Positions 1-64,000 of a DNA stretch of 64,000 nucleotides are shown piece after piece. The position numbers and the translations under genes are program-made. How positions within the stretch are numbered: position 1 is the stretch's first letter; each line of letters begins with the position of its first letter. Origin of the DNA: Colwellia sp. Arc7-D (GTDB taxonomy: Bacteria > Pseudomonadota > Gammaproteobacteria > Enterobacterales > Alteromonadaceae); assembly GCF_003061515.1 (NCBI RefSeq), contig NZ_CP028924.1:2790001-2854000 (forward strand), written 5' to 3'. Below the pieces are notes generated by a model. That model was not told the origin of the DNA and made no database searches. It was given only the letters and a program-made list of their open reading frames with translations.

Positions 1-1433
1 TGTTGGTTTAAGTCTACTGATGTTTTTTGTAGCTTTGTTTCTTTCTCGGCTAACTCGTTATGCAGATTTTTCAGTTTTGATAAGGCGGCTACAACGTTAT
101 TTTTCTGTTGTTGTAACGCTTGCTCTCCGCCATTTTCAAGTAAAGGTTGCAAGGCGATTTGTTCGCGCAAATTAGTTACTTGCTGCTTAACCTGTTCGAT
201 AATGGTTTCTTGTTGAGTAATGTTAGCCTGCAAGGTTTGTTTTTGCTGTTGGTTCGCATTACGTTTTTTCTGTTCTTGCTGCCATTGGCTTTGCAACTCT
301 TTTAGTTGAGCTTGATGTTGCGTTAATTCACTTTGACAAGCTTCTAAAGCCGCTTCTATTGTTTGTAACTCAGGTTGTTGTTCATTCAGTTGTGTATTGC
401 ACAACGTTAATTGTTCTTGTTCAGCTAATATTAATTGTTGTGCATTTAGTAATTGTTGCTGAGTAAGTTCATTATCGGTTTGAGTTTTGTCTGATTGTTC
501 TTTTAAGTATTTAACTTGCTGCTCTGCACGAGCAATATCTTGGGTGACATTAAGCTTTTGTTGATGCAACGTTTGGTTATTATCATTACACGCATTCATG
601 GTTGCTTTTAGTTCAATGATCACAACATCATTTTGACTTTGCTCAGCATTTTGGCTTGCCACTTTATTTTCAAGTGCAACTATACGTGTTTGATGCTGTT
701 GACGTTGTTGATCAAATTTTTGCCAGCGTAAAACGGCCAGTTCAGCTTTATATTTTCGTTCTTGTTGTTTTAGTGTACGAAAGCGTTTAGCTGCTTGTGC
801 TTGTTGATGCAGTTTATCAATTTGTAAATCAAGCTCAAGGCGAATGTCGTTGAGTCGAGCTAGGTTTTCTCGGGTATGTCGTATTCTGGTTTCTGTTTCT
901 TTGCGACGTTCTTTATATTTTGAAATGCCAGCCGCTTCTTCGATAAATATGCGTAATTCTTGCGGCTTGGACTCAATTAAGCGAGAAATAGTGCCTTGCT
1001 CGATAATAGCGTAACTGCGAGGACCTAAACCGGTTCCTAAAAAAATATCGGTAATATCGCGTCGTCGACACTTTGTACCATTTAAAAAATAGGTATTAGT
1101 ACTTTCACGGTTAACCACTCGGCGTACTGAGACTTCAGTACGATCTGCCATGTTACCTTGAATGCGGCCTTGGGTATTATCAAATACAAGTTCAACGCTA
1201 GCTTGGCCAATAGGCTTTCTGCTGGCTGCACCATTAAAAATAACATCAGTCATGGCTTCGCCGCGAAGATTTTTCGCTGAGCTTTCGCCTAATACCCAAC
1301 GAACGGCGTCAATAATATTCGATTTTCCACAACCGTTTGGCCCAACAATTGCGGTCATTTGTTGTTCAAAGGGGACTTTGGTGGGATCGACAAAGGATTT
1401 AAAACCTGCCAATTTTATATGCTTGAGTCGCAT
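1..1433 (-). CDS. smc: Chromosome segregation ATPase SMC, N-terminal part (cut by window edge)
   Basis: SMC is the DNA-organising ATPase of the SMC-ScpAB condensin. Translated from the ATG at 1431-1433, the first residues include GFKSFVD and a Walker A motif GPNGCGKSN near residue 35, followed by VRWVLGE, and [13 protein letters not shown] near residue 145. After about residue 165 the sequence becomes a long, Gln/Lys/Glu-rich coiled coil that runs off the left end without a stop, so only about 477 of the usual 1,100-1,200 residues are present. The hinge, the second coil arm and the C-terminal Walker B half lie outside the window. It is divergent from cysZ, a neighbourhood familiar from other gammaproteobacteria. 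Identification is secure from the ATP-binding head alone. Confidence 0.95.
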
Positions 1434-1627
1434 TAAATCGAAAAACCTAATCACAGTATCTATTGGTTAAAATTTTGTAACCTAATAGAATTAACATTAA
1501 ACATCAGTAACTATCGACACTGTATCAGACATTGATGTATTTTGTAACATCACAATACTGTTCATATCATGCTAAGGATCCTATAATCGTGCTATGAATA
1601 TCAATTAGTTAGGTTAATAAAACAACA

Positions 1628-2383
1628 ATGAACAATAATAGCAAACCCCATTTAGCAAACGGTGGTGCCGGATATTTTATCAAAGGCTTTGAGTTGATCC
1701 GTACCCCTGGAATTCGTCGCTTCGTATTTATTCCATTATCGGTAAATTTAGTGCTGTTTAGCTATGCTTTTTATTATATGTTTTTACAGCTAGAAAGTTA
1801 CATGTTGACCCTAGAAGATTGGTTAGGTGAGTCGTTTTCATGGCTAAGCAATTTCATTTGGCCATTAGCAGTATTATTTATTTTAGTGGTATTTTCATTT
1901 ATCTTCAGTTCTGTCGCCAATTGGTTAGCTGCCCCCTTTAATGGACTGCTCTCAGAAAAAGTAGAAGCCTTGTTAACAGATCAACCCTTACATGAAGGTA
2001 GTGCGTTTGATGTGGTAAAAGATATTCCTAGAACGCTAAGTCGCGAGGTGAGTAAACTGGGTTATTATTTGCCACGTGCAGCGGGGTTCTTTTTACTTTA
2101 TTGGATTTTACCCGTTGTAGGACAGATACTTTGGTTTCTATTTCTTGCTTGGATGATGGCAGTGCAATATAAAGATTATCCGTTTGATAACCACAAAATT
2201 AGCTTTACTAGAATGCGTCAAGCCTTGAAACAACGTCAAGGATTAAGTTACAGCTTCGGTATAACCACCGCGGTTTTTTCAATGATCCCGTTAGTGAATT
2301 TAGTCGTGATGCCAGTCGCTATTTGTGGTGCTACGGCATTATGGGTTGATCATTACCGCAATGAATTTGTTGACCGTGCATAG
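1628..2383 (+). CDS. cysZ: Sulfate transporter CysZ
   Basis: CysZ family inner-membrane protein (EI24/DUF540 family) that supports sulfate uptake for cysteine synthesis. The 251 residues match the usual length of about 250. Hydrophobic stretches are visible near residues 30-55, 70-100, 145-175 and 205-235. Family-like segments are GGAGYFIKGFELI at the N-terminus, the ANWLAAPFNGLLSEKVE region near residue 100, and the MAVQYKDYPFDNHKISF segment near residue 180. It is divergent from smc, with about 195 bases between the start codons. No binding site for CysB could be recognised by eye. The identification rests on the whole-length family pattern and is strong. Confidence 0.93.
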   Translation: MNNNSKPHLANGGAGYFIKGFELIRTPGIRRFVFIPLSVNLVLFSYAFYYMFLQLESYMLTLEDWLGESFSWLSNFIWPLAVLFILVVFSFIFSSVANWLAAPFNGLLSEKVEALLTDQPLHEGSAFDVVKDIPRTLSREVSKLGYYLPRAAGFFLLYWILPVVGQILWFLFLAWMMAVQYKDYPFDNHKISFTRMRQALKQRQGLSYSFGITTAVFSMIPLVNLVVMPVAICGATALWVDHYRNEFVDRA

Positions 2384-2599
2384 CAAATCAAATAATAATC
2401 AGTATGTTAGCAACAAATAAACAGTTAGCATAAGCTTTACCCATAATTTGTTGCTTGTTTGATCGCACGTTTAAATAGTAACCATTGAACTAAGCGGACA
2501 TTTTTACTAAAGTTTGACAGTAAAAACATCAACGTGCACACTCAATATATTGTTAGTTTGTTTATTTATATAATCCCAAAAACTTAAAAGGATCTGGTA

Positions 2600-2992
2600 A
2601 TGCCTGCATTACGCTTTATACCAAAGAGTTTAACTTTATCTCGTACTTTATTATTGCTTATGTTCAGCTGTAGTATCAACGCAGAAACCACTGATACAGA
2701 TAAAAGTATGACGGAGAAGGTTAATATACCTGTTATTGAAGGCGCGCGCGTATTTGCTAAGTTTGATGAACAAACACCCGCGGTTATCAACTACTTCACC
2801 ACTAACACCGAAGATAACGTGATAGATTTTTACAACAAAAGTTACGGTGAACCGATAGATCGCGAACGTAAACGTGGTCGTTTAACCTTAAATTATCAAC
2901 ACGATTTACAGCAAATACGTGTGGTTATTTCACAACAAAATAAATTGCGCCAAGTGGATGTTATCGTCGATAAACGGCTAATAGCTCCATAG
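2600..2992 (+). CDS. Small secreted protein of unknown function
   Basis: I do not recognise the family. The 130-residue product starts with a basic N-terminus and a hydrophobic core (LLLLMFSCSINA) that looks like a Sec signal peptide cleaved after about residue 28. A Cys in the core leaves a lipoprotein possible, but the residues around it are not a good lipobox. The mature part, about 100 residues, is charged with no further membrane segment. An AAGGA ribosome-binding site sits 6-10 bases before the ATG. It is followed by a strong stem-loop at 3018-3062, so it is probably a single-gene transcript. It lies between cysZ and the convergent M1 peptidase gene. Confidence 0.75.
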   Translation: MPALRFIPKSLTLSRTLLLLMFSCSINAETTDTDKSMTEKVNIPVIEGARVFAKFDEQTPAVINYFTTNTEDNVIDFYNKSYGEPIDRERKRGRLTLNYQHDLQQIRVVISQQNKLRQVDVIVDKRLIAP

Positions 2993-3017
2993 TATTAGCG
3001 CTTTTATCCGTTGGTTG

Positions 3018-3062
3018 CAGACATAAAAAAACATCGCTAATTGCGATGTTTTTTTATGTCTG
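3018..3062. terminator. Bidirectional rho-independent terminator
   Basis: A perfect 20-bp inverted repeat (3018-3037 and 3043-3062) with a 5-base loop. Its GC-rich tip ACATCGC/GCGATGT is flanked by A- and T-runs on both sides, so it can end transcription from the small secreted protein gene on the left and the convergent M1 peptidase gene on the right. Confidence 0.9.
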
Positions 3063-3149
3063 AGTTTTATCAACAATGTTAATTAATAATATTGTTGAAG
3101 GCTCAACTTAAGTTTAAATAAACCTGACTAAGTTGAGCTAGGCTAACGC

Positions 3150-5009
3150 TTATTTTAATAAAATAGCGTCTACTGTACCCTGTGCTAACGGGTGATAACC
3201 TGGACGTGCTTTTTTATAAACCGCTTGTGCCCATGTTTTTCCTTTGGCAGATGTTGCAAGCTCTTTATACAAAGGCACAATGAGTTTACGACGCCCAATC
3301 GATTCTAAGTAAGTTGCCATTGCTGGGTAAACCGCGTCATAGCCAGAGCGTAATGAAAGCAAATACCATGCATGAGCAACTTCAGCATTGGTACTATTAG
3401 TTAGATTAAACTCTTTATCTAAGCTTTTCATACGTTCGTTAGAAATGTTTAATGGCAAATTATTAATAAAGTGAAGCCATTCATGCAATGTCCATTTTTT
3501 TGTTGGTATTTGCGCTAGCTTAAGTTGGTCGCTAGTCCATTTCGAAATAATATTATCAATTTTAACAAAAGCATTTGAGCGAGGTTTTGGCGTGTAAGCC
3601 GGTAAACCCTGCTCATAAATCCACTCGTTAAGCTCTACATCGCTAACAACATTAGGGAATTTATGCGTTAAATTAGCTTTTAAATAAGTAACAAAGCTCT
3701 TGGTACCTAAGCTTTGAAATGCATGGTCGTCGAAGTACTGCATGATAAAAGTATCAAATTTATCTCTGCCAAATTTCTGTTCTAAATACACTAAAAATAA
3801 TTGCCCTTTAGTATAAGGTACACCCGAAAAAGCATCATCAGGGTCACGACCTTGAAGGTCGATATATAGTTGCGTATCACCTGGTGGTAACTCTGCAATT
3901 TCATAACTTAAGTTTTGTGCATCCAAAGCGCGTTCCATTAAGGCTCTATCAGCACCAAATACCGCTTCCATAATGCGGTTTTCTACATAACTGGTAAAAC
4001 CTTCGTTTAACCATAAATCGCGCCAGCTTTCATTCGTGACTAAATTACCAGACCAAGAATGAGCTAGTTCGTGAGCAATAAGGTTAACTAAACTTTTATC
4101 ACCAGCAACAACCGTTGGGGTAATAAATGATAAACGAGGGTTTTCCATGCCACCAAAAGGAAAGCTTGGCGGTAATATTAATAAATCGTAACGTCCCCAA
4201 CGATAAGCCCCAAATAGCTTTTCAGTTTCATCGATCATCAATTGAGTATCATCAAACTCTGCAACGGCTCTGTCTAAGATATATTGCTCAGCATAAATAC
4301 CTGTTTGCTTGCTCATGGCTTTAAATTCTAAATCGCCCACCGCTATAGCAATTAAATAAGCTGGAATGGCTTGTGGCATAGAAAACGAATAATCGCCATC
4401 TCGCAATGTATCAGGTGCATTATCAGCACTCATTACAGCAAGTAAATCATCTGTGGTTGTTATGCGGGCATTGTATGTCATACGCACGCTTGGCGTATCT
4501 TGTACGGGTATCCATGAACGAGCATGGATAGCTTGGCTTTGACTAAACATAAAGGGCTTGTCTTTACCGGCCGTTTGCTCAGGTGATAACCACTGTAAGC
4601 CTGAAGCTTGAGGTAACGAGTTATAATACACTCTAAGTGTAGGCGTTTTAAAAGGTGTGTTTATGGTGAGTTTTGATCCCATAACATCATCACGCTTAGC
4701 CAGTGTGTAATTTAATTTTACCCACTGATTATTGGTATTTTTAGCCATAACACGATCAATTTCTAAATCACGTGTATCTAATATTACATTTACAACATCA
4801 TCACTAAGCCAATCAAGGCTTAACTCAGCAAAACCTTTTAATGATTTTTTATCAAAATCGACATCTAGATCCAAATAAAGGTGACTAATTTTTACTTGAT
4901 CATAATTTGCATAAGTTAATGCATCGCTAACTTGTGCACTAGCTGATTGAACCCATGAGAGTTGCACAACGCAACACAATATGGCGACAAGACGAATAGA
5001 AAATTTCAT
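3150..5009 (-). CDS. M1 family zinc aminopeptidase, leukotriene A4 hydrolase-like, exported
   Basis: Zinc metallopeptidase expected to remove N-terminal residues from peptides in the periplasm. The zinc site is plain: HELAH followed 18 residues later by the Glu of [10 protein letters not shown], and the substrate-binding motif [10 protein letters not shown] lies about 25 residues before it. GGMENP and the roughly 620-residue length with a helical C-terminal domain fit the leukotriene-A4-hydrolase subgroup rather than PepN (about 870). The N-terminus [22 protein letters not shown] is a signal peptide. I take the ATG at 5007-5009; a TTG six codons upstream is less likely. It has its own transcript, separated from motY by the stem-loop at 5028-5065. 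Confidence 0.9.
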
Positions 5010-5027
5010 AAAATGTATCCAAAACAA

Positions 5028-5065
5028 AAGAGGCCTGTAGATTACAGTGAATCTACAGGCCTCTT
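5028..5065 (-). terminator. Rho-independent terminator downstream of motY
   Basis: A perfect 16-bp inverted repeat (5028-5043 and 5050-5065) with a 6-base loop and a GC-rich core GAGGCCTG. On the minus strand it is followed by TTTTGTTTT. It ends the motY transcript just before the M1 peptidase start codon. Confidence 0.85.
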
Positions 5066-5105
5066 CAAGTGCTAATTATATCTATTAGGATAGTTGAGCC
5101 AACCT

Positions 5106-5972
5106 TTAAGGCTGTTCCATACGAATAACAACTCGACGGTTTTTACTGCGGCCAATAACCGTTTCATTAGAAGCTACATGACGTTTTTCGCCATAGCCAT
5201 TGGCTTCAATTCTGCTCGCGTCAATTCCGCTACTTACAATAAGGTCACGTACTTTATTTGCACGACGTTCTGACATTTTAAGGTTAGTATTTCGGCCACC
5301 GTAACTATCTGAATAACCGTCAATTAATACTAGCTCAAGTTGAGAATCAAGCGTTAAATATTCAACGATCATATTCATACGTTTTTGCGAGGCTTTAGTT
5401 AGCTTGTCAGAGCCAAATTGGTAATTAAGCACCGTATAAGAAATATCATCAAAATTAAAATCGAGTAAGTTACTTACACAACTGACAAAAGCTTGATAGG
5501 CCTTTTGAAAACGAGCGGTTGATAAACCAACGGTAATTTTTTCACTCTCGCTATACCAATCATTATAATAAAATGTTGGGCTCATACCTTGGTCAAGTTC
5601 ATTAAGCATATTCCAAGCAATTTTCTTCGGTAAACTTGGAGAAAACTGTTTATGTAGCTTCATATCTGCAAGCACTCTGCCGGCAACACCGGGTCGCCAA
5701 TTGGGCGCTTCAGAGCGAACTTCAGCTAAAGAGTAACTGTCTGGCAGCCGCATCATTTCTAGTTCAAACTCCATATTCATTTTACGGCTTGCTGAACTAT
5801 AAAATTTAGCTTTACCGTAACGAGGAATTTGATGTGACAGCGTACATTGCAGCCGAGAGTCATCGGTTAGCTGCCACGAAGAGCTTTCAATATCGGCACT
5901 ATACTGCCTAATACCCGCATTGGTCTGGGAAATGAGTAATGATAATGTAACTAGCGTTATAATTTTTTTCAT
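5106..5972 (-). CDS. motY: Sodium-driven flagellar protein MotY
   Basis: MotY forms part of the T ring around the flagellar basal body in Vibrio-type polar flagella and anchors the PomA/PomB sodium stator. The length (about 290 residues) equals that of Vibrio MotY. A signal peptide (MKKIITLVTLSLLISQTNA) is followed by the MotY-specific N-terminal domain and, from about residue 165, an OmpA-type peptidoglycan-binding domain containing IDGYSDSYGG and SERRANKVRDLI. Two in-frame ATGs (5985-5987 and 5970-5972) lie within a tandem duplication of TTCATAAAATTAA; I prefer the inner one because the signal peptide begins there. Neither has a clear ribosome-binding site. It is divergent from rnt, a pairing also seen in Shewanella and Vibrio. 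Confidence 0.9.
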   Translation of the reverse strand: MKKIITLVTLSLLISQTNAGIRQYSADIESSSWQLTDDSRLQCTLSHQIPRYGKAKFYSSASRKMNMEFELEMMRLPDSYSLAEVRSEAPNWRPGVAGRVLADMKLHKQFSPSLPKKIAWNMLNELDQGMSPTFYYNDWYSESEKITVGLSTARFQKAYQAFVSCVSNLLDFNFDDISYTVLNYQFGSDKLTKASQKRMNMIVEYLTLDSQLELVLIDGYSDSYGGRNTNLKMSERRANKVRDLIVSSGIDASRIEANGYGEKRHVASNETVIGRSKNRRVVIRMEQP

Positions 5973-6168
5973 AAAATTAATTTTCATAAAATTAATGTGG
6001 ATTTAATAGCGACATCTTTACTATCGACAAAATCAAGAATAACTTTAACAGTTTATTCGCATATTCCCAAAATTAAATGTAATGGTTGTCATCTTCAATG
6101 ATGCCTTAAGTGATTATTTCTGCGATAATCTCCAGCAATATTTATAATAACTAATACCAACTGCCTTT

Positions 6169-6879
6169 ATGTCTGATAATTCAACAGCAAGTAATAAAAA
6201 CACAGAAAAATCATTATTTGCTCAACGCTTTCGAGGCTATTTCCCCGTTGTTATTGATGTTGAAACCGCAGGTTTTAATGCTCAAACCGACGCTTTACTG
6301 GAAATTGCTGCAACAACACTTACTTTAGATGAAGTCAGTGGACAATTCAGTTTAGATGAAACAATACACTTTAATGTTGACCCATTTGAAGGTGCAAACC
6401 TCGAAAAAGCCGCATTAGAATTTACCGGTATCGACCCAACCAACCCACTTCGTGGTGCGGTAGATGAGAAAAAGGCAATCACTGAAATATTTAAACTTGT
6501 ACGTAAAAAAATGAAAGCAGCCGGTTGTCAGCGCGCTATCATTGTAGCGCACAACGCAGCATTTGATTTAGGGTTTGTTAACGCGGTTACCGAGCGTTGC
6601 TTAATTAAACGTTCGCCATTCCACCCTTTCGTAAGTTTCGATACTACAACGTTATCAGGCTTAGCTTTGGGGCAAACTGTGTTAGCAAAGGCCTGCATAG
6701 CTGCAAAAATTGATTTTAATAATAATGAAGCACATTCTGCGTTATATGATACGGAAAAAACCGCAGAGCTATTTTGTTTTATCATTAATAAATGGCAACA
6801 ATTAGGCGGCTGGCCACTAATAGAGACAGAAGTAGAAGCTGAAGAAGAACTAAACACCCCACCTCAAAAAGAAGCCTAG
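6169..6879 (+). CDS. rnt: Ribonuclease T
   Basis: 3'-5' exoribonuclease of the DEDDh family that trims tRNA, 5S and 23S rRNA 3' ends. Exo I is VIDVETAGF near residue 28, with the catalytic Asp and Glu; Exo II is [12 protein letters not shown] near residue 125; Exo III is [14 protein letters not shown] near residue 188, with the catalytic His and Asp. Length 236 is close to the family norm of about 220, with a longer N-terminal tail ([14 protein letters not shown]) and an acidic C-terminus. The gene is divergent from motY and convergent with the two-repeat membrane protein gene. Confidence 0.95.
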
Positions 6880-6901
6880 CACTGACGCTTCTAAACAGTT
6901 A

Positions 6902-7291
6902 TTAAAACAAAGATTTTGCTTTTCGACGATTATTCATCCTGAAAAGCAAATTTCTTAACGCCAAAATCATTAAACAAAATGCAATAAACTGTAAAGCTGA
7001 TGACGTTGTTTTTAATACAATAACCATAGCAACTGCAAAATACCCATAAGGTAAATATTCGTATATCCACTCAGGTAATTTATTCTTCTTGATGGAATTA
7101 TCATCATCAGATTTACGACGATCAACCCGACGATATTCAGAGCGAGTAACTAAGGTTATGCACCCAGCACAATAAAGTAACCCCACAGATACAAATACTG
7201 GCCAACTATCATAAAAGGCAAGTAAATAAGCACACACTAAAAAATATGCGTAAGGTAAATTTTCATAAATAAACTTTGGGTAATACATCAA
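6902..7291 (-). CDS. Small membrane protein with an internal repeat, unknown function
   Basis: I do not recognise a named family. The 129-residue product has two similar halves. Each begins with a matching segment (PKFIYENLPYAYF near residue 5 and PEWIYEYLPYGYF near residue 73), followed by one or two hydrophobic helices and a basic tail (EYRRVDRRKSDDD and NNRRKAKSLF). This looks like a duplicated two-helix unit inserted in the inner membrane with its basic ends in the cytoplasm. It is convergent with rnt with about 20 bases between stops, and the AT-rich 300 bases upstream hold its promoter. Confidence 0.7.
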   Translation of the reverse strand: MMYYPKFIYENLPYAYFLVCAYLLAFYDSWPVFVSVGLLYCAGCITLVTRSEYRRVDRRKSDDDNSIKKNKLPEWIYEYLPYGYFAVAMVIVLKTTSSALQFIAFCLMILALRNLLFRMNNRRKAKSLF

Positions 7292-7592
7292 CAGTCCTTT
7301 TTGACATTAACTCACCTAATAAAGGAATACTTATTCCTACTCTGTTTATTATATTAGCCGTAAAACAGTATTTTACATAAATTTTTTAAATATTTAATAT
7401 TCATTTCACTCATTAAGTGAGCAATTTTTTATGAGCTAAAATTAATAAAAAACAAAACATAAACCTTACTAAATCATTACTTGTTCTGATCATTATAAAT
7501 AGGCAGATAATTAATTAACTGGGTAATAAGCAAATATCAGACATAAAAAAACCGCTAAAAGCGGTTTTTTTTTACTGCAGTAAACTTATGAA
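7292..7592. other. AT-rich intergenic region
   Basis: About 300 bases with no gene, very AT-rich, between the divergently oriented ends of the two-repeat membrane protein gene and the peroxiredoxin gene. The only clear element is the terminator at 7545-7571. Confidence 0.6.
7545..7571. terminator. Rho-independent terminator downstream of the peroxiredoxin gene
   Basis: Stem ACCGC/GCGGT with a 4-base loop, extended by A- and T-runs to an inverted repeat of about 11 bp, lying 22 bases past the peroxiredoxin stop codon. The symmetrical A/T tails allow it to work in both directions. Confidence 0.85.
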
Positions 7593-8198
7593 TTAAAGTT
7601 TATCAGCGTTATCTGTAAGGTAAGCTGCAACGCCTTCTGTTGTTGCTGTCATGCCTTTGTCGCCTTTGTTCCAGCCAGCTGGACATACTTCACCGTGGTC
7701 TTGGTGAAATTGTAACGCATCGATCATACGGATCATTTCATCTACGTTACGGCCAAGTGGTAAATCGTTAACCACTTGATGACGAACACTACCTTCTTCG
7801 TCAATTAAGAATGATGCACGAAATGCAACGCCAGCTTCTGGATGCTCAACGTCGTATGCTTTACAAATTTCATGTTTTACATCAGCAACTAAAGTGTATT
7901 GTACTTGACCAATACCACCATCGTTTACTGCTGTGTTACGCCACGCGTTATGAGAAAATTGTGAATCGATAGAAACACCAATAACTTCAACACCACGGCT
8001 TTTGAATTCTTCCATACGGTGATCAAAAGCTAATAACTCAGAAGGACATACAAAAGTAAAATCAAGTGGGTAGAAAAAAACTACGGCTTTTTTACCTTTA
8101 ATTGCTTCTGCAAGGTTAAAGCTATCAACGATTTCGCCTGAACCTAAAACTGCTGCTGCTGTAAAATCTGGTGCTGCGCGACCGACTAATACACTCAT
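7593..8198 (-). CDS. Typical 2-Cys peroxiredoxin
   Basis: Thiol peroxidase of the AhpC/Prx1 class that reduces H2O2 and organic peroxides in the cytoplasm. The peroxidatic cysteine lies in DFTFVCPSE near residue 48 and the resolving cysteine in GEVCPAGW near residue 169; both are present, and the 201-residue length is normal. The C-terminus is extended in the eukaryote-like manner (WNKGDKGM...). The ATG at 8196-8198 has a GGAG ribosome-binding site and gives the usual MSVLVG start. No ahpF partner is nearby. A glutaredoxin gene lies just upstream and sodB further on, making an oxidative-defence group. Confidence 0.92.
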   Translation of the reverse strand: MSVLVGRAAPDFTAAAVLGSGEIVDSFNLAEAIKGKKAVVFFYPLDFTFVCPSELLAFDHRMEEFKSRGVEVIGVSIDSQFSHNAWRNTAVNDGGIGQVQYTLVADVKHEICKAYDVEHPEAGVAFRASFLIDEEGSVRHQVVNDLPLGRNVDEMIRMIDALQFHQDHGEVCPAGWNKGDKGMTATTEGVAAYLTDNADKL

Positions 8199-8284
8199 TA
8201 TACTCTCCAATTTTTTTAAAATAAATTTAAGTTATCTAAAGTTAACTCCACCTAGTATGGTGGCGTTAAGTGATAATTCAATAG

Positions 8285-8626
8285 TTACTCTGAACTTTCT
8301 GCCGAACTATTTTTAGCTGCAGATTCAGTGATCAAAGTTTGTAATTCACCTTGCTGATACATTTCCATGATGATGTCACAACCGCCGACAAGTTCACCGT
8401 CAACCCATAGTTGTGGAAATGTTGGCCAATCGGCATATTTAGGCAATTCTGCACGGATATCAGGATTTTGTAAGATATCAACATAGGCAAATTTTTCACC
8501 ACAGCCCATCAACGCTTGAGAAGCTTGTGAAGAAAAACCACAACTTGGCAACTTTGGTGAACCCTTCATGTAAAGGAGAATTGTGTTTTCACTGATTTGT
8601 TCTTTAATGCGGTCAATTGTTTCCAT
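8285..8626 (-). CDS. grxD: Monothiol glutaredoxin Grx4/GrxD
   Basis: Monothiol glutaredoxin that binds and delivers [2Fe-2S] clusters. The CGFS active site is at about residues 28-31 (PKLPSCGFSSQA), with the cis-Pro region WPTFPQLWVDGELVGG and the glutathione-binding GGCDI near residue 80. Length 113 fits the single-domain bacterial form; the Ser/Ala-rich C-terminal tail (SAAKNSSAESSE) varies in this family. Start codon supported by AGGAT just upstream. It is divergent from sodB across about 325 bases, a grxD/sodB pairing also seen in Shewanella. Confidence 0.94.
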   Translation of the reverse strand: METIDRIKEQISENTILLYMKGSPKLPSCGFSSQASQALMGCGEKFAYVDILQNPDIRAELPKYADWPTFPQLWVDGELVGGCDIIMEMYQQGELQTLITESAAKNSSAESSE

Positions 8627-8951
8627 AATATCCTCAAAAATTAATACTTATACCAATTAGACTAATGATAACATTTCATATAATGAAAGTTATTAATTCA
8701 TTTTGGTATTATTGTGCTCAATATCTAAAGTAAAACTGACGAATATAAACAGAACAATAAATACTTAAGCAAAAAACTTATATATTAAAACTTAATAGCC
8801 TTGATAAAACCTATGGTAATACCTATATACTTGGGTAGACTATATAAAGCTTTAATACCCGAGTAGTTTACTAGGTTTTAGACAAAAACAAACTACTTCT
8901 TTAAATTAGCATTAGAATAATTTTTTATAATCACATACTGGAGAGTATATA
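8627..8951. promoter_or_regulatory. grxD-sodB divergent intergenic region with a long imperfect inverted repeat
   Basis: About 325 AT-rich bases hold the divergent promoters. Between 8806 and 8879 lies an imperfect inverted repeat: AAAACCTA (8806-8813) pairs with TAGGTTTT (8872-8879), and ACTTGGGTA (8829-8837) with TACCCGAGT (8856-8864) with one G-U pair. It ends about 70 bases before the sodB start and could be a structured leader or an operator. Function is inference. Confidence 0.4.
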
Positions 8952-9533
8952 ATGGCTATCGAATTACCAGCACTACCATATGCAATGGATGCACTTGCAC
9001 CACATATTTCACAAGAAACTTTAGAGTTTCACTATGGTAAGCACCACAACACATATGTTGTTAAGTTAAACGGCCTTATCGAAGGTACTGATTTTGAAGG
9101 AAAGTCTTTAGAAGATATCGTTAAAACATCTTCTGCTGGTGTTTTCAATAACGCTGCACAAATTTGGAACCATACGTTTTACTGGAACAGCTTAAGCCCT
9201 AACGGCGGCGGCGAACCAACTGGCGCATTAGCAACAGCTATTAATGCAAGTTTTGGTTCATTTGCTGAATTTAAAGCTAAATTCACAGATAGCGCAATTA
9301 ACAACTTTGGTTCAAGCTGGACTTGGTTAGTTAAAAATGCTGACGGCAGCCTTGCTATCGTTAATACATCAAATGCAGCAACGCCACTTACTGATGAAGG
9401 TGTAACACCACTTATCACAGTAGATTTATGGGAACATGCTTACTACATTGATTACCGTAACCTTCGTCCTAGCTACATGGAAGGTTTCTGGGCATTAGCG
9501 AACTGGGATTTTGCTTCAGCAAACTTCGCTTAA
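8952..9533 (+). CDS. sodB: Iron superoxide dismutase
   Basis: Converts superoxide to O2 and H2O2 in the cytoplasm. Metal ligands are visible: His in LEFHYGKHH (residue 27), His in QIWNHTFYW (about 74), and Asp and His in [11 protein letters not shown] (about 157 and 161). The Gln before the second His (AAQIWNHTF) is the position that marks Fe-SOD rather than Mn-SOD. Length 193 is exactly typical. A GGAGAG ribosome-binding site precedes the ATG. A terminator follows at 9565-9590. Confidence 0.96.
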
Positions 9534-9564
9534 TCGCTAGAGCACGTTAATTTAAATATCAAAG

Positions 9565-9590
9565 GCCAGCATTATTGCTGGCTTTTTTTT
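9565..9590 (+). terminator. Rho-independent terminator of sodB
   Basis: GCCAGC (9565-9570), six-base loop, GCTGGC (9577-9582), then a run of eight T. It lies about 30 bases after the sodB stop codon. Confidence 0.9.
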
Positions 9591-9814
9591 GCTTAAATTT
9601 AGCGTGAGTAATGGAGTGGCTCACCGTTAAGTAGATCATCATTGAGTAGTTGATCGTTGAATAGCTTATCATTGAGTAAGAATAGCTTTTAGTTTTTAGG
9701 TTTTAGGATAAAAGGAGAAAATTAAACAATCAGATAAAAAAAAGACAACTGCTCAGCTTAATATTAAGCACAGTTGCCTCCATTTGTAATAACTATTTAT
9801 TTTTTAGTTATTTA

Positions 9815-10525
9815 TTACTCAGCGAGTTCTTTTAATACTTCGTCTTTTAACTCATACCAAAGTTTACCCGATTCAACACCGTATTTTCTTACCGCATAAA
9901 CAGACTCATCAAATTGATTATTTTCAGCTAACTCAACCAATTTTTTATAGTAAGTTCTGGTTATTTCTCGACCACGGGGGTGAGCAAAATACAAACTACC
10001 TAAACGAGAATATAAACCTCTAAAGCCGTTCAGAATAAGTAAGTAAATAGAATTACCAGAAGCGACCACTAGTTCTTTGTTAAGCTTGTAATCAAATTCA
10101 GCAAAAGCTTCACCAGTATCTTCCACTGATTCAATAGCAGACAATAACTCGATAGTTTTTTCAGGATTATTTTTAATCGCACCACGCACGTATATTGCAC
10201 TAATATTAGTTCTTGCAGACAATAAATTTTCGACTAAGTCAGGAATACCCTCTTGGTCAAGCTGTGCTAAAGTTTCAAGAATATTAAGACTAGATGTTTC
10301 CCAAAAGTTATTAACTTTAGTCGGTTTACCGTGTTTAATCGTTAACCAGCCATCGCGAGCTAATCGTTGTAATACTTCACGAAGGGTTGTTCTGGTTACA
10401 CCAATAAGTTCTGATAATTCACGTTCAGCGGGTAAAATTGTACCCGGTGGAAATCCACCATTCCAAATAGATTCAACAATATATTGTTCGGCAAATCCTG
10501 CTGGACTGTGCGCTTTTATAACCAT
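9815..10525 (-). CDS. fadR: Fatty-acid metabolism regulator FadR
   Basis: GntR-family regulator that represses fad degradation genes and activates fabA/fabB, released from DNA by long-chain acyl-CoA. The N-terminal winged helix is almost letter for letter that of E. coli FadR as I know it: [17 protein letters not shown], then [18 protein letters not shown], then [14 protein letters not shown]. The C-terminal acyl-CoA-binding domain follows ([14 protein letters not shown], about residue 160). Length 236 is standard. I chose the ATG at 10523-10525 ([14 protein letters not shown]), which aligns with E. coli; an earlier in-frame start five codons upstream is unlikely. Its usual divergent neighbour nhaB is found only at 53.5 kb. 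Confidence 0.95.
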
Positions 10526-10560
10526 GGGGCTCCACATCACTTAAAGTTAACTGTACCTGA

Positions 10561-10586
10561 AACTGATTGTACCAGAACAATCAGTT
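10561..10586. promoter_or_regulatory. Palindrome upstream of fadR, possible operator
   Basis: AACTGATTGT (10561-10570), six-base spacer, ACAATCAGTT (10577-10586): perfect 10-bp arms, 36-61 bases upstream of the fadR start. It is not the consensus FadR site. A role in fadR control is inferred from position only. Confidence 0.35.
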
Positions 10587-11115
10587 GACACAAGCGCAAT
10601 AGAGCCTATTAAGTGTGGCGAGTGCCACTTAAGTTGAGAATTCGAGGCAGGTTGAGAATTTTTATTTTTGCAATTGACCAGTAAATTACAGCCAACATGG
10701 TTTAAGGCACTGTTACACCTACATATAAGCATAATTAAAGGTGCTGATTCATCTACATGTAAGTATGGTTAGTTAAGGGTGTTTCTAAGGTGGAGTGCAC
10801 TTATTAAAGCCTTATATGAGCAATGCACTATATAAACTTTTTAATTCAATGCATATTTTTGGGGTTTACTAAGACTTCTACACACTCAACCCAACTTAAT
10901 CATCTTTGTCGTTAACCCGACATTATAGTCATGAGGTGCAATTACATTTTGCGCAGCTTTGGGCATGCTAAAGTAATTAACATATTTAAACATTTTACCT
11001 TAAAGGTCATGAGTACGTGCAAAAATACACATACTCTGAGTAAATATCATTTTATTAAACCTAACTTGACCGTCGAAAAACCCTCCAAAACGTTCATTGA
11101 AGTTTTAGACTAAAA

Positions 11116-11145
11116 CGGCAAGTAATTCCGACAAACCGGTCATTA
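11116..11145 (+). repeat. Partial copy of the dispersed 53-base repeat (3' part)
   Basis: The sequence around ATTCCGACAAACCGGTCATT matches the 3' end and trailing bases of the copies at 14888 and 21356 (GACAAGTG..TCCGAC..AAGCGGTC). The 5' half of the repeat is not recognisable here. Confidence 0.45.
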
Positions 11146-11188
11146 GGATAGAAGATTTATAGACTGTAATTGCCACTTTGCGGAAGTT

Positions 11189-11225
11189 AACATACGATAA
11201 TTTTTACTAAAAATTATCGTATGTT
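11189..11225. repeat. Perfect 17-bp inverted repeat (isolated hairpin)
   Basis: AACATACGATAATTTTT (11189-11205), 3-base loop ACT, AAAAATTATCGTATGTT (11209-11225). There is no gene ending just before it on either strand, so an ordinary terminator role is not obvious. It is flanked by fragments of spacer repeats (GCGGAAGTT on the left, AGCGGACATGG on the right). Confidence 0.7.
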
Positions 11226-11511
11226 TTGATCTACAGCGGACATGGCTTTACAACCACATTACCTTAGCCGCTTACTGATAGCGGACGTTCTACATAGATA
11301 AAAAAACGTGTGCTTGATGTATATATCCCCGTCAATTTTAAGTTCATTGACTGGCAACAAAGCCACATAGCCGCCATTCTGAAGTTTCAGTAGATAGGCT
11401 ATTGCCTATTAGCCGTAAATGTAAATAAATGTGGGCGTTTGTTTGCTTTATCAAAAATAACACCTAAATTTATATTCTAAATACATAATTTTTTTGAGCA
11501 AAGGAATTCTC

Positions 11512-12195
11512 ATGTCATCTAATACAAGTTCAATAATTAGATTTATTATTCTCGTTTTTTTTTGCAGTTCAGCACAAGCCAGCTTGCTTTACTATGATTT
11601 CACTGGCTCAGTTTCACAAATTAATAGCAATTCACCTTCTTCCATTGCACTGGGAACAGCGATTTCTGGATACGTAGCGATTGACTACGATAATATTATC
11701 CGGACTAGTAATTCTGCTACATTTGGTGACTTGGTACAATATGGTGGCAGTGAACTTTCTTTTACAATAGGAGGATTCTATACATTTACCGCTAATATCT
11801 TTCCTGAAATAATTAGAAATGCTAATAGTTTTACCTACTCAGATCAGCTACTAATTAGTGCTGTAGAAAGCCAAATAAGCGCTCCTGTAATCAATGGACT
11901 CACAGCAGAATACTTCGTTTTACAATTTAAATGGGATAGCGGAAGTAGTCCATTAACAGAGAATACACTACCTTCTGACACCAATTTAACAGAAACGCTG
12001 AATAATTTTTCTAGTGTGAGTTTAAGATTTATAGATCCTAATACTAATCAAAGAGATGATAGTACATCCATTCGTTTTGATTTTTCAAATATGATGCAAA
12101 GAAGCGCTGCGACTGTACCTGAACCTAGCACTATTTCGATTCTTGGTCTCTGTGTGCTATTAATGTTTGTTAGTTCAAAGCGAAGAAAATTTTAA
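11512..12195 (+). CDS. PEP-CTERM sorting-domain protein
   Basis: Exported protein destined for the exosortase/archaeosortase system. A signal peptide ends at about residue 25 (FFCSSAQA). The C-terminus has the full tripartite sorting signal: VPEPSTISIL, a hydrophobic helix (LGLCVLLMFV), and the basic tail SSKRRKF. The roughly 190-residue mature part is Ser/Thr/Asn-rich and probably a beta-sandwich; its specific role is not known. I use the ATG at 11512, which has an AAGGA site six bases upstream. No exosortase gene is in the window, so processing must depend on genes elsewhere. Loss of the PEP signal would refute the call. Confidence 0.9.
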   Translation: MSSNTSSIIRFIILVFFCSSAQASLLYYDFTGSVSQINSNSPSSIALGTAISGYVAIDYDNIIRTSNSATFGDLVQYGGSELSFTIGGFYTFTANIFPEIIRNANSFTYSDQLLISAVESQISAPVINGLTAEYFVLQFKWDSGSSPLTENTLPSDTNLTETLNNFSSVSLRFIDPNTNQRDDSTSIRFDFSNMMQRSAATVPEPSTISILGLCVLLMFVSSKRRKF

Positions 12196-12551
12196 CATCT
12201 AAAGTTTAAATGTTAATCAGAATCCAGCCTTGAGATTGCCGTATAAACAAATAGCAAATTTTCGTTAATATTGCCCTGAATATGTTTAGGATTTCACAAA
12301 AGCTTAATGACAGATTCTATTCTGTGCTGCTCATAGTTTAAAAATGCCACCGTCTATAATGAGCTTGGAACAGTCATAAATATTGTTCTCGTTCTATAAC
12401 TGTATTTTGATTTTTTGATCATGATATTAGTCTCAAAGCCAATTTTTGGAACGTCTGCTATGCCAATGATTATCAAGTTGGCTGCCTACATGCTTAAGTC
12501 AACTAACTGGTGTTTAGTTGACCTCGATAAGCACTAAAAATTTTGAAATAT

Positions 12552-12673
12552 TACTTCCGCTTAGCGCACGGAGGAGTCTTTACTCTTGAATTCATTAATT
12601 TCAGCAATCGTATCTTAACTGGCGATAGATGCTGATTTTTCTTTAGGTCAACTGATAGTCAAAAGCGGAAGTA
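12552..12673. repeat. 122-base element with 11-bp inverted ends
   Basis: TACTTCCGCTT at 12552-12562 and its exact reverse complement AAGCGGAAGTA at 12663-12673 enclose 100 bases. The inner sequence has CGCTTAGCGCAC, also found at 13883, and AATCGTATCTTA, related to the 53-base repeat. A similar 124-base element lies at 40014-40137. No coding capacity. Confidence 0.6.
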
Positions 12674-12760
12674 GAGCAATCATCAACACAGTTCAGGTCA
12701 TCTCACTTTGAAGACATTAGCTAATAAGCGGCAATCAATGTTTAGGATTAGGTTTTTGCA

Positions 12761-12857
12761 TCGTTAACACCAAAATAATGGGCATAAATAATGCTAGCTA
12801 AAATGTGTAGCGCAGCGGAACCGAACAAACTGTCCTTCTGGGTAGCCTTGTTATAAC
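12761..12857 (-). repeat. Integron attC site
   Basis: Read on the minus strand it opens with GTTATAAC, directly after the stop of the lipoprotein gene at 12861, has an imperfectly self-complementary interior (GCTCGGTTCCG-type arm, then AGCTAGCATTATT), and closes with GTGTTAACGA. Organisation and spacing match the attC sites at 40-45 kb. The closing core departs from the usual GTTRRRY. Confidence 0.7.
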
Positions 12858-12860
12858 GTA

Positions 12861-13070
12861 CTATCCGCGAAAATCTTTACAAACCTTTGCCATGCCAGAT
12901 GAGAATTTCACACAATGCCCACTATTCTCAGAACGCTCTAAGCAATTTGCCATACATGTTTCGTAACTTTCCTTAGAAACACCATTCTCTTTTTTATCCG
13001 CATAGCCTAAAGTTGAATGTACGCAAGCAGACAATGCAAAAACAACAAATAATATAGCTATATATCTCAT
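12861..13070 (-). CDS. Small cysteine-rich lipoprotein (cassette gene)
   Basis: About 69 residues with a lipoprotein signal (ALSACVHS). The mature part has four spaced cysteines (ETCMANCLERS and HCVKFSSGMAKVC), the same C-x3-C ... C-x10-C pattern as the gene just upstream, suggesting two disulfides and common ancestry. I choose the ATG at 13068-13070, which has AAGGTG upstream; a GTG three codons earlier is possible. The stop codon abuts an attC site, and only about ten bases separate it from the upstream lipoprotein gene, so the two form a single two-gene cassette. Function unknown. Confidence 0.7.
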   Translation of the reverse strand: MRYIAILFVVFALSACVHSTLGYADKKENGVSKESYETCMANCLERSENSGHCVKFSSGMAKVCKDFRG

Positions 13071-13080
13071 AATAGTCACC

Positions 13081-13302
13081 TTAGTTATCTACCCAAATAT
13101 CACAATATGGTTGTACATTGCGATGATAAACAATGCAGGTATTACCATCTTCAGAAAACGTCCTACAATGCGTTGAACACTTCTTGTTCGACCACTCATT
13201 CCCATGTCCATCATTCCCATAAGTATTCCACCAAGTGTATCCGGTACAAGAACTTAAAATGAAAGAGAGTAAGATTAATGCTAAAAGTCTATATTTATTC
13301 AT
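13081..13302 (-). CDS. Small cysteine-rich lipoprotein (cassette gene, paralogue of its neighbour)
   Basis: 73 residues; lipobox ILSSCTGY after a hydrophobic N-terminus. The mature part is rich in Trp, Asn and Gly and carries KKCSTHCRTFSEDGNTC and PYC, matching the cysteine spacing of the following gene. It has a strong AGGAGG ribosome-binding site right after the attC core at 13321-13330, the usual position of the first gene in an integron cassette. Function unknown; outer-membrane location is inferred from the lipobox. Confidence 0.72.
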   Translation of the reverse strand: MNKYRLLALILLSFILSSCTGYTWWNTYGNDGHGNEWSNKKCSTHCRTFSEDGNTCIVYHRNVQPYCDIWVDN

Positions 13303-13319
13303 AACTTCCTCCTTGATGA

Positions 13320-13423
13320 GCTATAACGCCCATTTATGGGGGAAAATGTAGCTGGCTAAAGTAAGTGTTCGGAGTAACAGAAAGCCAATTGTATTTTGTC
13401 CCGCTTGGAATCATTGTTAGTTG
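13320..13423 (-). repeat. Integron attC site
   Basis: On the minus strand it runs from CAACTAACAATG through CAAGCGGGACAAAA and GCCAATTGGCTTT-like arms, then AGCCAGCTACATTTT, to GGGCGTTATAG. The outer arms (CGGGACAAAAT and ATTTTCCCCC) and the core sites GTTATAG/CTAAC fit the attC plan; length about 104. It separates the lipoprotein cassette from what was upstream. Confidence 0.8.
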
Positions 13424-13704
13424 CTGCCAGTCAAAAGCGCTAACCCCGCAACAATTAGTAAAAGTAAATTGAAGGTAATTATCGTTTAACAACACCCACT
13501 AGCACTATTGTGCCCAACCTTAAATTTGAGCCTTTAACACTTTTTCTGGCTGAAATTACCAAGCTGACAAAAGGCGAAAACGGTTAAGCAAAAAACACCA
13601 ATATAGCCATATAAAACATAAGCTTGACAGAAAACAACAGTAACAAATGCCAAATTTGAAATATTACAGGAACTAGTGGGTACAACTAACAGTGTATTAT
13701 GGAT

Positions 13705-13835
13705 ACTTCTCAGTAATATCCGTTCCATAGTTATGATTAATTAAAGCTTATTATTTTAAAATTTCAACAAATTAGAAAGATTAAAGTTGAAGAGATCCGT
13801 TGTGCTTAGATATTACTGAGACTTTTCAGTAATAT
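13705..13835. repeat. Paired 15-base direct repeats with an inverted copy
   Basis: ACTTCTCAGTAATAT (13705-13719) recurs as ACTTTTCAGTAATAT (13821-13835), exactly 116 bases later, and GATATTACTGAG (13809-13820) is the perfect inverse of 13709-13720. The first copy lies in an imperfect palindrome (13701-13721). It is about 280 bases from the tyrosine recombinase stop codon, so a recombination site is conceivable, but this is inference. Confidence 0.4.
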
Positions 13836-14001
13836 AAAATAATTTATTAAAAAATATATGACTAAATTATTTGGGCTAAAGTCCGCTTAGCGCACAAAGT
13901 TAGCATTAATAATTTGATGATGAACGACCGCTATGGTGGCTTAGCTCACAGTCAGTAACAAGATAGATTGAACACTATAAACAGCTTAAACATCTATTAA
14001 T

Positions 14002-14031
14002 GCTAACGTCCGGTATCGTATCTTAGTGATC
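14002..14031. repeat. Left 30-bp inverted repeat of the recombinase unit
   Basis: Matches the reverse complement of 14881-14910 at 27 of 30 positions; the shared core is TCGTATCTTAGTGATC. Together the two repeats bracket the tyrosine recombinase gene in a unit of about 909 bases. Confidence 0.7.
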
Positions 14032-14119
14032 CATTGTTGGGGTGATTCAGAAGGGTCTATAATGACCGCTTTGAGATATTCGTGGAAGGAAGAGTCCATT
14101 CTTCCTGATTTTTTATAGT

Positions 14120-14743
14120 TTAGATATCTATAGCCTCAGATAATTCAAGGGCATCATCGACCTCAATACCAAGATAACGTACAGTACTTTCCAATTTTGT
14201 ATGACCAAGTAATATTTGGACAGCCCGTAAATTTTTAGTTTTTTTATAGATCAAAGATGCTTTGGTTCTTCTCATCGAATGAGTACCATACGATGTAATG
14301 TCGAGACCAATACTTGCAACCCATGTTTTGACAATCCTTGCGTATTGACGGGTTGTTAGGTGGCACCCCTTTCTTATCCGACTACCAAACAAATAATCAT
14401 TAGAATGAAGCGATTTTAATGCGATCCACTCTTTAAGCGACTCTTGGGTCTTTTTAGTTATTTCAAATCGAACAGGAGTACCTGTTTTTTGTTGAATCAA
14501 TATTGCTCTAGATTGAATACTTTTCCCATGAGCGATATCCATGACTTTAAGTTTAATAAAATCACACGCTCGTAATTTACAATCTAATGCTAAATTGAAC
14601 ATAGTAAGTTCGCGAAGGTTATTTGCTAAATCAAGTCTTGTCCTTATAGACCATACTTCTTCAAGCTTAAGAGGAAGTTTTTGACCAACTAATTTACCTT
14701 TATTCCAGCTAGGTTTTGGGGTGTAAGGAATGATGTTATACAT
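14120..14743 (-). CDS. FimB-sized tyrosine recombinase (catalytic domain only)
   Basis: Site-specific recombinase of the phage-integrase family. From the ATG at 14741-14743 (AAGGAG site seven bases upstream) the product has 207 residues and all catalytic positions can be placed: Arg58 (KLRACDF), Lys86 (QKTGTP), His155 and Arg158 (THSMRRT), His181 (LLGHTKL) and Tyr190 (VRYLG). It lacks the N-terminal core-binding domain of typical integrases, as FimB and FimE (about 200 residues) do. It is not an integron integrase: the IntI-specific insert is absent and the protein is too short. The gene is framed by 30-bp inverted repeats (14002-14031, 14881-14910). Whether it acts on those, on the cassette arrays or elsewhere is unknown. 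Confidence 0.9.
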   Translation of the reverse strand: MYNIIPYTPKPSWNKGKLVGQKLPLKLEEVWSIRTRLDLANNLRELTMFNLALDCKLRACDFIKLKVMDIAHGKSIQSRAILIQQKTGTPVRFEITKKTQESLKEWIALKSLHSNDYLFGSRIRKGCHLTTRQYARIVKTWVASIGLDITSYGTHSMRRTKASLIYKKTKNLRAVQILLGHTKLESTVRYLGIEVDDALELSEAIDI

Positions 14744-14880
14744 AATAGTGCTCCTTTGGTTAAAGAGACTATAAGTATGGTTCAACGATTTTGGTAATTT
14801 GAAACTATCTGGTTGAGATAGAAAGGTTAGCTAAAACCCAAAGCAGACGGATTGACTTGTTATCAATCAGGCCACCTAGT

Positions 14881-14910
14881 GATCACTAAGATACGAAAAC
14901 GGACATTAGC
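14881..14910. repeat. Right 30-bp inverted repeat of the recombinase unit
   Basis: GATCACTAAGATACGA begins the repeat; it pairs with 14002-14031 with three mismatches. Its right 23 bases are also the start of the 53-base dispersed repeat, so the two repeat systems share sequence. Confidence 0.7.
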
Positions 14911-14940
14911 CTTAGCTTATCTAACGACAAGTGATCCGAC
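14888..14940 (+). repeat. Dispersed 53-base repeat, copy 1
   Basis: Starts AAGATACGAAAACGGA and ends GTGATCCGAC. The copies at 16081-16133 and 21356-21408 have the same length, orientation and order of blocks (AAGATACGA, CGGA, TTAGCCTT-like, TATCTA, CGACAAGTG-like, TCCGAC). It is non-coding in all three places. Confidence 0.7.
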
Positions 14941-15434
14941 AAAGCGGTCGGAAACAGCGTTCAAAATTTTATTTCAACTGTTGGTATATAAAAAGACGTA
15001 AAGATGCCGAAAACATTGCTAACATTTATCGCACTCCAAAGTTGATACTAAGGCCACTTATCCCACTTTTGAAGCCTGCATGGTTTATTGTATCAAAAGT
15101 TTGATTTTCAGCATATTTTAAAGCTTATCAAGGGCGAATTAAATAATAATCTAATAACTAAATTTGATTAAATACTTACCTAAACTATAGTTATTACTTG
15201 ACCGTAAGATAAAAGGGATTTTACTATATTCAAATTATTCTAAAAAGAGGCGACCCTAATACGGTGATATCTATCAAAGGAGTTTCGCTAACATTCAGAT
15301 AACCATGGATCAATTAACAAATCCTAGGTTAGCTTCATAAATGTATAAGGCACTTGAACAACAAGTCTGCGATAATTTTGTATTAATGTTCATCTGTAAT
15401 CAACTAGCCCAACATTCCTACTGGAGGAATTATT

Positions 15435-15920
15435 ATGTCTGCTCCACAAAAATCTGGCTCTGGTTTTTGGAATAGCTGGTGGCCTTGGATTATTGCTGGC
15501 TTGCTTATTTTTGTGTTTAAAGATGTCCCACTTAATGGTGGTGGAGGATCTTCTAAACGACCAGTAGGGCAAACCACGGAAAAAGAAGTTAGTGTAGGAG
15601 AGAAAGAGCATCGTCGTATTACCTTTAATGTAAACGGCAGTAAACAGGTTTCAGTCGATGTTGTATCTTTGAATGGTCAGCCAGTAGATTTTTTCATAGC
15701 GCCTTTAAAGGAATACGAAAGAAATATTTACATAGCTAATCTTAAAGGACTAAAAGGAGCTTACTTGGTAAATGAGGAGGTTGTTAAAGCCTCTGAGTCA
15801 GTCACAGTGCGCGGTAATGGTACATATGTGTTTGCCGTACGGCATGGGAATTTTTCAAACAACCTGTTTGCTAGGGATTATCCACCAGCAATAGTTCATT
15901 ACAGATTCACAATACGCTAA
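15435..15920 (+). CDS. Membrane-anchored protein of unknown function
   Basis: 161 residues. A tryptophan-rich transmembrane helix near residues 10-30 (FWNSWWPWIIAGLLIFVF) is followed by a Gly/Ser linker and a predominantly beta-strand domain of about 110 residues (RITFNVNGSKQVSVDVVSLNGQPVDFFIAP ... ends HYRFTIR when read in pieces) that would lie in the periplasm. The alternating strands resemble the GOLD-like beta-sandwich layout, but that is only an impression. A good ribosome-binding site (GGAGGA) supports the start. It stands alone between repeat-rich spacers in the accessory block. Confidence 0.65.
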   Translation: MSAPQKSGSGFWNSWWPWIIAGLLIFVFKDVPLNGGGGSSKRPVGQTTEKEVSVGEKEHRRITFNVNGSKQVSVDVVSLNGQPVDFFIAPLKEYERNIYIANLKGLKGAYLVNEEVVKASESVTVRGNGTYVFAVRHGNFSNNLFARDYPPAIVHYRFTIR

Positions 15921-16304
15921 ACCTCTATATGACCTAGTCATCTAAATTCAGTCACCCTATAGTGGCATAGTTAATTTGGCCACTGATCTATAATGGCAGT
16001 TGAATTACTTAAATATAAAGCTAATGTCTGCTTATGGCTAGCTGAAGAAGTCTCCAATAATCACTAACTCAATGTTAACAAAGATACGAAACCGGACGTT
16101 AACTTTGGCTTATCTAGTGACAAATTTTCCGACATTGATGTCATTAACACAGCTCTATTTAAAGATAACTTTTTACCGACAGTAGACTTAAGAGCTATGC
16201 TGCTCGGGGCGCCACTGAGTCTAAATAAGGCGTTAGGCAAAAAGATGAATGCATTGTTATGATAACTAAACTATCACATAAAAAGTTACTTTAGGACTCA
16301 AGGA
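15921..16304. other. Intergenic spacer with dispersed repeat
   Basis: 384 bases, no gene. It has GCTAATGTCTGCTTATGGCT at about 16018, repeated with small changes at about 17869, and the second 53-base repeat copy at 16081-16133. Confidence 0.5.
16081..16133 (+). repeat. Dispersed 53-base repeat, copy 2
   Basis: AAGATACGAAACCGGACG at the start and TTTTCCGAC at the end, with the same internal order as the copies at 14888 and 21356. It diverges most in the middle block. Confidence 0.65.
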
Positions 16305-17716
16305 ATGAAATATAAAGCGCATCTGTATCAAAAATGTTTTTTTCGTAATACTTCAATCACAACCCTTATCTTTTTTATATTAACTTTATTTTCAGCGTTA
16401 TCTCTATCAGAAGAAGTACAAAAAGACAAAAAAAGTGCTTTCGAAAAAGCGAGAGAGCAATATATTAATCAAGTGTCAAAAATAATTGAAGGGGAAAGGC
16501 TATATTTTTTTATTGAAACGCCAGAGCCAATAAAAACCGGAAAATCAGGAACTATCCGTTATCAAATTAAGAAAAGGGAAAAAGTAAGTCAATTGAATTG
16601 GCAAGTAACATTATCTATTTATAAGAATAATAAATTTATTTCAGATTATTCAATGAAAGAGCAGAGTTCAACAGAAAGTGATACTGAGGGAGATGAAACG
16701 ATATATAGCAGAAATTTTGTAAAGAGTATCCAGCTAGATGAAAAGGGAAAATATCAAATTGTTATTGAGGCACGATCCTTAAACATGGAAGGAAGGAAAG
16801 TTAGCCATATAGGACGTAAAGACATTTACATTATACCTAACCCTGAAATCAAGTTTACGGGTGAGATTATAGAGTCGTTGATTGATTCAGATGACAATGG
16901 TTTAGCGAACTCACTTAGGGTTACTCTTCCCTTTAAAGCAAACATTGGAAATAACGAAAAATACAGAGTATGGGTGCGCTTAGGAAATAAACAGTACAAC
17001 GGCATAGGTGACATCATTACAAACACAAGCTTTGTCATTAATAATAAAAAACATTTATCTCAGGCTAGAGAGTCAAATATAATTGCTTTTGAAAAAACTA
17101 TTATTGATAGCTCACATACCGCAGTCATTGTTGAATTTAAAGGTAAAGATATTGCAAAGAAACACCAATCAGGAAAGTTGAGGTTAGTTAATGTAGTTAT
17201 AATGGCTGACGATGAATATTCCTGGGGAGGCTTCAGGAAATTCCGTACATTGGTGAAACTAAATCATATTCTTTTGAAGTATTTGAAAGGCCATTAATCA
17301 CCGTTCATCAGCATCAGGCTACTATAACTATGATTGATGATAATGACGATGGAATTAAGGAAGGTTTAAATATTAAGTTTGACGTTAGTGTGGTATTTGA
17401 TGGTTCATATGAAGCATTTATGTCCTTTGGGGAAAGAAGAGACTCATTATTTTTTATTAAAGAAATTTTTGAGTTAACTGCTGGAGACCATGAAATTAAT
17501 ATTTTTGTATCTGCCCAAAGGCTGGTTAATGCAAAAGCTGAAGGAGAGATACCATTAACAACTTTCCATTTCAACACAGCAAAGTCTCTTAACTGGCCAA
17601 CAGAAACTCGACATAATTTTGGATTAACACCATCTTTTTCATGTAAAGATTTTGAAGATTGTACAATTAGATTACCAAAACCAGTGACTTGTCTTGATGA
17701 CTGTTCTGACTTTTAA
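16305..17716 (+). pseudogene. Exported protein of unknown function, split by a one-base frameshift
   Basis: Not recognised. The first frame (16305-17297) encodes an N-terminal signal/anchor segment (about residues 15-35), then several beta-rich, Lys/Glu-rich domains, including one with DSDDNGLANSLRVTLPF near residue 195. It ends in an out-of-character tail. The -1 frame, open from 17216, continues with KSYSFEVFERPLITVHQ and a second DDNDDGIKEGLNIKFDV, clearly a repeat of the earlier domain, and stops at 17716. One missing base near 17231-17236 (TTCAG where TTCCAG would keep frame) explains the break. The intact protein would have about 470 residues, with DxDxNDG-like loops that may bind calcium. 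Sequencing error or a recent mutation are both possible. Confidence 0.7.
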
Positions 17717-18194
17717 TATCAAGTGCATAACAGCTAACTTTCAAGCTAGGTTTCCGATAAGCTTAAAAGGTTTTGTTGGTGGTAAAGTGAACTATTTGCT
17801 TTGATAAATACATGTCTAAATTAGGTCGGCTTTAGGCTCAAAACTGTCATTAGTAACTCAAAAGCTAATGACTGCTTATGGCTAAGAGCTGAAGTATTGA
17901 TTTAGTCACTTGTAACCTCTTCAATGCGCACAAAGTGATCATATTTATCAGTGGAAACCTAATGTTATGTAGTGGTCACTATAAATGTCATAAGATGGCA
18001 GAGTTAGATAATAATGACAGGTATTTCTGATGATACTGAGTGGCACAACTGATGTAATTGTCCAATAAAGAATATAATAGAAAGTTATCACTTGTTTTTA
18101 CACTCCAAACAAGTGATAACTTACGTGCATATGTACACCCTAAAAAGAGCTTCATTGAAGTTTATAGTTTTAAATTGGTTATTCGTCTCAGGCG
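17717..18194. other. Intergenic spacer
   Basis: About 480 bases without a supported gene. It includes GCTAATGACTGCTTATGGCT at about 17869, a near copy of the 16018 motif, and the phrase CATAAGATGGCAGAGTTA. An inverted pair around ACAAGTGATAACTT at 18085-18125 is visible. Nothing else is recognised. Confidence 0.45.
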
Positions 18195-18377
18195 CTACGA
18201 CACCTTTTGATAGCAATATTGATGCTGCTCAACATACATGTCTGCAAATTCAATTGAGCCGAAATAATAGTCTATAAGTGTTTGACGCTTTTGTTTTACA
18301 AATGGAGGGATATCTTTTTGTTGAATTATGTCTAACCATGTTTTGACAAGAGCCCATGGTGGTGGTGATTGAGTCAT
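18195..18377 (-). CDS. Small hypothetical protein
   Basis: 60 residues, soluble, with normal composition (MTQSPPPWALVKTWLD start; KQKRQTLIDYYFG near residue 30). AAGGA lies eight bases upstream of the ATG, which is the main support for a real gene. No recognised domain; the C-terminal part is acidic and aromatic. It could be a small regulator or toxin/antitoxin-like protein, but no partner gene lies next to it. An overlapping plus-strand frame lacks a start signal and is less plausible. Confidence 0.45.
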   Translation of the reverse strand: MTQSPPPWALVKTWLDIIQQKDIPPFVKQKRQTLIDYYFGSIEFADMYVEQHQYCYQKVS

Positions 18378-18589
18378 ACTGTCATCCTTGCAGTTATTGA
18401 GTTCAATAATGATATTAGACGATAACTAATTAACGCGCCAATCACAGGGTATGATTTAATGTCCTCCTTACTGTTTTATACTATATTTGTAATCAAGCAG
18501 GTGTAGTAAACTTATTGATTTAATTAAGCAATCAATACTAAAAGTCCGTTACAACTAAAGTGATAAAACTTTTATCCAAGGTGATTTAA

Positions 18590-19384
18590 ATGTTTAGAAT
18601 ATATCTGTTAACCCTCTCTGTAATGGCTTTTACAGCCCACGCTGATTACCCAACCAGCTTTTCTAATGCAAAATCAAAAGCTGAAAAGACGGTGTATTTT
18701 GATAAGCACACAACATTTTATTGTGATTGTGACTATGTGTTTGATGATATTGAAGATAAAGATGGTGACGGAAATACACATGAAACGATGGTATATCCTG
18801 AAAACTGTGGCTATAAGCCGAGAAACCCAATCACTAAAAAAGGTAAAGAAAATTCTAGAGTAAGCCGCATTGAATGGGAGCATATCGTACCTGCACATGT
18901 TATAGGTGGACATTTAGATGAGTGGAAAAATAAAAGAAATTACTCTCAATGTGAAAAATCAAATGGTAAATTTATTAGCGGTCGTGATTGTGCGTACAAG
19001 CTAAATCCAGCATTTAAGAAAGGCCATGATGATATGAATAACCTCACGCCAGCAGTAGGTGAACTGAATGGTGACCGCTCTAATTTTTCTTTTGCGGTTA
19101 TTCAAGGTGAAGAAAGGGCTTATGGGCAGTGCGACTTTGAAATAGACTTCGATAAAGATGTTACTGAGCCGCCTGATAGTGTTAAAGGCAATATTGCACG
19201 TACATATTTCCATATGATTAAAACTCATGCTGCACAGATACCAGCTGATGAACTTACAATGTACTTGTTTTGGGATAAGTTAGATCCTGTGGATGAATGG
19301 GAATGCCTGCGAAATAAACGGATAGAGCAGTCACAAGGTCTTGGTAATTCATTTGTTGAAGAAGCTTGTCAGAATACAAATTAG
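18590..19384 (+). CDS. endA: Secreted endonuclease I (EndA/Dns family)
   Basis: Periplasmic or extracellular non-specific DNase of the endonuclease I family. The signal peptide ends at about residue 18 (VMAFTAHA). The family core is clear: TFYCDCDYVF near residue 42, RIEWEHIVPAHVIGG near residue 92 with the catalytic His, KGHDDMNNLTPAVGELNGDRSN near residue 145 if read in parts, and YFHMIKTHAAQIP near residue 205. Cysteines expected to form disulfides are present. Length 264 compares with 235 for E. coli EndA; extra residues lie in an acidic loop (EDKDGDGNTHE) that may bind a metal. The role is DNA degradation for nutrient use or limiting uptake of foreign DNA. Confidence 0.92.
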   Translation: MFRIYLLTLSVMAFTAHADYPTSFSNAKSKAEKTVYFDKHTTFYCDCDYVFDDIEDKDGDGNTHETMVYPENCGYKPRNPITKKGKENSRVSRIEWEHIVPAHVIGGHLDEWKNKRNYSQCEKSNGKFISGRDCAYKLNPAFKKGHDDMNNLTPAVGELNGDRSNFSFAVIQGEERAYGQCDFEIDFDKDVTEPPDSVKGNIARTYFHMIKTHAAQIPADELTMYLFWDKLDPVDEWECLRNKRIEQSQGLGNSFVEEACQNTN

Positions 19385-19567
19385 GAGAGCTAAGAGTTGA
19401 GTGGATTTAGGCATCTATGTATTTTATGTGGTTAAAATTTGATTGGACAGAGTATTAATTTACATCTGTTAAACCTAATGATTCCATATGTATTTTTGCA
19501 CTGATTTTTGACAAAAGTACATTTATCAACCATGATTTTCATACCGATGAACAAGGAATGTTTAATT

Positions 19568-19714
19568 ATGAATCATGATGATTTTGATCGTCTAAATTTT
19601 CTTTCTGAAAAAGTTATTACTGAAACAGCCACAAAAAATGAATTAAAGGAGTTCAATGTTCTCCTAAATGAATGGAACCAATCTGTAGAGTTCAATCTGC
19701 TTCACAATAAATAG
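19568..19714 (+). CDS. Small hypothetical protein
   Basis: From the ATG at 19568 the product has 48 residues (MNHDDFDRLNFLSEKV start), hydrophilic and probably all-helical. The segment EKVITETATKNELKEFNVLLNEW resembles the short helical N-terminal region of FecR-type anti-sigma factors in pattern, but no sigma factor or FecR is adjacent. AAGGA lies 12 bases upstream; a longer version beginning at 19547 is possible. It is convergent with the membrane protein gene at 19781. Confidence 0.45.
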   Translation: MNHDDFDRLNFLSEKVITETATKNELKEFNVLLNEWNQSVEFNLLHNK

Positions 19715-19780
19715 TCACCCCCTTTAGAATAACTTTTACGTATAAGTAAAAAGTTGTCGATGTCTTTATATATATTTGAA

Positions 19781-20434
19781 CTATGAACTTCGATGATATG
19801 TGCTTCTATACCAGTTGATTAAATTGTGGCAATCACTAGTGCGTGTTTTCAACAAATACTTAGCAAGAAGAAATGCGACAGGAACAAAGGAAAACATACA
19901 TAGAATCACTGTATTCATTGTAATGTTAGATACTTGCATCATTGGGTACATAGCTTCGAATAAAACAATGAGCGCTGCTATTAATGCTAATAGGCTTATA
20001 ATGAAAACAAATACTATACGCTCGAAGATCAAGGAATTTAAGGCTTTATCAATCTGTATTTTTAGAAGCTTACTAATCCATGGCTCTAGCTTGAGATCTT
20101 CCAATTTATGCTCTATTGACGAGTGGGATATTTCTTTATATACAACTGATAATTTAAACCAAGCGATTGCCCCTAAATTATAGCCAAAGGCCAAGCCTAA
20201 GAATGATACGTAATTTGAAATGGACACTAATTTTTGCTCGCCAATTAACCAGGGTAAATATGCTTCTGGTTCGTTAATTATCGATTTGTATGGTTCGGCG
20301 ACTTCTTGATTTTGGTAAATGACCCATGAATTTGTATCTACAAATAAAAATACAAGCATCTGTATGATCATATACAACTCTACAGTAAAAGCTGCCGTCA
20401 TTATTAATTGCATTGAAGAGTTAATTTTTATCAT
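19781..20434 (-). CDS. Integral membrane protein of unknown function
   Basis: About 217 residues with four hydrophobic helices, near residues 10-33, 68-90, 137-160 and 170-195, joined by a charged cytoplasmic-type loop (EHKLEDLKLEPWISKLLKIQIDK). No family recognised. The ATG at 20432-20434 (MIKINSSMQ) is preferred; a TTG four codons upstream is the alternative, and neither has a clear ribosome-binding site. A short hydrophobic frame lies immediately upstream on the same strand and may be co-transcribed. Confidence 0.6.
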   Translation of the reverse strand: MIKINSSMQLIMTAAFTVELYMIIQMLVFLFVDTNSWVIYQNQEVAEPYKSIINEPEAYLPWLIGEQKLVSISNYVSFLGLAFGYNLGAIAWFKLSVVYKEISHSSIEHKLEDLKLEPWISKLLKIQIDKALNSLIFERIVFVFIISLLALIAALIVLFEAMYPMMQVSNITMNTVILCMFSFVPVAFLLAKYLLKTRTSDCHNLINWYRSTYHRSS

Positions 20435-20452
20435 AGCGATGGTCAAATTCTA

Positions 20453-20659
20453 TTAGCTTAGTTGAATGTATAGAGTTATCAAGTTTAGGTTTACTCTAAG
20501 CCATAATCGTTGGAGTTTAACAATTATTAGCAATAGCAATGCTAAAATAAGTAGGAGCAGCGCGACAATTAAGCATATACATAACAGCACTTTGTACATA
20601 GCTATCGTTATAATCTGCATAACTAACGTCAGCAGATCCGACAAAGAAGTCATAAACAT
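20453..20659 (-). CDS. Possible small membrane peptide
   Basis: 68 codons directly upstream of and on the same strand as the membrane protein gene, encoding two hydrophobic stretches rich in Leu/Ile (LLCICLIVALLLLILALLLL split by no charged residue). The N-terminus MTSLSDLLTL looks natural, but there is no ribosome-binding site and the composition could arise from AT-rich sequence. The opposite strand has an equally long open frame. Weak call. Confidence 0.28.
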   Translation of the reverse strand: MFMTSLSDLLTLVMQIITIAMYKVLLCICLIVALLLLILALLLLIIVKLQRLWLRVNLNLITLYIQLS

Positions 20660-20677
20660 TGATTAATGACTTCTTTG
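20641..20677. repeat. 12-bp inverted repeat next to a repeat fragment
   Basis: CAAAGAAGTCAT (20642-20653) and ATGACTTCTTTG (20666-20677) form a stem with a 12-base loop. The bases just before it (GATCCGACAAAG, from 20635) match the end of the 53-base repeat at 14932, so this may be another degenerate copy. Confidence 0.5.
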
Positions 20678-20797
20678 ACCTAAAGCGGATATTGCTAGGC
20701 GGTTAAAAAATATTGGTTGGAGAACGACTAGCCATAAAGGGGATTAATGATAAAGTAAGATCAAGCACAACGATAGGTTATGATTTAACAGGAAGTA

Positions 20798-21169
20798 TTA
20801 ACCGAAGTGATTAAAAACAACTTTATTACCATCTAAATCACGGAAATATGCACCATAAAAGACATCAGGAATACGTTGTCCTGGTTCACCATCGCAGGTT
20901 GCGCCCAAGGTTATTGCCTTATGATACATCTCGTCACACTTCTCTTTCGAACCTGGAGCAATAGCTAGCATATTGCCGTTACCACAGTTTTGCACATCTT
21001 CGTTATATGGAATGCAAATGGCGAGCATGGGTTCTTTCATACTTTTACCAATAAATATAATGCGTTCCATTTTTATCAGCGTTTTCGCGCCAATTGGTGC
21101 TAATAGTTCATTATAAAAGGCTTCTGATTTTTCTAAATCGGTTACACCGATGGTTGCATAGCTGAGCAT
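20798..21169 (-). CDS. VOC family (glyoxalase/bleomycin-resistance fold) protein
   Basis: Small metalloprotein of the vicinal-oxygen-chelate superfamily. 123 residues start with MLSYATIGVTDLEKSEAFYNEL, the usual beta-alpha-beta opening with a loop for substrate, and end with YFRDLDGNKVVFNHF, the DPDGN-type closing motif. The second metal ligand region is near PGSKEKCDEMYHKAITLGAT. Substrate cannot be predicted; relatives include lactoylglutathione lyases and antibiotic-binding proteins. It is a lone gene within the repeat-rich part of the block. Confidence 0.85.
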   Translation of the reverse strand: MLSYATIGVTDLEKSEAFYNELLAPIGAKTLIKMERIIFIGKSMKEPMLAICIPYNEDVQNCGNGNMLAIAPGSKEKCDEMYHKAITLGATCDGEPGQRIPDVFYGAYFRDLDGNKVVFNHFG

Positions 21170-21355
21170 ATTTATTCCTTTTTTATTATGATAAATGTCG
21201 TTTATGTTAGATAACGATTTAACTAAAACAGGTTAAGTAAATCATGCCAATAAACGTCTGTAAATAGCATCGTGAATTGATGGCTTCTAAATCTTCAGTA
21301 TCTGCCACATTGCTGACCTAAATTAGACCTCAAAATCAGGGCCGTTTAGGCTACA

Positions 21356-21408
21356 AAGATACGATAGCGGAAGCTAGCCTTGGTATATCTAGCGACAAGT
21401 GTTCCGAC
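21356..21408 (+). repeat. Dispersed 53-base repeat, copy 3
   Basis: AAGATACGATAGCGGA at the start, ATATCTAGCGACAAGTG inside and TTCCGAC at the end; same length and orientation as copies 1 and 2. It is trailed by AAGCAGACATTA, as copy 1 is trailed by AAAGCGGTC. Confidence 0.7.
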
Positions 21409-21562
21409 TAAGCAGACATTAAAATTCACGGCTAAATGTGACCTAAAACAGTTGGTATTTAGAAGTTATTATGAGTGTTTTGGGAAGTTAAAAAAATATC
21501 TGTAGGAATGGTCACACAAGTTTATTACCCACCTTACATTCCTATTGTTCAACGTTAATTTC

Positions 21563-21743
21563 GAGCCTAGTCGCCGTGATTTTACATAATTTTCTCTGTC
21601 CTAATAGAAAAGTACATAATCATTACTTTGAAAGTTAAGCTAATTCCGAACATGAGATTCAACTTTAATTAATAAATTTACGGGCATTTTGTTAGTAAAT
21701 TAACAGGGAATTAATCACCCGTTTTACACATAGCTCGATAACC
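21563..21743 (-). pseudogene. Remnant of the lipoprotein gene found intact at 30078
   Basis: The bases here align with 30024-30203, for example TTCAACTTTAATTAATAAAT and the flanking GAGCCTGG/GAGCCTAG and ACTTTGAAAGTTA. In the minus-strand frame of the intact gene this copy gives fragments equivalent to its C-terminus (VNL..., LLIKVE-like) broken by stop codons. The two copies form direct repeats enclosing the two-component/RND module. Confidence 0.6.
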
Positions 21744-21767
21744 GATAGATCTAACATTGCTGCGTTT

Positions 21768-23096
21768 TTATACAATGGAAAACTCGTTGGCTGTCAAAGG
21801 TATTGAGAACTGAGCTACAAAAGTATTGCCATTATTTGTCAGTGTAATTGAGCCTTTATAGTTTATCGCTATGGTTTCTACAATAGACAAACCAAGGCCG
21901 GCCCCCCCTGCTGTACCGCTACGCCAAAAACGCGTGGTCATTTTGGAAATGTCTGTGGCGCTAACATTTGCCGTATTGCTTACATTAATATTTAAAAGGC
22001 TTTCTGTAGCGTTAATAGCCATTAAAATAGGTGTTTCTGGAGGACTGTATTTTAAAGCATTATCGATTAGGTTACGGCAAACAATAGCGATCATAGCCGA
22101 TGGAATAACAGATATGAGTTCTTTTCCTTGCAGTGAATAAGCTATACGTTCACTGCCTTGCGTTGTTTCATTTATCATGTTTTTAATGAGTAATTCAACA
22201 GACCAACTTTCGTCAGTATTAACTTGAGTGCTTGCTTCAATATTTGCCAGTAAAAGTAAATTGTCTAATATAGAATTTAAACGCTTTGTGCTTTTACTTA
22301 CCTGCAATAAAGCTCGTTGTTGCTTGTCTCCGGTTGTTAGTTCAGCAAGTTGGGCTTGAGCCAATATGCCGGCTAACGGTGTTCTCAGCTCATGTGCAGC
22401 ATTGCTGGTAAATTGTTTCTCTCTTGATATAACTTCAGCTAATCGTGCCATTAGTGCATTTTGGCTGTTGATCAGTGGTTGCAGCTCTTTTAATGGTTGC
22501 TGTATTTGAATGGGAGCAAGGTCTTCACTACCGCGTTTTTCGAGTGCAGAAGTTAGTAGCATTATCGGTTTTATACCCGTACCAATAGCAAACCATAATA
22601 AACCTAGCGTAATCAAAATCGCTAATGCAGGCGGAATAAGAATACTTTTAAGCAGATCATAATATAAAGAATCACGCTCAGAAACTTTATCTGCAATGGT
22701 TATTTTATGTTGGCTGGTGATTAAAGTGAACGTACGCCACGCTGTACTTTCAGCTTGGATATAATGGAACCCAGACTCAACTGTTGTGCTATTGGGAAAA
22801 GTACTGCTATTGCTTGTTGCTATAATACTGCCGTGCAAAGAGCTTATTTGACAGGTTAATCCCTTCGCCGTGCCCACTTCATTGGCTTCCATTATTGCTG
22901 GTAAAGAGGCTGACATAGCACTTTGTGGCACATGCGCTAATATATTACTTAGCATTATAGCGGTAGATTCTAGACGTTTATCAAAGCTGACGTCTAATTT
23001 ATGACTAAGACCTGTCACCATCCAAACACTGGCTAATAGCCAAAAACCAATAAATACGGCTGCCACTAATATTGTTAGGCGAAGGCGCAAGCTCAT
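21768..23096 (-). CDS. Sensor histidine kinase, QseC/PmrB-type
   Basis: Inner-membrane kinase of 442 residues. TM1 is at about residues 8-30 and TM2 at about 150-172, with a periplasmic sensor of about 120 residues between them. A linker follows, then the H-box NAAHELRTPLAGIL near residue 236, the N-box CRNLIDNALKYSP near residue 345, and the G-box GGAGLGLSIVE near residue 405. The periplasmic domain has two isolated cysteine-containing or aromatic segments and no metal-binding cluster that I can see, so the stimulus is unknown. The start codon overlaps the stop of the response regulator gene (ATGA type), so the two are co-translated. Target promoter is probably the divergent operon at 23939. 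Confidence 0.93.
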   Translation of the reverse strand: MSLRLRLTILVAAVFIGFWLLASVWMVTGLSHKLDVSFDKRLESTAIMLSNILAHVPQSAMSASLPAIMEANEVGTAKGLTCQISSLHGSIIATSNSSTFPNSTTVESGFHYIQAESTAWRTFTLITSQHKITIADKVSERDSLYYDLLKSILIPPALAILITLGLLWFAIGTGIKPIMLLTSALEKRGSEDLAPIQIQQPLKELQPLINSQNALMARLAEVISREKQFTSNAAHELRTPLAGILAQAQLAELTTGDKQQRALLQVSKSTKRLNSILDNLLLLANIEASTQVNTDESWSVELLIKNMINETTQGSERIAYSLQGKELISVIPSAMIAIVCRNLIDNALKYSPPETPILMAINATESLLNINVSNTANVSATDISKMTTRFWRSGTAGGAGLGLSIVETIAINYKGSITLTNNGNTFVAQFSIPLTANEFSIV

Positions 23097-23767
23097 TGTT
23101 CAGTTACTTCAATTGAGCCTAGTCGAAATCCAAAACCCCGAATAGTTTCGATGCCTTTAGTTCCTATTTTTTTACGTAAATTAAATATATGTACATTCAG
23201 GGCGTTACTGGCTACGTCGTCACATGTGCCGTATAAAACATCTTTTAATTGGCTTTCAGATAAAATACGTTGTGGATTGTTAAGAAATATTTTTAAAAGT
23301 AAATCTTCGTTCCGAGATAAGGGAATATGTTTGTCATTAATTAATAATTTGTGTTGTTCTAAATGATAAGTCAGCAAGCCATGTGAAATGGTGTTTGTTA
23401 GCCTGTCAGTTGTGCGTCGCTTTATACTGTACAAACGCGCTAATAACTCTCTTAAGTCAAATGGCTTAACCAAATAATCATCAGCGCCATTCTTTAATCC
23501 TGTTAGTTTGTCGTCAATTGAATTACTCGCTGTGAGTATTAGTACCGGCAACGAGTGTTGATTTTTTCGCAGCCATGTCAGCCACGTTATACCATTTCCA
23601 TCCGGTAAATTTAGATCAAGAATACAGAGATCGAAGTTGCTTTTATTCAAGATGTTTTTTGCATGACTTATTGAAGCAACATGCTCCACAGCCAGACCTT
23701 CACCCGATAAAAAAATGCTAATGGCATCAGCAATAACGGCATCATCTTCAACTAATAAAATATACAT
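23093..23767 (-). CDS. OmpR-family response regulator, QseB/PmrA-type
   Basis: 224 residues: receiver domain with acidic pocket VEDDAV, phosphoacceptor Asp near residue 51 (CILDLNLPDG), Thr in LILTASNS and Lys in DDYLVKPFDLRELLARL, followed by a winged-helix domain from about residue 125 (SRNEDLLLKIFLNN, ALNVHIFNLRKKIG, IRGFGFRLG). RKK..ETIRGFGFRL in place of the common VRGVGYRL is a mild variation. The receiver resembles the QseB/PmrA group. A PmrA-type direct repeat lies 104 bases upstream of this start and 51 bases upstream of the divergent gene, supporting control of both. Confidence 0.93.
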   Translation of the reverse strand: MYILLVEDDAVIADAISIFLSGEGLAVEHVASISHAKNILNKSNFDLCILDLNLPDGNGITWLTWLRKNQHSLPVLILTASNSIDDKLTGLKNGADDYLVKPFDLRELLARLYSIKRRTTDRLTNTISHGLLTYHLEQHKLLINDKHIPLSRNEDLLLKIFLNNPQRILSESQLKDVLYGTCDDVASNALNVHIFNLRKKIGTKGIETIRGFGFRLGSIEVTEQ

Positions 23768-23871
23768 TTTTGCTCAATTACAATTCTTATGCCGCTAAGA
23801 CTAACGTGAAAAAGCGCAGGAGAACAAGCGATAAATTAAGTTTTTAGCCGGGTTTAGCGAATGAAGTTTTT

Positions 23872-23888
23872 CTTAATGTTGGCTTAAT
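23872..23888 (+). promoter_or_regulatory. PmrA/QseB-type box between the two-component genes and the tlpA-like operon
   Basis: CTTAAT (23872-23877), five bases, CTTAAT (23883-23888): a perfect example of the known PmrA box (YTTAAK-N5-YTTAAK). It lies 51 bases before the start codon of the TlpA-like gene, where it could overlap or sit just upstream of a -35 element. Binding by the adjacent regulator is inference. Confidence 0.65.
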
Positions 23889-23938
23889 ATTAGCGATTTA
23901 TCATTGGTAAGTTAATGGAAAAAAGATGTGGTAAATAA

Positions 23939-24778
23939 ATGCTAAGTATAGCTGTAGGGCCGATAGTTATCTCAATTTCACAATTAATTACTCTGGTAGG
24001 ATTATTTATGTTTTGGGGAATAACTTATCTTCAAACACGTAATAATGCACAACAGAAACAGTTTATAGACTATATATTCACAGCCATTATTGTCGGTTTT
24101 TTAACTGCACGATTGACCTTTATAATCGTTATGTGGCAAAGCTATCAAGAGAATTGGTGGCAATTACTAAATATAAGTGACGGTGGCTTTATACCTAGCA
24201 CAGGTTGGGGAGCTGGTGCTTTGGTACTGATATTTTATGCTAGACGTAATAAATTGTTCATTAAAGCTTATTTTACATCGGCATTAATTACTTTTTTCTG
24301 TTTAATTATCCCTGCTTTTTTTGCTGTTATTTATCAAGCAGCAGTCGAACTGCCCAGCTCACCTTTACGCAATATTGAAGGCCATGAAGTCGATTTAAGA
24401 CGTTATAAGGGCACGCCTGTTGTTATAAATTTCTGGGCGTCTTGGTGCCCACCTTGTCGTAGAGAAATGCCGGTATTAGAAGCCGCTCAAAAACATAACC
24501 CTGAGCTTGTTTTTGTCTTTGTGAATCAAGGTGAAAGTCTGCTTAGTGTTAAAAGTTTTATTGATTCAACAGCGTTGGATTTAAAAAATGTTTTCATCGA
24601 TCCTACTAGCAACGTTAGCCGAGAAACTGGCGCCGCAGGGCTACCAACCACATTATTTTATAATGAAAAAGGGCAGTTAGTTACTAGCCATATGGGCGAA
24701 TTATCTCAAGCTAGCTTGCGTTATTACCTTAATCAAATTAATTCCGTCGTACCTTTAAATAAAAGGATAAACCTATGA
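23939..24778 (+). CDS. Membrane-anchored TlpA-like thiol:disulfide oxidoreductase
   Basis: 279 residues. The first 135 form four or so transmembrane helices (about 5-25, 45-70, 78-100, 108-130) whose layout recalls the prolipoprotein diacylglyceryl transferase fold, without its catalytic residues that I can see. The rest is a thioredoxin-like periplasmic domain with WASWCPPCRREMP near residue 163 and the cis-Pro loop AAGLPTTLFYNEKG near residue 238. It would reduce or maintain thiols in periplasmic partners. It overlaps the start of dsbG (ATGA at 24775-24778), so the two are translationally coupled, and RND pump genes follow: an envelope redox plus efflux operon under the adjacent two-component system. 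Confidence 0.88.
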   Translation: MLSIAVGPIVISISQLITLVGLFMFWGITYLQTRNNAQQKQFIDYIFTAIIVGFLTARLTFIIVMWQSYQENWWQLLNISDGGFIPSTGWGAGALVLIFYARRNKLFIKAYFTSALITFFCLIIPAFFAVIYQAAVELPSSPLRNIEGHEVDLRRYKGTPVVINFWASWCPPCRREMPVLEAAQKHNPELVFVFVNQGESLLSVKSFIDSTALDLKNVFIDPTSNVSRETGAAGLPTTLFYNEKGQLVTSHMGELSQASLRYYLNQINSVVPLNKRINL

Positions 24779-25538
24779 AGATTTCAATTTATTTTACATT
24801 TCTGCTGCCGTTAAATCTTATTGCTGCAGAAACCGTTAACTACCCTGCCCCTTAACGTTATTCACTCAGCAAGGTGGTGAAGTGGTCAGTTCTTTTGAAG
24901 CGCCGGCAAATATGACTGGCTATATCGCTAACTTTCAAAATGAGACTATTACTTTGTATGTCACTGAAGACGAAAAGTACTTATTTACAGGCCCATTAAT
25001 GGATGCTGAAGGTAATTCTGTAGGTGAAGAAAAGCTGAATGCTTATGTTAATGGTCCAAAGGCGGTTAAGAATTGGCAAGCCCTTGAGAACAGTCATTGG
25101 GTAAGAGATGGCTCTGCGTCAGCCAAGCGTATTGTTTACACTTTTACGGATCCCAATTGTCCTTATTGTAAACAGTTATGGCATAAGGCACGGCCTTGGG
25201 TTGATTCAGGAAAAGTGCAAATTCGTCATATTTTAGTCGGCATTTTAAAAGCAGATAGCCTAGGAAAAGCCGCGGCCATATTAAGCGCTGATAATCCTGA
25301 AGAACAATTGAAAAAATTAGCCGGCTCAGGATTATTTCAGTCTATAAAACCAATAGAAAACCCAGAAAAAACGATCCGTGACAAGCTAATTAACAACTAT
25401 AAAACCATGCTGTCTTTAGGTGCCCGCGCGACTCCAGCTACTTTTTATCTAAATGCAAACGGAGAGTTTAATAAACAAATCGGCTTGCCTCCTGAGTCAA
25501 TATTAGCCGATATTTTTGCCCCAAATGACGGTAAGTAG
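24775..25538 (+). pseudogene. dsbG: Thiol:disulfide interchange protein DsbG (signal peptide out of frame)
   Basis: The mature protein is DsbG-like: SSFEAPANMTGYIANFQNE near its start, then DPNCPYCKQLWHKARPW with the CxxC site, VQIRHILVGILK, and ATPATFYLNANGE with the cis-Pro. DsbG is a dimeric periplasmic isomerase/sulfenic-acid reductase. The natural start is the ATG at 24775, which overlaps the previous gene and encodes a signal peptide (MKISIYFTFLLPLNLIAAET). That frame stops at 24853, while the DsbG frame is open across the run of four C at 24848-24851. One more C would join signal peptide and mature domain (…YPAPLTLFTQQGG). As written, only an unexported version from GTG 24882 could be made. 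Indel in sequence data is a real possibility. Confidence 0.85.
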
Positions 25539-25582
25539 AGTTTAGTCAGATGAATTATATTTTATTAACAGAGGCTAAATAA

Positions 25583-28500
25583 ATGTGGTTAGTTAAGCTC
25601 GCGCTTCGTCAACGTTATACGGTTGGCGTATTGGTTATATTATTGTTGCTTTTTGGCATTAGGTCTTTACAAAAAACATCTACTGACATTTTACCTTCAA
25701 TTGATATTCCCTATGTCAACGTATTGTGGCAATACCCAGGTCTTAGTGCCTCTGAAATGGCGTCAAAAATTTCATCATTTAGTGAAATTGCCATCATGAA
25801 TAATGTTGACGATGTAAAGCGTGTTCAATCTGAAAATGGTAATGGCTACTCGCTCATCCAAGTCAGTTTTCACCCCAGAGCAAAGTTAGCTGTGGCACTA
25901 TCGCAAATTACCAGTGTCTCGCAAACCATACTAAAGCGGCTACCAAACGGAATGACTCCACCGTTAATAGTAAATTATACGACGTCAAGCGTACCTATAC
26001 TTCAACTCGCCGTTTCTTCTCAAACAATGACTCAGTCACAGCTGTATGATTACGCTCGACTAACACTAAGACGACAATTGCAGTCAATACCGGGCTTACG
26101 ATTGAGCCTACCTTTTGGTGGTGCCCCTAGACAACTAATGATAGATATCGATCCCGATAGATTACAGGTGCATGGACTAACAGCAAAAGAAGTAGCTATG
26201 GCTATTTCGCAACAAAACATTACGTTACCTGCTGGTATTTTACGTGAAGGAAAAGTGGCATTTACCGTTTCAACTAATGGCAGTCCGGAAGGTGTAGCTG
26301 AGTTTAAAGCTATCCCATTAAAAATAGCGAACATGGTCTAATTCAACTTCAAGATGTTGCAACGGTTCGTGATGGTGGCGCGGTTGCAACGAGTTTAGCT
26401 CGTGTAGATGGGCAAGCAGGCGTTATTGTTTCTATTTTAAAACTAGGAAACTCATCTACCGTTGATATCATTAATGAAATCAACCGTCGTTTACCAAACA
26501 TACAAAACGCTGCGCCTAAAGGCCTAACCTTAACACCTATATTTAACCAATCTAAATTTGTTGTGGCTTCTAGAAATGCAGTGTTAATTGAAGCGGTAAT
26601 AGTCGCCCTATTAGTTGCTCTAGTCGTTTTAATTTTTATTGGCAGTGTTCGCAGCACGGCCATTGTGCTTACTTCTATTCCTTTAGCCCTTTTGGCTTCT
26701 CTTACAGGGTTAACGCTTTTTGGCCACACATTAAACCTCATGACACTAGGAGGGCTAGGGTTAGCAATCGGTATATTAGTTGATAATGCCTTGGTTGAAA
26801 TTGAGAATATTAACCGTAACTTAGACTGCGGCAAATCAATTCGACAAGCCGTAATAGATAGTGCGAAGCAGGTGGTATTTCCTGAGCTTGTTTCAACGAT
26901 GAGCATATGTATCGTTTTAATGCCTATATTCTTGTTAAGTGGTACAAGCGCATACATTTTTGAGCCTTTAGCCTTAGCGGTTCTGCTCGCTATGATTGCA
27001 TCATTTATACTCTCAAGAACATTGGTGCCCATACTCGCATTTTTATTACTGAAGAATGAACGTGAAAATGTAAATCGAAATTCGTTAGTGCATAAAGTCC
27101 ACATTAACGTTGAAAACAAATTAGACCGTATTATTGCGGTGCATCTATTAAACTTAAAGCGACTATTGAGATGCCGCATCTTAGTACTCACTGGTGTGAG
27201 TATCGTGGCCAGTATCATATTTGCCTCTACGTTTATGATGCTAGGAAAAGACTACTTTCCTAAATCTGACGCGGGTGGAATTCGACTACACCTTAGAGTT
27301 GAAAATGGTGTGCGATTAGAAGAAGCTGCAAAACAGTTCGCGAATGTTCATCAATTAATTAGAACGATAATCCCTGCAAACGAAATTCAGGCCATTGTTG
27401 AGAATATTGGGCCACCAGATGCTATAAACCGAACTTGGATTAGCTCTATGATTAGCACGTCTTCTGAAGGCGAGATATTAGTACAGTTAACCCCTGGTCA
27501 TGCACCAACTGACCTTTATATTCGAAAAATCAGATCTCAGTTAGCGTTACAATTCCCTGACTACCAAGCGCTCTTTCGTCCTGCTGATATTATTTCCCAA
27601 ACACTTAATGGCACGGCTAGTTCTGCCATTGAAGTAAAAATTACGGGCCGAGACATAAAAGGAAACTTACAAGCCGCAACAAAACTAATGAGCCAGTTAA
27701 AAAATGTTGAAGGTGTTGCTGATATTATCATTGATCAAGTTACGGCCTGGCCTGATATCAATCTCAATATTGATAGAATACTTGCAAAAAAACTAGGTGT
27801 GAATATGACTGACATAAGTCAGACCCTATTAGTGAGTTTAAGCTCTAGTGCAAACTTATTCCCCAACACATGGGCAAATAATGGCATCAGTTATATTGTT
27901 GCGGCTCAGGTTCCGCCCTATCGTTTAGACTCGTTAAACACCTTGTTAAATACACCAGTTAAGGCCACTAATTCAGCTCAAGGAACCCTATTATTAAAAA
28001 GTCTAGTGAGTGTAGAAAAACGCGCTCGTCCAGCGTTAATTAAACGTCAAATGTTAGCCCCCAACATCAGTATATTGATCAACATTGATCAACGCGATTT
28101 GGGTTCGGTTTATACCGACATCGCAAACAACGTTGCGTCGACAAAGGCTACTCTTAAAGCTGGCAATAAAATCACCATTGAAGGACAAGCACAAGACATG
28201 CTACTAGCCTACAGTGACTTAGCTAAGGGTATGGCGATGGCTGCAATTTTAGTATTTCTACTGATGGTAATAAATTTCCAATCTTGGGCCTTGCCACTTG
28301 TGGCTTTAAGCGCAATGCCTATGGCCATTACTGGCTCTCTGCTTGCTCTATTCCTGTCAAATACGCCGTTAAGTGTCTCCGCATTTATGGGCATGATTAT
28401 GGTAATAGGAGTAACCACGGCAAATAGTGTTTTAGTTGTCAGCTTTGCCAGAGCTGAAATGCTTGCGGGAAAACTAGCAAAAAACTCAGCATTATCTGCG

Positions 28501-28722
28501 ATAAAGACCAGGTTTAGACCCGTAATTATGACAGCTATAGCTATGTTGGTTGGCATGATCCCCATGGCATTAGCATTGGGAGAAGGAGCAGAACAAAACG
28601 CTCCTCTTGCAAGAGCTGTTATTGGAGGCTTAATTTTTGGCACACCAACAACTTTGACATTAGTACCACTAATACTGAGCTTTCGAACTAAGCCAATGTT
28701 TCAAGATCTCGAGGAAAACTAA
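25583..28722 (+). pseudogene. RND efflux pump inner-membrane protein, split by a one-base frameshift
   Basis: AcrB-type resistance-nodulation-division transporter of about 1,046 residues once rejoined. The first frame (25583-26341) covers TM1 and the first porter subdomains (SIDIPYVNVLWQYPG near residue 38). The second, usable from about 26330 to 28722, contains the remaining TMs with MTLGGLGLAIGILVDNALVEIENI (pieces of the TM4 proton-relay region) and GMIMVIGVTTANSVLVVSFAR near TM10-11. Reading the A-run at 26320-26324 as six bases restores PLKNSEHGLIQLQDVATVRDGG in pieces. The relay segment is of the hydrophobe/amphiphile type rather than the heavy-metal type. It precedes its adaptor gene, the reverse of the common order. 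Substrate unknown. Confidence 0.88.
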
Positions 28723-28723
28723 A

Positions 28724-29848
28724 ATGACAGAATGTAAAATAAAAAGTAGTACTCAAGCTAATATCCAATGTACTGCATTGCATAAAATTCAGCATAACAT
28801 TGTACTTATTGGCTTACTTTTATTAACGCCAACATTGACTGTGCAAGCAGAAACGAATTCCCAATCAAGTTATCAAACCGCTAAGCTAACAAAAGTTTTA
28901 GATCAAAAAACGGTGAGTTTGCCAACTGTTTCTCAGGCTAAACAAACGACAAAGTTATATTCTAGAGCCAGTGGTTATATCAAAGAACAATATGTAGAAA
29001 TTGGTAGTGCTGTCAGTAAAGGCGATGTACTTGCAGTAATTGACGCTCCTGAGATTAAACTGCAAGAGCAACAAATACTGGCTGACATTGAGTTTGGCAA
29101 AGCCGAGCATGAATTAAATCGATTAACGTTGAAACGAGCCAAGCAGTTAATAAAAGATAACTTAATTAGCAAAGCTGAATTAGATAGGCTGACCATTCAA
29201 ACAGAAAAATCAAAGGCTAAAATAGCGAGTTTGTTCGCACAAAAAGAACAAAACCAATTTCAACAATCATTACTCATTATAACGGCACCAATTGCTGGAT
29301 ACATTACCGATAAAAATATTGAGATAGGCGACATGATCAATGGAGGTAGCAACCCATTAAATAACTATCTTTATAAACTACAAAATATCAACGATTTGAA
29401 GTTGATTACATACGTACCACAAAACGAAGTTAGTAAAATATCAATTGGGGATACTATCAATGCCACGTTTACAGGGTATGAGGAGATAGTTGTATCTGCG
29501 ACCATTACTCGCATGGCGCACGCTATAAATGTGGCAACTGGAACAATGAAAGTTGAAGCGGAGTTTGATAATAGTAAACATAATCTACCAACCGGTCTTA
29601 ACGGGAGTATCAACTTTACAATCAAAAACACTAAACTTGAGAGGCCAAGATGGAATGCGCCTTTAGCAGCACTTACCTATCATCAAGGAGGACCTGCGAT
29701 TGCGACCGTTAGCGAGAATAATATTCTATTTCAAAAAATCGAGATAGTTTCACAATCAACCGACAGCTTTATATTTGTCAGTCCAAATCCAATTTACAAA
29801 ACAGTTATACTGAACCCTAATGCTTTATTGAATCAAATAAGTCATTAG
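28724..29848 (+). CDS. RND periplasmic adaptor (membrane fusion protein)
   Basis: 374 residues; a long polar N-terminus of about 25 residues precedes the hydrophobic segment IVLIGLLLLTPTLTVQA, so the true start may be a few codons in. A lipoyl-like half-motif (SRASGYIKEQYVEIGSAVSKGDVLAVIDAPE in pieces) near residue 85, a helical hairpin of about 75 residues and a second lipoyl half (ITAPIAGYITDKNIEIGDMI) near residue 190 define the family. The gene starts 1 base after the pump stop codon. No TolC gene is in this operon; the TolC protein at 36703 or another elsewhere may complete the channel. Confidence 0.9.
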   Translation: MTECKIKSSTQANIQCTALHKIQHNIVLIGLLLLTPTLTVQAETNSQSSYQTAKLTKVLDQKTVSLPTVSQAKQTTKLYSRASGYIKEQYVEIGSAVSKGDVLAVIDAPEIKLQEQQILADIEFGKAEHELNRLTLKRAKQLIKDNLISKAELDRLTIQTEKSKAKIASLFAQKEQNQFQQSLLIITAPIAGYITDKNIEIGDMINGGSNPLNNYLYKLQNINDLKLITYVPQNEVSKISIGDTINATFTGYEEIVVSATITRMAHAINVATGTMKVEAEFDNSKHNLPTGLNGSINFTIKNTKLERPRWNAPLAALTYHQGGPAIATVSENNILFQKIEIVSQSTDSFIFVSPNPIYKTVILNPNALLNQISH

Positions 29849-30023
29849 GGTTCAGTTTTTGACGGAAAGTCTACTTGTTTTTTTGAAACTCAGATACAAA
29901 TGAACAAAATGCCAAGTATAAATTTCTTCCTATGTTATTTAACTAATAGCGCATTAAGATGAGATACACATTTATTACTTTGTCAGCTTTTATTTCATTT
30001 ATACAGCAACCTAACTGTTTCAT

Positions 30024-30203
30024 GCGAGCCTGGTTCTCGTCACTTTTCTACATTGGTGTGTCCTTACAGAAAAGTATTTAATGGCTACTTTGAAAGTTAG
30101 GAGAGTTCTGATCATGAAATTCAACTTTAATTAATAAATTTTCGGGTAACTTTCTTGGCAAATTAACGGAGAAATAATCACCACCTCTACGCATACTTCG
30201 ATG
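30024..30203. repeat. Right member of a direct repeat flanking the two-component/RND module
   Basis: Aligns to 21563-21743, covering the 3' end of the lipoprotein gene at 30078 and about 50 bases beyond it. I estimate roughly three quarters identity by eye. The copies are about 8.4 kb apart and in the same orientation. Confidence 0.55.
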
Positions 30204-30467
30204 AGCTACAGGCACTATAATGTGCAGCAGCAATTTCCCTTCATTGGAAAATGCACTAACGTCAATGTGACCATTACGAGCAGCAAAGCGTTTGGATTTC
30301 TTAAAATAGCCACTTACATTAATTGCTCCACCTGATTTGAAGGCAGTGACATTTTCAATCTTCCATGTTTGAGAGTTTTGATTGAGAATTTCGGTATTTA
30401 TTGGAATACCTGCACAGCCGTATAGCATAGCTACAATAGTCATTAATATTGGTAAGTTACACTTCAT
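30078..30467 (-). CDS. Lipoprotein of unknown function
   Basis: 129 residues with a lipobox (MLYGCAGIP) after a hydrophobic N-terminus. The mature domain looks beta-rich (WKIENVTAFKSGGAINVSGYFKK, then LLHIIVPVAHRS, then INVK-like strands) and ends in a polar tail. It is the last gene in the direction of the metal-efflux operon, 118 bases past the DUF6488-like gene, so it may be read from the same promoter. A decayed partial copy lies at 21563-21743. Its link to metal resistance is inferred from position. Confidence 0.7.
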   Translation of the reverse strand: MKCNLPILMTIVAMLYGCAGIPINTEILNQNSQTWKIENVTAFKSGGAINVSGYFKKSKRFAARNGHIDVSAFSNEGKLLLHIIVPVAHRSMRRGGDYFSVNLPRKLPENLLIKVEFHDQNSPNFQSSH

Positions 30468-30585
30468 GGTTGTACTTTCCCATTTGGTTAAATTTATAAT
30501 ACGTTCAAATGATTATTAATTATAAGTGTTTTTGTTCATTAGCTTTATTGGAAGGAGGGCATGTTGCCCCCTTCCATTTTCTATA

Positions 30586-30918
30586 TTAGAATTTAGCTTC
30601 AGAGTTAACCTTTAATACATCACCAGACATTGTCATCAGAAAATAAATTGTTTTATTTTCTGACACATTGTTCGCACTAACAACATAGCGGTTAGCTTCT
30701 GTCGCATGAAGTTTGAAATTTTCTGTAGTCAAATTCTTCCAATTATCACCTAACTTTCCAACTTTAAAGCCCAAGTCTTTGAAAGTAAGTTGTTTAGTGA
30801 CTTTAGTTGCAATTTCTATCGCTGCATTGGGGCTTATTTTCCCATGGTCAGAATGTGCAAATGCTGAGCTTGTGCTAAGCATTAATGTAATAAATAGGGC
30901 TATAATTAGTTTTTTCAT
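30586..30918 (-). CDS. Small periplasmic protein, DUF6488-like, of metal-efflux operons
   Basis: 110 residues: signal peptide ending FAHS near residue 22, followed by HSDHGKISPNAAIEIATKV, with two or three histidines that could bind metal, and a compact domain ending YFLMTMSGDVLKVNSEAKF. The organisation (MKK-signal, AHSDHG, PepSY-like strands) resembles small proteins I associate with CusA/CzcA operons in gammaproteobacteria and remember as DUF6488; that number is from memory. It probably acts in the periplasm as a metal-binding accessory protein. AACTCC-type spacing upstream (GGAGTTAC on the coding strand) gives a ribosome-binding site. Confidence 0.7.
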   Translation of the reverse strand: MKKLIIALFITLMLSTSSAFAHSDHGKISPNAAIEIATKVTKQLTFKDLGFKVGKLGDNWKNLTTENFKLHATEANRYVVSANNVSENKTIYFLMTMSGDVLKVNSEAKF

Positions 30919-30966
30919 TTTGTAACTCCAATTGTTTAATTCAAATTTAAAGTGTATTGATAGTGA

Positions 30967-31542
30967 TTATTTAAGGCCATGCTGCGCATATTCGCCTTTG
31001 ACAATAAGCTGTACAGTAATCGGTGTATCAGTAGTGTTTTTCCAGTACCAGCCCTGAGAGCCAGAAAATGGCGCTGTAAAGCTACCTTTCATCTCACTCA
31101 AAGTTGCTATGGCATAGCTTTCAAAATAGCCTGTTTTGTCGCCTTCAGGTTCTCCGTGTAGGTCAAAATACAATGCAGAACCATCGGTTATCCATTCGTA
31201 CTCAAGTTTTTGATATTGCGCCATGATAAATTTGTACTCAACACCACGACCGGCAGGAACAAGCACTTCTATTGTTTCTGAATCTCCTTTTGATTTTTTT
31301 GGTGCTTCTGGTGTTAAGAGTTGATCGGCACTTGCATCCTTCCCTTGATGAAAAATAGTTAAGCCAAGTTCATGCCCAATTCCGGTAGGGTCTATATCAT
31401 ATTCAGCAGGCAATATAATGATTAACAGTGTAAATGCTGCGAATACTATGCTGAAAATCGTATATTTGAGCAGCGCAGAGTTTGTTAATACCATCGTTTG
31501 TGGCGTTGCTTGTTGCATTTTTTCTTGCCCTTTATCTTGCAT
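30967..31542 (-). CDS. Single-pass membrane protein of the metal-efflux operon
   Basis: 191 residues with one transmembrane helix at about 25-46 (LKYTIFSIVFAAFTLLIIILP) and a periplasmic domain of about 145 residues: GIGHELGLTIFHQG, VLVPAGRGVEYKFIMAQYQKLEYEW, then HGEPEGDKTGYFESYAIA and GWYWKNTTDTPITVQLIVKGEY. It resembles the transmembrane anchor proteins annotated next to CzcA-type pumps in marine bacteria. Histidine and acidic residues near HGEPEGD could bind metal. It follows the HupE-like gene with about 50 bases between. Function unproven. Confidence 0.75.
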   Translation of the reverse strand: MQDKGQEKMQQATPQTMVLTNSALLKYTIFSIVFAAFTLLIIILPAEYDIDPTGIGHELGLTIFHQGKDASADQLLTPEAPKKSKGDSETIEVLVPAGRGVEYKFIMAQYQKLEYEWITDGSALYFDLHGEPEGDKTGYFESYAIATLSEMKGSFTAPFSGSQGWYWKNTTDTPITVQLIVKGEYAQHGLK

Positions 31543-31591
31543 AGTCTTATCTCTTAAAATAGGTAAAATTTGAATCGTAAAATTTAATCAA

Positions 31592-35453
<3,862 letters not shown>

Positions 35454-35463
35454 TTAATAATCC

Positions 35464-36699
35464 TTAATGATCGTGTGAGGCGCCAGATTTTTCAATATCG
35501 GCTTTGAGGATATAACTATTCTCTGTGACATATTCAGTGCCAATGGAGATACCACTTAGCACTTCTATTTCATCGCCAACTACTCGGCCTAGTTCGAGCA
35601 TTCTTACTTCATATTCGTCACCCACTTTGGCATATACGACTGTAAAGTCTCGAAAGCTTTGCAACGCTTTACGTTCAACTGCCATAGCAACATCGTATGA
35701 GTCAATTTCAATGTCGGCACTAACAAATAAACCTTCTGATAACACAGAGTCTGGATTGTTAACTAACACACGAAATAGTTTCGCCTGATCATCTCTTACT
35801 TTTAGAATTCGACTATCAATGGTGCTGACTTGTTTTGCTTCAACACCATTTATCGTCAACGTGGTTTTGGCACCAAGGCGTATAGTTGATAAGTTTTTTG
35901 GAAAAACAGCTAGCTCAGCAATTAATGTTTTATCGTTGGTGATTTGTAGTAATGAACGACCTTTTGATTGCTCTCCAGAAGTCACATTAACCTTCGTTAC
36001 TATGCCATTTTGGGCAGAAAGTACCTTGTAAGATTGCAGACTTTCATTACTTTCTACAGTAAAGAGTAGTTGCCCCTTTGTGACAGAATCACCCAGTTTT
36101 ACATGTACTTTTTCAACAAGCCCATCAAAGCGAGCATACACGTTGCTAGTTGCATCAGCAGGCAAGGTTAACCTGCCATAGACTTCAACAGTTTCGTGAA
36201 ATGTGGATGGTGCTACAAAGTCAGTGACAATTTCCATTGCCTGGGCAATATCGTCCGCAATTTTGGTACGACCTTCAAAATTGTCATATTGCCAATCATA
36301 AGTTTGTCCCTGATATTTAGCGTAAAGTGAAACCAGAAATGAGTGAGGTTCATAAATAACCATGTCGCCACGAAGGTATTCTCCTTCCTGATAAAAGTTT
36401 ATGTCATCTATGCCATCGCCCAACCGAGTTAATTTTACATTGAGCTCTACTTTTGATGGATCTATAGCTTTACCATCCATTGTTGCCCACACGCGAAATT
36501 CTGGTGGAACACCTGTTTCAAAAATGGCTAACTCTATAGCAAAATCACCTTTTCTCAGCATTCGACCACGATTAGGGCCTTTCTCTGGTTCAGATTCTTC
36601 TACTTTTTGCTCTGAAACGGCAAAGCTAGAGAAACTCGCACTTAAGCCAACAAAGCATAGCGTGCCTATTAGCATTAATATTTTAAATGTTGATCTCAT
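35464..36699 (-). CDS. czcB: Heavy-metal efflux periplasmic adaptor, CzcB type
   Basis: 411 residues. After a signal peptide (about 1-28) there is an acidic stretch (EQKVEESEPEKGPNRGRML) and a beta domain of about 110 residues, then the lipoyl/hairpin region (ARFDGLVEKVHVKLGDSVTKGQ and ESLQSYKVLSAQNGIVTKVNV in pieces), the beta-barrel and the membrane-proximal domain. The tail ends SGASHDH with a metal-ligand-like His-Asp-His. It couples the CzcA-type pump to the TolC protein. The hairpin is very short, as in several CzcB proteins. It lies four bases after the TolC gene and 19 bases before czcA. Confidence 0.9.
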   Translation of the reverse strand: MRSTFKILMLIGTLCFVGLSASFSSFAVSEQKVEESEPEKGPNRGRMLRKGDFAIELAIFETGVPPEFRVWATMDGKAIDPSKVELNVKLTRLGDGIDDINFYQEGEYLRGDMVIYEPHSFLVSLYAKYQGQTYDWQYDNFEGRTKIADDIAQAMEIVTDFVAPSTFHETVEVYGRLTLPADATSNVYARFDGLVEKVHVKLGDSVTKGQLLFTVESNESLQSYKVLSAQNGIVTKVNVTSGEQSKGRSLLQITNDKTLIAELAVFPKNLSTIRLGAKTTLTINGVEAKQVSTIDSRILKVRDDQAKLFRVLVNNPDSVLSEGLFVSADIEIDSYDVAMAVERKALQSFRDFTVVYAKVGDEYEVRMLELGRVVGDEIEVLSGISIGTEYVTENSYILKADIEKSGASHDH

Positions 36700-36702
36700 G
36701 GG

Positions 36703-38016
36703 TTATTTCTCGTTACTTGTTTTGTTAAAAGGAGCATTAGAGGCTTTATTGATGGCAACTAGGGACGTACCCGTTAACCGCTCTATTTCAATATTGTTTA
36801 AATGCGCATTTTGATAAGCGCCTATCAAATCTGCTTGAGCATTTATTAATGCTTGTTGCGTATTCATCCACTCGGTATAACTATACATACCCGCGTTGTA
36901 AGCTTGCTCGGCTTCATTAAAGGCTTGTTCTAACAATGGAATGACTTTCTCAGTTACTGCGTGAATAACATGCTGGCTGTGTTTCATTTGCTCGATCAGC
37001 ACATATAACTGTGTATTGAGCTTATGAACGAGGGCTAGTGACTCTGCTTCTAGTTCATTTTGAGTGGCATGTAATGCCCTTATTTTCCCTTCATTTTGAT
37101 TCGTATCACCAAAGGGGATCGAAACCCCAGCTACTAAGCCGAAATCATCAGTTGTTTGATAACGACGTAAACCAGTTGAAAATTGCCATAAGGGTTTAGT
37201 CTCAATACGTGAAAGCTCAATTTCAGACTGAGCAATTCGTTTTTTGGTGGCGAAAAGGCTAACAGAAGGCGTCTGTTTAAGTTTATTAACTAAAGAATTA
37301 AAATCAGAACCAGTCGCTAACGATAAGTTTGGTAAAGATAATAATGACCCAATCACCCTACTCTTCTTATGCTGTTCACTAAGATTTACTGCTTGAACTT
37401 GTCCACCCCATTGAGCAAACAGTTGATATTTACTTACGTCAACTTCGTGAGTTAAATCTTCAACGTCCAATTCACGCTTAGCAACTTCAGCTTGAGCTTT
37501 TAATTTATCTATTCGGGATGAATTTCCCACTTTCACGCGTTGTTCTATGGATTTTAATGAATTATTCGCTTGTTTTAGGCTGAATTTTGCTAACATCAAT
37601 CGTTCTTTATCAACGAGAACTTGTATAAAGTATCGTGCCGTTTGTGCCGCTAAATCCAAGGCTTTTACTTCACGCTCTAAGGCAACAGTTGAGCCATACT
37701 GTTTAGCCGTTGCCATTTTACGTTTCACTAACTCCCCATCTAATAACCAAGATATCGACAAGGTTGACTGAGCATTTTTAAAGCCACTATGTTCACCAGT
37801 ACCTAAGGCATCTTCAATTGTAAAGCCGATTTGTGGTCTAGACTGAACTCCCGCTTGTTGAGCATAACCTGAGTAAACCTCTGCTTTAAGTGCAAATGAT
37901 TTAAGTTCAGGATGCATACTGATGGTTCGTGAAATAGCAGATTCTAAATCAATGGTTTGCAAAGGACTTTGTTGAGCAAAAATAGCAGTTGGCACTAGTG
38001 ATATGAATATAAGCAT
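36703..38016 (-). CDS. czcC: Outer-membrane factor of metal efflux, TolC family (CzcC type)
   Basis: About 437 residues from the ATG at 38014-38016, which begins a signal peptide (MLIFISLVPTAIFAQQ). An in-frame ATG at 38103 would add 29 residues, but that stretch overlaps an operator-like palindrome at 38044-38076 that is shared with the blaI promoter, and reads as a non-signal sequence, so I reject it. The mature protein is helical with two OEP repeats (TISMHPELKSFALKAEVYSG near residue 30; LIEQMKHSQHVIHAVTEKVI near residue 320) and a LQQA/LINAQADLIGAY pattern near the end. It forms the outer-membrane exit channel of the Czc system. Confidence 0.87.
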   Translation of the reverse strand: MLIFISLVPTAIFAQQSPLQTIDLESAISRTISMHPELKSFALKAEVYSGYAQQAGVQSRPQIGFTIEDALGTGEHSGFKNAQSTLSISWLLDGELVKRKMATAKQYGSTVALEREVKALDLAAQTARYFIQVLVDKERLMLAKFSLKQANNSLKSIEQRVKVGNSSRIDKLKAQAEVAKRELDVEDLTHEVDVSKYQLFAQWGGQVQAVNLSEQHKKSRVIGSLLSLPNLSLATGSDFNSLVNKLKQTPSVSLFATKKRIAQSEIELSRIETKPLWQFSTGLRRYQTTDDFGLVAGVSIPFGDTNQNEGKIRALHATQNELEAESLALVHKLNTQLYVLIEQMKHSQHVIHAVTEKVIPLLEQAFNEAEQAYNAGMYSYTEWMNTQQALINAQADLIGAYQNAHLNNIEIERLTGTSLVAINKASNAPFNKTSNEK

Positions 38017-38043
38017 GATGCTCTTATGTTTGAGGTTAACACA

Positions 38044-38076
38044 TGCAAAAAACCGACTGCCAATCGGCTTTTTGCA
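38044..38076. promoter_or_regulatory. BlaI-type operator upstream of czcC
   Basis: TGCAAAAAACCGA (38044-38056), 7-base centre CTGCCAA, TCGGCTTTTTGCA (38064-38076): 13-bp arms with one mismatch, 27 bases before the czcC start at 38016. The core ACCGAC-N-G-N-CAATCGG is shared with 39536-39566. This pair of sites is the expected place for the adjacent repressor to act. Confidence 0.7.
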
Positions 38077-38139
38077 AGTGCGCATTTTAAAGTAGCGTTT
38101 CATTGTTAATACCTTAGCGTAAGACTTTAGATGAGTGTT

Positions 38140-39108
38140 TTAATGCGTAAATAGGGTTTCAATAACGTGATGTAAGCTATCTACAGATGTTGTTGAAATC
38201 AAAACTAAAAAGAGTATGGCTATCAAAACACCTCCCTTGGGAAATGTTTTGAACTGTTTGTCATTGAGTAAATGTAGTACTCGTTGTTCAATAGCGTGTC
38301 GGCAAAAATGAACAAATAACTCACTGTTATATTGTGGGTGAATTGAATAGTTAGCTGCCAATTTCGTAAATTTTATCATGGTACTAGCGACATTGTTTGA
38401 CTGTTGTTGGTTTTTGACAAACAAAGAATCAGCGTCTTGTTCCATAGATAGAGACATCATGGATAGTAATAAATGCTTAATATTAGTTGCAAAATAAGCT
38501 GAGAAAAATGAAAAAAGCCATTTTTTCATTGGATCATAATGGTGTACATGAGCTAGCTCATGCTGAAGGATGATTTCTATATCATCAGCGCCTAGTTGCT
38601 CAATAAGACCCGTTGACATAAAGCACGAAGGATTGAGCATCCCTCCTGTGAATGCTGTTGGTAGAGGTGACTCAATGATAAATACTTGTTTACGCTTCTC
38701 TGTCCCAAATCTACGCAAAAGACTGATCTGCTGATGGTTGTGATAAAGCACAATTATTTTTTTTGTAAAAATATATAGACTGAAACCAACGAAAATGAGC
38801 AAACTAATACTATGCCAACTCAGGAAATAGAAAATATCTGAATGATGCCAATGCGCTATGTCAGTCAGCCAATTAGATGTCGAATCATCTTGAAATAATG
38901 GACTAAAAACAAGTGTGACACATACAGCAATAAACCAAGGAGTGAGCACAGATAACCATAATAATGATTTACGTGTAGTGACAGCATAATCAGCTAATCT
39001 TCCCTTTAGAGACCAAAATACTGCTGAAACAAATATGTTAGCTACTATAAAGGCTAATACCCCTACAGCAAGTAAATTAAATGCTAATGCCCATTGGTCA
39101 TAAATCAT
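38140..39108 (-). CDS. M56 (BlaR1/MecR1-type) membrane metallopeptidase
   Basis: 322 residues, four or five transmembrane helices (about 10-35, 52-72, 95-118, 200-222, 285-308) and a cytoplasmic zinc-protease site LQHELAHVHHYDPMKKW near residue 185 (HExxH). This is the anti-repressor part of BlaR1-like sensors; the C-terminal penicillin-binding sensor domain is absent, so the signal is not a beta-lactam, at least by that route. It would cleave or trigger cleavage of the BlaI-like repressor when metal is in excess. The start codon overlaps the stop of the blaI gene, so they are co-translated. Confidence 0.9.
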   Translation of the reverse strand: MIYDQWALAFNLLAVGVLAFIVANIFVSAVFWSLKGRLADYAVTTRKSLLWLSVLTPWFIAVCVTLVFSPLFQDDSTSNWLTDIAHWHHSDIFYFLSWHSISLLIFVGFSLYIFTKKIIVLYHNHQQISLLRRFGTEKRKQVFIIESPLPTAFTGGMLNPSCFMSTGLIEQLGADDIEIILQHELAHVHHYDPMKKWLFSFFSAYFATNIKHLLLSMMSLSMEQDADSLFVKNQQQSNNVASTMIKFTKLAANYSIHPQYNSELFVHFCRHAIEQRVLHLLNDKQFKTFPKGGVLIAILFLVLISTTSVDSLHHVIETLFTH

Positions 39109-39506
39109 TATTCGGCATTCTTCTGTAGTTTTTGACGTTGCTGTTCAATCATTGCCTCTAACTTATCAAGCTGTTGTTCATCTAAATCTTCTGAAATAGA
39201 AGAGAAGGCAGCAATGACACTATTCTCATCTTTAGAAACAAAATCATGAGTAACATTTTTGATAAGTTGGCCTATTAATTCATGACGTTCAACTTTGGGG
39301 TAGTATTGATAAGCATGGCCGCTTTTCTCTCTGCCAAGTAAATCCTTTTTAAACAATCGCTCTAAAGTACTTTGTATAGTATTTAGTGATCCACCTCTAT
39401 TTTTTTCAAAATAACTAAATACCTGTTTAGCATCAGCAGGTTGTATTTTCCATAGATATTCTAAAACTTGTTTTTCTAATTCACCGAGTTGCATAGATTT
39501 TTTCAT
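39108..39506 (-). CDS. BlaI/MecI/CopY-family repressor
   Basis: 132 residues with an N-terminal winged helix (LGELEKQVLEYLWKIQPADAKQVF at the start; SLNTIQSTLERLFKKDLLGREKSG, the recognition-helix region, near residue 40; HAYQYYPKVE). The C-terminal third is a helical dimerisation domain (SISEDLDEQQLDKLEAMI). It is the first gene of the metal-efflux operon set and overlaps the M56 gene by one base. Palindromes at 39536-39566 (upstream of itself) and 38044-38076 (upstream of czcC) are likely binding sites. Metal-responsive BlaI-like repressors such as CopY act on copper; the effector here is unknown. Confidence 0.92.
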   Translation of the reverse strand: MKKSMQLGELEKQVLEYLWKIQPADAKQVFSYFEKNRGGSLNTIQSTLERLFKKDLLGREKSGHAYQYYPKVERHELIGQLIKNVTHDFVSKDENSVIAAFSSISEDLDEQQLDKLEAMIEQQRQKLQKNAE

Positions 39507-39535
39507 TGCTATAAATTCTGGTGTGATATTGACAT

Positions 39536-39566
39536 ACTAAAAACCGACAGGCAATCGGTATTTAGT
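39536..39566. promoter_or_regulatory. Operator upstream of the blaI-type gene (autoregulation)
   Basis: ACTAAAAACCGA (39536-39547), 7-base centre CAGGCAA, TCGGTATTTAGT (39555-39566): 12-bp arms with one mismatch, ending 30 bases before the start codon. The core matches the site before czcC. Confidence 0.7.
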
Positions 39567-40013
39567 GTTTTTACGGTTATATATTCATATTAACTTTTGG
39601 AAATGGTGTCTGTGCTTTGTTTTTTTATTCGGGTAGTTGTTGTGAAATGATTAGTACAAAAGTATTCGTAAATTACCTGCTAAAACCGAGAGCATCAGAT
39701 TAACAATATTCATATTAGGTTCCTGCGGTATAATGAATAAATACCGTTTATTATTGTCTAAATAACTATTAATTTAATATTTCACTTTAACTCGATTGTA
39801 TTTACGCTTTGTGAGAATAAACGTTGAATATTCAAATGTCAGCTTTGACGATGCCGACTATTTATCAAGTTCCATTTAACTCCATAAAATGAACTCAGAG
39901 TTAACTTTAAAAAATACATAACCAACGTATGCTTTGAGCTTAAACCAGCCCCACAAGTGAGCAGAAAATCTTAGCTAATATTGCCTAAATATGTTCCTGA
40001 ATTTGCAAAAGCT

Positions 40014-40137
40014 TAATGTCCGCAATTGGCTAACAGAAGTCACAAGGTTATCTTCGATGCTAATGACCGCTTTATTAGTTAAGCGGACGTTAGAATAAAA
40101 ACTGCTAGAGTCCGCAATGCGCACATTGCGGACATTA
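40014..40137. repeat. 124-base element with 13-bp inverted ends
   Basis: TAATGTCCGCAAT (40014-40026) and its exact reverse complement ATTGCGGACATTA (40125-40137). The interior has further GCGGACGTTAG and TCCGCAATGCGCAC units that pair with the ends. Comparable to 12552-12673 in length, in end sequence (NNTNCCGC) and in lying at the far side of a cassette array. No coding capacity. Confidence 0.65.
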
Positions 40138-40203
40138 GGTAATAAGCACCAAACAAAGCTTAGAATTAGATTTTGGTGTCAGTTTTATCGGGGGAGGATC
40201 AAC

Positions 40204-40229
40204 ACCCGCTTAATTAGCTTGTTATAAGT
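40204..40229 (-). repeat. Half attC at the distal end of the cassette array
   Basis: On the minus strand the stop of the 40222 gene lies in ACTTATAAC, followed by AAGCTAATTAAGCGGG, the normal opening of an attC here. The second half cannot be recognised; the sequence passes straight into the flank shared with 12.7 kb. Confidence 0.5.
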
Positions 40230-40653
40230 CGCCGTAATGCCAAGTTCCATTTGAAGCGGCCACTATTTTGTCCGCTAGCTTTTTAGGTATTTTAATATCA
40301 ACGTTTTTAATGCTCAATACTACGTGATCGAAAATAGTTCCTTCGATTTTTTTACCAGTTACCTCAACTAGTGGTACCTTAATTGGTTCGTGACCAATAC
40401 GAAATAGAAACATAATTCCTAGGTAGAGTTCAGAGCTATTTACACCGACGGTAACACAATTACTGTAATTCACTAATCCCATTTTCATGGAACGTAAGTA
40501 AGACTTTTCCCCTTTAAAACTCTCCCTACATGGGTATTGTTTTGCTAAATAACTCCATCCGCCAAATTTTGATAAAATAAAGCAGACAATACTCCACAAT
40601 CCAACAAAAAAAAGTGGAAATAATTGCGGGTACTCTTCGAAGATTACATTCAT
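40222..40653 (-). CDS. Membrane protein of unknown function (cassette gene)
   Basis: 143 residues: one transmembrane helix at about 10-30 (FPLFFVGLWSIVCFILS), a short basic loop and a domain of about 100 residues (SMKMGLVNYSNCVTVGVNSSELYLGIMFLFRIG near residue 55, in pieces; then EPIKVPLVEVTGKK and HVVLSIKNVDIKIPKKLADKI). Small single-helix proteins with this kind of beta-strand tail are frequent among integron cassettes. Upstream there is a complete attC (40677-40766), and its stop codon lies in the core of the next. Function not known. Confidence 0.72.
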   Translation of the reverse strand: MNVIFEEYPQLFPLFFVGLWSIVCFILSKFGGWSYLAKQYPCRESFKGEKSYLRSMKMGLVNYSNCVTVGVNSSELYLGIMFLFRIGHEPIKVPLVEVTGKKIEGTIFDHVVLSIKNVDIKIPKKLADKIVAASNGTWHYGDL

Positions 40654-40676
40654 GCTAATTAATACTCATAACGCCA

Positions 40677-40766
40677 CGTTAAGCGGCAAATAATAGCTGG
40701 CTAAAATGTGTGAGGCACGAACAACAGCCAGCTGTTACTTGTCCGTTTGAACACTTTATCAGGCTT
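40677..40766 (-). repeat. Integron attC site
   Basis: On the minus strand: AAGCCTGATAAAG, GTTCAAACGGACAAG, TAACAGCTGTTGGCTG, later TAGCCAGCTATTATT, GCCGCTTAACG, then GGCGTTATG. The opposing arms GTTGGCTG/TAGCCAGC and the simple core GGCGTTATG identify it. The gene at 40759 stops within its first core. Confidence 0.85.
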
Positions 40767-41556
40767 TTCCTACACCAAAAAATGAACGCAACTTTTTACC
40801 CCAAGTTCGTTCATAAAAAGGAGCTAAATTAATAAGATACTGACTCACTCCAGCTTCATCTGGCCGTACAATGAATAAATCTACAGCTTCACCTGCAGGA
40901 GCAGTATCACCAGCGACATGCCCAACTTCACGCATTGCTAATTCTAAATCCCCATCCCCTTCTATCCCAACAAGTAAATGAGGTTTTTCATCAATAGAGC
41001 GATCATGCATTAGAGCAACATAGGCTTTTTTAACTTCTTTATGTTTAACTAAAAGTTGAGTTAACGAATCGACCATTTTGGTTGGATAATTAGACGGTTG
41101 ACCAAGTAGAACTTTTGTTTCTTTTTCTACAACTCTTTGAGATGGTACTTGACTGATACCGTTATTTAAAAGCTGTTCGATTTCTTGAGGAATAAACTCC
41201 TTCCCATAGTCAGATTTAGGGTTAAGGAAAAGATTAGACCCCATAGTCATTTCAAATAGCGATCTTACTGGTAATTCTATATAAGATTGCTCACTATCAA
41301 GAGCCTTAGATAAAACATCCAAAGACGAAAAAAAAGGAATAACGGGGTCACCATCTTGTTTTTCCCAATTTTGAATGTTTATTTTACTCCCAGCAAGTAG
41401 ATCTATTTCATCTAATTCTGTGGGCTGTTCTCCAGTATCACCAAGTACAAAAATTGTTGATTGTAATAAAACTGAGCAAAATTCAGGGCGATGAGCTGGC
41501 TCATCAGCAGCCAGTCTTAATAGTGCTTCAAGTTTGTTTTCTCCGTCAATATCCAT
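40759..41556 (-). CDS. SseB-family protein (cassette gene)
   Basis: 265 residues. The N-terminal domain has ENKLEALLRLAADEPAHRPEF and IPFFSSLDVLSKALDSEQSYIELP, and the C-terminal domain has KKAYVALMHDRSIDEKPHLLVGIEGDG and VDLFIVRPDEAGVSQYL; together they match the two-domain layout of SseB (enhanced serine sensitivity) proteins. Their biochemical role is unclear; some are linked to type VI/III secretion or stress. The Pro-rich/basic C-terminus (LRSFFGVGKA) is typical. A GGAGG site precedes the start. It sits alone between two attC sites, so it forms one cassette. Confidence 0.85.
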   Translation of the reverse strand: MDIDGENKLEALLRLAADEPAHRPEFCSVLLQSTIFVLGDTGEQPTELDEIDLLAGSKINIQNWEKQDGDPVIPFFSSLDVLSKALDSEQSYIELPVRSLFEMTMGSNLFLNPKSDYGKEFIPQEIEQLLNNGISQVPSQRVVEKETKVLLGQPSNYPTKMVDSLTQLLVKHKEVKKAYVALMHDRSIDEKPHLLVGIEGDGDLELAMREVGHVAGDTAPAGEAVDLFIVRPDEAGVSQYLINLAPFYERTWGKKLRSFFGVGKA

Positions 41557-41569
41557 TTCATCCTCCGAA

Positions 41570-41660
41570 GGCCTAATGCCATAATAACAGACAAAAAATA
41601 GTTTGTTAAAATGTTGAGGGACGAAAACAGAAAACTGTTTTTATCCTTGTTTATTAGGTA
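41570..41660 (-). repeat. Integron attC site, degenerate
   Basis: On the minus strand it opens TACCTAATAAACAAGG, with partial complementarity between AAACAGTTTTCTG and AAACTATTTTTTG arms, and ends TGGCATTAGGCC, a GTTRRRY-like core. It lies between the SseB cassette and the lipoprotein cassette. Confidence 0.6.
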
Positions 41661-42242
41661 CACCTTACATTTGTACAGACTGTTAAGAGTTCTGATTTAA
41701 GCCTTGGTAATTCCTGAACGCCATAATCTTGCAGCCAAGTAGGAAAAATTAGAACTCGATTTGTTGGTAACTCTATTTCTAATTGATTTCCTTCAGGTGT
41801 AGTCGTCGTAGCTCTAATTGCCCAATAATAGCCGTTTTGTTCGCCAAGGATATCGAACTAATTTAGTAATTTTTAAAATAGCTCCTCTCGGTAAAGGAGA
41901 AATTATAGAACGTTGTTTTTCAAAAGCTAGCTTTGTAAATAGCTTTTCATCCCATTTTTTTTGAGATGATTTATATGCTTGGTAGTTATCTGGGGTTGTA
42001 GCATATTGGTTACCAGAATTAAAAATTTGAACTCCTGTACACCATTCAGTTGATTGCACAGTTGCATTAATATCAGCACACCTTGCTTCATACAAAAAGC
42101 CATCTTTAGATGTCATGAAATAACTTCCAATAAGGGTAATTGCCATTGGCTCATTAGTTTTATCATTTACTATTACATTACAACCTGAAAGTATTGATAT
42201 GAATAAAACAGCTAGAAACTTCAAATACACCTCCGAGCACAT
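41654..42242 (-). pseudogene. Lipoprotein of unknown function (cassette gene), frameshifted near its C-terminus
   Basis: The continuous frame from 42242 gives 142 residues with a lipobox (LSGCNVI) near residue 20, ADIN and CTGVQIFNSG in the middle, and an unnatural end at 41814. Shifting by one base near 41852-41858 keeps a coding-like reading to a stop at 41654: ILGEQNGYYWAIRA, then LEIELPTNRVLIFPTWLQDYG in pieces, then SELLTVCTNVRCT. The restored protein has about 195 residues and four or more cysteines. An extra base in GTTCGA relative to an intact gene would explain it. True start may be a few codons inside, before KFLAVLFIS. It lies between two attC sites. Confidence 0.65.
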
Positions 42243-42340
42243 AACGCCACACTATGAGGAAAAAAATTGTTGGCTAGAATTAGCGACGATGGAGCAAAAA
42301 GCCAACTGTTTTTGTCTTTTTGAGTGCATTGTTAAGAAGA
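42240..42340 (-). repeat. Integron attC site
   Basis: On the minus strand: CTTCTTAACAATGC, CTCAAAAAGACAAAAAC, AGTTGGCTTTTTGC, then TAGCCAACAATTTTT, CCTCATAGTG and GGCGTTATG. The arms AGTTGGCT/AGCCAAC pair. The stop of the gene at 42332 falls within the first core. Confidence 0.85.
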
Positions 42341-42697
42341 TGTACACTCCACGCTACCATGTACTAATGGAAAGTTTGCCCAGTCACCACTGCACCACTT
42401 TTTGTCACAATCTAAATTAACATCAGGTAAGCGCCCACCTGGCCACTGAGTGGTACGCTTAAAGTTATGAGTGAATTCTGATTTACAAAGTAGTTCTGCT
42501 CTAATTAGAAAATATTTTTCAAGCATTTCGTAATTTGAAAATCCATTTCCTGATATTTCAATGTAATAAGTATTATCACTAATTTTTTCAAAACGATCAT
42601 ACATTGGCTTTGAGCCAGTAAATGATGATGTTCCATAATCTGAAGATGTACACCCACTTAATAATGCAACAAAAATTAGAATAAGTATCCGATACAA
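42332..42697 (-). CDS. Lipoprotein of unknown function (cassette gene)
   Basis: 121 residues with a lipobox (LLSGCTSS) near residue 16. The mature part (DNTYYIEISGNGFSNYEMLEKYFLIRAELLC in pieces, near residue 42-75) has the layout of small outer-membrane lipoproteins in which a helix with a conserved Cys follows a strand; similar proteins are often annotated near GlyGly or CC0125/CC1285-type lipoproteins. Cys residues later (DCDKKWCSGDW, VECTSS) could pair. It sits between attC sites at 42240 and 42706, so it is a single-gene cassette. Function unknown. Confidence 0.7.
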   Translation of the reverse strand: MYRILILIFVALLSGCTSSDYGTSSFTGSKPMYDRFEKISDNTYYIEISGNGFSNYEMLEKYFLIRAELLCKSEFTHNFKRTTQWPGGRLPDVNLDCDKKWCSGDWANFPLVHGSVECTSS

Positions 42698-42705
42698 TTT
42701 AATCT

Positions 42706-42806
42706 CCCTAACGACCTAATAAAGAGCAAAAAATTGTTGGCTATAATAGCGACGCAGGAGCATAAGCCAACAGTTACTTGTCCTGCTTGAACAGTTTGTT
42801 ATATGG
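42706..42806 (-). repeat. Integron attC site, best preserved of the array
   Basis: On the minus strand: CATATAACAAACTG, TTCAAGCAGGACAAG, TAACTGTTGGCTTATGC, then ATTATAGCCAACAATTT, TTTGCTC and GGTCGTTAGGG. The arms TGTTGGCT and AGCCAACA pair exactly, and the opening TATAACAAACTG resembles the Vibrio repeat (VCR) start TATAACAAACG. Confidence 0.9.
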
Positions 42807-42808
42807 CC

Positions 42809-43243
42809 TTACTCACCGAACAGGCTTTCAAGGTTATTTAATGGCGTTTCATCAACAACAACTTTTGATTTAGAATCTTCTCTTAAGCCTCTTATAGCTG
42901 AAGTAACAAGTAAAATACGCTTCTTTTTAGACAAAAATAATTCTTGATTCTCTTGCAAAGTGACTGCAAAAGCAATCTGTTCTAATTCCATGTTAGTTTT
43001 TTGATCGATAAGGATTAAGGCTGAAAGTTGACCTTCATCGTTTGAGTCTAAAGTAGATCTGATAAGGTTAATCATTTCCAAGTTACTAAGTTGCTCTTCA
43101 AGAGTAACTCTGGTTTTAAATATTGAATCAAAAGCTCCTGAAGTGAGCATTTCTTGAATTTGTATTTTAGGAATGCACTCATCATTTGCATTAACAAACG
43201 ATGAAAAAAGTAAAATTATAACAAAGACATTAATATTTTTCAT
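42809..43243 (-). CDS. Periplasmic protein of unknown function (cassette gene)
   Basis: 144 residues from the ATG at 43241-43243, which has AAGGA upstream; earlier in-frame codons are unlikely. A signal peptide (MKNINVFVIILLFSSFVNA) is followed by a helical, charged mature domain (KIQIQEMLTSGAFDSIFKTRVTLEEQL in pieces; LSALILIDQKTNMELEQIAFA near residue 75; LFLSKKKRILLVTSAIRGL near residue 100). Not recognised. It lies between attC sites, one gene per cassette. Confidence 0.7.
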   Translation of the reverse strand: MKNINVFVIILLFSSFVNANDECIPKIQIQEMLTSGAFDSIFKTRVTLEEQLSNLEMINLIRSTLDSNDEGQLSALILIDQKTNMELEQIAFAVTLQENQELFLSKKKRILLVTSAIRGLREDSKSKVVVDETPLNNLESLFGE

Positions 43244-43257
43244 GAGCATCCTTGGCA

Positions 43258-43355
43258 ATATAACGCCTCCTTAAGAGGCAAATAATAGTTAGCTAAAATA
43301 AGCGACGAATAAGCATAAGCCAACTTTTTTTGTCCTGCTTTAATAACTTGTATGT
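43258..43355 (-). repeat. Integron attC site
   Basis: On the minus strand: CATACAAGTTATTAAAGCAGGAC, read in parts, then AAAGTTGGCTTATGC, TAGCTAACTATTATTTG, CCTCTTAAGGA and GGCGTTATATT. The first core is TACAAG instead of TAACAAG. GTTGGCT/TAGCTAAC arms pair with one mismatch. Confidence 0.8.
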
Positions 43356-43410
43356 TTGTTAACCTCAAAATACATAAGTGCTATCAATAATCAGCTAACT
43401 ATAATACAAA

Positions 43411-44418
43411 CTAAATTGAATACGCCTTTCCAAAAATAGGAATAATTACTTTTAGAGGATCCATGTTTAATGACTTAATTTCTTCATTAAGAGTTTCTAT
43501 AGGATCATTATATCCCTCATCGGTTAACTTAAAAGTCCCAAAGTGGATTCCGATCATCTTTTTACTCTCTAGGTCTTTAAATGCTTGCAGAGCATCCTTT
43601 GGGTTAAGATGAGCGTCTTTCATGAACCATCTAGGCTCATAAGCTCCAATTGGAATTAAAGAAAGATCGGGCGCACCGAGCTTCTCTTTAATTCCTTTAA
43701 AGAATTTCCCGTATCCTGTGTCCCCAGCAAAGTAGATCTTATAAGAATTTTCAATATAGAACCCACCCCAAAGCATTTCTCTTTTATCGAATATGCCTCT
43801 GGCCGACCAGTGCTGTGAGGGAACAAAAGTAATTTTAGTTTTATTAGCTGTTATGCTTTGCCACCAATCCAGATCAATAGCGGCTTTAATTCCGTTATCT
43901 TCTAAAAATGACTTCGTTTTTAACCCTGCAACGACTTTGGGAGCATCTCTATCTTTTAAGCGCTTGAGCGTATCAAGATCTAAGTGATCATAATGATTAT
44001 GAGATATAAGAACGATATCTATTGAAGGCAGATCATCAAAGGCAATACCAGGTTTAATGACTCTCTTGGGTCCAGCAAATTGAACAGGTGAAGCTCTGAG
44101 TGAATAATGAGGATCTGTTAATATGTTTAAATTATCAACCTGAATAAGAACTGATGCATGGTTGATGACAGTAATAATTGGCTCTACTGATCTTTGGCTA
44201 GCAGGTTTAAACTGCTTGGAGTCAATTTCATCTGGCCAAGGAGTAGATTCACTCATGCTCCCCATTTTCCAACTGAGTAGATCAAATATACTTTTATCTT
44301 CAAAAGGCTCAATGTTATCAAATTTAACACCATCAAAAGGAGCGTTAGTCTGAGCATAAGGTTTATATGTGCAGGAGGAGAGTAAAACGGTAAATATTAA
44401 CGCTGTGATTTTTTTCAT
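43411..44418 (-). CDS. MBL-fold metallohydrolase, lipoprotein (cassette gene)
   Basis: 335 residues; lipobox VLLSSCTYKPY near residue 15. The metal-binding motif SHNHYDHLDLDTL (HxHxDH) is near residue 138, with further ligands at QHWSARG, AGDTGYGKFF and IPIGAYEPRWFM, and GIHFGTFKL near residue 290. The lay-out matches the NAPE-phospholipase-D/UlaG-like branch of the beta-lactamase fold; relatives hydrolyse phosphodiesters. It would be anchored in the outer membrane. The gene is the longest in the array; it shares its cassette with a small gene on the opposite strand (44513). AAA-rich start with AGCTAAAT upstream. Confidence 0.85.
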   Translation of the reverse strand: MKKITALIFTVLLSSCTYKPYAQTNAPFDGVKFDNIEPFEDKSIFDLLSWKMGSMSESTPWPDEIDSKQFKPASQRSVEPIITVINHASVLIQVDNLNILTDPHYSLRASPVQFAGPKRVIKPGIAFDDLPSIDIVLISHNHYDHLDLDTLKRLKDRDAPKVVAGLKTKSFLEDNGIKAAIDLDWWQSITANKTKITFVPSQHWSARGIFDKREMLWGGFYIENSYKIYFAGDTGYGKFFKGIKEKLGAPDLSLIPIGAYEPRWFMKDAHLNPKDALQAFKDLESKKMIGIHFGTFKLTDEGYNDPIETLNEEIKSLNMDPLKVIIPIFGKAYSI

Positions 44419-44512
44419 TTAGCTTGCTCATTTTATTTAGTATTTATTTATACCAAAACACATTACGTAACGTAACCTATAAACTTAGATATTAAATTAA
44501 AAGTTAATGAAT

Positions 44513-44692
44513 ATGTTTTCATATATTTAGAAAGGCTCAATTAAAAAGTTGGACAAACTTTATGAAAGTAAACTTGAAGAAGCTATGTATGCCCAGCGTA
44601 AAGGTGATATGAAATCTTACGCAATGATCACTGCTGAAGCTGAAAAAATAAAAGTACAGATTTTGGAACTACAAGCTTCTACAAAAACATAA
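44513..44692 (+). pseudogene. DUF6435-like small protein, frameshifted near its start
   Basis: The frame from TTG 44551 to the stop at 44692 gives KLYESKLEEAMYAQRKGDMK and SYAMITAEAEKIKVQ, the pattern of the small proteins I know as DUF6435 (KLxxxYxxxLExAMxAQRxGDI...YxxLTAEAE). The family start (MFxxFRKxxxKKL) is present in the other frame: ATG at 44513, then reading TTT instead of the TTTT at 44516-44519 gives MFHIFRKAQLKKLDKLYESK. So one extra T, or its miscall, breaks a 59-residue gene. It lies on the opposite strand to its cassette neighbour and ends against an attC core. Confidence 0.65.
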
Positions 44693-44790
44693 CGCCGTTT
44701 TAAGCGACGATTAATAGCTTGCTATAATGTGCAATGAAGTGGAACCGAGCAAACTGTTAAGAGTTCGACTTAAAAACCCTATTTAAGTAT
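44688..44790 (-). repeat. Integron attC site
   Basis: On the minus strand: ATACTTAAATAGGG, TTTTTAAGTCGAACTC, TTAACAGTTTGCTCGG, later TAGCAAGCTATTAATCG, CGCTTAAAACG and GGCGTTATG. GTTTGCTC/TAGCAAGC arms pair partly. The outer arm has extra sequence compared with the other sites. Confidence 0.75.
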
Positions 44791-45010
44791 CCTTATTATC
44801 AGAAAGTAAGTCTAATGCATTAACTAAAAGCTCGTGTTCTTCTGTACCCCTTTTAATATCCCACGCTTTACCTAAGAGAAGCCCACCGAAAATAGCTAGA
44901 GTTGTTGAAGTGAATCCAAACATGTTTTCATCAATAGACAATATAATGCTAGGCATAAAAACAAAAGTAATAAAAACTACTCCCAAAATAAAAAATAACC
45001 ACTTATTCAT
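44783..45010 (-). CDS. Small membrane protein of unknown function (cassette gene)
   Basis: 75 residues with two helices (KWLFFILGVVFITFVFMPSIIL at residues 3-24, read in pieces; TTLAIFGGLLLGKAW near residue 38) and an acidic, soluble C-terminus (EEHELLVNALDLLSDNK). Resembles the two-helix membrane proteins often carried by integron cassettes. Between attC sites at 44688 and 45089; it stops within the first core of the former. Function unknown. Confidence 0.65.
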   Translation of the reverse strand: MNKWLFFILGVVFITFVFMPSIILSIDENMFGFTSTTLAIFGGLLLGKAWDIKRGTEEHELLVNALDLLSDNKDT

Positions 45011-45345
45011 CGTTTGCTTTTATAGTATGTTTCCAATTTGTCCGCAAATTCCAATTTTGTCATAAATCCTCCAGTGATTGATTTGATATCTAACGTCATA
45101 TTAAAAGGTTAATAATCGTTGGTTAAAATAAGTAACGAAGGAGTAAACAACTAACTGTTATTTACCCTTTTGAGTGACTTGTATAGAACACCATTTTTTG
45201 ATTACTTAGCAAAACCAACTTATTTTTTTGTAAAAAAAACTTAAAAACAACCACCTACTGAACCTACCCTGTAACTCAATCTGTGTCTAGCAGAGTATGA
45301 TAAGAACAGCTTCCTTTAAATGATTTAGACTAGCTAGGTACATGT
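45011..45345. other. Right end of the cassette array
   Basis: 335 bases with no gene: the attC at 45089-45188, whose own cassette gene is missing or lies beyond the boundary, followed by AT-rich sequence up to the oxidase gene stop. No integrase gene and no recognisable attI are here. Confidence 0.55.
45089..45188 (-). repeat. Integron attC site at the proximal end of the array
   Basis: On the minus strand: TATACAAGTCACTC, AAAAGGGTAAATAAC, AGTTAGTTGTTTAC, then TTAACCAACGATTATT, AACCTTTTAATATG and GACGTTAGATA. GTTAGTTG/TAACCAAC arms pair with one mismatch. It is the last site to the right. Confidence 0.75.
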
Positions 45346-46758
45346 TTATTGTTCATTCTGCGTGACTGGAAAGCCCATTTTTTCAACTAGGCTTATCCAT
45401 GGTTTACGCCAGCCACCTTTTTCGTCAAGCGTATCTAAGGCATACATCGTTATTTTTGCACCAATCCAGCGAAATGGCTCTGGTGGAATATACCCAGGTA
45501 ATGTAGTAGCAAACTTAAGTTTAACTTCAGGTATACCGCTTTGATCTAAAACCCCTAATCCTACTCGCGCACCAAAGCGCGTAGCGGTAACACCAAAGCC
45601 AGAATAACCACCGGCATAAATCATATCACCTTGATAATAATGCTGGTAATGCACTGCCATTCGGGTAGTTAAAGCGATAGGACCACTCCAAGCATGAGAA
45701 AATTTAATGCCTGTTAGATACGGAAAAGTCTTATAAAAGTTTTCAACCAATGGGTAGAAATTATCGGCAGTTTTATCTGCTTTTGGATCGGTATTATTGT
45801 TAAAGAAATAACCTAAACGTCCACCAAATAATATTCTATTATCAGCCGTTAAACGCATATAGTTTAATTGCGTTCGTGTATCGTATACACCTTGACGATT
45901 CTGCCAGCCAATTTCTTTCATTTGAGCAGCGGTTAACGGCTCACTAACCACAATACGATCACGAATTGCTGACACTCTTCGGGTAATTTTTTTACTACCC
46001 GCGGCGAAAGCATTTGTAGCAAGTAATACTTTATTAGCTTTAATACTGCCTTGTGGAGTAACCACTAGCACACCTGGTTTAAGATGGGTTGACGACTCTA
46101 GTGGGGTGTTTTCAAAGACTCTAACCCCTAACTTCATTGCAGCTTTCTTCAATCCCCATGCAAGCTTGGCTGGGTGTACTGTTCCGCTACGTTTTTTTGA
46201 CCATAAACCACCATGAAATAAAGGTGAGTTGATCTCTTTTTGAGTAGCTTCTTTATCCAATAAATGCGCGTCATGGCCATATTTTGTATACAGCTTATGT
46301 TCACTCACAATATCGGGTAAACCATCATCACCAATGGCGACCGTTAATTCACCGCCCCACTCAATATCGCAATCAATATTGTAACGTTCAATGGTCGCTT
46401 GAAAGCAATCCATGTTCTCTTTACCTAGGCGCTCAAGCTCATCCATGTCTTCAGGAAATAAGCGGTTGGCATTTGCTAAACCATGCATTACTGAGGTAGA
46501 AAGTATCGCTGCAGGGCGACCTGAAGCGCCAATAGCAATAGATTGGGCTTCAATAATAACAACATCACGTTCTGGGTTTGCTTCTTTGGCGTGAATAGCA
46601 GCCCATAATCCTGTAAAACCAGCACCAACAATAAGTAAGTCACACTTTATATTCGCCTCTAACACAGGCTCTGGCTCAGGTGCAGCTTCATTATCTAACC
46701 AATAAGGGAAAAACTTTGTTTTTAATAGTGCCTGTTTAGCATGCAAATTAGTTGTCAT
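45346..46758 (-). CDS. FAD-dependent amine oxidoreductase (PuuB/DadA-like)
   Basis: 470 residues of the DAO fold. The FAD-binding motif LLIVGAGFTGLWAAIHA is near residue 40, with the Glu of VVIIEAQSIAIGASGRP about 30 residues on, and GGYSGFGVTATRFGARVG near the C-terminus closes the FAD site. The long N-terminal extension (LLKTKFFPYWLDNEAAPEPEP) is as in gamma-glutamylputrescine oxidases. The substrate is probably an amine or N-substituted amino acid, e.g. a putrescine or guanidino derivative, given the ureohydrolase and aldehyde dehydrogenase genes nearby. It is separated from those by the regulator and receptor genes; the shared LuxR-type regulator next to it suggests common control. No signal peptide: cytoplasmic. 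Confidence 0.87.
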   Translation of the reverse strand: MTTNLHAKQALLKTKFFPYWLDNEAAPEPEPVLEANIKCDLLIVGAGFTGLWAAIHAKEANPERDVVIIEAQSIAIGASGRPAAILSTSVMHGLANANRLFPEDMDELERLGKENMDCFQATIERYNIDCDIEWGGELTVAIGDDGLPDIVSEHKLYTKYGHDAHLLDKEATQKEINSPLFHGGLWSKKRSGTVHPAKLAWGLKKAAMKLGVRVFENTPLESSTHLKPGVLVVTPQGSIKANKVLLATNAFAAGSKKITRRVSAIRDRIVVSEPLTAAQMKEIGWQNRQGVYDTRTQLNYMRLTADNRILFGGRLGYFFNNNTDPKADKTADNFYPLVENFYKTFPYLTGIKFSHAWSGPIALTTRMAVHYQHYYQGDMIYAGGYSGFGVTATRFGARVGLGVLDQSGIPEVKLKFATTLPGYIPPEPFRWIGAKITMYALDTLDEKGGWRKPWISLVEKMGFPVTQNEQ

Positions 46759-46863
46759 GGGTCGTTACTCGTTCAAATGGATTACATTAAGTATGAAACA
46801 ACTATTTCAAAAAATGAGTAATTTAAATATCCCCTCATAAGGTGAAGCTTACTGGTAAAACGA

Positions 46864-47691
46864 TTATTTCAAAAAAGTTAAGGGGTCAACTATCGCGCCT
46901 TCAGGCATGGCTTTCAATGACGCTATAAATAAATAAAACAACTCAGATTGTGAGCTAACATCAAGTTTATTATATATTTTTTTACGATGGTGCTTTATTG
47001 TTTCAACACTATTAGTTAACTTTTCAGCTATGTGTTTAATAGAATAACCATGCAAAACAAGATGAAGTATTTTACTTTCTCTTGGCGTTAATAGTGAATT
47101 ACCAAAGTTGACTAAAGCGTTGTCCAGTTGCCACTCTAAGTTGGGTGCTTTAGTTTTTGTAATGTTTTTTCGCCACCGGATCAATATACTTTTGATCAAA
47201 GGAAAAATGATAGCAACTTGTTTCAAATCAGCTTTAGAAAAAGGGTTTTCGCCTGCATGCTTAACCATTGAAACACTGACAATAGCTTTATCTTCAAACT
47301 GAAATAAAAGACACATCTCGTCAATAAAACCTAATTTTTTGTAAAATAAATCGTAATACTCTGAGTCTTCAAAACCTTCAGGGCCAACACAATTTACGGT
47401 AAAAGGTCCTTCAACTCTTTCATCTAAGGCTTTACGGTAAAATGGATCTAACAAATACGCACCAGCGTCATAAGTATCAATTTGGTATTGCGGATCTTCA
47501 TTGGCAAGTAAACGATGGTGAGAAGTTTGTGGGGGTTGTGAATGTTCAAAAATAGTCACTAAGCCACTACTACCATTGACTAAATTTTCAATACCTTTTA
47601 ACAGTTCTGCAATAGCCTCTGAGCTAAAATCTTTAGCTATCACCATTGCTAATGACTCATGCCAGTTAATTAACTTACTCGAACTATTCAT
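46864..47691 (-). CDS. LuxR-family transcriptional regulator
   Basis: 275 residues from the ATG at 47689-47691, with AAGG seven bases upstream (longer in-frame starts look artefactual). The first 190 residues lack a receiver or recognised autoinducer-binding fold; they include EDSEYYDLFYKKLGFIDEMC and KADLKQVAIIFPLIKSIL. The C-terminal helix-turn-helix is typical GerE: LTPRESKILHLVLHGYSIKHIAEKL and SVETIKHHRKKIYNKLDVSS near residue 210-255, read in pieces. It lies between the oxidase and the TonB receptor, divergent from the receptor, so it probably controls the catabolic cluster. The effector, perhaps the guanidino or polyamine substrate, is inference. Confidence 0.88.
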   Translation of the reverse strand: MNSSSKLINWHESLAMVIAKDFSSEAIAELLKGIENLVNGSSGLVTIFEHSQPPQTSHHRLLANEDPQYQIDTYDAGAYLLDPFYRKALDERVEGPFTVNCVGPEGFEDSEYYDLFYKKLGFIDEMCLLFQFEDKAIVSVSMVKHAGENPFSKADLKQVAIIFPLIKSILIRWRKNITKTKAPNLEWQLDNALVNFGNSLLTPRESKILHLVLHGYSIKHIAEKLTNSVETIKHHRKKIYNKLDVSSQSELFYLFIASLKAMPEGAIVDPLTFLK

Positions 47692-47901
47692 ATAAGCCTT
47701 TTTTATCCTAATTTTAAAATCAAAAACATAACGTAGTTTACACAATACATGTGCTCCCCTTTTTAGGGGATAAACAAACATAGCTTAACCTGTAATAGTC
47801 TAAGAAGAACATAAAAAACATATTCAGCAAAATCACCTAGTTGCTACTAATAATGATTAACGACTGAATTTACAGAAAATACTATACCTTGGAGTGAGAC
47901 G

Positions 47902-50196
47902 ATGAAAACACATCATATTTTTTCTAAGTCAGTCATCGCACTGGCAATTATTACCACATTAGCACCTGCCGCAAATAGTGCTGAAATTGAAAAAATTCAA
48001 ATAACAGCGCAAAAACGTACACAAAGCATCAATGAAGTGGGTGTTACAACCACCGCTTTTAATGGTGAAATGCTTGAAGAGTTAGGCATTGAAAGTGCTG
48101 TTGATTTAGGTGATCACACTCCAGGCCTAGTCGCCGTTAACTCAACGTCAGGCAGTACACCTATTTTTGCCATTCGTGGTATTGGCCTTGACGATTTCAG
48201 CCCGAACAATACAAGTGGTGTTGGTGTATATACTGATGAAGTTTTTGCTAGTAGCCCTGCATATTTAGGCGGTCAACTATTTGATATTGAACGCGTTGAA
48301 GTATTAAAAGGCCCGCAAGGAACTTTATACGGAAAAAATACAACAGGTGGTGCCATTAACTTTATTACCCGTAAACCTACTGAAGATTTTGAAGCTTTTA
48401 TCGAAGCTGATTACAGTAGTTATCAAACACTTGAAATTACAACCGCTGTAGGTGGTGCGTTAACTGATACAGTTAATGGTCGCTTTTCTCTTAACTACGC
48501 TAAATCTAATGAGGGTTGGCAAACAGACAATAGTACCGGTGAAGAATTTGGTTTAATCGATACGTTTGCGGTTAGAGGTCAACTTGGCTTTGAATTGGGC
48601 AGTAGTGGCACTGCCTTATTCCGTGTTTATGCCAATCAAGATAAATCAAAGCCTTTGACTCCTGACAGTGAAGGCATTAAAGATAGTTTTGGTGATGACT
48701 CTTTTGCAGCATTAAATTCTCCTGCCGCTGCTGACGACGTTAGTGTTGGCGCACTTGACGTTAGTCGTGATGAATCAGGATCTGGCGTTGCATTAACCTT
48801 AGATTATAGTTTTGACAAGTTTGACGTGATTTCAATTAGCTCATGGGATCAATATGACCGTGCCGTTGTTGATAATTATGATGGAAGTGCTGTTTCAACT
48901 ATGACGCTAGTGCAAGATGATAAATTAGAGCAATGGTCACAAGAGATACGTTTTATTAGCACAGATAATGACGATTTTACTTGGGTAGCGGGTGCTAATA
49001 TTTCCAATGAAAACGTCGAAGCTTATGACTTCTTTGATGACTCTTTCTTTGTTACCGACTCAGCATTTGACGGCACTTTATACCCAGAAGATATTAATGC
49101 TTTTGGTTTAGATAGATTTATTGCCGATTATGTACAAGAAACAGATTCTTATGGTTTATATTTGCACACTGAAACTCAGCTTAATGACAATTGGAAATTC
49201 ATTGCAGGTATTCGTTATTCGTATGATGAAAGAAGCTTTAATGGTACTGCAACCAATGAAAGTTTTGGTGATACCTTCCCTGTAACATCATTAAATGAAA
49301 CAAATGATGAGAGTGCTGTAACAGGTAAAATCGGTCTTGACTGGAAAGTAAATGATGATTTATTGGTCTTTGGTAATGTATCAACAAGTTACAAAAGTGG
49401 CGTTTACTATGGTGGAGCAATACTAGACTCTGATGCATGGAGTTATGTAAAACCAGAAGATGTACTCTCTTCTGAACTAGGCTTTAAGTGGACTTTACTA
49501 GACGGCAGTATGCAACTTAACGGCGCACTCTTTGCGTTAGAGTATGAGAACCGTCAATCACTATTAACCTATGTCGCTGATGAATTTAGTGATTTTAGTG
49601 GCTTCGCTGTTGCTGATACCACGCTAGCCAATATTCCTGAATCTCAAACTTCAGGTTTTGAACTTGACTTACGTTGGTTACCGACTGACGAGTTAACCAT
49701 TCAGGCAGGGGTTGCTTATTTAGACTCGAAAGTAACTAAAGCGCCAAATACTGAAGATTTGCGTGGCATTAACACCGACCCTTCAGTGAATGATCAAGCT
49801 AGTGAAGACGGATTTGGTTTTGTCGATGCACTTGCCGACGAATTAAATAAAAACACAGCATTATCTCAAGCACCAGAGTGGAGTTATAACGCCTTAGTTG
49901 CTTATGATATGCCACTAGAGAATGACTTGTTTTTAAAATTCCAAACAAGCTATAGCTACTCTGGTTCGCAATACGCACAGCTTGCAGATAGTAATGCTAA
50001 GTATGGTTCAATCAGTACCTTAAATGGTTTAGTTTCCTTAACGTCAGATGATGCAGGTTGGTCAGTATCACTTTGGGCAAGAAACATACTAGATAACGAC
50101 GCTGAAACCTATTCATTTACTGGTTTCGCAGGACGTACAGTGTATCGTCAAAAACCGGCAACATTTGGTGTTACATTCAAGTATGACTATTACTAA
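47902..50196 (+). CDS. TonB-dependent outer-membrane receptor
   Basis: 764 residues. The signal peptide ends near ANSAEIEK (residue 27); the TonB box-like segment is IEKIQITAQKR. The plug domain carries STSGSTPIFAIRGIGLDDF near residue 90 and ERVEVLKGPQGTLYGKNTTGGAINFITRKP near residue 130 in pieces. The beta-barrel with alternating aromatic strands follows, ending FGVTFKYDYY with a terminal aromatic. It lacks an N-terminal signalling domain, so it is not a FecA-type transducer. Acidic loops suggest a cationic ligand such as a polyamine or guanidino compound; this is inferred from its neighbours. GGAGTGA ribosome-binding site. Confidence 0.92.
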   Translation: MKTHHIFSKSVIALAIITTLAPAANSAEIEKIQITAQKRTQSINEVGVTTTAFNGEMLEELGIESAVDLGDHTPGLVAVNSTSGSTPIFAIRGIGLDDFSPNNTSGVGVYTDEVFASSPAYLGGQLFDIERVEVLKGPQGTLYGKNTTGGAINFITRKPTEDFEAFIEADYSSYQTLEITTAVGGALTDTVNGRFSLNYAKSNEGWQTDNSTGEEFGLIDTFAVRGQLGFELGSSGTALFRVYANQDKSKPLTPDSEGIKDSFGDDSFAALNSPAAADDVSVGALDVSRDESGSGVALTLDYSFDKFDVISISSWDQYDRAVVDNYDGSAVSTMTLVQDDKLEQWSQEIRFISTDNDDFTWVAGANISNENVEAYDFFDDSFFVTDSAFDGTLYPEDINAFGLDRFIADYVQETDSYGLYLHTETQLNDNWKFIAGIRYSYDERSFNGTATNESFGDTFPVTSLNETNDESAVTGKIGLDWKVNDDLLVFGNVSTSYKSGVYYGGAILDSDAWSYVKPEDVLSSELGFKWTLLDGSMQLNGALFALEYENRQSLLTYVADEFSDFSGFAVADTTLANIPESQTSGFELDLRWLPTDELTIQAGVAYLDSKVTKAPNTEDLRGINTDPSVNDQASEDGFGFVDALADELNKNTALSQAPEWSYNALVAYDMPLENDLFLKFQTSYSYSGSQYAQLADSNAKYGSISTLNGLVSLTSDDAGWSVSLWARNILDNDAETYSFTGFAGRTVYRQKPATFGVTFKYDYY

Positions 50197-50282
50197 ACAA
50201 TAATACCTAAACTCACCTGAATGAATCCCCTATATAGGGGATTTATCTCCCCTCGCTCCGCTCCTATAATATTTATACGGTA

Positions 50283-50522
50283 ATGCCAAACCTTCAAGAG
50301 GATAAAGTAAATATGCCAAGTAAAAATTATACGCAAGAAATTGTGCAAAAAGACAAAGCACATTTTATGCACCCTTGGACTGTATTTGATGTTTATAAAA
50401 CCGAAGGGGCTTTGCCTATCGAAAAAGCATCAGGCATACATATTGAAGATACCGATGGTAATAAATATCTAGATGCTGTGGGTGGTTTATGGTGCAATCA
50501 CATAGATAAGGACTCAAGCTAA
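50283..50522 (+). pseudogene. Class III aminotransferase, N-terminal stub
   Basis: The 79-residue product begins like an omega-amino acid or polyamine aminotransferase: HFMHPWTVFDVYKTEGALPIEKASG, then IHIEDTDGNKYLDAVGGLWCN near residue 55-75, and ends abruptly HIDKDSS. A complete enzyme has about 450 residues with the PLP lysine near residue 280, so some 375 residues are missing. There is no frameshift explanation: the aldehyde dehydrogenase starts at the very next codon. An internal deletion probably removed the body of the gene. The restart, PSKNYTQEIV, may indicate a true start at the second ATG (50313). The stub is unlikely to be active. Confidence 0.75.
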
Positions 50523-51938
50523 ATGCTTAATTTAAATAAATACTATATTGATGGTCAATGGCTTAATAACACCAATGGTAATGTCCTCGATGTTATAAAC
50601 CCTGCCACTGAAGTTGCTATCGCTCAAGTGGCTTGTGGTGATATTGAGCACGTTAATGCAGCGGTAAGTTCAGCTAAAAAAGCCTTTCCCGTTTGGTTAA
50701 ATACATCATCAAAAACACGCAGTGATATTATTAAAAAAATAGCCAGTGAAATGGAGCGCCGTCAAGATGAATTAGTAACGGCGGTATCACAAACTATGGG
50801 TTGCCCTGAGCACATTGCTAGCTGGTTGCAAATTGAAGGCGCTATTTACGCCATGGCATTATTTGCTGATCACACTGCGATAACCGAAACTCAAGAGCAA
50901 GGCGATAAGTGCATTATTGTTAAAGAGGCAATTGGTGTTTGTGGTTTTATAAACCCTTGGAATTTCCCCTTGCATCAGTTTGTCGGTAAAGTTGGCGCTG
51001 CGCTTGCTGCAGGTTGTACTATGGTGGTTAAACCCTCTGAACAAACGCCTATACAAGATTTTATCATGGCCGAAATTATTGCCTCGGTATTAGCAGAGTT
51101 TAACGCCCCTGCAGGCGTATTTAATTTGGTGCCAGGCACAGGTCCTGTTGTTGGTGATGCCTTAAGTCGTCATGCAGATATTGATATGATTTCGTTTACT
51201 GGCTCTACTGGAGCAGGGATTAAAGTGGCGCAAGCCGCTGCACCGACAGTAAAGCGGGTAATGCAGGAACTTGGCGGCAAGTCACCTTTTATTATTACTC
51301 CAGATGCAAACTTAGCTGATGCGGTAAAGTATGGCGTTGAAGATGTAATGTTAAACAGTGGCCAAAGCTGCAATACACTGGCCAGAATGCTAGTACCACA
51401 AGCGCTTTATGATGAAGCTGTTTCATTAGCTCAAACCATAGCTCAGTCATTAAAACTTGGTATGACAGAAGATGCTTTTTTAGGTCCAGTAAGTTCAAAA
51501 GCACATCAAGATCGCGTACTAAGCTATATTCAATTGGGTATTGATGAAGGCGCAAAATTAGTCTGCGGTGGCCTTGAACGTCCTGAAGGTTTAGATAAAG
51601 GTTTTTACATTAAGCCAACAATTTTTGCTAACGTGCATAATAAAATTCGCATAGCTCAAGAAGAAATATTTGGTCCTGTTTTGTGTATGATCCCTTACCA
51701 AACAATGGATGAAGCTATTGAAATTGCTAATGATACACCTTTTGGTTTGTCTTCTGCGGTATTTGCCAAAGATGATAACGCGGCAATTAAAATTGCCACA
51801 AAAATTCGCGCCGGACAGTGCATGATAAATGGTGGTGAATTTAATTATTCAGCCCCTTTGGCGGCTACAAACAATCAGGCAATGGCAGAGAATTCACCGC
51901 TATGGGTGTTGAAGAATTCCTTGAAACAAAAGCCATAA
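50523..51938 (+). CDS. NAD(P)-dependent aldehyde dehydrogenase
   Basis: 471 residues as read. GFINPWNFP near residue 145, the cofactor site [11 protein letters not shown] near residue 225, ELGGKSPF with catalytic Glu near residue 250 and [13 protein letters not shown] with catalytic Cys near residue 285 are all present. The C-terminus is odd: after NYSAP it should read [13 protein letters not shown], but a T-run of three at 51857-51859 (four expected) shifts the frame. The true end would be at 51973 (…EFLETKAII...). The short wrong tail may still allow activity. Oxidises aminoaldehydes such as 4-guanidinobutanal or 4-aminobutanal in this setting. It directly follows the aminotransferase stub. 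Confidence 0.9.
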
Positions 51939-51974
51939 TATATACCACTAATACTTGTGAAGAAGGTGAATAAA

Positions 51975-52967
51975 ATGAGTAACGCGAATAAGCCCCCAAT
52001 TAACCAGCCTAGATTTAACCAACCTATGGGTGGCAATGAAATGCCACGTTTTGGCGGCCCAGGTACCATGTTTCGTTTACCTGCCTGTGACTTAAACAGC
52101 AATGATGCCGCCGAACTTGATATCGGCATTGTTGGTGTACCATTAGATATTGGTGCAAGTAACCGCAGTGGTACACGTTACGGTCCTCGTTCAGTGCGTA
52201 ATGAATCAGTATTAGTGCGACCTTATGGCATGTATACCAAAGCAGCGCCATTTGACAGCTTTCAAGTGGCCGATATTGGCGATACCGCAATTAATACTTT
52301 TAACTTAGCTGATTCGATTAAAATTATTGAAGCGCACTACGACGATATTATGGCCAAAGATATTAAGCCTGTTACTGTTGGTGGCGATCACACCATTAGC
52401 TTACCTATCTTACGTGCGTTATATAAAAAGCATGGCACCATGGCGCTTGTCCATATTGATGCTCATGCCGACATTAATGACAGCATGTTTGGAGAAAAAG
52501 AGTGTCATGGCACAATTTTTAGACGCGCTATTGAAGAAGGTTTAGTTGACCCGAAAAAAATGGTGCAAATCGGCCAACGAGCAACTGGCTATAGTTCACA
52601 AGATTTTCAATGGGCAGTTGATCGTGGCGTTCGTGTCGTTCAAGCCGAAGAATGTTGGTTTAAATCATTAACACCTTTAATGGCTGAAGTTCGAGCGTTA
52701 ATTGGCGAAGAAACGCCAACTTACCTCACCTTTGATATTGACGGATTAGACCCAGCTTTCGCGCCAGGAACTGGTACACCAGAGCCTGCCGGATTAACAT
52801 CATCACAAGGATTAGAAATTATTCGTGGTGTTTATGGTACTAATTTGGTCGGAGCTGATTTAGTAGAAGTTTCTCCACCTTATGATACAACCGGCAATAC
52901 GTCTTTATTAGCAGCTAACTTAATCTTTGAAATGTTATGTAGCTTTCCAGGTTGTATTCGAAGATAA
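51975..52967 (+). CDS. speB: Ureohydrolase (agmatinase/guanidinobutyrase family)
   Basis: 330 residues from the ATG at 51975, two bases after the restored end of the aldehyde dehydrogenase gene, with AAGGTG as ribosome-binding site. The manganese-binding motifs of the arginase/agmatinase family are all present: VTVGGDHTIS near residue 135, LVHIDAHADINDSM near residue 165 and FDIDGLDPAFAPGTGTPEP near residue 255. The N-terminal PPINQPRFNQPMGGNEMPRFGG segment is usual in guanidinobutyrase/guanidinopropionase-type members. It would release urea from a guanidino compound, giving GABA or putrescine. Gene symbol is by family; the exact substrate is not clear. Confidence 0.88.
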   Translation: MSNANKPPINQPRFNQPMGGNEMPRFGGPGTMFRLPACDLNSNDAAELDIGIVGVPLDIGASNRSGTRYGPRSVRNESVLVRPYGMYTKAAPFDSFQVADIGDTAINTFNLADSIKIIEAHYDDIMAKDIKPVTVGGDHTISLPILRALYKKHGTMALVHIDAHADINDSMFGEKECHGTIFRRAIEEGLVDPKKMVQIGQRATGYSSQDFQWAVDRGVRVVQAEECWFKSLTPLMAEVRALIGEETPTYLTFDIDGLDPAFAPGTGTPEPAGLTSSQGLEIIRGVYGTNLVGADLVEVSPPYDTTGNTSLLAANLIFEMLCSFPGCIRR

Positions 52968-53523
52968 ATAAACTAAATCTAGTCGAAGAAACTAATTTCG
53001 CGATTACATCGACAGTACTTAGCACTGAAATATTGCTCAGTACTGTCTCTCTTTTAATAATCAGAATTACTGAGTTCTAGTTATCAATGCCGTTATACTA
53101 CTAATATTAAACAGAACATTTGCCTTTTTTGACACTATATTAAGTTAGCCAAATTAATTAACGATCTCATTAATTATGAATCATTAACCCTTTCAGCTTT
53201 TTTGAACGCACATTTGTCTATTTTCAAGGCTTAAATTAAGCGTTTTAATTATATTAATACAAATTTTTATCAAGATATTTAACGATACAATATCGCTATA
53301 ATCACTGTTATTTGGACTTTTTTGACAGGTTTAATCGCATTATTATATATTCCTCAGTTAAAAAGCCACTCTCTAGGCTATTACAAAATAAAACTGGTTA
53401 ATCACACATATTTACAATAGTTAATTTTACGCTTAAACTCATGAGAGCATTAAATTTATATAAAATAATTATAAAAAGCACAGTCGCACTAACCCAAGCT
53501 CTTAATTTTTCAAAAGGTTCATT
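52968..53523. other. Right boundary spacer, nhaB upstream region
   Basis: 556 AT-rich bases between the ureohydrolase and nhaB. No gene and no clear repeats; 53000-53050 has a weak inverted pair around ACAGTACTTAGCACTGA / TCAGTACTGT that could be a terminator without a T-run. The transition from accessory block to conserved chromosome lies somewhere here. Confidence 0.5.
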
Positions 53524-55113
53524 ATGCAGCAATCATTCATGAATGCGTTTTACAAAAACTTTCTTGGCAATTCGCCAGAATGGTACAAACTCGCAATAAT
53601 TACATTTTTAGTCATTAACCCCGTATTGTTTTTCTTTGTAGACCCTTATATTGCCGGTTGGGCTTTAGTGGTTGAATTTATTTTTACTTTAGCCATGGCA
53701 TTAAAGTGTTACCCATTACAGCCAGGTGGTTTGTTGGCCATTGAAGCAGTTGCTATCGGAATGACCAGCCCAGGGCAAGTAATGCATGAGATGATTTTAA
53801 ACTTTGAAGTAATATTATTATTAATCTTCATGGTTGCCGGCATTTACTTTATGAAGAGTTTATTACTGTTTTTGTTTACTAAAATAGTCACTAAAGTCCG
53901 ATCCAAAGTAATGGTTTCATTACTCTTTTGTTTCTCAGGCGCTTTTTTATCAGCCTTCCTTGATGCCTTAACAGTAATTGCTGTAATCATCAGTGTTGCT
54001 ATTGGCTTTTACTCTGTATATCACAAAGTTGCTTCAGGTAAAGATGTACTGATTGAACATGATCACACTAGTGACAACGAATTAGCTGAATATTCACGTG
54101 ATGACTTAGAGCAATTTCGCGGCTACTTACGTAATTTAATGATGCATGCAGGTGTTGGTACGGCGTTAGGTGGTGTATGTACTATCGTTGGTGAACCTCA
54201 AAACTTAGTTATTGGTCAACAAGCTGGTTGGGAATTCCTAGAATTTGCTATTCGTATGTCACCAGTAACTATCCCGGTATTTTTTGCTGGCTTGTTTACT
54301 TGTTTCTTATTAGAAAAAGTAAAATGGTTTGGTTACGGTGTTGCCTTACCAGAAAATGTTTATAACGTACTTAATGAGTTTGATATTGCCGAAAGTGAAA
54401 AACGCAATACACTTGATAATGCCAAGCTTGTTATCCAAGGTGCTATTGCCGTTTGGTTAATTGTTGGTCTGGCAATGCATTTAGCGCCGGTCGGTATTAT
54501 TGGTTTATCTGTTATTATTCTAGCAACCGCTTTTACCGGTGTAACTGAAGAGCATCAAATTGGCCATGCCTTTGAAGAAGCGTTGCCTTTCACTGCTTTA
54601 TTAGCCGTATTTTTCGCTGTTGTTGCTGTGATTGTAGACCAAGGCTTATTTACACCAGTTATTACTTGGGTGTTAACGTTTGAAGGTAATATGCAGCTTG
54701 TTATGTTCTATCTAGCAAACGGCTTATTATCTATGGTTAGTGATAACGTTTTCGTTGGTACAGTTTATATTACAGAAATTACAAAAGCGTTATCTGCTGG
54801 GCAAATTACCCGAGACCAATTTGACTTATTAGCCGTTGCAATTAACACAGGTACTAACTTACCAAGTGTAGCAACACCAAATGGTCAAGCTGCATTCTTG
54901 TTCTTATTAACTTCAGCATTAGCACCGTTAATTAGATTGTCTTATGGTCGTATGGTTATCATGGCTTTCCCGTACACAATAGTGTTAACTATTGTAGGTT
55001 TGTTGGCTATTTCAACAGGACAGTTAAGCAAATATACTGATTACTTTTATGAGATAGATTTAATACAACATCATGATGGCAAAGCAGTAACTAAGGCACC
55101 AGGTGGACACTAA
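53524..55113 (+). CDS. nhaB: Na+/H+ antiporter NhaB
   Basis: Electrogenic sodium/proton antiporter of the inner membrane, 529 residues, about 12 helices. Family-specific segments: [22 protein letters not shown] at the start (in pieces; aligns with E. coli NhaB [22 protein letters not shown]), [16 protein letters not shown] near residue 70, [16 protein letters not shown] near residue 150, [18 protein letters not shown] near residue 220, and [19 protein letters not shown] near residue 445. dsbB follows in the same direction. The usual divergent partner fadR is 43 kb to the left. Confidence 0.95.
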
Positions 55114-55146
55114 GTGTTACCCTAGTCATAAGTAGATATAAAATCT

Positions 55147-55176
55147 AACAAAAGCGCCCTTGTGGCGTTTTTTGTT
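55147..55176 (+). terminator. Rho-independent terminator downstream of nhaB
   Basis: ACAAAAGCGCC, loop CTTGT, GGCGTTTTTTGT: a 10-11 bp stem with one mismatch and a T-run, about 35 bases past the nhaB stop. Confidence 0.8.
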
Positions 55177-55255
55177 TATTGATAGCATGCATTAATACTT
55201 CCTAAACCCATGATCCAAAGTGGATTAACAACAACTCAGTCGTAGGTACCATTTC

Positions 55256-55774
55256 GTGAATTTTATAAGCCAATTATCTTTAAACCAAAGAGCATGGCAA
55301 TTGCTCGCCATTAGCGCATTATGTTTTGAACTCATCGCATTATATTTTCAATATTTTATGGGGCTTGAGCCTTGCATTATGTGTATTTATCAACGAACGG
55401 CAGTATGGGGAATATTCTTAGCTGGTGTTATTGGCGCATTCGGTTGCCAACACTTGGTAATGCGTATTGTCGCTTACGGTTTATGGGCTACAGCGGCTAT
55501 TTGGGGCTTTATCATTGCTTTAGAGCATGTTGATATGCAATCTTCAACTATGTCATTTTTGTTTAGCTGTGAAATAGTACCAAACTTTCCTTCATGGGCG
55601 CCTTTGCATCAGTGGTTACCGGCTTTATTTGAAGCCAGTGGTGATTGTGGTGATATTAAGTGGGATTTTTTAGGTTTTAGTATGCCACAAGTTATGCTGG
55701 TTATATTTGCAGCTTATAGCACTGCCTTTACTATCGTTTTGTTAACAAGATTACTAAAAGAAAAAAGGCTTTAA
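55256..55774 (+). CDS. dsbB: Disulfide bond formation protein DsbB
   Basis: Inner-membrane quinone reductase that reoxidises DsbA. 172 residues, four helices (about 13-33, 42-62, 70-90, 143-165). First active pair in LEPCIMCIYQR near residue 37-41; second pair formed by Cys of FSCEIVPNFPSW near residue 103 and Cys of SGDCGDIKWDFLG near residue 132. All four are present. A GTG start might exist but the ATG at 55256 with upstream GGTACC-type spacing is as in relatives. The nhaB-dsbB order is the same as in E. coli and Vibrio. Confidence 0.93.
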   Translation: MNFISQLSLNQRAWQLLAISALCFELIALYFQYFMGLEPCIMCIYQRTAVWGIFLAGVIGAFGCQHLVMRIVAYGLWATAAIWGFIIALEHVDMQSSTMSFLFSCEIVPNFPSWAPLHQWLPALFEASGDCGDIKWDFLGFSMPQVMLVIFAAYSTAFTIVLLTRLLKEKRL

Positions 55775-55892
55775 TAATTAAGCAACAGTGACCAATACTT
55801 ATGTTATTGGTCACTGTTAACCCTTGAGCTTATCCAAGCTATCTAACATAGCAAAACTCTATACACTTATATTTCAGCTTAGTTCATTGCTT

Positions 55893-57268
55893 TTAAAGCA
55901 GTAATAAATAACAGGTAATTCCCACTAAACAGGCAATAATAAAGCTCAGTACAGCCCCTTCTTTCACCATATGTTGAATTTCTATTTCACCCGTTCCATA
56001 AGCAATAGCATTTGGAGCCGTTGCTACTGGTAACATAAAAGCACAACTCGCACATATTGCTGCAGGTACCATTAACACCTTGGGATCGTAGCCTGAAGCA
56101 ATGGCCGCTGCCGCTAAAATTGGCATCAATAAAGTTGCCGTTGCGGTATTACTGGTTATTTCTGTTAAATAAGTCACCACCAAACAAATAGTCACAATCA
56201 TAATGATTGCTGGTAAATTGGAAAATGTAGCAAGCCACTGACCCAATAAGTCACTTAATCCAGATGCTACAAAACCTTTAGCTAATGCAATACCACCAGC
56301 AAATAGTAATAGCATCCCCAAGGAATAGTTTTGGCGCTGTCCCAATCCAATAAGCGAGAGCCTTTTCCGTTCGGTACGATAAACATCAATACAACGGCAA
56401 ATAATGCGATGGTACTATCGCCAGCTATTTCAACGCCGAAAATACCGCTCCAACCGCCAAAAGGTTCTGAACGGGTTATCCATGCAAGTGCTGTTAGCCC
56501 AAAAACCCATAATGTGCGAGACTCTTCTACACGCCAAGCCCCTAATTCTGGTAAATGTATCTCTTGTTCAAGCTTAACGTTTCTAGTTAACCAAAAAGCC
56601 ATAATGGGCACCGCTAGAACGACAATAGGTACGCCTATTTTCATCCACTCTAAAAAGCCAAACTCAATGCCAGTTTGTTCCTCGTAAATACCCATAAAAA
56701 TAACATTTGGCGGTGTACCAATCGGTGTACCAACACCACCAACATTGGCGGCATATGCAATACCAAGAATTAAAGCCACTTTAAGCTTCTTATTGTCAAT
56801 ATGTTTGAGAATAGCCAAAGCTATGGGTAACATAATGAGGGTTGTTGCGGTGTTAGAGATCCACATACTTAAAAATGCACTTGCTACCATAAACCCTAGC
56901 ACCATGCGCCTGCCACTATTTACGCCAACCATTCTCACCATGTAAACAGCTAAACGTTCATGTGCCCCACTTTTTTCTATAGCTTTTGAGAGCATAAATG
57001 CGCCCATAAGCAACAATATGACGTGGCTTCCTAAAGCAGATGCGACCGTTTTGTGATCAACAACGCCAAAAAGTGGCAACAAGGCAAATGGCACTAATGA
57101 TGTTGCGGGTATAGGCAGTGCTTCTGTAACCCACCAAATTACAGTTAACAGGGTAATAGCCGCGGCAACAGATGCTTTGCTCTCCATGCCTAAGGCTTGT
57201 AAGAAGAAGTAGAAACATATTGCTAAAATAGGCCCCAATGGAATGAATAATTGTCGAGTTACTTTCAT
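55893..57268 (-). pseudogene. Sodium:dicarboxylate/sulfate symporter of the DASS (SLC13) family, split by a one-base frameshift
   Basis: Two minus-strand frames join into one transporter of about 458 residues. The first (57268-56282) carries ALPIPATSLVPFALLPLFGV near residue 50, WISNTATTLIMLPIALAIL near residue 135 (SNT motif, sodium/substrate site), and GGVGTPIGTPPNVIFM near residue 178. The second (to 55893) has LLLFAGGIALAKGF, TEITSNTATATLLMPIL (second SNT motif) and MLPVATAPNAIAYG. The G-run at 56316-56319 has four bases; five restores IPWGMLLLFAGG. SNTAT repeated twice is the family signature. Substrate probably C4-dicarboxylates or citrate. A 7-base tandem repeat lies just upstream. Confidence 0.87.
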
Positions 57269-57286
57269 AAATTTATTCTATTTTTT

Positions 57287-57321
57287 ATTATTTATTATTT
57301 ATTATTTATTATTTATTATTT
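57287..57321. repeat. Tandem repeat of a 7-base unit upstream of the DASS transporter
   Basis: Five perfect copies of ATTATTT, with partial copies either side, lie 19-53 bases upstream of the transporter start codon, in the place of its leader and possibly its promoter. Variation in copy number would change promoter or ribosome-binding-site spacing. Confidence 0.85.
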
Positions 57322-57382
57322 ATATCTACGGTTTTGACTTGTTTTTTGATAACAAACCAATTCATTAATTTGCAAAACGATG

Positions 57383-58396
57383 TTATTTATAGGTTTTCAA
57401 GTATTGGCTGGCATGTTGCCATGAAGTATTACTCTTTAATGAAGACCAATGATTATTATCTTTTTTCAATAACGTTTTAAGTCGTTCACTACTGATTGAT
57501 AAGTTTGAAATATTGGCATTATCGAGTACATCAACACAGCCGTCTCGGTTGTTACACAATAACAACATATCGCAGCCAGCATCTTGTGCTGCTTCAGCGC
57601 GTTCAACATATCCACCTGCACTTGCAGCGCCTTGCATAGATAAATCATCACTAAAAATCACACCATTAAAGCCAAGTTTTTCTCGTAGAATGTCTTGCAG
57701 CCAATAACGAGAAAAACCAACAGCTTGGCTGTCAACATCAGGAAAAATAACATGTGCAGGCATCAGCGCATCAACTTTTTGTTTAGCAATAAGTTGCTGA
57801 AAAGGCACTAAGTCTTGTTGAAATATTTCTGCTTTTGAGCGTGTGTCTATAGGTAAATCGACATGTGAATCGGCTTTAACACTACCGTGACCCGGAAAAT
57901 GTTTTCCGGTTGCTTTCATACCAACTTGATGTAAACCATTAATAAAAGCTTCAGCTAACTCGGTTACATATTGAGGTTGTTGATGAAAAGAGCGATCGCC
58001 TATAACGTCACTAATATTATTAATATCTAGTACAGGTGCAAAGCTAATATCGATACCAACAGCTTGCACTTCCAATGCCATTAATATCGCACTTTGTTTA
58101 GCAAGTTCTTTCGCTAAATCAAGATTCGCATCTGACATTTTCCACAGTTTACCCATTGCCGGGATCAACGAAAAACCATCTCGAAAGCGCTGTACGCGAC
58201 CACCTTCGTGATCTACGGCTATTAACATGGGCTTTTTGGCGGCAACACGAATTTGTTGGTTTAAATCAGCAATTTGTTCAGGGGATTGATAATTGCGCGT
58301 AAATAATATTAAACCACCCACTAATGGATGTTGAATAATTTCTTTATCTTCTTGAGACAATGATGTGCTTTGCACATCAAGCATGACTGGACCCAT
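57383..58396 (-). CDS. nagZ: Beta-N-acetylhexosaminidase NagZ
   Basis: Cytoplasmic glycoside hydrolase family 3 enzyme that removes GlcNAc from anhydromuropeptides in cell-wall recycling. 337 residues. Key segments: VDHEGGRVQRFRDGFS near residue 65 and KHFPGHGSVKADSHVDLP near residue 162, with the catalytic His in the flexible loop and Asp; NGVIFSDDLSMQGA near residue 240 carries the Asp nucleophile. Start MGPVMLDVQSTSL matches the usual NagZ start. The products of this pathway can induce AmpC-type beta-lactamases in species that have AmpR. It stands alone between the DASS transporter and the TetR regulator gene. Confidence 0.95.
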   Translation of the reverse strand: MGPVMLDVQSTSLSQEDKEIIQHPLVGGLILFTRNYQSPEQIADLNQQIRVAAKKPMLIAVDHEGGRVQRFRDGFSLIPAMGKLWKMSDANLDLAKELAKQSAILMALEVQAVGIDISFAPVLDINNISDVIGDRSFHQQPQYVTELAEAFINGLHQVGMKATGKHFPGHGSVKADSHVDLPIDTRSKAEIFQQDLVPFQQLIAKQKVDALMPAHVIFPDVDSQAVGFSRYWLQDILREKLGFNGVIFSDDLSMQGAASAGGYVERAEAAQDAGCDMLLLCNNRDGCVDVLDNANISNLSISSERLKTLLKKDNNHWSSLKSNTSWQHASQYLKTYK

Positions 58397-58576
58397 AACA
58401 ACACTTTGAAAAGTTAAGATGCTGCTACTCTACCTAAATAACATCAATAAACAAAGTTGCTTGGTTAAATATATCAACCATCAACCTAAGTTTTTTTATA
58501 CCTTTAGTAATTTTAAAATATGCCTAAAACATCCTGAACGTAGCGTGAAAATACACTACGTTTTCAAATAAAGTGG

Positions 58577-59212
58577 TTAGTCGTTAATTTTTTTAGGCAT
58601 GGGAGCACCAACACCAGCAGCTACATAAGGGATAACATTTCTGATCACATCTGATATTTGTAGCTCACGTTTGAAATCACTTTTCGCAATATCGATTAAA
58701 GCATCACTTGATGACATAGTGAAAACCACCGTCCCCATAGTAAAGTGCAATCGCCAAAACATCTCTTCAGCACTTAGTTCTGGGTAGGCTTTTTGTACGG
58801 CGATGACAAAATTATCAATTACACCGGGGTATTGAGTAGTTAAAAACCAGCGTAAAAAACCCTGACTGTCGGTATAACCTCGACCGAGTAACTGGAGAAA
58901 ATTACTTGTACCGTTATTTTTAAAGTCATTTAATGATAATAATGGATCAATAAAAGCAGAAAACACTTCAATTAAACTTGGTGACTCTTGCTCACAAACT
59001 TCAGTTAAGGCTAGCTCTAACCGTGGAGATAACTCGTTCATGTAACGTGACATAACGGCTTTAATTAATTCCTTTTTCGAACCAAAGTGGTAATTAACTG
59101 CGGCTAAATTTACTTCAGCCTGACTGGTGATTTCACGCAGAGAGGTGCCATTAAAACCTTTATCTGCAAACAAGCTTTCTGCTGCATCTAGTATTTTATT
59201 CTTCGTACTCAT
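58577..59212 (-). CDS. psrA: TetR-family regulator, PsrA-like
   Basis: 211 residues. The N-terminal helix-turn-helix (NKILDAAESLFADKGFNGTSLREITS, then EVNLAAVNYHFGSKKELIKAV) is typical, and the phrase VNLAAVNYHFGSK is characteristic of the PsrA/TetR group. The C-terminal part (LLGRGYTDSQGFLRW near residue 105; AEEMFWRLHFTMGTVVFTMSS near residue 165) matches the PsrA ligand domain in pattern. In Pseudomonas and Shewanella PsrA senses long-chain fatty acids and represses beta-oxidation genes, so this could be a second fatty-acid regulator besides FadR. The specific name is inferred. Confidence 0.75.
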   Translation of the reverse strand: MSTKNKILDAAESLFADKGFNGTSLREITSQAEVNLAAVNYHFGSKKELIKAVMSRYMNELSPRLELALTEVCEQESPSLIEVFSAFIDPLLSLNDFKNNGTSNFLQLLGRGYTDSQGFLRWFLTTQYPGVIDNFVIAVQKAYPELSAEEMFWRLHFTMGTVVFTMSSSDALIDIAKSDFKRELQISDVIRNVIPYVAAGVGAPMPKKIND

Positions 59213-59805
59213 AAATAAATAGCGCCGTAATTCTGGTTTAATAAAAAATTAATACAAGCAGTTTAAACAAGCGTTTAAAATAACGCAACTCAGAATAAAA
59301 ACCTTATAAAATAAAAGACAAGAAAAGCCTTAAATGTTTATGTTAACAATAGTTAGTTTACAAATTATTACTCGCTCAAAACTAGAAAATAGATAACAAT
59401 ATTATCCTTACTTATAACGTTTAAATTATTTTGTTGGCTTTTATTGAGTTATCCCACTCCACTTACCTTATAAATAAGGCTTTAGCCGTTATATGATTAC
59501 AAAGTTTTACACAAAAAACACAGTTAAAAACACCTAAAATAGCTATTATATTTTGGCGTTGCATGAAGAGCTTTGTGAAACGCAAATTTCATACTTTCCC
59601 TAGTATATTTATATAATGGCTCAGCATCCCTTTCGCTGAGCTTTTTTTTGTCTAAAATTTAGTAACTTCAGGATTTTACCCTATACACAACACCAACAGA
59701 GCAATTCTGTTGCCAAGATACTCATCTCAAACTACACTAATCAAGAATTTATATTAAGTTGACTAAATCGCGAAATAAGCGCTAACAAAAATAAAATGGA
59801 TACTT
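59213..59805. other. psrA-M2 peptidase intergenic region with an orphan terminator
   Basis: 593 AT-rich bases. It contains divergent promoters and, at 59619-59649, a strong plus-strand terminator that no annotated gene needs. A short RNA gene (about 59535-59650) is possible; a TATTATATT element lies at about 59545 with TTTACA-like bases roughly 45 bases before. No protein-coding frame is convincing. Confidence 0.45.
59619..59649 (+). terminator. Orphan rho-independent terminator
   Basis: GCTCAGC (59619-59625), nine-base loop, GCTGAGC (59635-59641), then eight T. The nearest gene on the plus strand upstream is many kilobases away, so the transcript it ends is not annotated. Confidence 0.75.
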
Positions 59806-61650
59806 ATGAAACCAACGTTTAAATTAACCACAGCAGCGATTATAGTTGCCACTAGCTTAAGTGCCTGTAATGGCGAGAAAGTAGTAAAAATTGACACTAA
59901 AGCCACTAGCCAACCTAGCAAAACGTTAACCATGAAAGATGCGGATAAATTTTTGGCCGCCACTGAGAAGGAATTAATTCAACTTAATACCGTGGGTGCT
60001 CGTGCCGCTTGGATCAATGCTAACTTTATTACTGAAGATACTTCTGCGCTAGCCGCCGCTGCCGATCAAAAATCGACTGAAGCTGGTGTTCGTTTTGCCA
60101 TGCAAGCGGCTAACTTTGATGCTGTTGAAGTCAATACAGATCAACGCCGAAAGCTGAATATATTAAAACAAAGTTTAGTGATGCCAGCCCCTCAAGATGC
60201 TAAAAAATCAGCAGACTTATCAAAAATTGGTGCTGAACTAAATAGCATGTATGGCAAAGGAAAATATAAGGCTGAATCAGGTGAAACGTTAAGCTTAGGC
60301 CAAATGACGGCAACAATGGCAACGTCACGTAACTACGATGAGTTATTAGAAATGTGGCAAGGCTGGCGAACAATTAGTCCTGACATGAAACCTCTCTATA
60401 TTCGACAAGCAGAATTGGGTAACGAAGGTGCACAAGGTTTAGGCTATGAAGACTTAGGCGCAATGTGGCGTTCTAATTACGATATGTCAGCAAATGAATT
60501 TGCCACAGAACTTGACCGCTTATGGGGACAAGTTAAACCTTTATATGATGATCTGCATTGTTATGTGCGCACAGAGCTAGGCAAAACTTATGGTGAAGAT
60601 AAAGTACCACAAGATCAACCTATTCCTGCGCATTTACTGGGTAATATGTGGGCTCAATCATGGGGTAATATTTACGACTTAGTTGCGCCAGAAAATGCCG
60701 ATCCTGGCTATGATCTTACCAAACAACTCGCCGCAAATAATTACGACGAAATTAAAATGGTAAAAGGAGCTGAAAGCTTTTTTACATCGCTTGGCTTTGA
60801 AGCCTTACCAGAAACATTTTGGCAGCGCTCATTATTTACTAAACCTGCCGACAGAGATGTTGTTTGTCATGCATCAGCATGGGATTTAGATTCTAAAGAC
60901 GATATTCGCATTAAAATGTGTATCCAAAAAACGGGTGAAGATTTCTCAGTTATACATCACGAGCTAGGACATAACTTTTATCAACGCGCATACCAAAACC
61001 AACCAGTTTATTATCAAAACAGTGCTAACGACGGTTTTCATGAAGCCATTGGTGACACTATAGCCCTTTCGGTAACACCTAAGTACTTAAAAGAAATTGG
61101 CTTAATTAACACCATTCCAGATGAGTCTAAAGATATTGGTTTACTCATGAAAATGGCATTGGATAAAGTCGCCTTTATTCCTTTTGGTTTAATGGTCGAT
61201 CAATGGCGTTGGAAAGTTTACTCTGGTGAAGTTACTCCTGAAAATTACAATACAGCTTGGTGGGAGTTACGTGAAAAATACCAAGGTGTTAGAGCACCAG
61301 TTGAGCGTGAAACAAATGCCTTTGATCCCGGTGCTAAATATCATGTTCCTGGTGGCGTGCCTTATTCACGCTACTTCTTAGCCCATATACAGCAGTTTGA
61401 ATTTCACCGTGCCTTGTGTGAAATATCAGGTAATACCGACCCTATCCATCGTTGTTCTATCTATAACAACAAAGATGCCGGTGCTGCTCTAAATACTGTA
61501 CTTGAAATGGGTTCAAGCCAACCATGGCAGCAAGCCTATAAAGTGCTAACGGGTAGTGAGCAAATGGATGCAACTGCCATTTTGGATTACTTCGCACCTT
61601 TACACACTTGGTTGAAAGATAAAAACCAAGGCAAGCAATGTGGCTTTTAA
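59806..61650 (+). CDS. M2 family peptidyl-dipeptidase (ACE-like), lipoprotein
   Basis: Zinc dipeptidyl carboxypeptidase of the angiotensin-converting-enzyme family, 614 residues. Lipobox SLSACNGEK near residue 20, so probably membrane-attached and facing the periplasm. Zinc site IHHELGHNFYQRAY (HExxH) near residue 385, third ligand Glu in DGFHEAIGDTIALS about 25 residues on. Other M2 features: WGQVKPLYDDLHCYVR near residue 245, and NTAWWELREKYQGV and DPGAKYHVPGGVPYSRYFLAH near residue 485-525. Chloride-site residues cannot be judged by eye. The role is peptide catabolism; a terminator follows. Confidence 0.93.
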   Translation: MKPTFKLTTAAIIVATSLSACNGEKVVKIDTKATSQPSKTLTMKDADKFLAATEKELIQLNTVGARAAWINANFITEDTSALAAAADQKSTEAGVRFAMQAANFDAVEVNTDQRRKLNILKQSLVMPAPQDAKKSADLSKIGAELNSMYGKGKYKAESGETLSLGQMTATMATSRNYDELLEMWQGWRTISPDMKPLYIRQAELGNEGAQGLGYEDLGAMWRSNYDMSANEFATELDRLWGQVKPLYDDLHCYVRTELGKTYGEDKVPQDQPIPAHLLGNMWAQSWGNIYDLVAPENADPGYDLTKQLAANNYDEIKMVKGAESFFTSLGFEALPETFWQRSLFTKPADRDVVCHASAWDLDSKDDIRIKMCIQKTGEDFSVIHHELGHNFYQRAYQNQPVYYQNSANDGFHEAIGDTIALSVTPKYLKEIGLINTIPDESKDIGLLMKMALDKVAFIPFGLMVDQWRWKVYSGEVTPENYNTAWWELREKYQGVRAPVERETNAFDPGAKYHVPGGVPYSRYFLAHIQQFEFHRALCEISGNTDPIHRCSIYNNKDAGAALNTVLEMGSSQPWQQAYKVLTGSEQMDATAILDYFAPLHTWLKDKNQGKQCGF

Positions 61651-61667
61651 CATTTAACTAGCACGAT

Positions 61668-61705
61668 TAAAAAGCCGTTAAATCTTATGATTTAACGGCT
61701 TTTTT
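61668..61705. terminator. Bidirectional rho-independent terminator
   Basis: GCCGTTAAATC, loop TTAT, GATTTAACGGC, flanked by A- and T-runs so that the total stem is 16-17 bp. It separates the M2 peptidase gene from the convergent export operon. Confidence 0.9.
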
Positions 61706-61857
61706 GTATCAAGTGATAGTTGAGTTATTTGGTTGTGATATTTATCACCAGCAACCTTCATTTGATAAGAGTACGCTTTATTTATTTATTCATTTATTTA
61801 GTAGAAAGCTCAGCTTAAACACTTGTTGCTTTTAAAGCTTTAGAGCCTGACAAGAGC

Positions 61858-62907
61858 TTACTCGAAAGTATGATGGCGAGTAACACTAAAGCGGTTAAGA
61901 AAATGGTGCATAATATATATCGCACATAAGCTTAAAACAATTGCCACAGACACAGATGTAAAACGGTATAACGCACTATAAATTAAGTCTTGCCCTGGCC
62001 CTAAAGATTGCCCAAATAGAATCCCAAATGTAGTTAACACGCCAAATCCAATACCCGGTGCACCACCTCCCAAAATATGAAAGCGAGAAAATACAAATGA
62101 CAAAATCCATAAAATAAAAACAGGAAATAATAAAAAATCGCTATGGTTATATAAAAACAATTGCGATAAAAGCGCGGCATTACAACCTATTAATGTGCCA
62201 ATAGCCCGTTGCCAACCAGCCATACCTGCCGCTTTCCAACACAGTGAAAATAAAATCAGTACCGATGCAGCTTGTGCTGAAATAGAATCTTTTAAATCTA
62301 ACACCTGAAAAACAACAAAAGAAAGCGTAGCGACAGTCGCGCAGAGTATAACTTCATGGCGAATACTTTCTTTTGCTTTAGCGGGCATGGGGCGTGGCAA
62401 TCTCGCAGTAGCATCAGGAAATATAGCATGCATGACCGCGGCAATAATCACGGTCATAAAAATGGCCAAACCATTACTTAAAAGAATAGGATAAATACTG
62501 CTAGTTTGATCGATATAACTAGAGAAATTCAGCTGTATCGATAAGCTAACAACCCCTAGCGCACCAAATAAAAATGCACTGCCATTACTCATTTTATGAA
62601 ATAAAAAGCAAAATGCGCTAAAGGCAAATAACGTCATCACTACGGGTACATGAGAAAATAAGCCTTGTATTATCAACACCATAAAGGCACTAAACGCGGC
62701 AGAAGCAAAGAATTGTCGAATAATACTTCGGTTGAGCGTTGGCACCATACCTAATAACAGCATAGGATAAACAGTAAAAAATATACCATTAGGCCAATTC
62801 ATCAATTTACTTAAGGCAAAACCAAGAGTGCAGCCTCCTGCAATGCGCAATGCTTGGCGCAAGCCATTAACATCTAACTCTGGTGAGTTGCTAGCAACTT
62901 TACTCAT
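61858..62907 (-). CDS. FUSC/DUF2955-type membrane protein, export partner
   Basis: 349 residues with about ten hydrophobic helices in two groups: one at residues 10-165 (TLGFALSKLMNW, GIFFTVYPMLLLGMVPTLNR) and one at residues 190-340 (GAGAPGIGFG-like ILGGGAPGIGFGVLTTFGILFGQ). GLRQALRIAGGCTLGFALSK at the N-terminus and the conserved Pro/Gly-rich second half fit the FUSC/aromatic-acid exporter (AaeB, DUF2955) group. It is downstream of and co-directional with the HlyD-type gene, from which only nine bases separate it, so both work together in export. Substrate unknown. Confidence 0.82.
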   Translation of the reverse strand: MSKVASNSPELDVNGLRQALRIAGGCTLGFALSKLMNWPNGIFFTVYPMLLLGMVPTLNRSIIRQFFASAAFSAFMVLIIQGLFSHVPVVMTLFAFSAFCFLFHKMSNGSAFLFGALGVVSLSIQLNFSSYIDQTSSIYPILLSNGLAIFMTVIIAAVMHAIFPDATARLPRPMPAKAKESIRHEVILCATVATLSFVVFQVLDLKDSISAQAASVLILFSLCWKAAGMAGWQRAIGTLIGCNAALLSQLFLYNHSDFLLFPVFILWILSFVFSRFHILGGGAPGIGFGVLTTFGILFGQSLGPGQDLIYSALYRFTSVSVAIVLSLCAIYIMHHFLNRFSVTRHHTFE

Positions 62908-62916
62908 AATGTTCCA

Positions 62917-63981
62917 TTAGTATATGTAATGTAACCAACTAATAAATCTAATTTGTGCAGCACCAAACCACTGGCCAATAATTGATTCAGGTAATAATTG
63001 CACCGTTGCGCGCGAGCCACTTGGCATATTGGTGATCAACTCTTCATCATTTATTAGTTTAAGGTGAATACGTTGGCGTTGTGCATCACGTACCCAACGG
63101 TTGCTAGTTTCAGTTATGCTTAGCATACCGTTCGCACTTAATTGACCATTACTAACACCCGCTTCAAAAGTCATAATTTTCGCGTTATACACCTCGCCTG
63201 GGCGACTATCAAAAACCACTCTAGCTAAACTACCGGGTTTCATATTGAGTAATGACTTTTCTCTAAAGTCAGCCACTAAGTCGGCCTTTTTTGCCACAAT
63301 GGCGAGTAAAGGGTTACCAGCTAAAGCATATGCACCTTCAAGCAGCTGTAAATTAGTCACTACGCCATCACTCAGCGAGCGTACTTGCGTGTAAGACAAG
63401 TTAAGCTCAGCTTGGGCGAGTTTATTAGCAGCATGTCGTATTGCTAGGTTATGCTCACCTGATTCACCACGTGCTAAAACCGCTTCAGCTAATTGCGCAG
63501 TTAATGCAGCTTCATTGGCTCTACTTGCCTCAAAGTTAGCTCGAATGCTTTCAAGCGCTTGCTCCGATATAGAGTTATTTTGATAGAGTTGCTCTCCTCT
63601 ATTTTTTAACAGTTTTTGTTCATGCTGTTTGGCTTTTGCGGCACTAATGTTTGCCTCAATCGCTTTTACATTGGTATCGAGACGTTTGTTTTGAAGTTTG
63701 GCATCATCAAGCATCAACTCTGCTTGCTCTAATGCTAGGGTATATGGGCCTTGATCTATGCTAAATAATACATCACCTGCTTTTACTTGTTGGTTATTAC
63801 TAACTAACACTTTAACTACGCGACCATTAATTTGTGGCGATATTTGCACTACAGGATGATAAACACGTGCTTGCGGCGTAACAGGTAAGTATATATCAGC
63901 GATTAAATAGTAAATGAATACGAAAACAAATCCGATAAGGGAAAGTCTTACGTAACGCGAAAACGTTTCATCTGGTGTCAT
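62917..63981 (-). CDS. HlyD-family periplasmic adaptor (EmrA/AaeA-like)
   Basis: 354 residues. A single N-terminal transmembrane helix (about 14-32, LSLIGFVFVFIYYLIADIYL in pieces) anchors it in the inner membrane. The lipoyl half-motif VVQISPQINGRVVKVLVSNNQQVKAGDVLF is near residue 40, read in parts; a helical hairpin of about 100 residues follows, the second half LSYTQVRSLSDGVVTNLQLLEGAYALAG is near residue 200, and a beta-barrel ends the protein. Adaptor of a one-component or FUSC-type exporter; the partner is the gene just downstream. Promoter lies upstream, at the window edge. Confidence 0.88.
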   Translation of the reverse strand: MTPDETFSRYVRLSLIGFVFVFIYYLIADIYLPVTPQARVYHPVVQISPQINGRVVKVLVSNNQQVKAGDVLFSIDQGPYTLALEQAELMLDDAKLQNKRLDTNVKAIEANISAAKAKQHEQKLLKNRGEQLYQNNSISEQALESIRANFEASRANEAALTAQLAEAVLARGESGEHNLAIRHAANKLAQAELNLSYTQVRSLSDGVVTNLQLLEGAYALAGNPLLAIVAKKADLVADFREKSLLNMKPGSLARVVFDSRPGEVYNAKIMTFEAGVSNGQLSANGMLSITETSNRWVRDAQRQRIHLKLINDEELITNMPSGSRATVQLLPESIIGQWFGAAQIRFISWLHYIY

Positions 63982-64000
63982 TTATTTGCCTTATTCTTAA

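Follow-up and report, generated by a model that had tools for sequence, protein, structure and literature searches.

Why are fadR and nhaB, next to each other in nearly all genomes of other genera with strong matches to both, about 43 kb apart in Colwellia sp. Arc7-D, and how might the DNA between them have arrived? An earlier note on this DNA, a stretch of 64,000 nucleotides (the window), suggested that the interval is one hotspot that has collected cargo between two divergent core genes with familiar outer neighbours. The layout it described was confirmed: the two genes are divergent, the interval measures 42,984 bp, superoxide dismutase and glutaredoxin lie on the fadR side and DsbB on the nhaB side, and the recombinase, cassette array, metal efflux genes and catabolic genes were each found within the block (Table 1). 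ARAGORN found no tRNA or tmRNA in the whole window, in agreement with the note's remark that none stands at the block ends, and an Rfam search of the block returned nothing at E up to 0.5.

Table 1. Features of the fadR-nhaB interval and its flanks, in window positions.
Feature	Position	Strand	Remarks
Glutaredoxin	8285-8626		beyond fadR
Fe/Mn superoxide dismutase	8952-9533		beyond fadR
fadR, left core flank	9815-10540	minus	TIGR02812 381.7 bits, cut-off 249.2
Left accessory stretch	10541-12655		weak PEP-CTERM ORF (11494-12195, slightly below Pfam cut-off)
Two small ORFs	12861-13420	minus	lipoprotein-like by eye, no Pfam match; attC-like end 13324-13362
Solo recombinase element	13877-14927	minus	93% copy (1062 bp) in G006 fadR-nhaB interval
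R site, partial	13999-14048	minus	inverted relative to next R
Tyrosine recombinase, 221 aa	14120-14785	minus	PF00589 matches residues 54-205
R site	14849-14949	plus	
R site, full length	16026-16144	plus	
Unit A module	16078-17884	plus	ORFs 16305-17297 and 17330-17716; 99.7% copy at 636.8-638.6 kb, own genome
Endonuclease I segment	17842-19324	plus	84% copy at 1780.8-1782.3 kb
R site, partial	20605-20653	plus	left end of glyoxalase module
Glyoxalase module	20620-21371	minus	three copies in own genome, 98-99%
R site	21329-21419	plus	right end of glyoxalase module
17.9-kb block	21790-39681		98.6% identical to G006 4222764-4240656
attC cassette array without integrase	40222-45200	minus	sites match array near chromosomal integron integrase
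Catabolic cluster	45346-52967		FAD oxidoreductase, LuxR-type regulator, TonB receptor, aldehyde dehydrogenase, agmatinase-like, aminotransferase fragment (by eye)
nhaB, right core flank	53524-55113	plus	NF007093 891.1 bits, cut-off 640
DsbB	55256-55774		beyond nhaB

The interval was compared across 17 genomes of the genus, 14 of which (Arc7-D, G000, included) have both genes on one contig, with gaps from 366 bp to 43 kb. The 13 other intervals measure 366, 524, 1555, 2857, 4997, 6400, 7507, 12123, 18589, 29566, 34197, 34333 and 39155 bp. Three genomes were left uncounted: G015, with the genes on two contigs; G008, where a remnant on a different contig is all there is of nhaB; and G007 (66% complete), where nhaB gave no match and fadR no strong one. 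In other genera, strong matches to both genes were found in 26 of 43 genomes searched, and the genes are adjacent in 25 of these, the exception, G045, having them on different contigs. The adjacent pairs span 155-1076 bp in 24 genomes and 2843 bp in G018. Among 80 named nhaB loci, a set that overlaps the genomes in at least two already counted (G010 and G012), 78 show a divergent fadR no more than 10 kb away. The only three with a gap above 1.1 kb are labelled Colwellia (the next is Aeromonas cavernicola, 1087 bp), as are both loci without fadR inside 10 kb; one further locus labelled Colwellia, L148, has a short gap of 195 bp.

The block was then aligned to the 13 other intervals with blastn, counting pieces of at least 60 bp and setting the flanks aside. 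Two longer pieces occur, both in the G006 interval: the recombinase element (1062 bp) and a repeat from the fadR side (379 bp), the fadR-side sequence being present in a second copy within that interval; the remaining pieces common to the block and other intervals are only 61-145 bp long. On the fadR side, similarity to relatives stops 54-166 bp upstream of the gene in 11 of 13 (382 bp in G005, 644 bp in G006), and on the other side it begins 116-178 bp upstream of nhaB. Solo-type recombinases lie in the intervals of Arc7-D and G006 only; this came from a separate search, as the search with the integron integrase model TIGR02249 does not report the solo type. The latter gave no match inside the interval in nine genus genomes (G001-G006, G009-G011), among the matches listed (30 of 32 for G004). 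The comparison proposed in the earlier note thus turned up short intervals and mostly unrelated cargo, and neither of the findings it had named as speaking against a hotspot was seen: relatives do not all carry the same 43 kb, and the two genes are not normally far apart. One core-gene interval has differing accessory content in the 14 resolved cases, and on these alignments the fadR-nhaB gap is a hotspot specific to the genus Colwellia, with repeated uptake of unrelated DNA. No paper joining fadR, nhaB and a genomic island was found among openly licensed papers.

The block consists of four unlike segments: modules at 12.6-21.4 kb, a 17.9-kb redox and metal-efflux block, an attC array and a catabolic cluster. 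The 17.9-kb block encodes a two-component system, thiol-redox proteins, RND pumps including a CusA/CzcA type, a BlaI-type regulator and an M48/M56 peptidase; its G006 copy sits at another site, with 98.6% identity versus 85.5% for the core flanks. The earlier suggestion that cargo was gathered in several steps gains support because the segments are unlike, one of them is recently shared with a relative that has it at another site, and another is also found in further copies outside the block in Arc7-D.

The segment at 40.2-45.2 kb is an integrase-less attC array (a CALIN), with attC sites between cassettes and no IntI beside it. Six attC-family repeats lie in it and a seventh at 13324. The sites match those of the array near IntI (L076) at up to 85% over their roughly 80-90 bp. 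This IntI, at 2435567-2436514 of the chromosome, is the sole one in the genome above the family cut-off and lies about 394 kb from the array. A metallo-hydrolase gene carried in the attC array here lies between R sites, described below, in G006. Of the block's two module arrays, one is not attC-based, a difference that the earlier note had missed.

That array, at 12.6-21.4 kb, has modules bounded by a repeat of about 120 bp, here called R. There are 21 copies in the genome, four of them in the window, compared with none in 20 spaced 20-kb control stretches (400 kb). R is present in 15 of 17 genus genomes and, weakly, in one of 11 others. Copies concentrate at the hotspot, with 6 of 63 inside fadR-nhaB intervals when Arc7-D is excluded (0.29 expected, p=5e-7). 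Pairs less than 6.5 kb apart have the same orientation in 19 of 24 cases (p=0.007). Of 78 ends of shared segments, 20 fall no more than 30 bp from R, where 2000 shifted controls gave a mean of 1.26 and a maximum of 8; the other 58 ends are away from any detected R. Among titles and abstract openings of openly licensed papers, no description of R was found.

Three modules (glyoxalase, unit A and a 99-aa module) recur in other R arrays with other neighbours, and the joins lie at or near AAAGATACGA. This sequence is exact in 6 of 12 junctions read and GATACGA in 8, the rest differing by at least one base. The glyoxalase module retains its own left half-site in all three copies, before three different followers; the 99-aa module retains its own in 4 of 4, and unit A keeps its right half-site in both copies behind different predecessors. 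In a row of three modules, neighbours have one R in common. The pattern has irregular members: two of the three glyoxalase copies lack an R with GATACGA on the left, similarity starting instead near GATCCGAC, about 45 bp deeper into R; unit A begins at R and ends in an R-like stretch that stops before the core; and no R was detected at either end of the endonuclease I segment or at the right end of the window's unit A. As judged from these alignments, the exchange of modules at R has good support.

The solo tyrosine recombinase, the only intact one of its family in the genome, sits between inverted R sites (55 nt, 78% complementary). It scores 22.6 bits against TIGR02249 (cut-off 265). With only about 50 residues ahead of its catalytic-domain match, it is unlikely to have a core-binding domain. 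Across the genus, 5 of 13 copies lie within 5 kb of R (1.3% expected, p=4.5e-7), or 4 of 12 (p=1.3e-5) with the Arc7-D copy dropped, its R having served to build the R model; for the other 8 of 13, no R lies that close. It may simply be that R and the recombinase both prefer accessory regions. The enzyme has relatives in 438 plasmid records at E up to 1e-20, and four plasmid relatives are 60-64% identical, yet one R copy used as a query found no match in plasmids and phages; the enzyme family therefore works elsewhere without this R.

Altogether, the preferred reading, with a probability of roughly 60%, is a passive hotspot whose cargo comes in part from a second cassette system, integron-like but not an integron. 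The gap would be a passive landing site: DNA inserted between two divergent promoters disrupts no gene and would be tolerated for that reason. Here four different pieces have accumulated. Content would turn over through the conserved flanks and not via one integrative element. Modules would move, or have moved, by site-specific recombination at R, much like integron cassettes, with the solo recombinase between inverted R sites as the candidate enzyme. A fuller version is held tentatively, at a little under even odds: Colwellia would have a second, non-integron cassette system, made up of small modules bounded by a site of about 120 bp with its own crossover core. A solo recombinase, without a core-binding domain and itself mobile between R sites, would carry the modules from one dispersed array to another; the hotspot would be one depot, and some genes would pass to or from the integron.

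The first competitor is a passive hotspot only, in which cargo enters by homologous recombination in flanking core genes, a model found in the available part of Oliveira et al. (2017, PMC5635113). RecA or illegitimate recombination would then have joined modules at R, a dispersed repeat. Interval contents differ wholesale, integrases are rare there, and the same part of that paper reports an integrase in fewer than half of hotspots. The most conserved portion of R is around the junction, so homologous crossovers would fall there too. However, the two candidate parent junctions in the window for the glyoxalase-unit A join have just 12 identical bases at the switch, though the true parents may differ. 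Twelve identical bases are short for homologous recombination. The half-sites that travel with all three modules read, and the mostly head-to-tail R copies, also make this account unlikely.

R copies could instead be the ends of a small transposon, with the solo recombinase as transposase and modules carried between two ends. Inverted R copies do bound the recombinase, and its 1-kb unit recurs in G006, but the predominance of direct over inverted neighbouring pairs and the single R common to adjacent modules make this distinctly unlikely. It is improbable that R is a variant attC and its modules ordinary cassettes moved by the chromosomal IntI. The genome does have that integrase, an attC array shares the block, and the metallo-hydrolase gene occurs in both settings. 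R, however, has no blastn match to the attC stretch near IntI (L076), which the block's own attC array does match, and RNAalifold found no covarying pairs on R (both sides changed in 0 of 9; covariation term +0.48), which leaves a folded single-strand site for R unsupported and R unlike an attC-type integron site. A strict GTTRRRY/RYYYAAC box test did not discriminate, positive-control attC sites failing it as well as R. That the whole block is one integrative island (an ICE or genomic island) and has att sites next to fadR and nhaB is highly improbable: a recombinase gene is present and the fadR-side sequence is duplicated in G006, but there is no tRNA, no repeat of at least 30 bp links the block ends (14-base seeds; shorter att cores are still possible), the only integrase-like gene is the short solo recombinase, TIGR02249-type integrases are absent from nine other intervals among the matches listed, and the segments have different relatives.

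The proposed cassette system resembles integron arrays and CALINs in its small modules, mostly head-to-tail, with one site per junction; it differs in that R is unlike the host attC, shows no covariation of a folded site and forms no cluster beside IntI in this genome. Dif-like sites are 28 bp long, against about 120 bp for R, whose likeness to dif was compared by eye. The R modules are similar to the pdif modules of Acinetobacter, which, in the available part of PMC12907356, for example, are gene modules that have tyrosine-recombinase sites on either side and are scattered genome-wide. Simple tyrosine recombinases (Xer, RIT, TnpA, integron-like and others) include several tied to mobile elements, according to the portions available of PMC8138268 and PMC3414803, and usually combine core-binding and catalytic domains (PMC8138268, same portion), probably unlike the short enzyme here. 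Horizontal transfer hotspots, as the available part of PMC5635113 describes them, likewise have constant core flanks and highly variable content, often without integrases and in many cases without recognisable mobile elements; here variability was measured across species of one genus, and some of the content comes with a module-joining repeat of its own. The same part of that paper would find an abundance of radically novel integrase-lacking elements in hotspots very surprising. A repeat-bounded module system with most arrays lacking an adjoining integrase would be an element of this kind and would escape searches based on attC. With gaps running from 366 bp to 43 kb, the Colwellia hotspot is also a natural series in which to study the build-up of accessory DNA between two core genes.

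If the solo recombinase is the R enzyme, a widespread protein family would gain a testable function. By eye, a common motif appears near the recombinase relatives; the search expression for it was too loose for counting. Inverted repeats were sought around the relatives in nine genome stretches and four plasmid stretches. For the G006 interval copy and for G018, clear pairs bounded the recombinase gene; G003 and a Pseudomonas plasmid had shorter ones, and the remaining stretches had none or only chance-like pairs.

Divergent fadR and nhaB are separated by 42,984 bp in the window, which comes from a genome assembled as one contig of 4.31 Mb (G000:C1:2790001-2854000). As the earlier note claimed, dsbB, superoxide dismutase and glutaredoxin all lie outside the two genes, and ARAGORN found no tRNA in the window. 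The positions of fadR and nhaB were taken in 60 genomes. The interval could be measured in 14 of the 17 Colwellia genomes (G007, G008 and G015 being the others), where it ranges from 366 to 42,984 bp with a median of 9.8 kb. Among 43 genomes of other genera, 26 had strong matches to both genes, and the genes are adjacent in 25 of these, with a gap of 155-1076 bp in 24 and of 2843 bp in G018; in the remaining one, G045, they sit on separate contigs. The idea that fadR and nhaB are normally far apart therefore does not hold. Named nhaB loci gave a similar picture: a divergent fadR lies at most 10 kb away in 78 of 80, the three loci with a gap above 1.1 kb are all labelled Colwellia, and so are both loci with no fadR within 10 kb. 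One Colwellia-labelled locus has a short gap of 195 bp. All that matches nhaB in G008 is a short remnant containing stop codons (L060, G008:C18:2494-2715), so nhaB seems to be lost there.

The note suggested comparing the interval in relatives, and this comparison found both short and long intervals within the genus, with cargo that mostly differs. The fadR-nhaB interval is a hotspot with a composite make-up. On the fadR side, similarity stops 54-166 bp before the gene in 11 of 13 relatives, at 382 bp in G005 and at 644 bp in G006, and on the nhaB side it starts 116-178 bp before the gene; these conserved stretches are so short that little beyond the two promoter regions is retained. Besides the flanks, the block has in common with the 13 other intervals a 1062-bp recombinase element (93%, G006), a 379-bp fadR-side repeat (also G006) and otherwise pieces of 61-145 bp. 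Other relatives share cargo in a mosaic fashion (G001/G014, G002/G004, G011/G012). The sequence upstream of fadR is present again within the G006 interval (87%), which looks like duplication of one boundary. No account of the island or of the repeat R described below was found in the literature searched.

Features of the fadR-nhaB region, in window coordinates
Feature	Position	Strand
fadR	9815-10540	minus
sequence upstream of fadR	10611-10987	
module stretch	12.6-21.4 kb	
R repeat, about 120 bp	13999, 14849, 16026, 21329	
R repeat, partial	20605	
solo recombinase	14120-14785	minus
unit A	16078-17884	
glyoxalase module	20620-21371	
179-bp direct repeat	21562-21739 and 30025-30202	
segment shared with G006	21790-39681	
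RND pump	25583-28722	
RND pump, two ORFs	25583-26341 and 26563-28722	
ORF at second 179-bp copy	30078-30467	
dispersed repeat	39935-40150	
attC array	40222-45200	
metallo-hydrolase	43411-44418	
catabolic cluster	45346-52967	
aminotransferase-like start	50283-50522	
aldehyde dehydrogenase	50523-51938	
nhaB	start 53524	plus

One large segment of the block, 17.9 kb long, matches G006 4222764-4240656 at 98.6% identity, with sharp ends, and the G006 copy sits apart from that genome's hotspot (3.57-3.60 Mb). By comparison, core flanking DNA shows 85.5% identity between these genomes across 13.2 kb; the segment was therefore exchanged recently and as a unit. An RND pump in it is split in two ORFs in different frames and is thus probably broken or carries a sequencing error. 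A direct repeat of 179 bp (75%) adjoins the segment's left end from outside, and its second copy covers the 3' end of an ORF. The attC sites of the next segment match an array located 6-16 kb away from the chromosomal integron integrase, with identities reaching 85% in alignments of roughly 80-90 bp, and the segment's metallo-hydrolase is 89% identical over 1.1 kb of DNA to a G006 gene between R sites (L127 8444-9451). For the agmatinase-like gene of the catabolic cluster, a search of 27 other genomes at E up to 1e-60 gave matches in two, both in the genus. By eye, the cluster also holds a 79-aa aminotransferase-like start followed by an aldehyde dehydrogenase with a cut-looking end. A further dispersed repeat, with GTCCGC inverted repeats, has copies in other R-bearing loci at identities of up to 91%, and the block is about 17-fold enriched in the motif TAAYGWCYGC (8 in 43 kb) over control stretches (4 in 380 kb).

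R, which bounds the small gene modules, was located with BLAST and iterated HMM searches, and by HMM it was absent from 20 stretches of 20 kb spaced evenly along the own genome. A model built from 12 own-genome copies and searched in 28 genomes found 91 places, 90 of them in 15 of the 17 Colwellia genomes (none in G007 or G013) and one, at E 5.7e-4, among 11 genomes outside the genus. The own genome's count of 21 is favoured because the model derives from it. R copies less than 6.5 kb apart form 24 pairs, 19 in the same orientation. The 14 genomes whose interval is resolved have 84 copies (six copies in G008 and G015 being excluded), and 10 of these fall in fadR-nhaB intervals, with 0.50 expected; leaving out the own genome, the count is 6 of 63 with 0.29 expected (p=5e-7), and these six belong to two genomes, G003 and G006.

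Duplicates of at least 150 bp (E up to 1e-10) were compared among the block, nine loci picked for repeat matches and 20 control stretches. All between-locus duplicates join the block or the repeat-match loci and, within-stretch repeats aside, none involves a control stretch. Unit A has a 99.7% identical copy at 637-639 kb of the own genome, the glyoxalase module recurs at 639 and 1784 kb and the endonuclease I segment at 1781 kb (84%), and the 99-aa ORF module occurs at 639 and 1301 kb as well as in G006 and G003. At 637-640 kb R links three consecutive modules (99-aa, glyoxalase, unit A). Both unit A copies face the same way with respect to R, and so do all three glyoxalase copies. None of 27 other genomes gave a match to the whole glyoxalase module; in G009 the match was confined to the module's R end. 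G006 has a two-module row between genes that look by eye like a multihaem cytochrome and rlmKL.

Twelve R junctions were read. All three glyoxalase copies carry one and the same left half-site, with a different sequence following in each; the left half-site of the 99-aa module is likewise constant in 4/4 copies, two of which share their follower, and in the three copies whose start was read this module is common from a few bases past the core, after three different predecessors. Unit A keeps its right half-site in 2/2 copies with different predecessors. The sequence AAAGATACGA is exact in 6 of the 12 junctions and GATACGA is present in 8, and the window junctions that might represent the parents of the glyoxalase-unit A junction have 12 bases in common there. 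R-bearing loci have 35 segments of at least 450 bp in common, with 78 distinct ends; 20 of these ends are no more than 30 bp from R, against a mean of 1.26 and a maximum of 8 in 2000 random shifts, and the remaining 58 lie elsewhere. There are exceptions: two of the three glyoxalase copies have a left end that begins near GATCCGAC, deeper in R, unit A's right end in the window stops short of the core, and the endonuclease I segment does not end at any detected R. With these exceptions, the junctions and segment ends give good support for modules being joined and re-joined at R.

The solo recombinase, a 221-aa tyrosine recombinase with PF00589 over residues 54-205, lies between inverted R sites. 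Arg72, Lys100, His169, Arg172, His195 and Tyr204, presumably the catalytic residues, are invariant across eight aligned sequences. Every NCBIfam match falls below its cut-off, and among solved structures a Xer recombinase matches best (E 4.4e-7). Simple tyrosine recombinases are described in PMC8138268 as usually having core-binding and catalytic domains, whereas the solo recombinase seems to have no room for a core-binding domain. It is the sole match in the own genome at E up to 1e-30, and a 146-bp remnant lies beside another R. At that threshold, G000 and G006 are the only genomes with its type in the interval. A search for integron integrases (TIGR02249) covered G000-G011 plus six genomes from other families and did not report the solo type; none of the matches listed for G001-G006 and G009-G011 (30 of the 32 in G004, all of them in the other genomes) lies in the interval. 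Counted in the genus, where R was searched (four matches in three genomes outside it being left out), 5 of 13 recombinase copies lie within 5 kb of R (p=4.5e-7), 4 of 12 once the own copy is left out (p=1.3e-5), and 3 of 11 when the G006 interval copy is dropped too (p=3e-4). The solo recombinase may thus move modules at R, though this statistical association is confounded, because both favour accessory DNA. On a Pseudomonas plasmid (L087), a relative of the recombinase directly follows phosphonate/phosphite genes (phnD, phnE, ptxD and a LysR regulator) and is bounded by a 24-nt inverted repeat.
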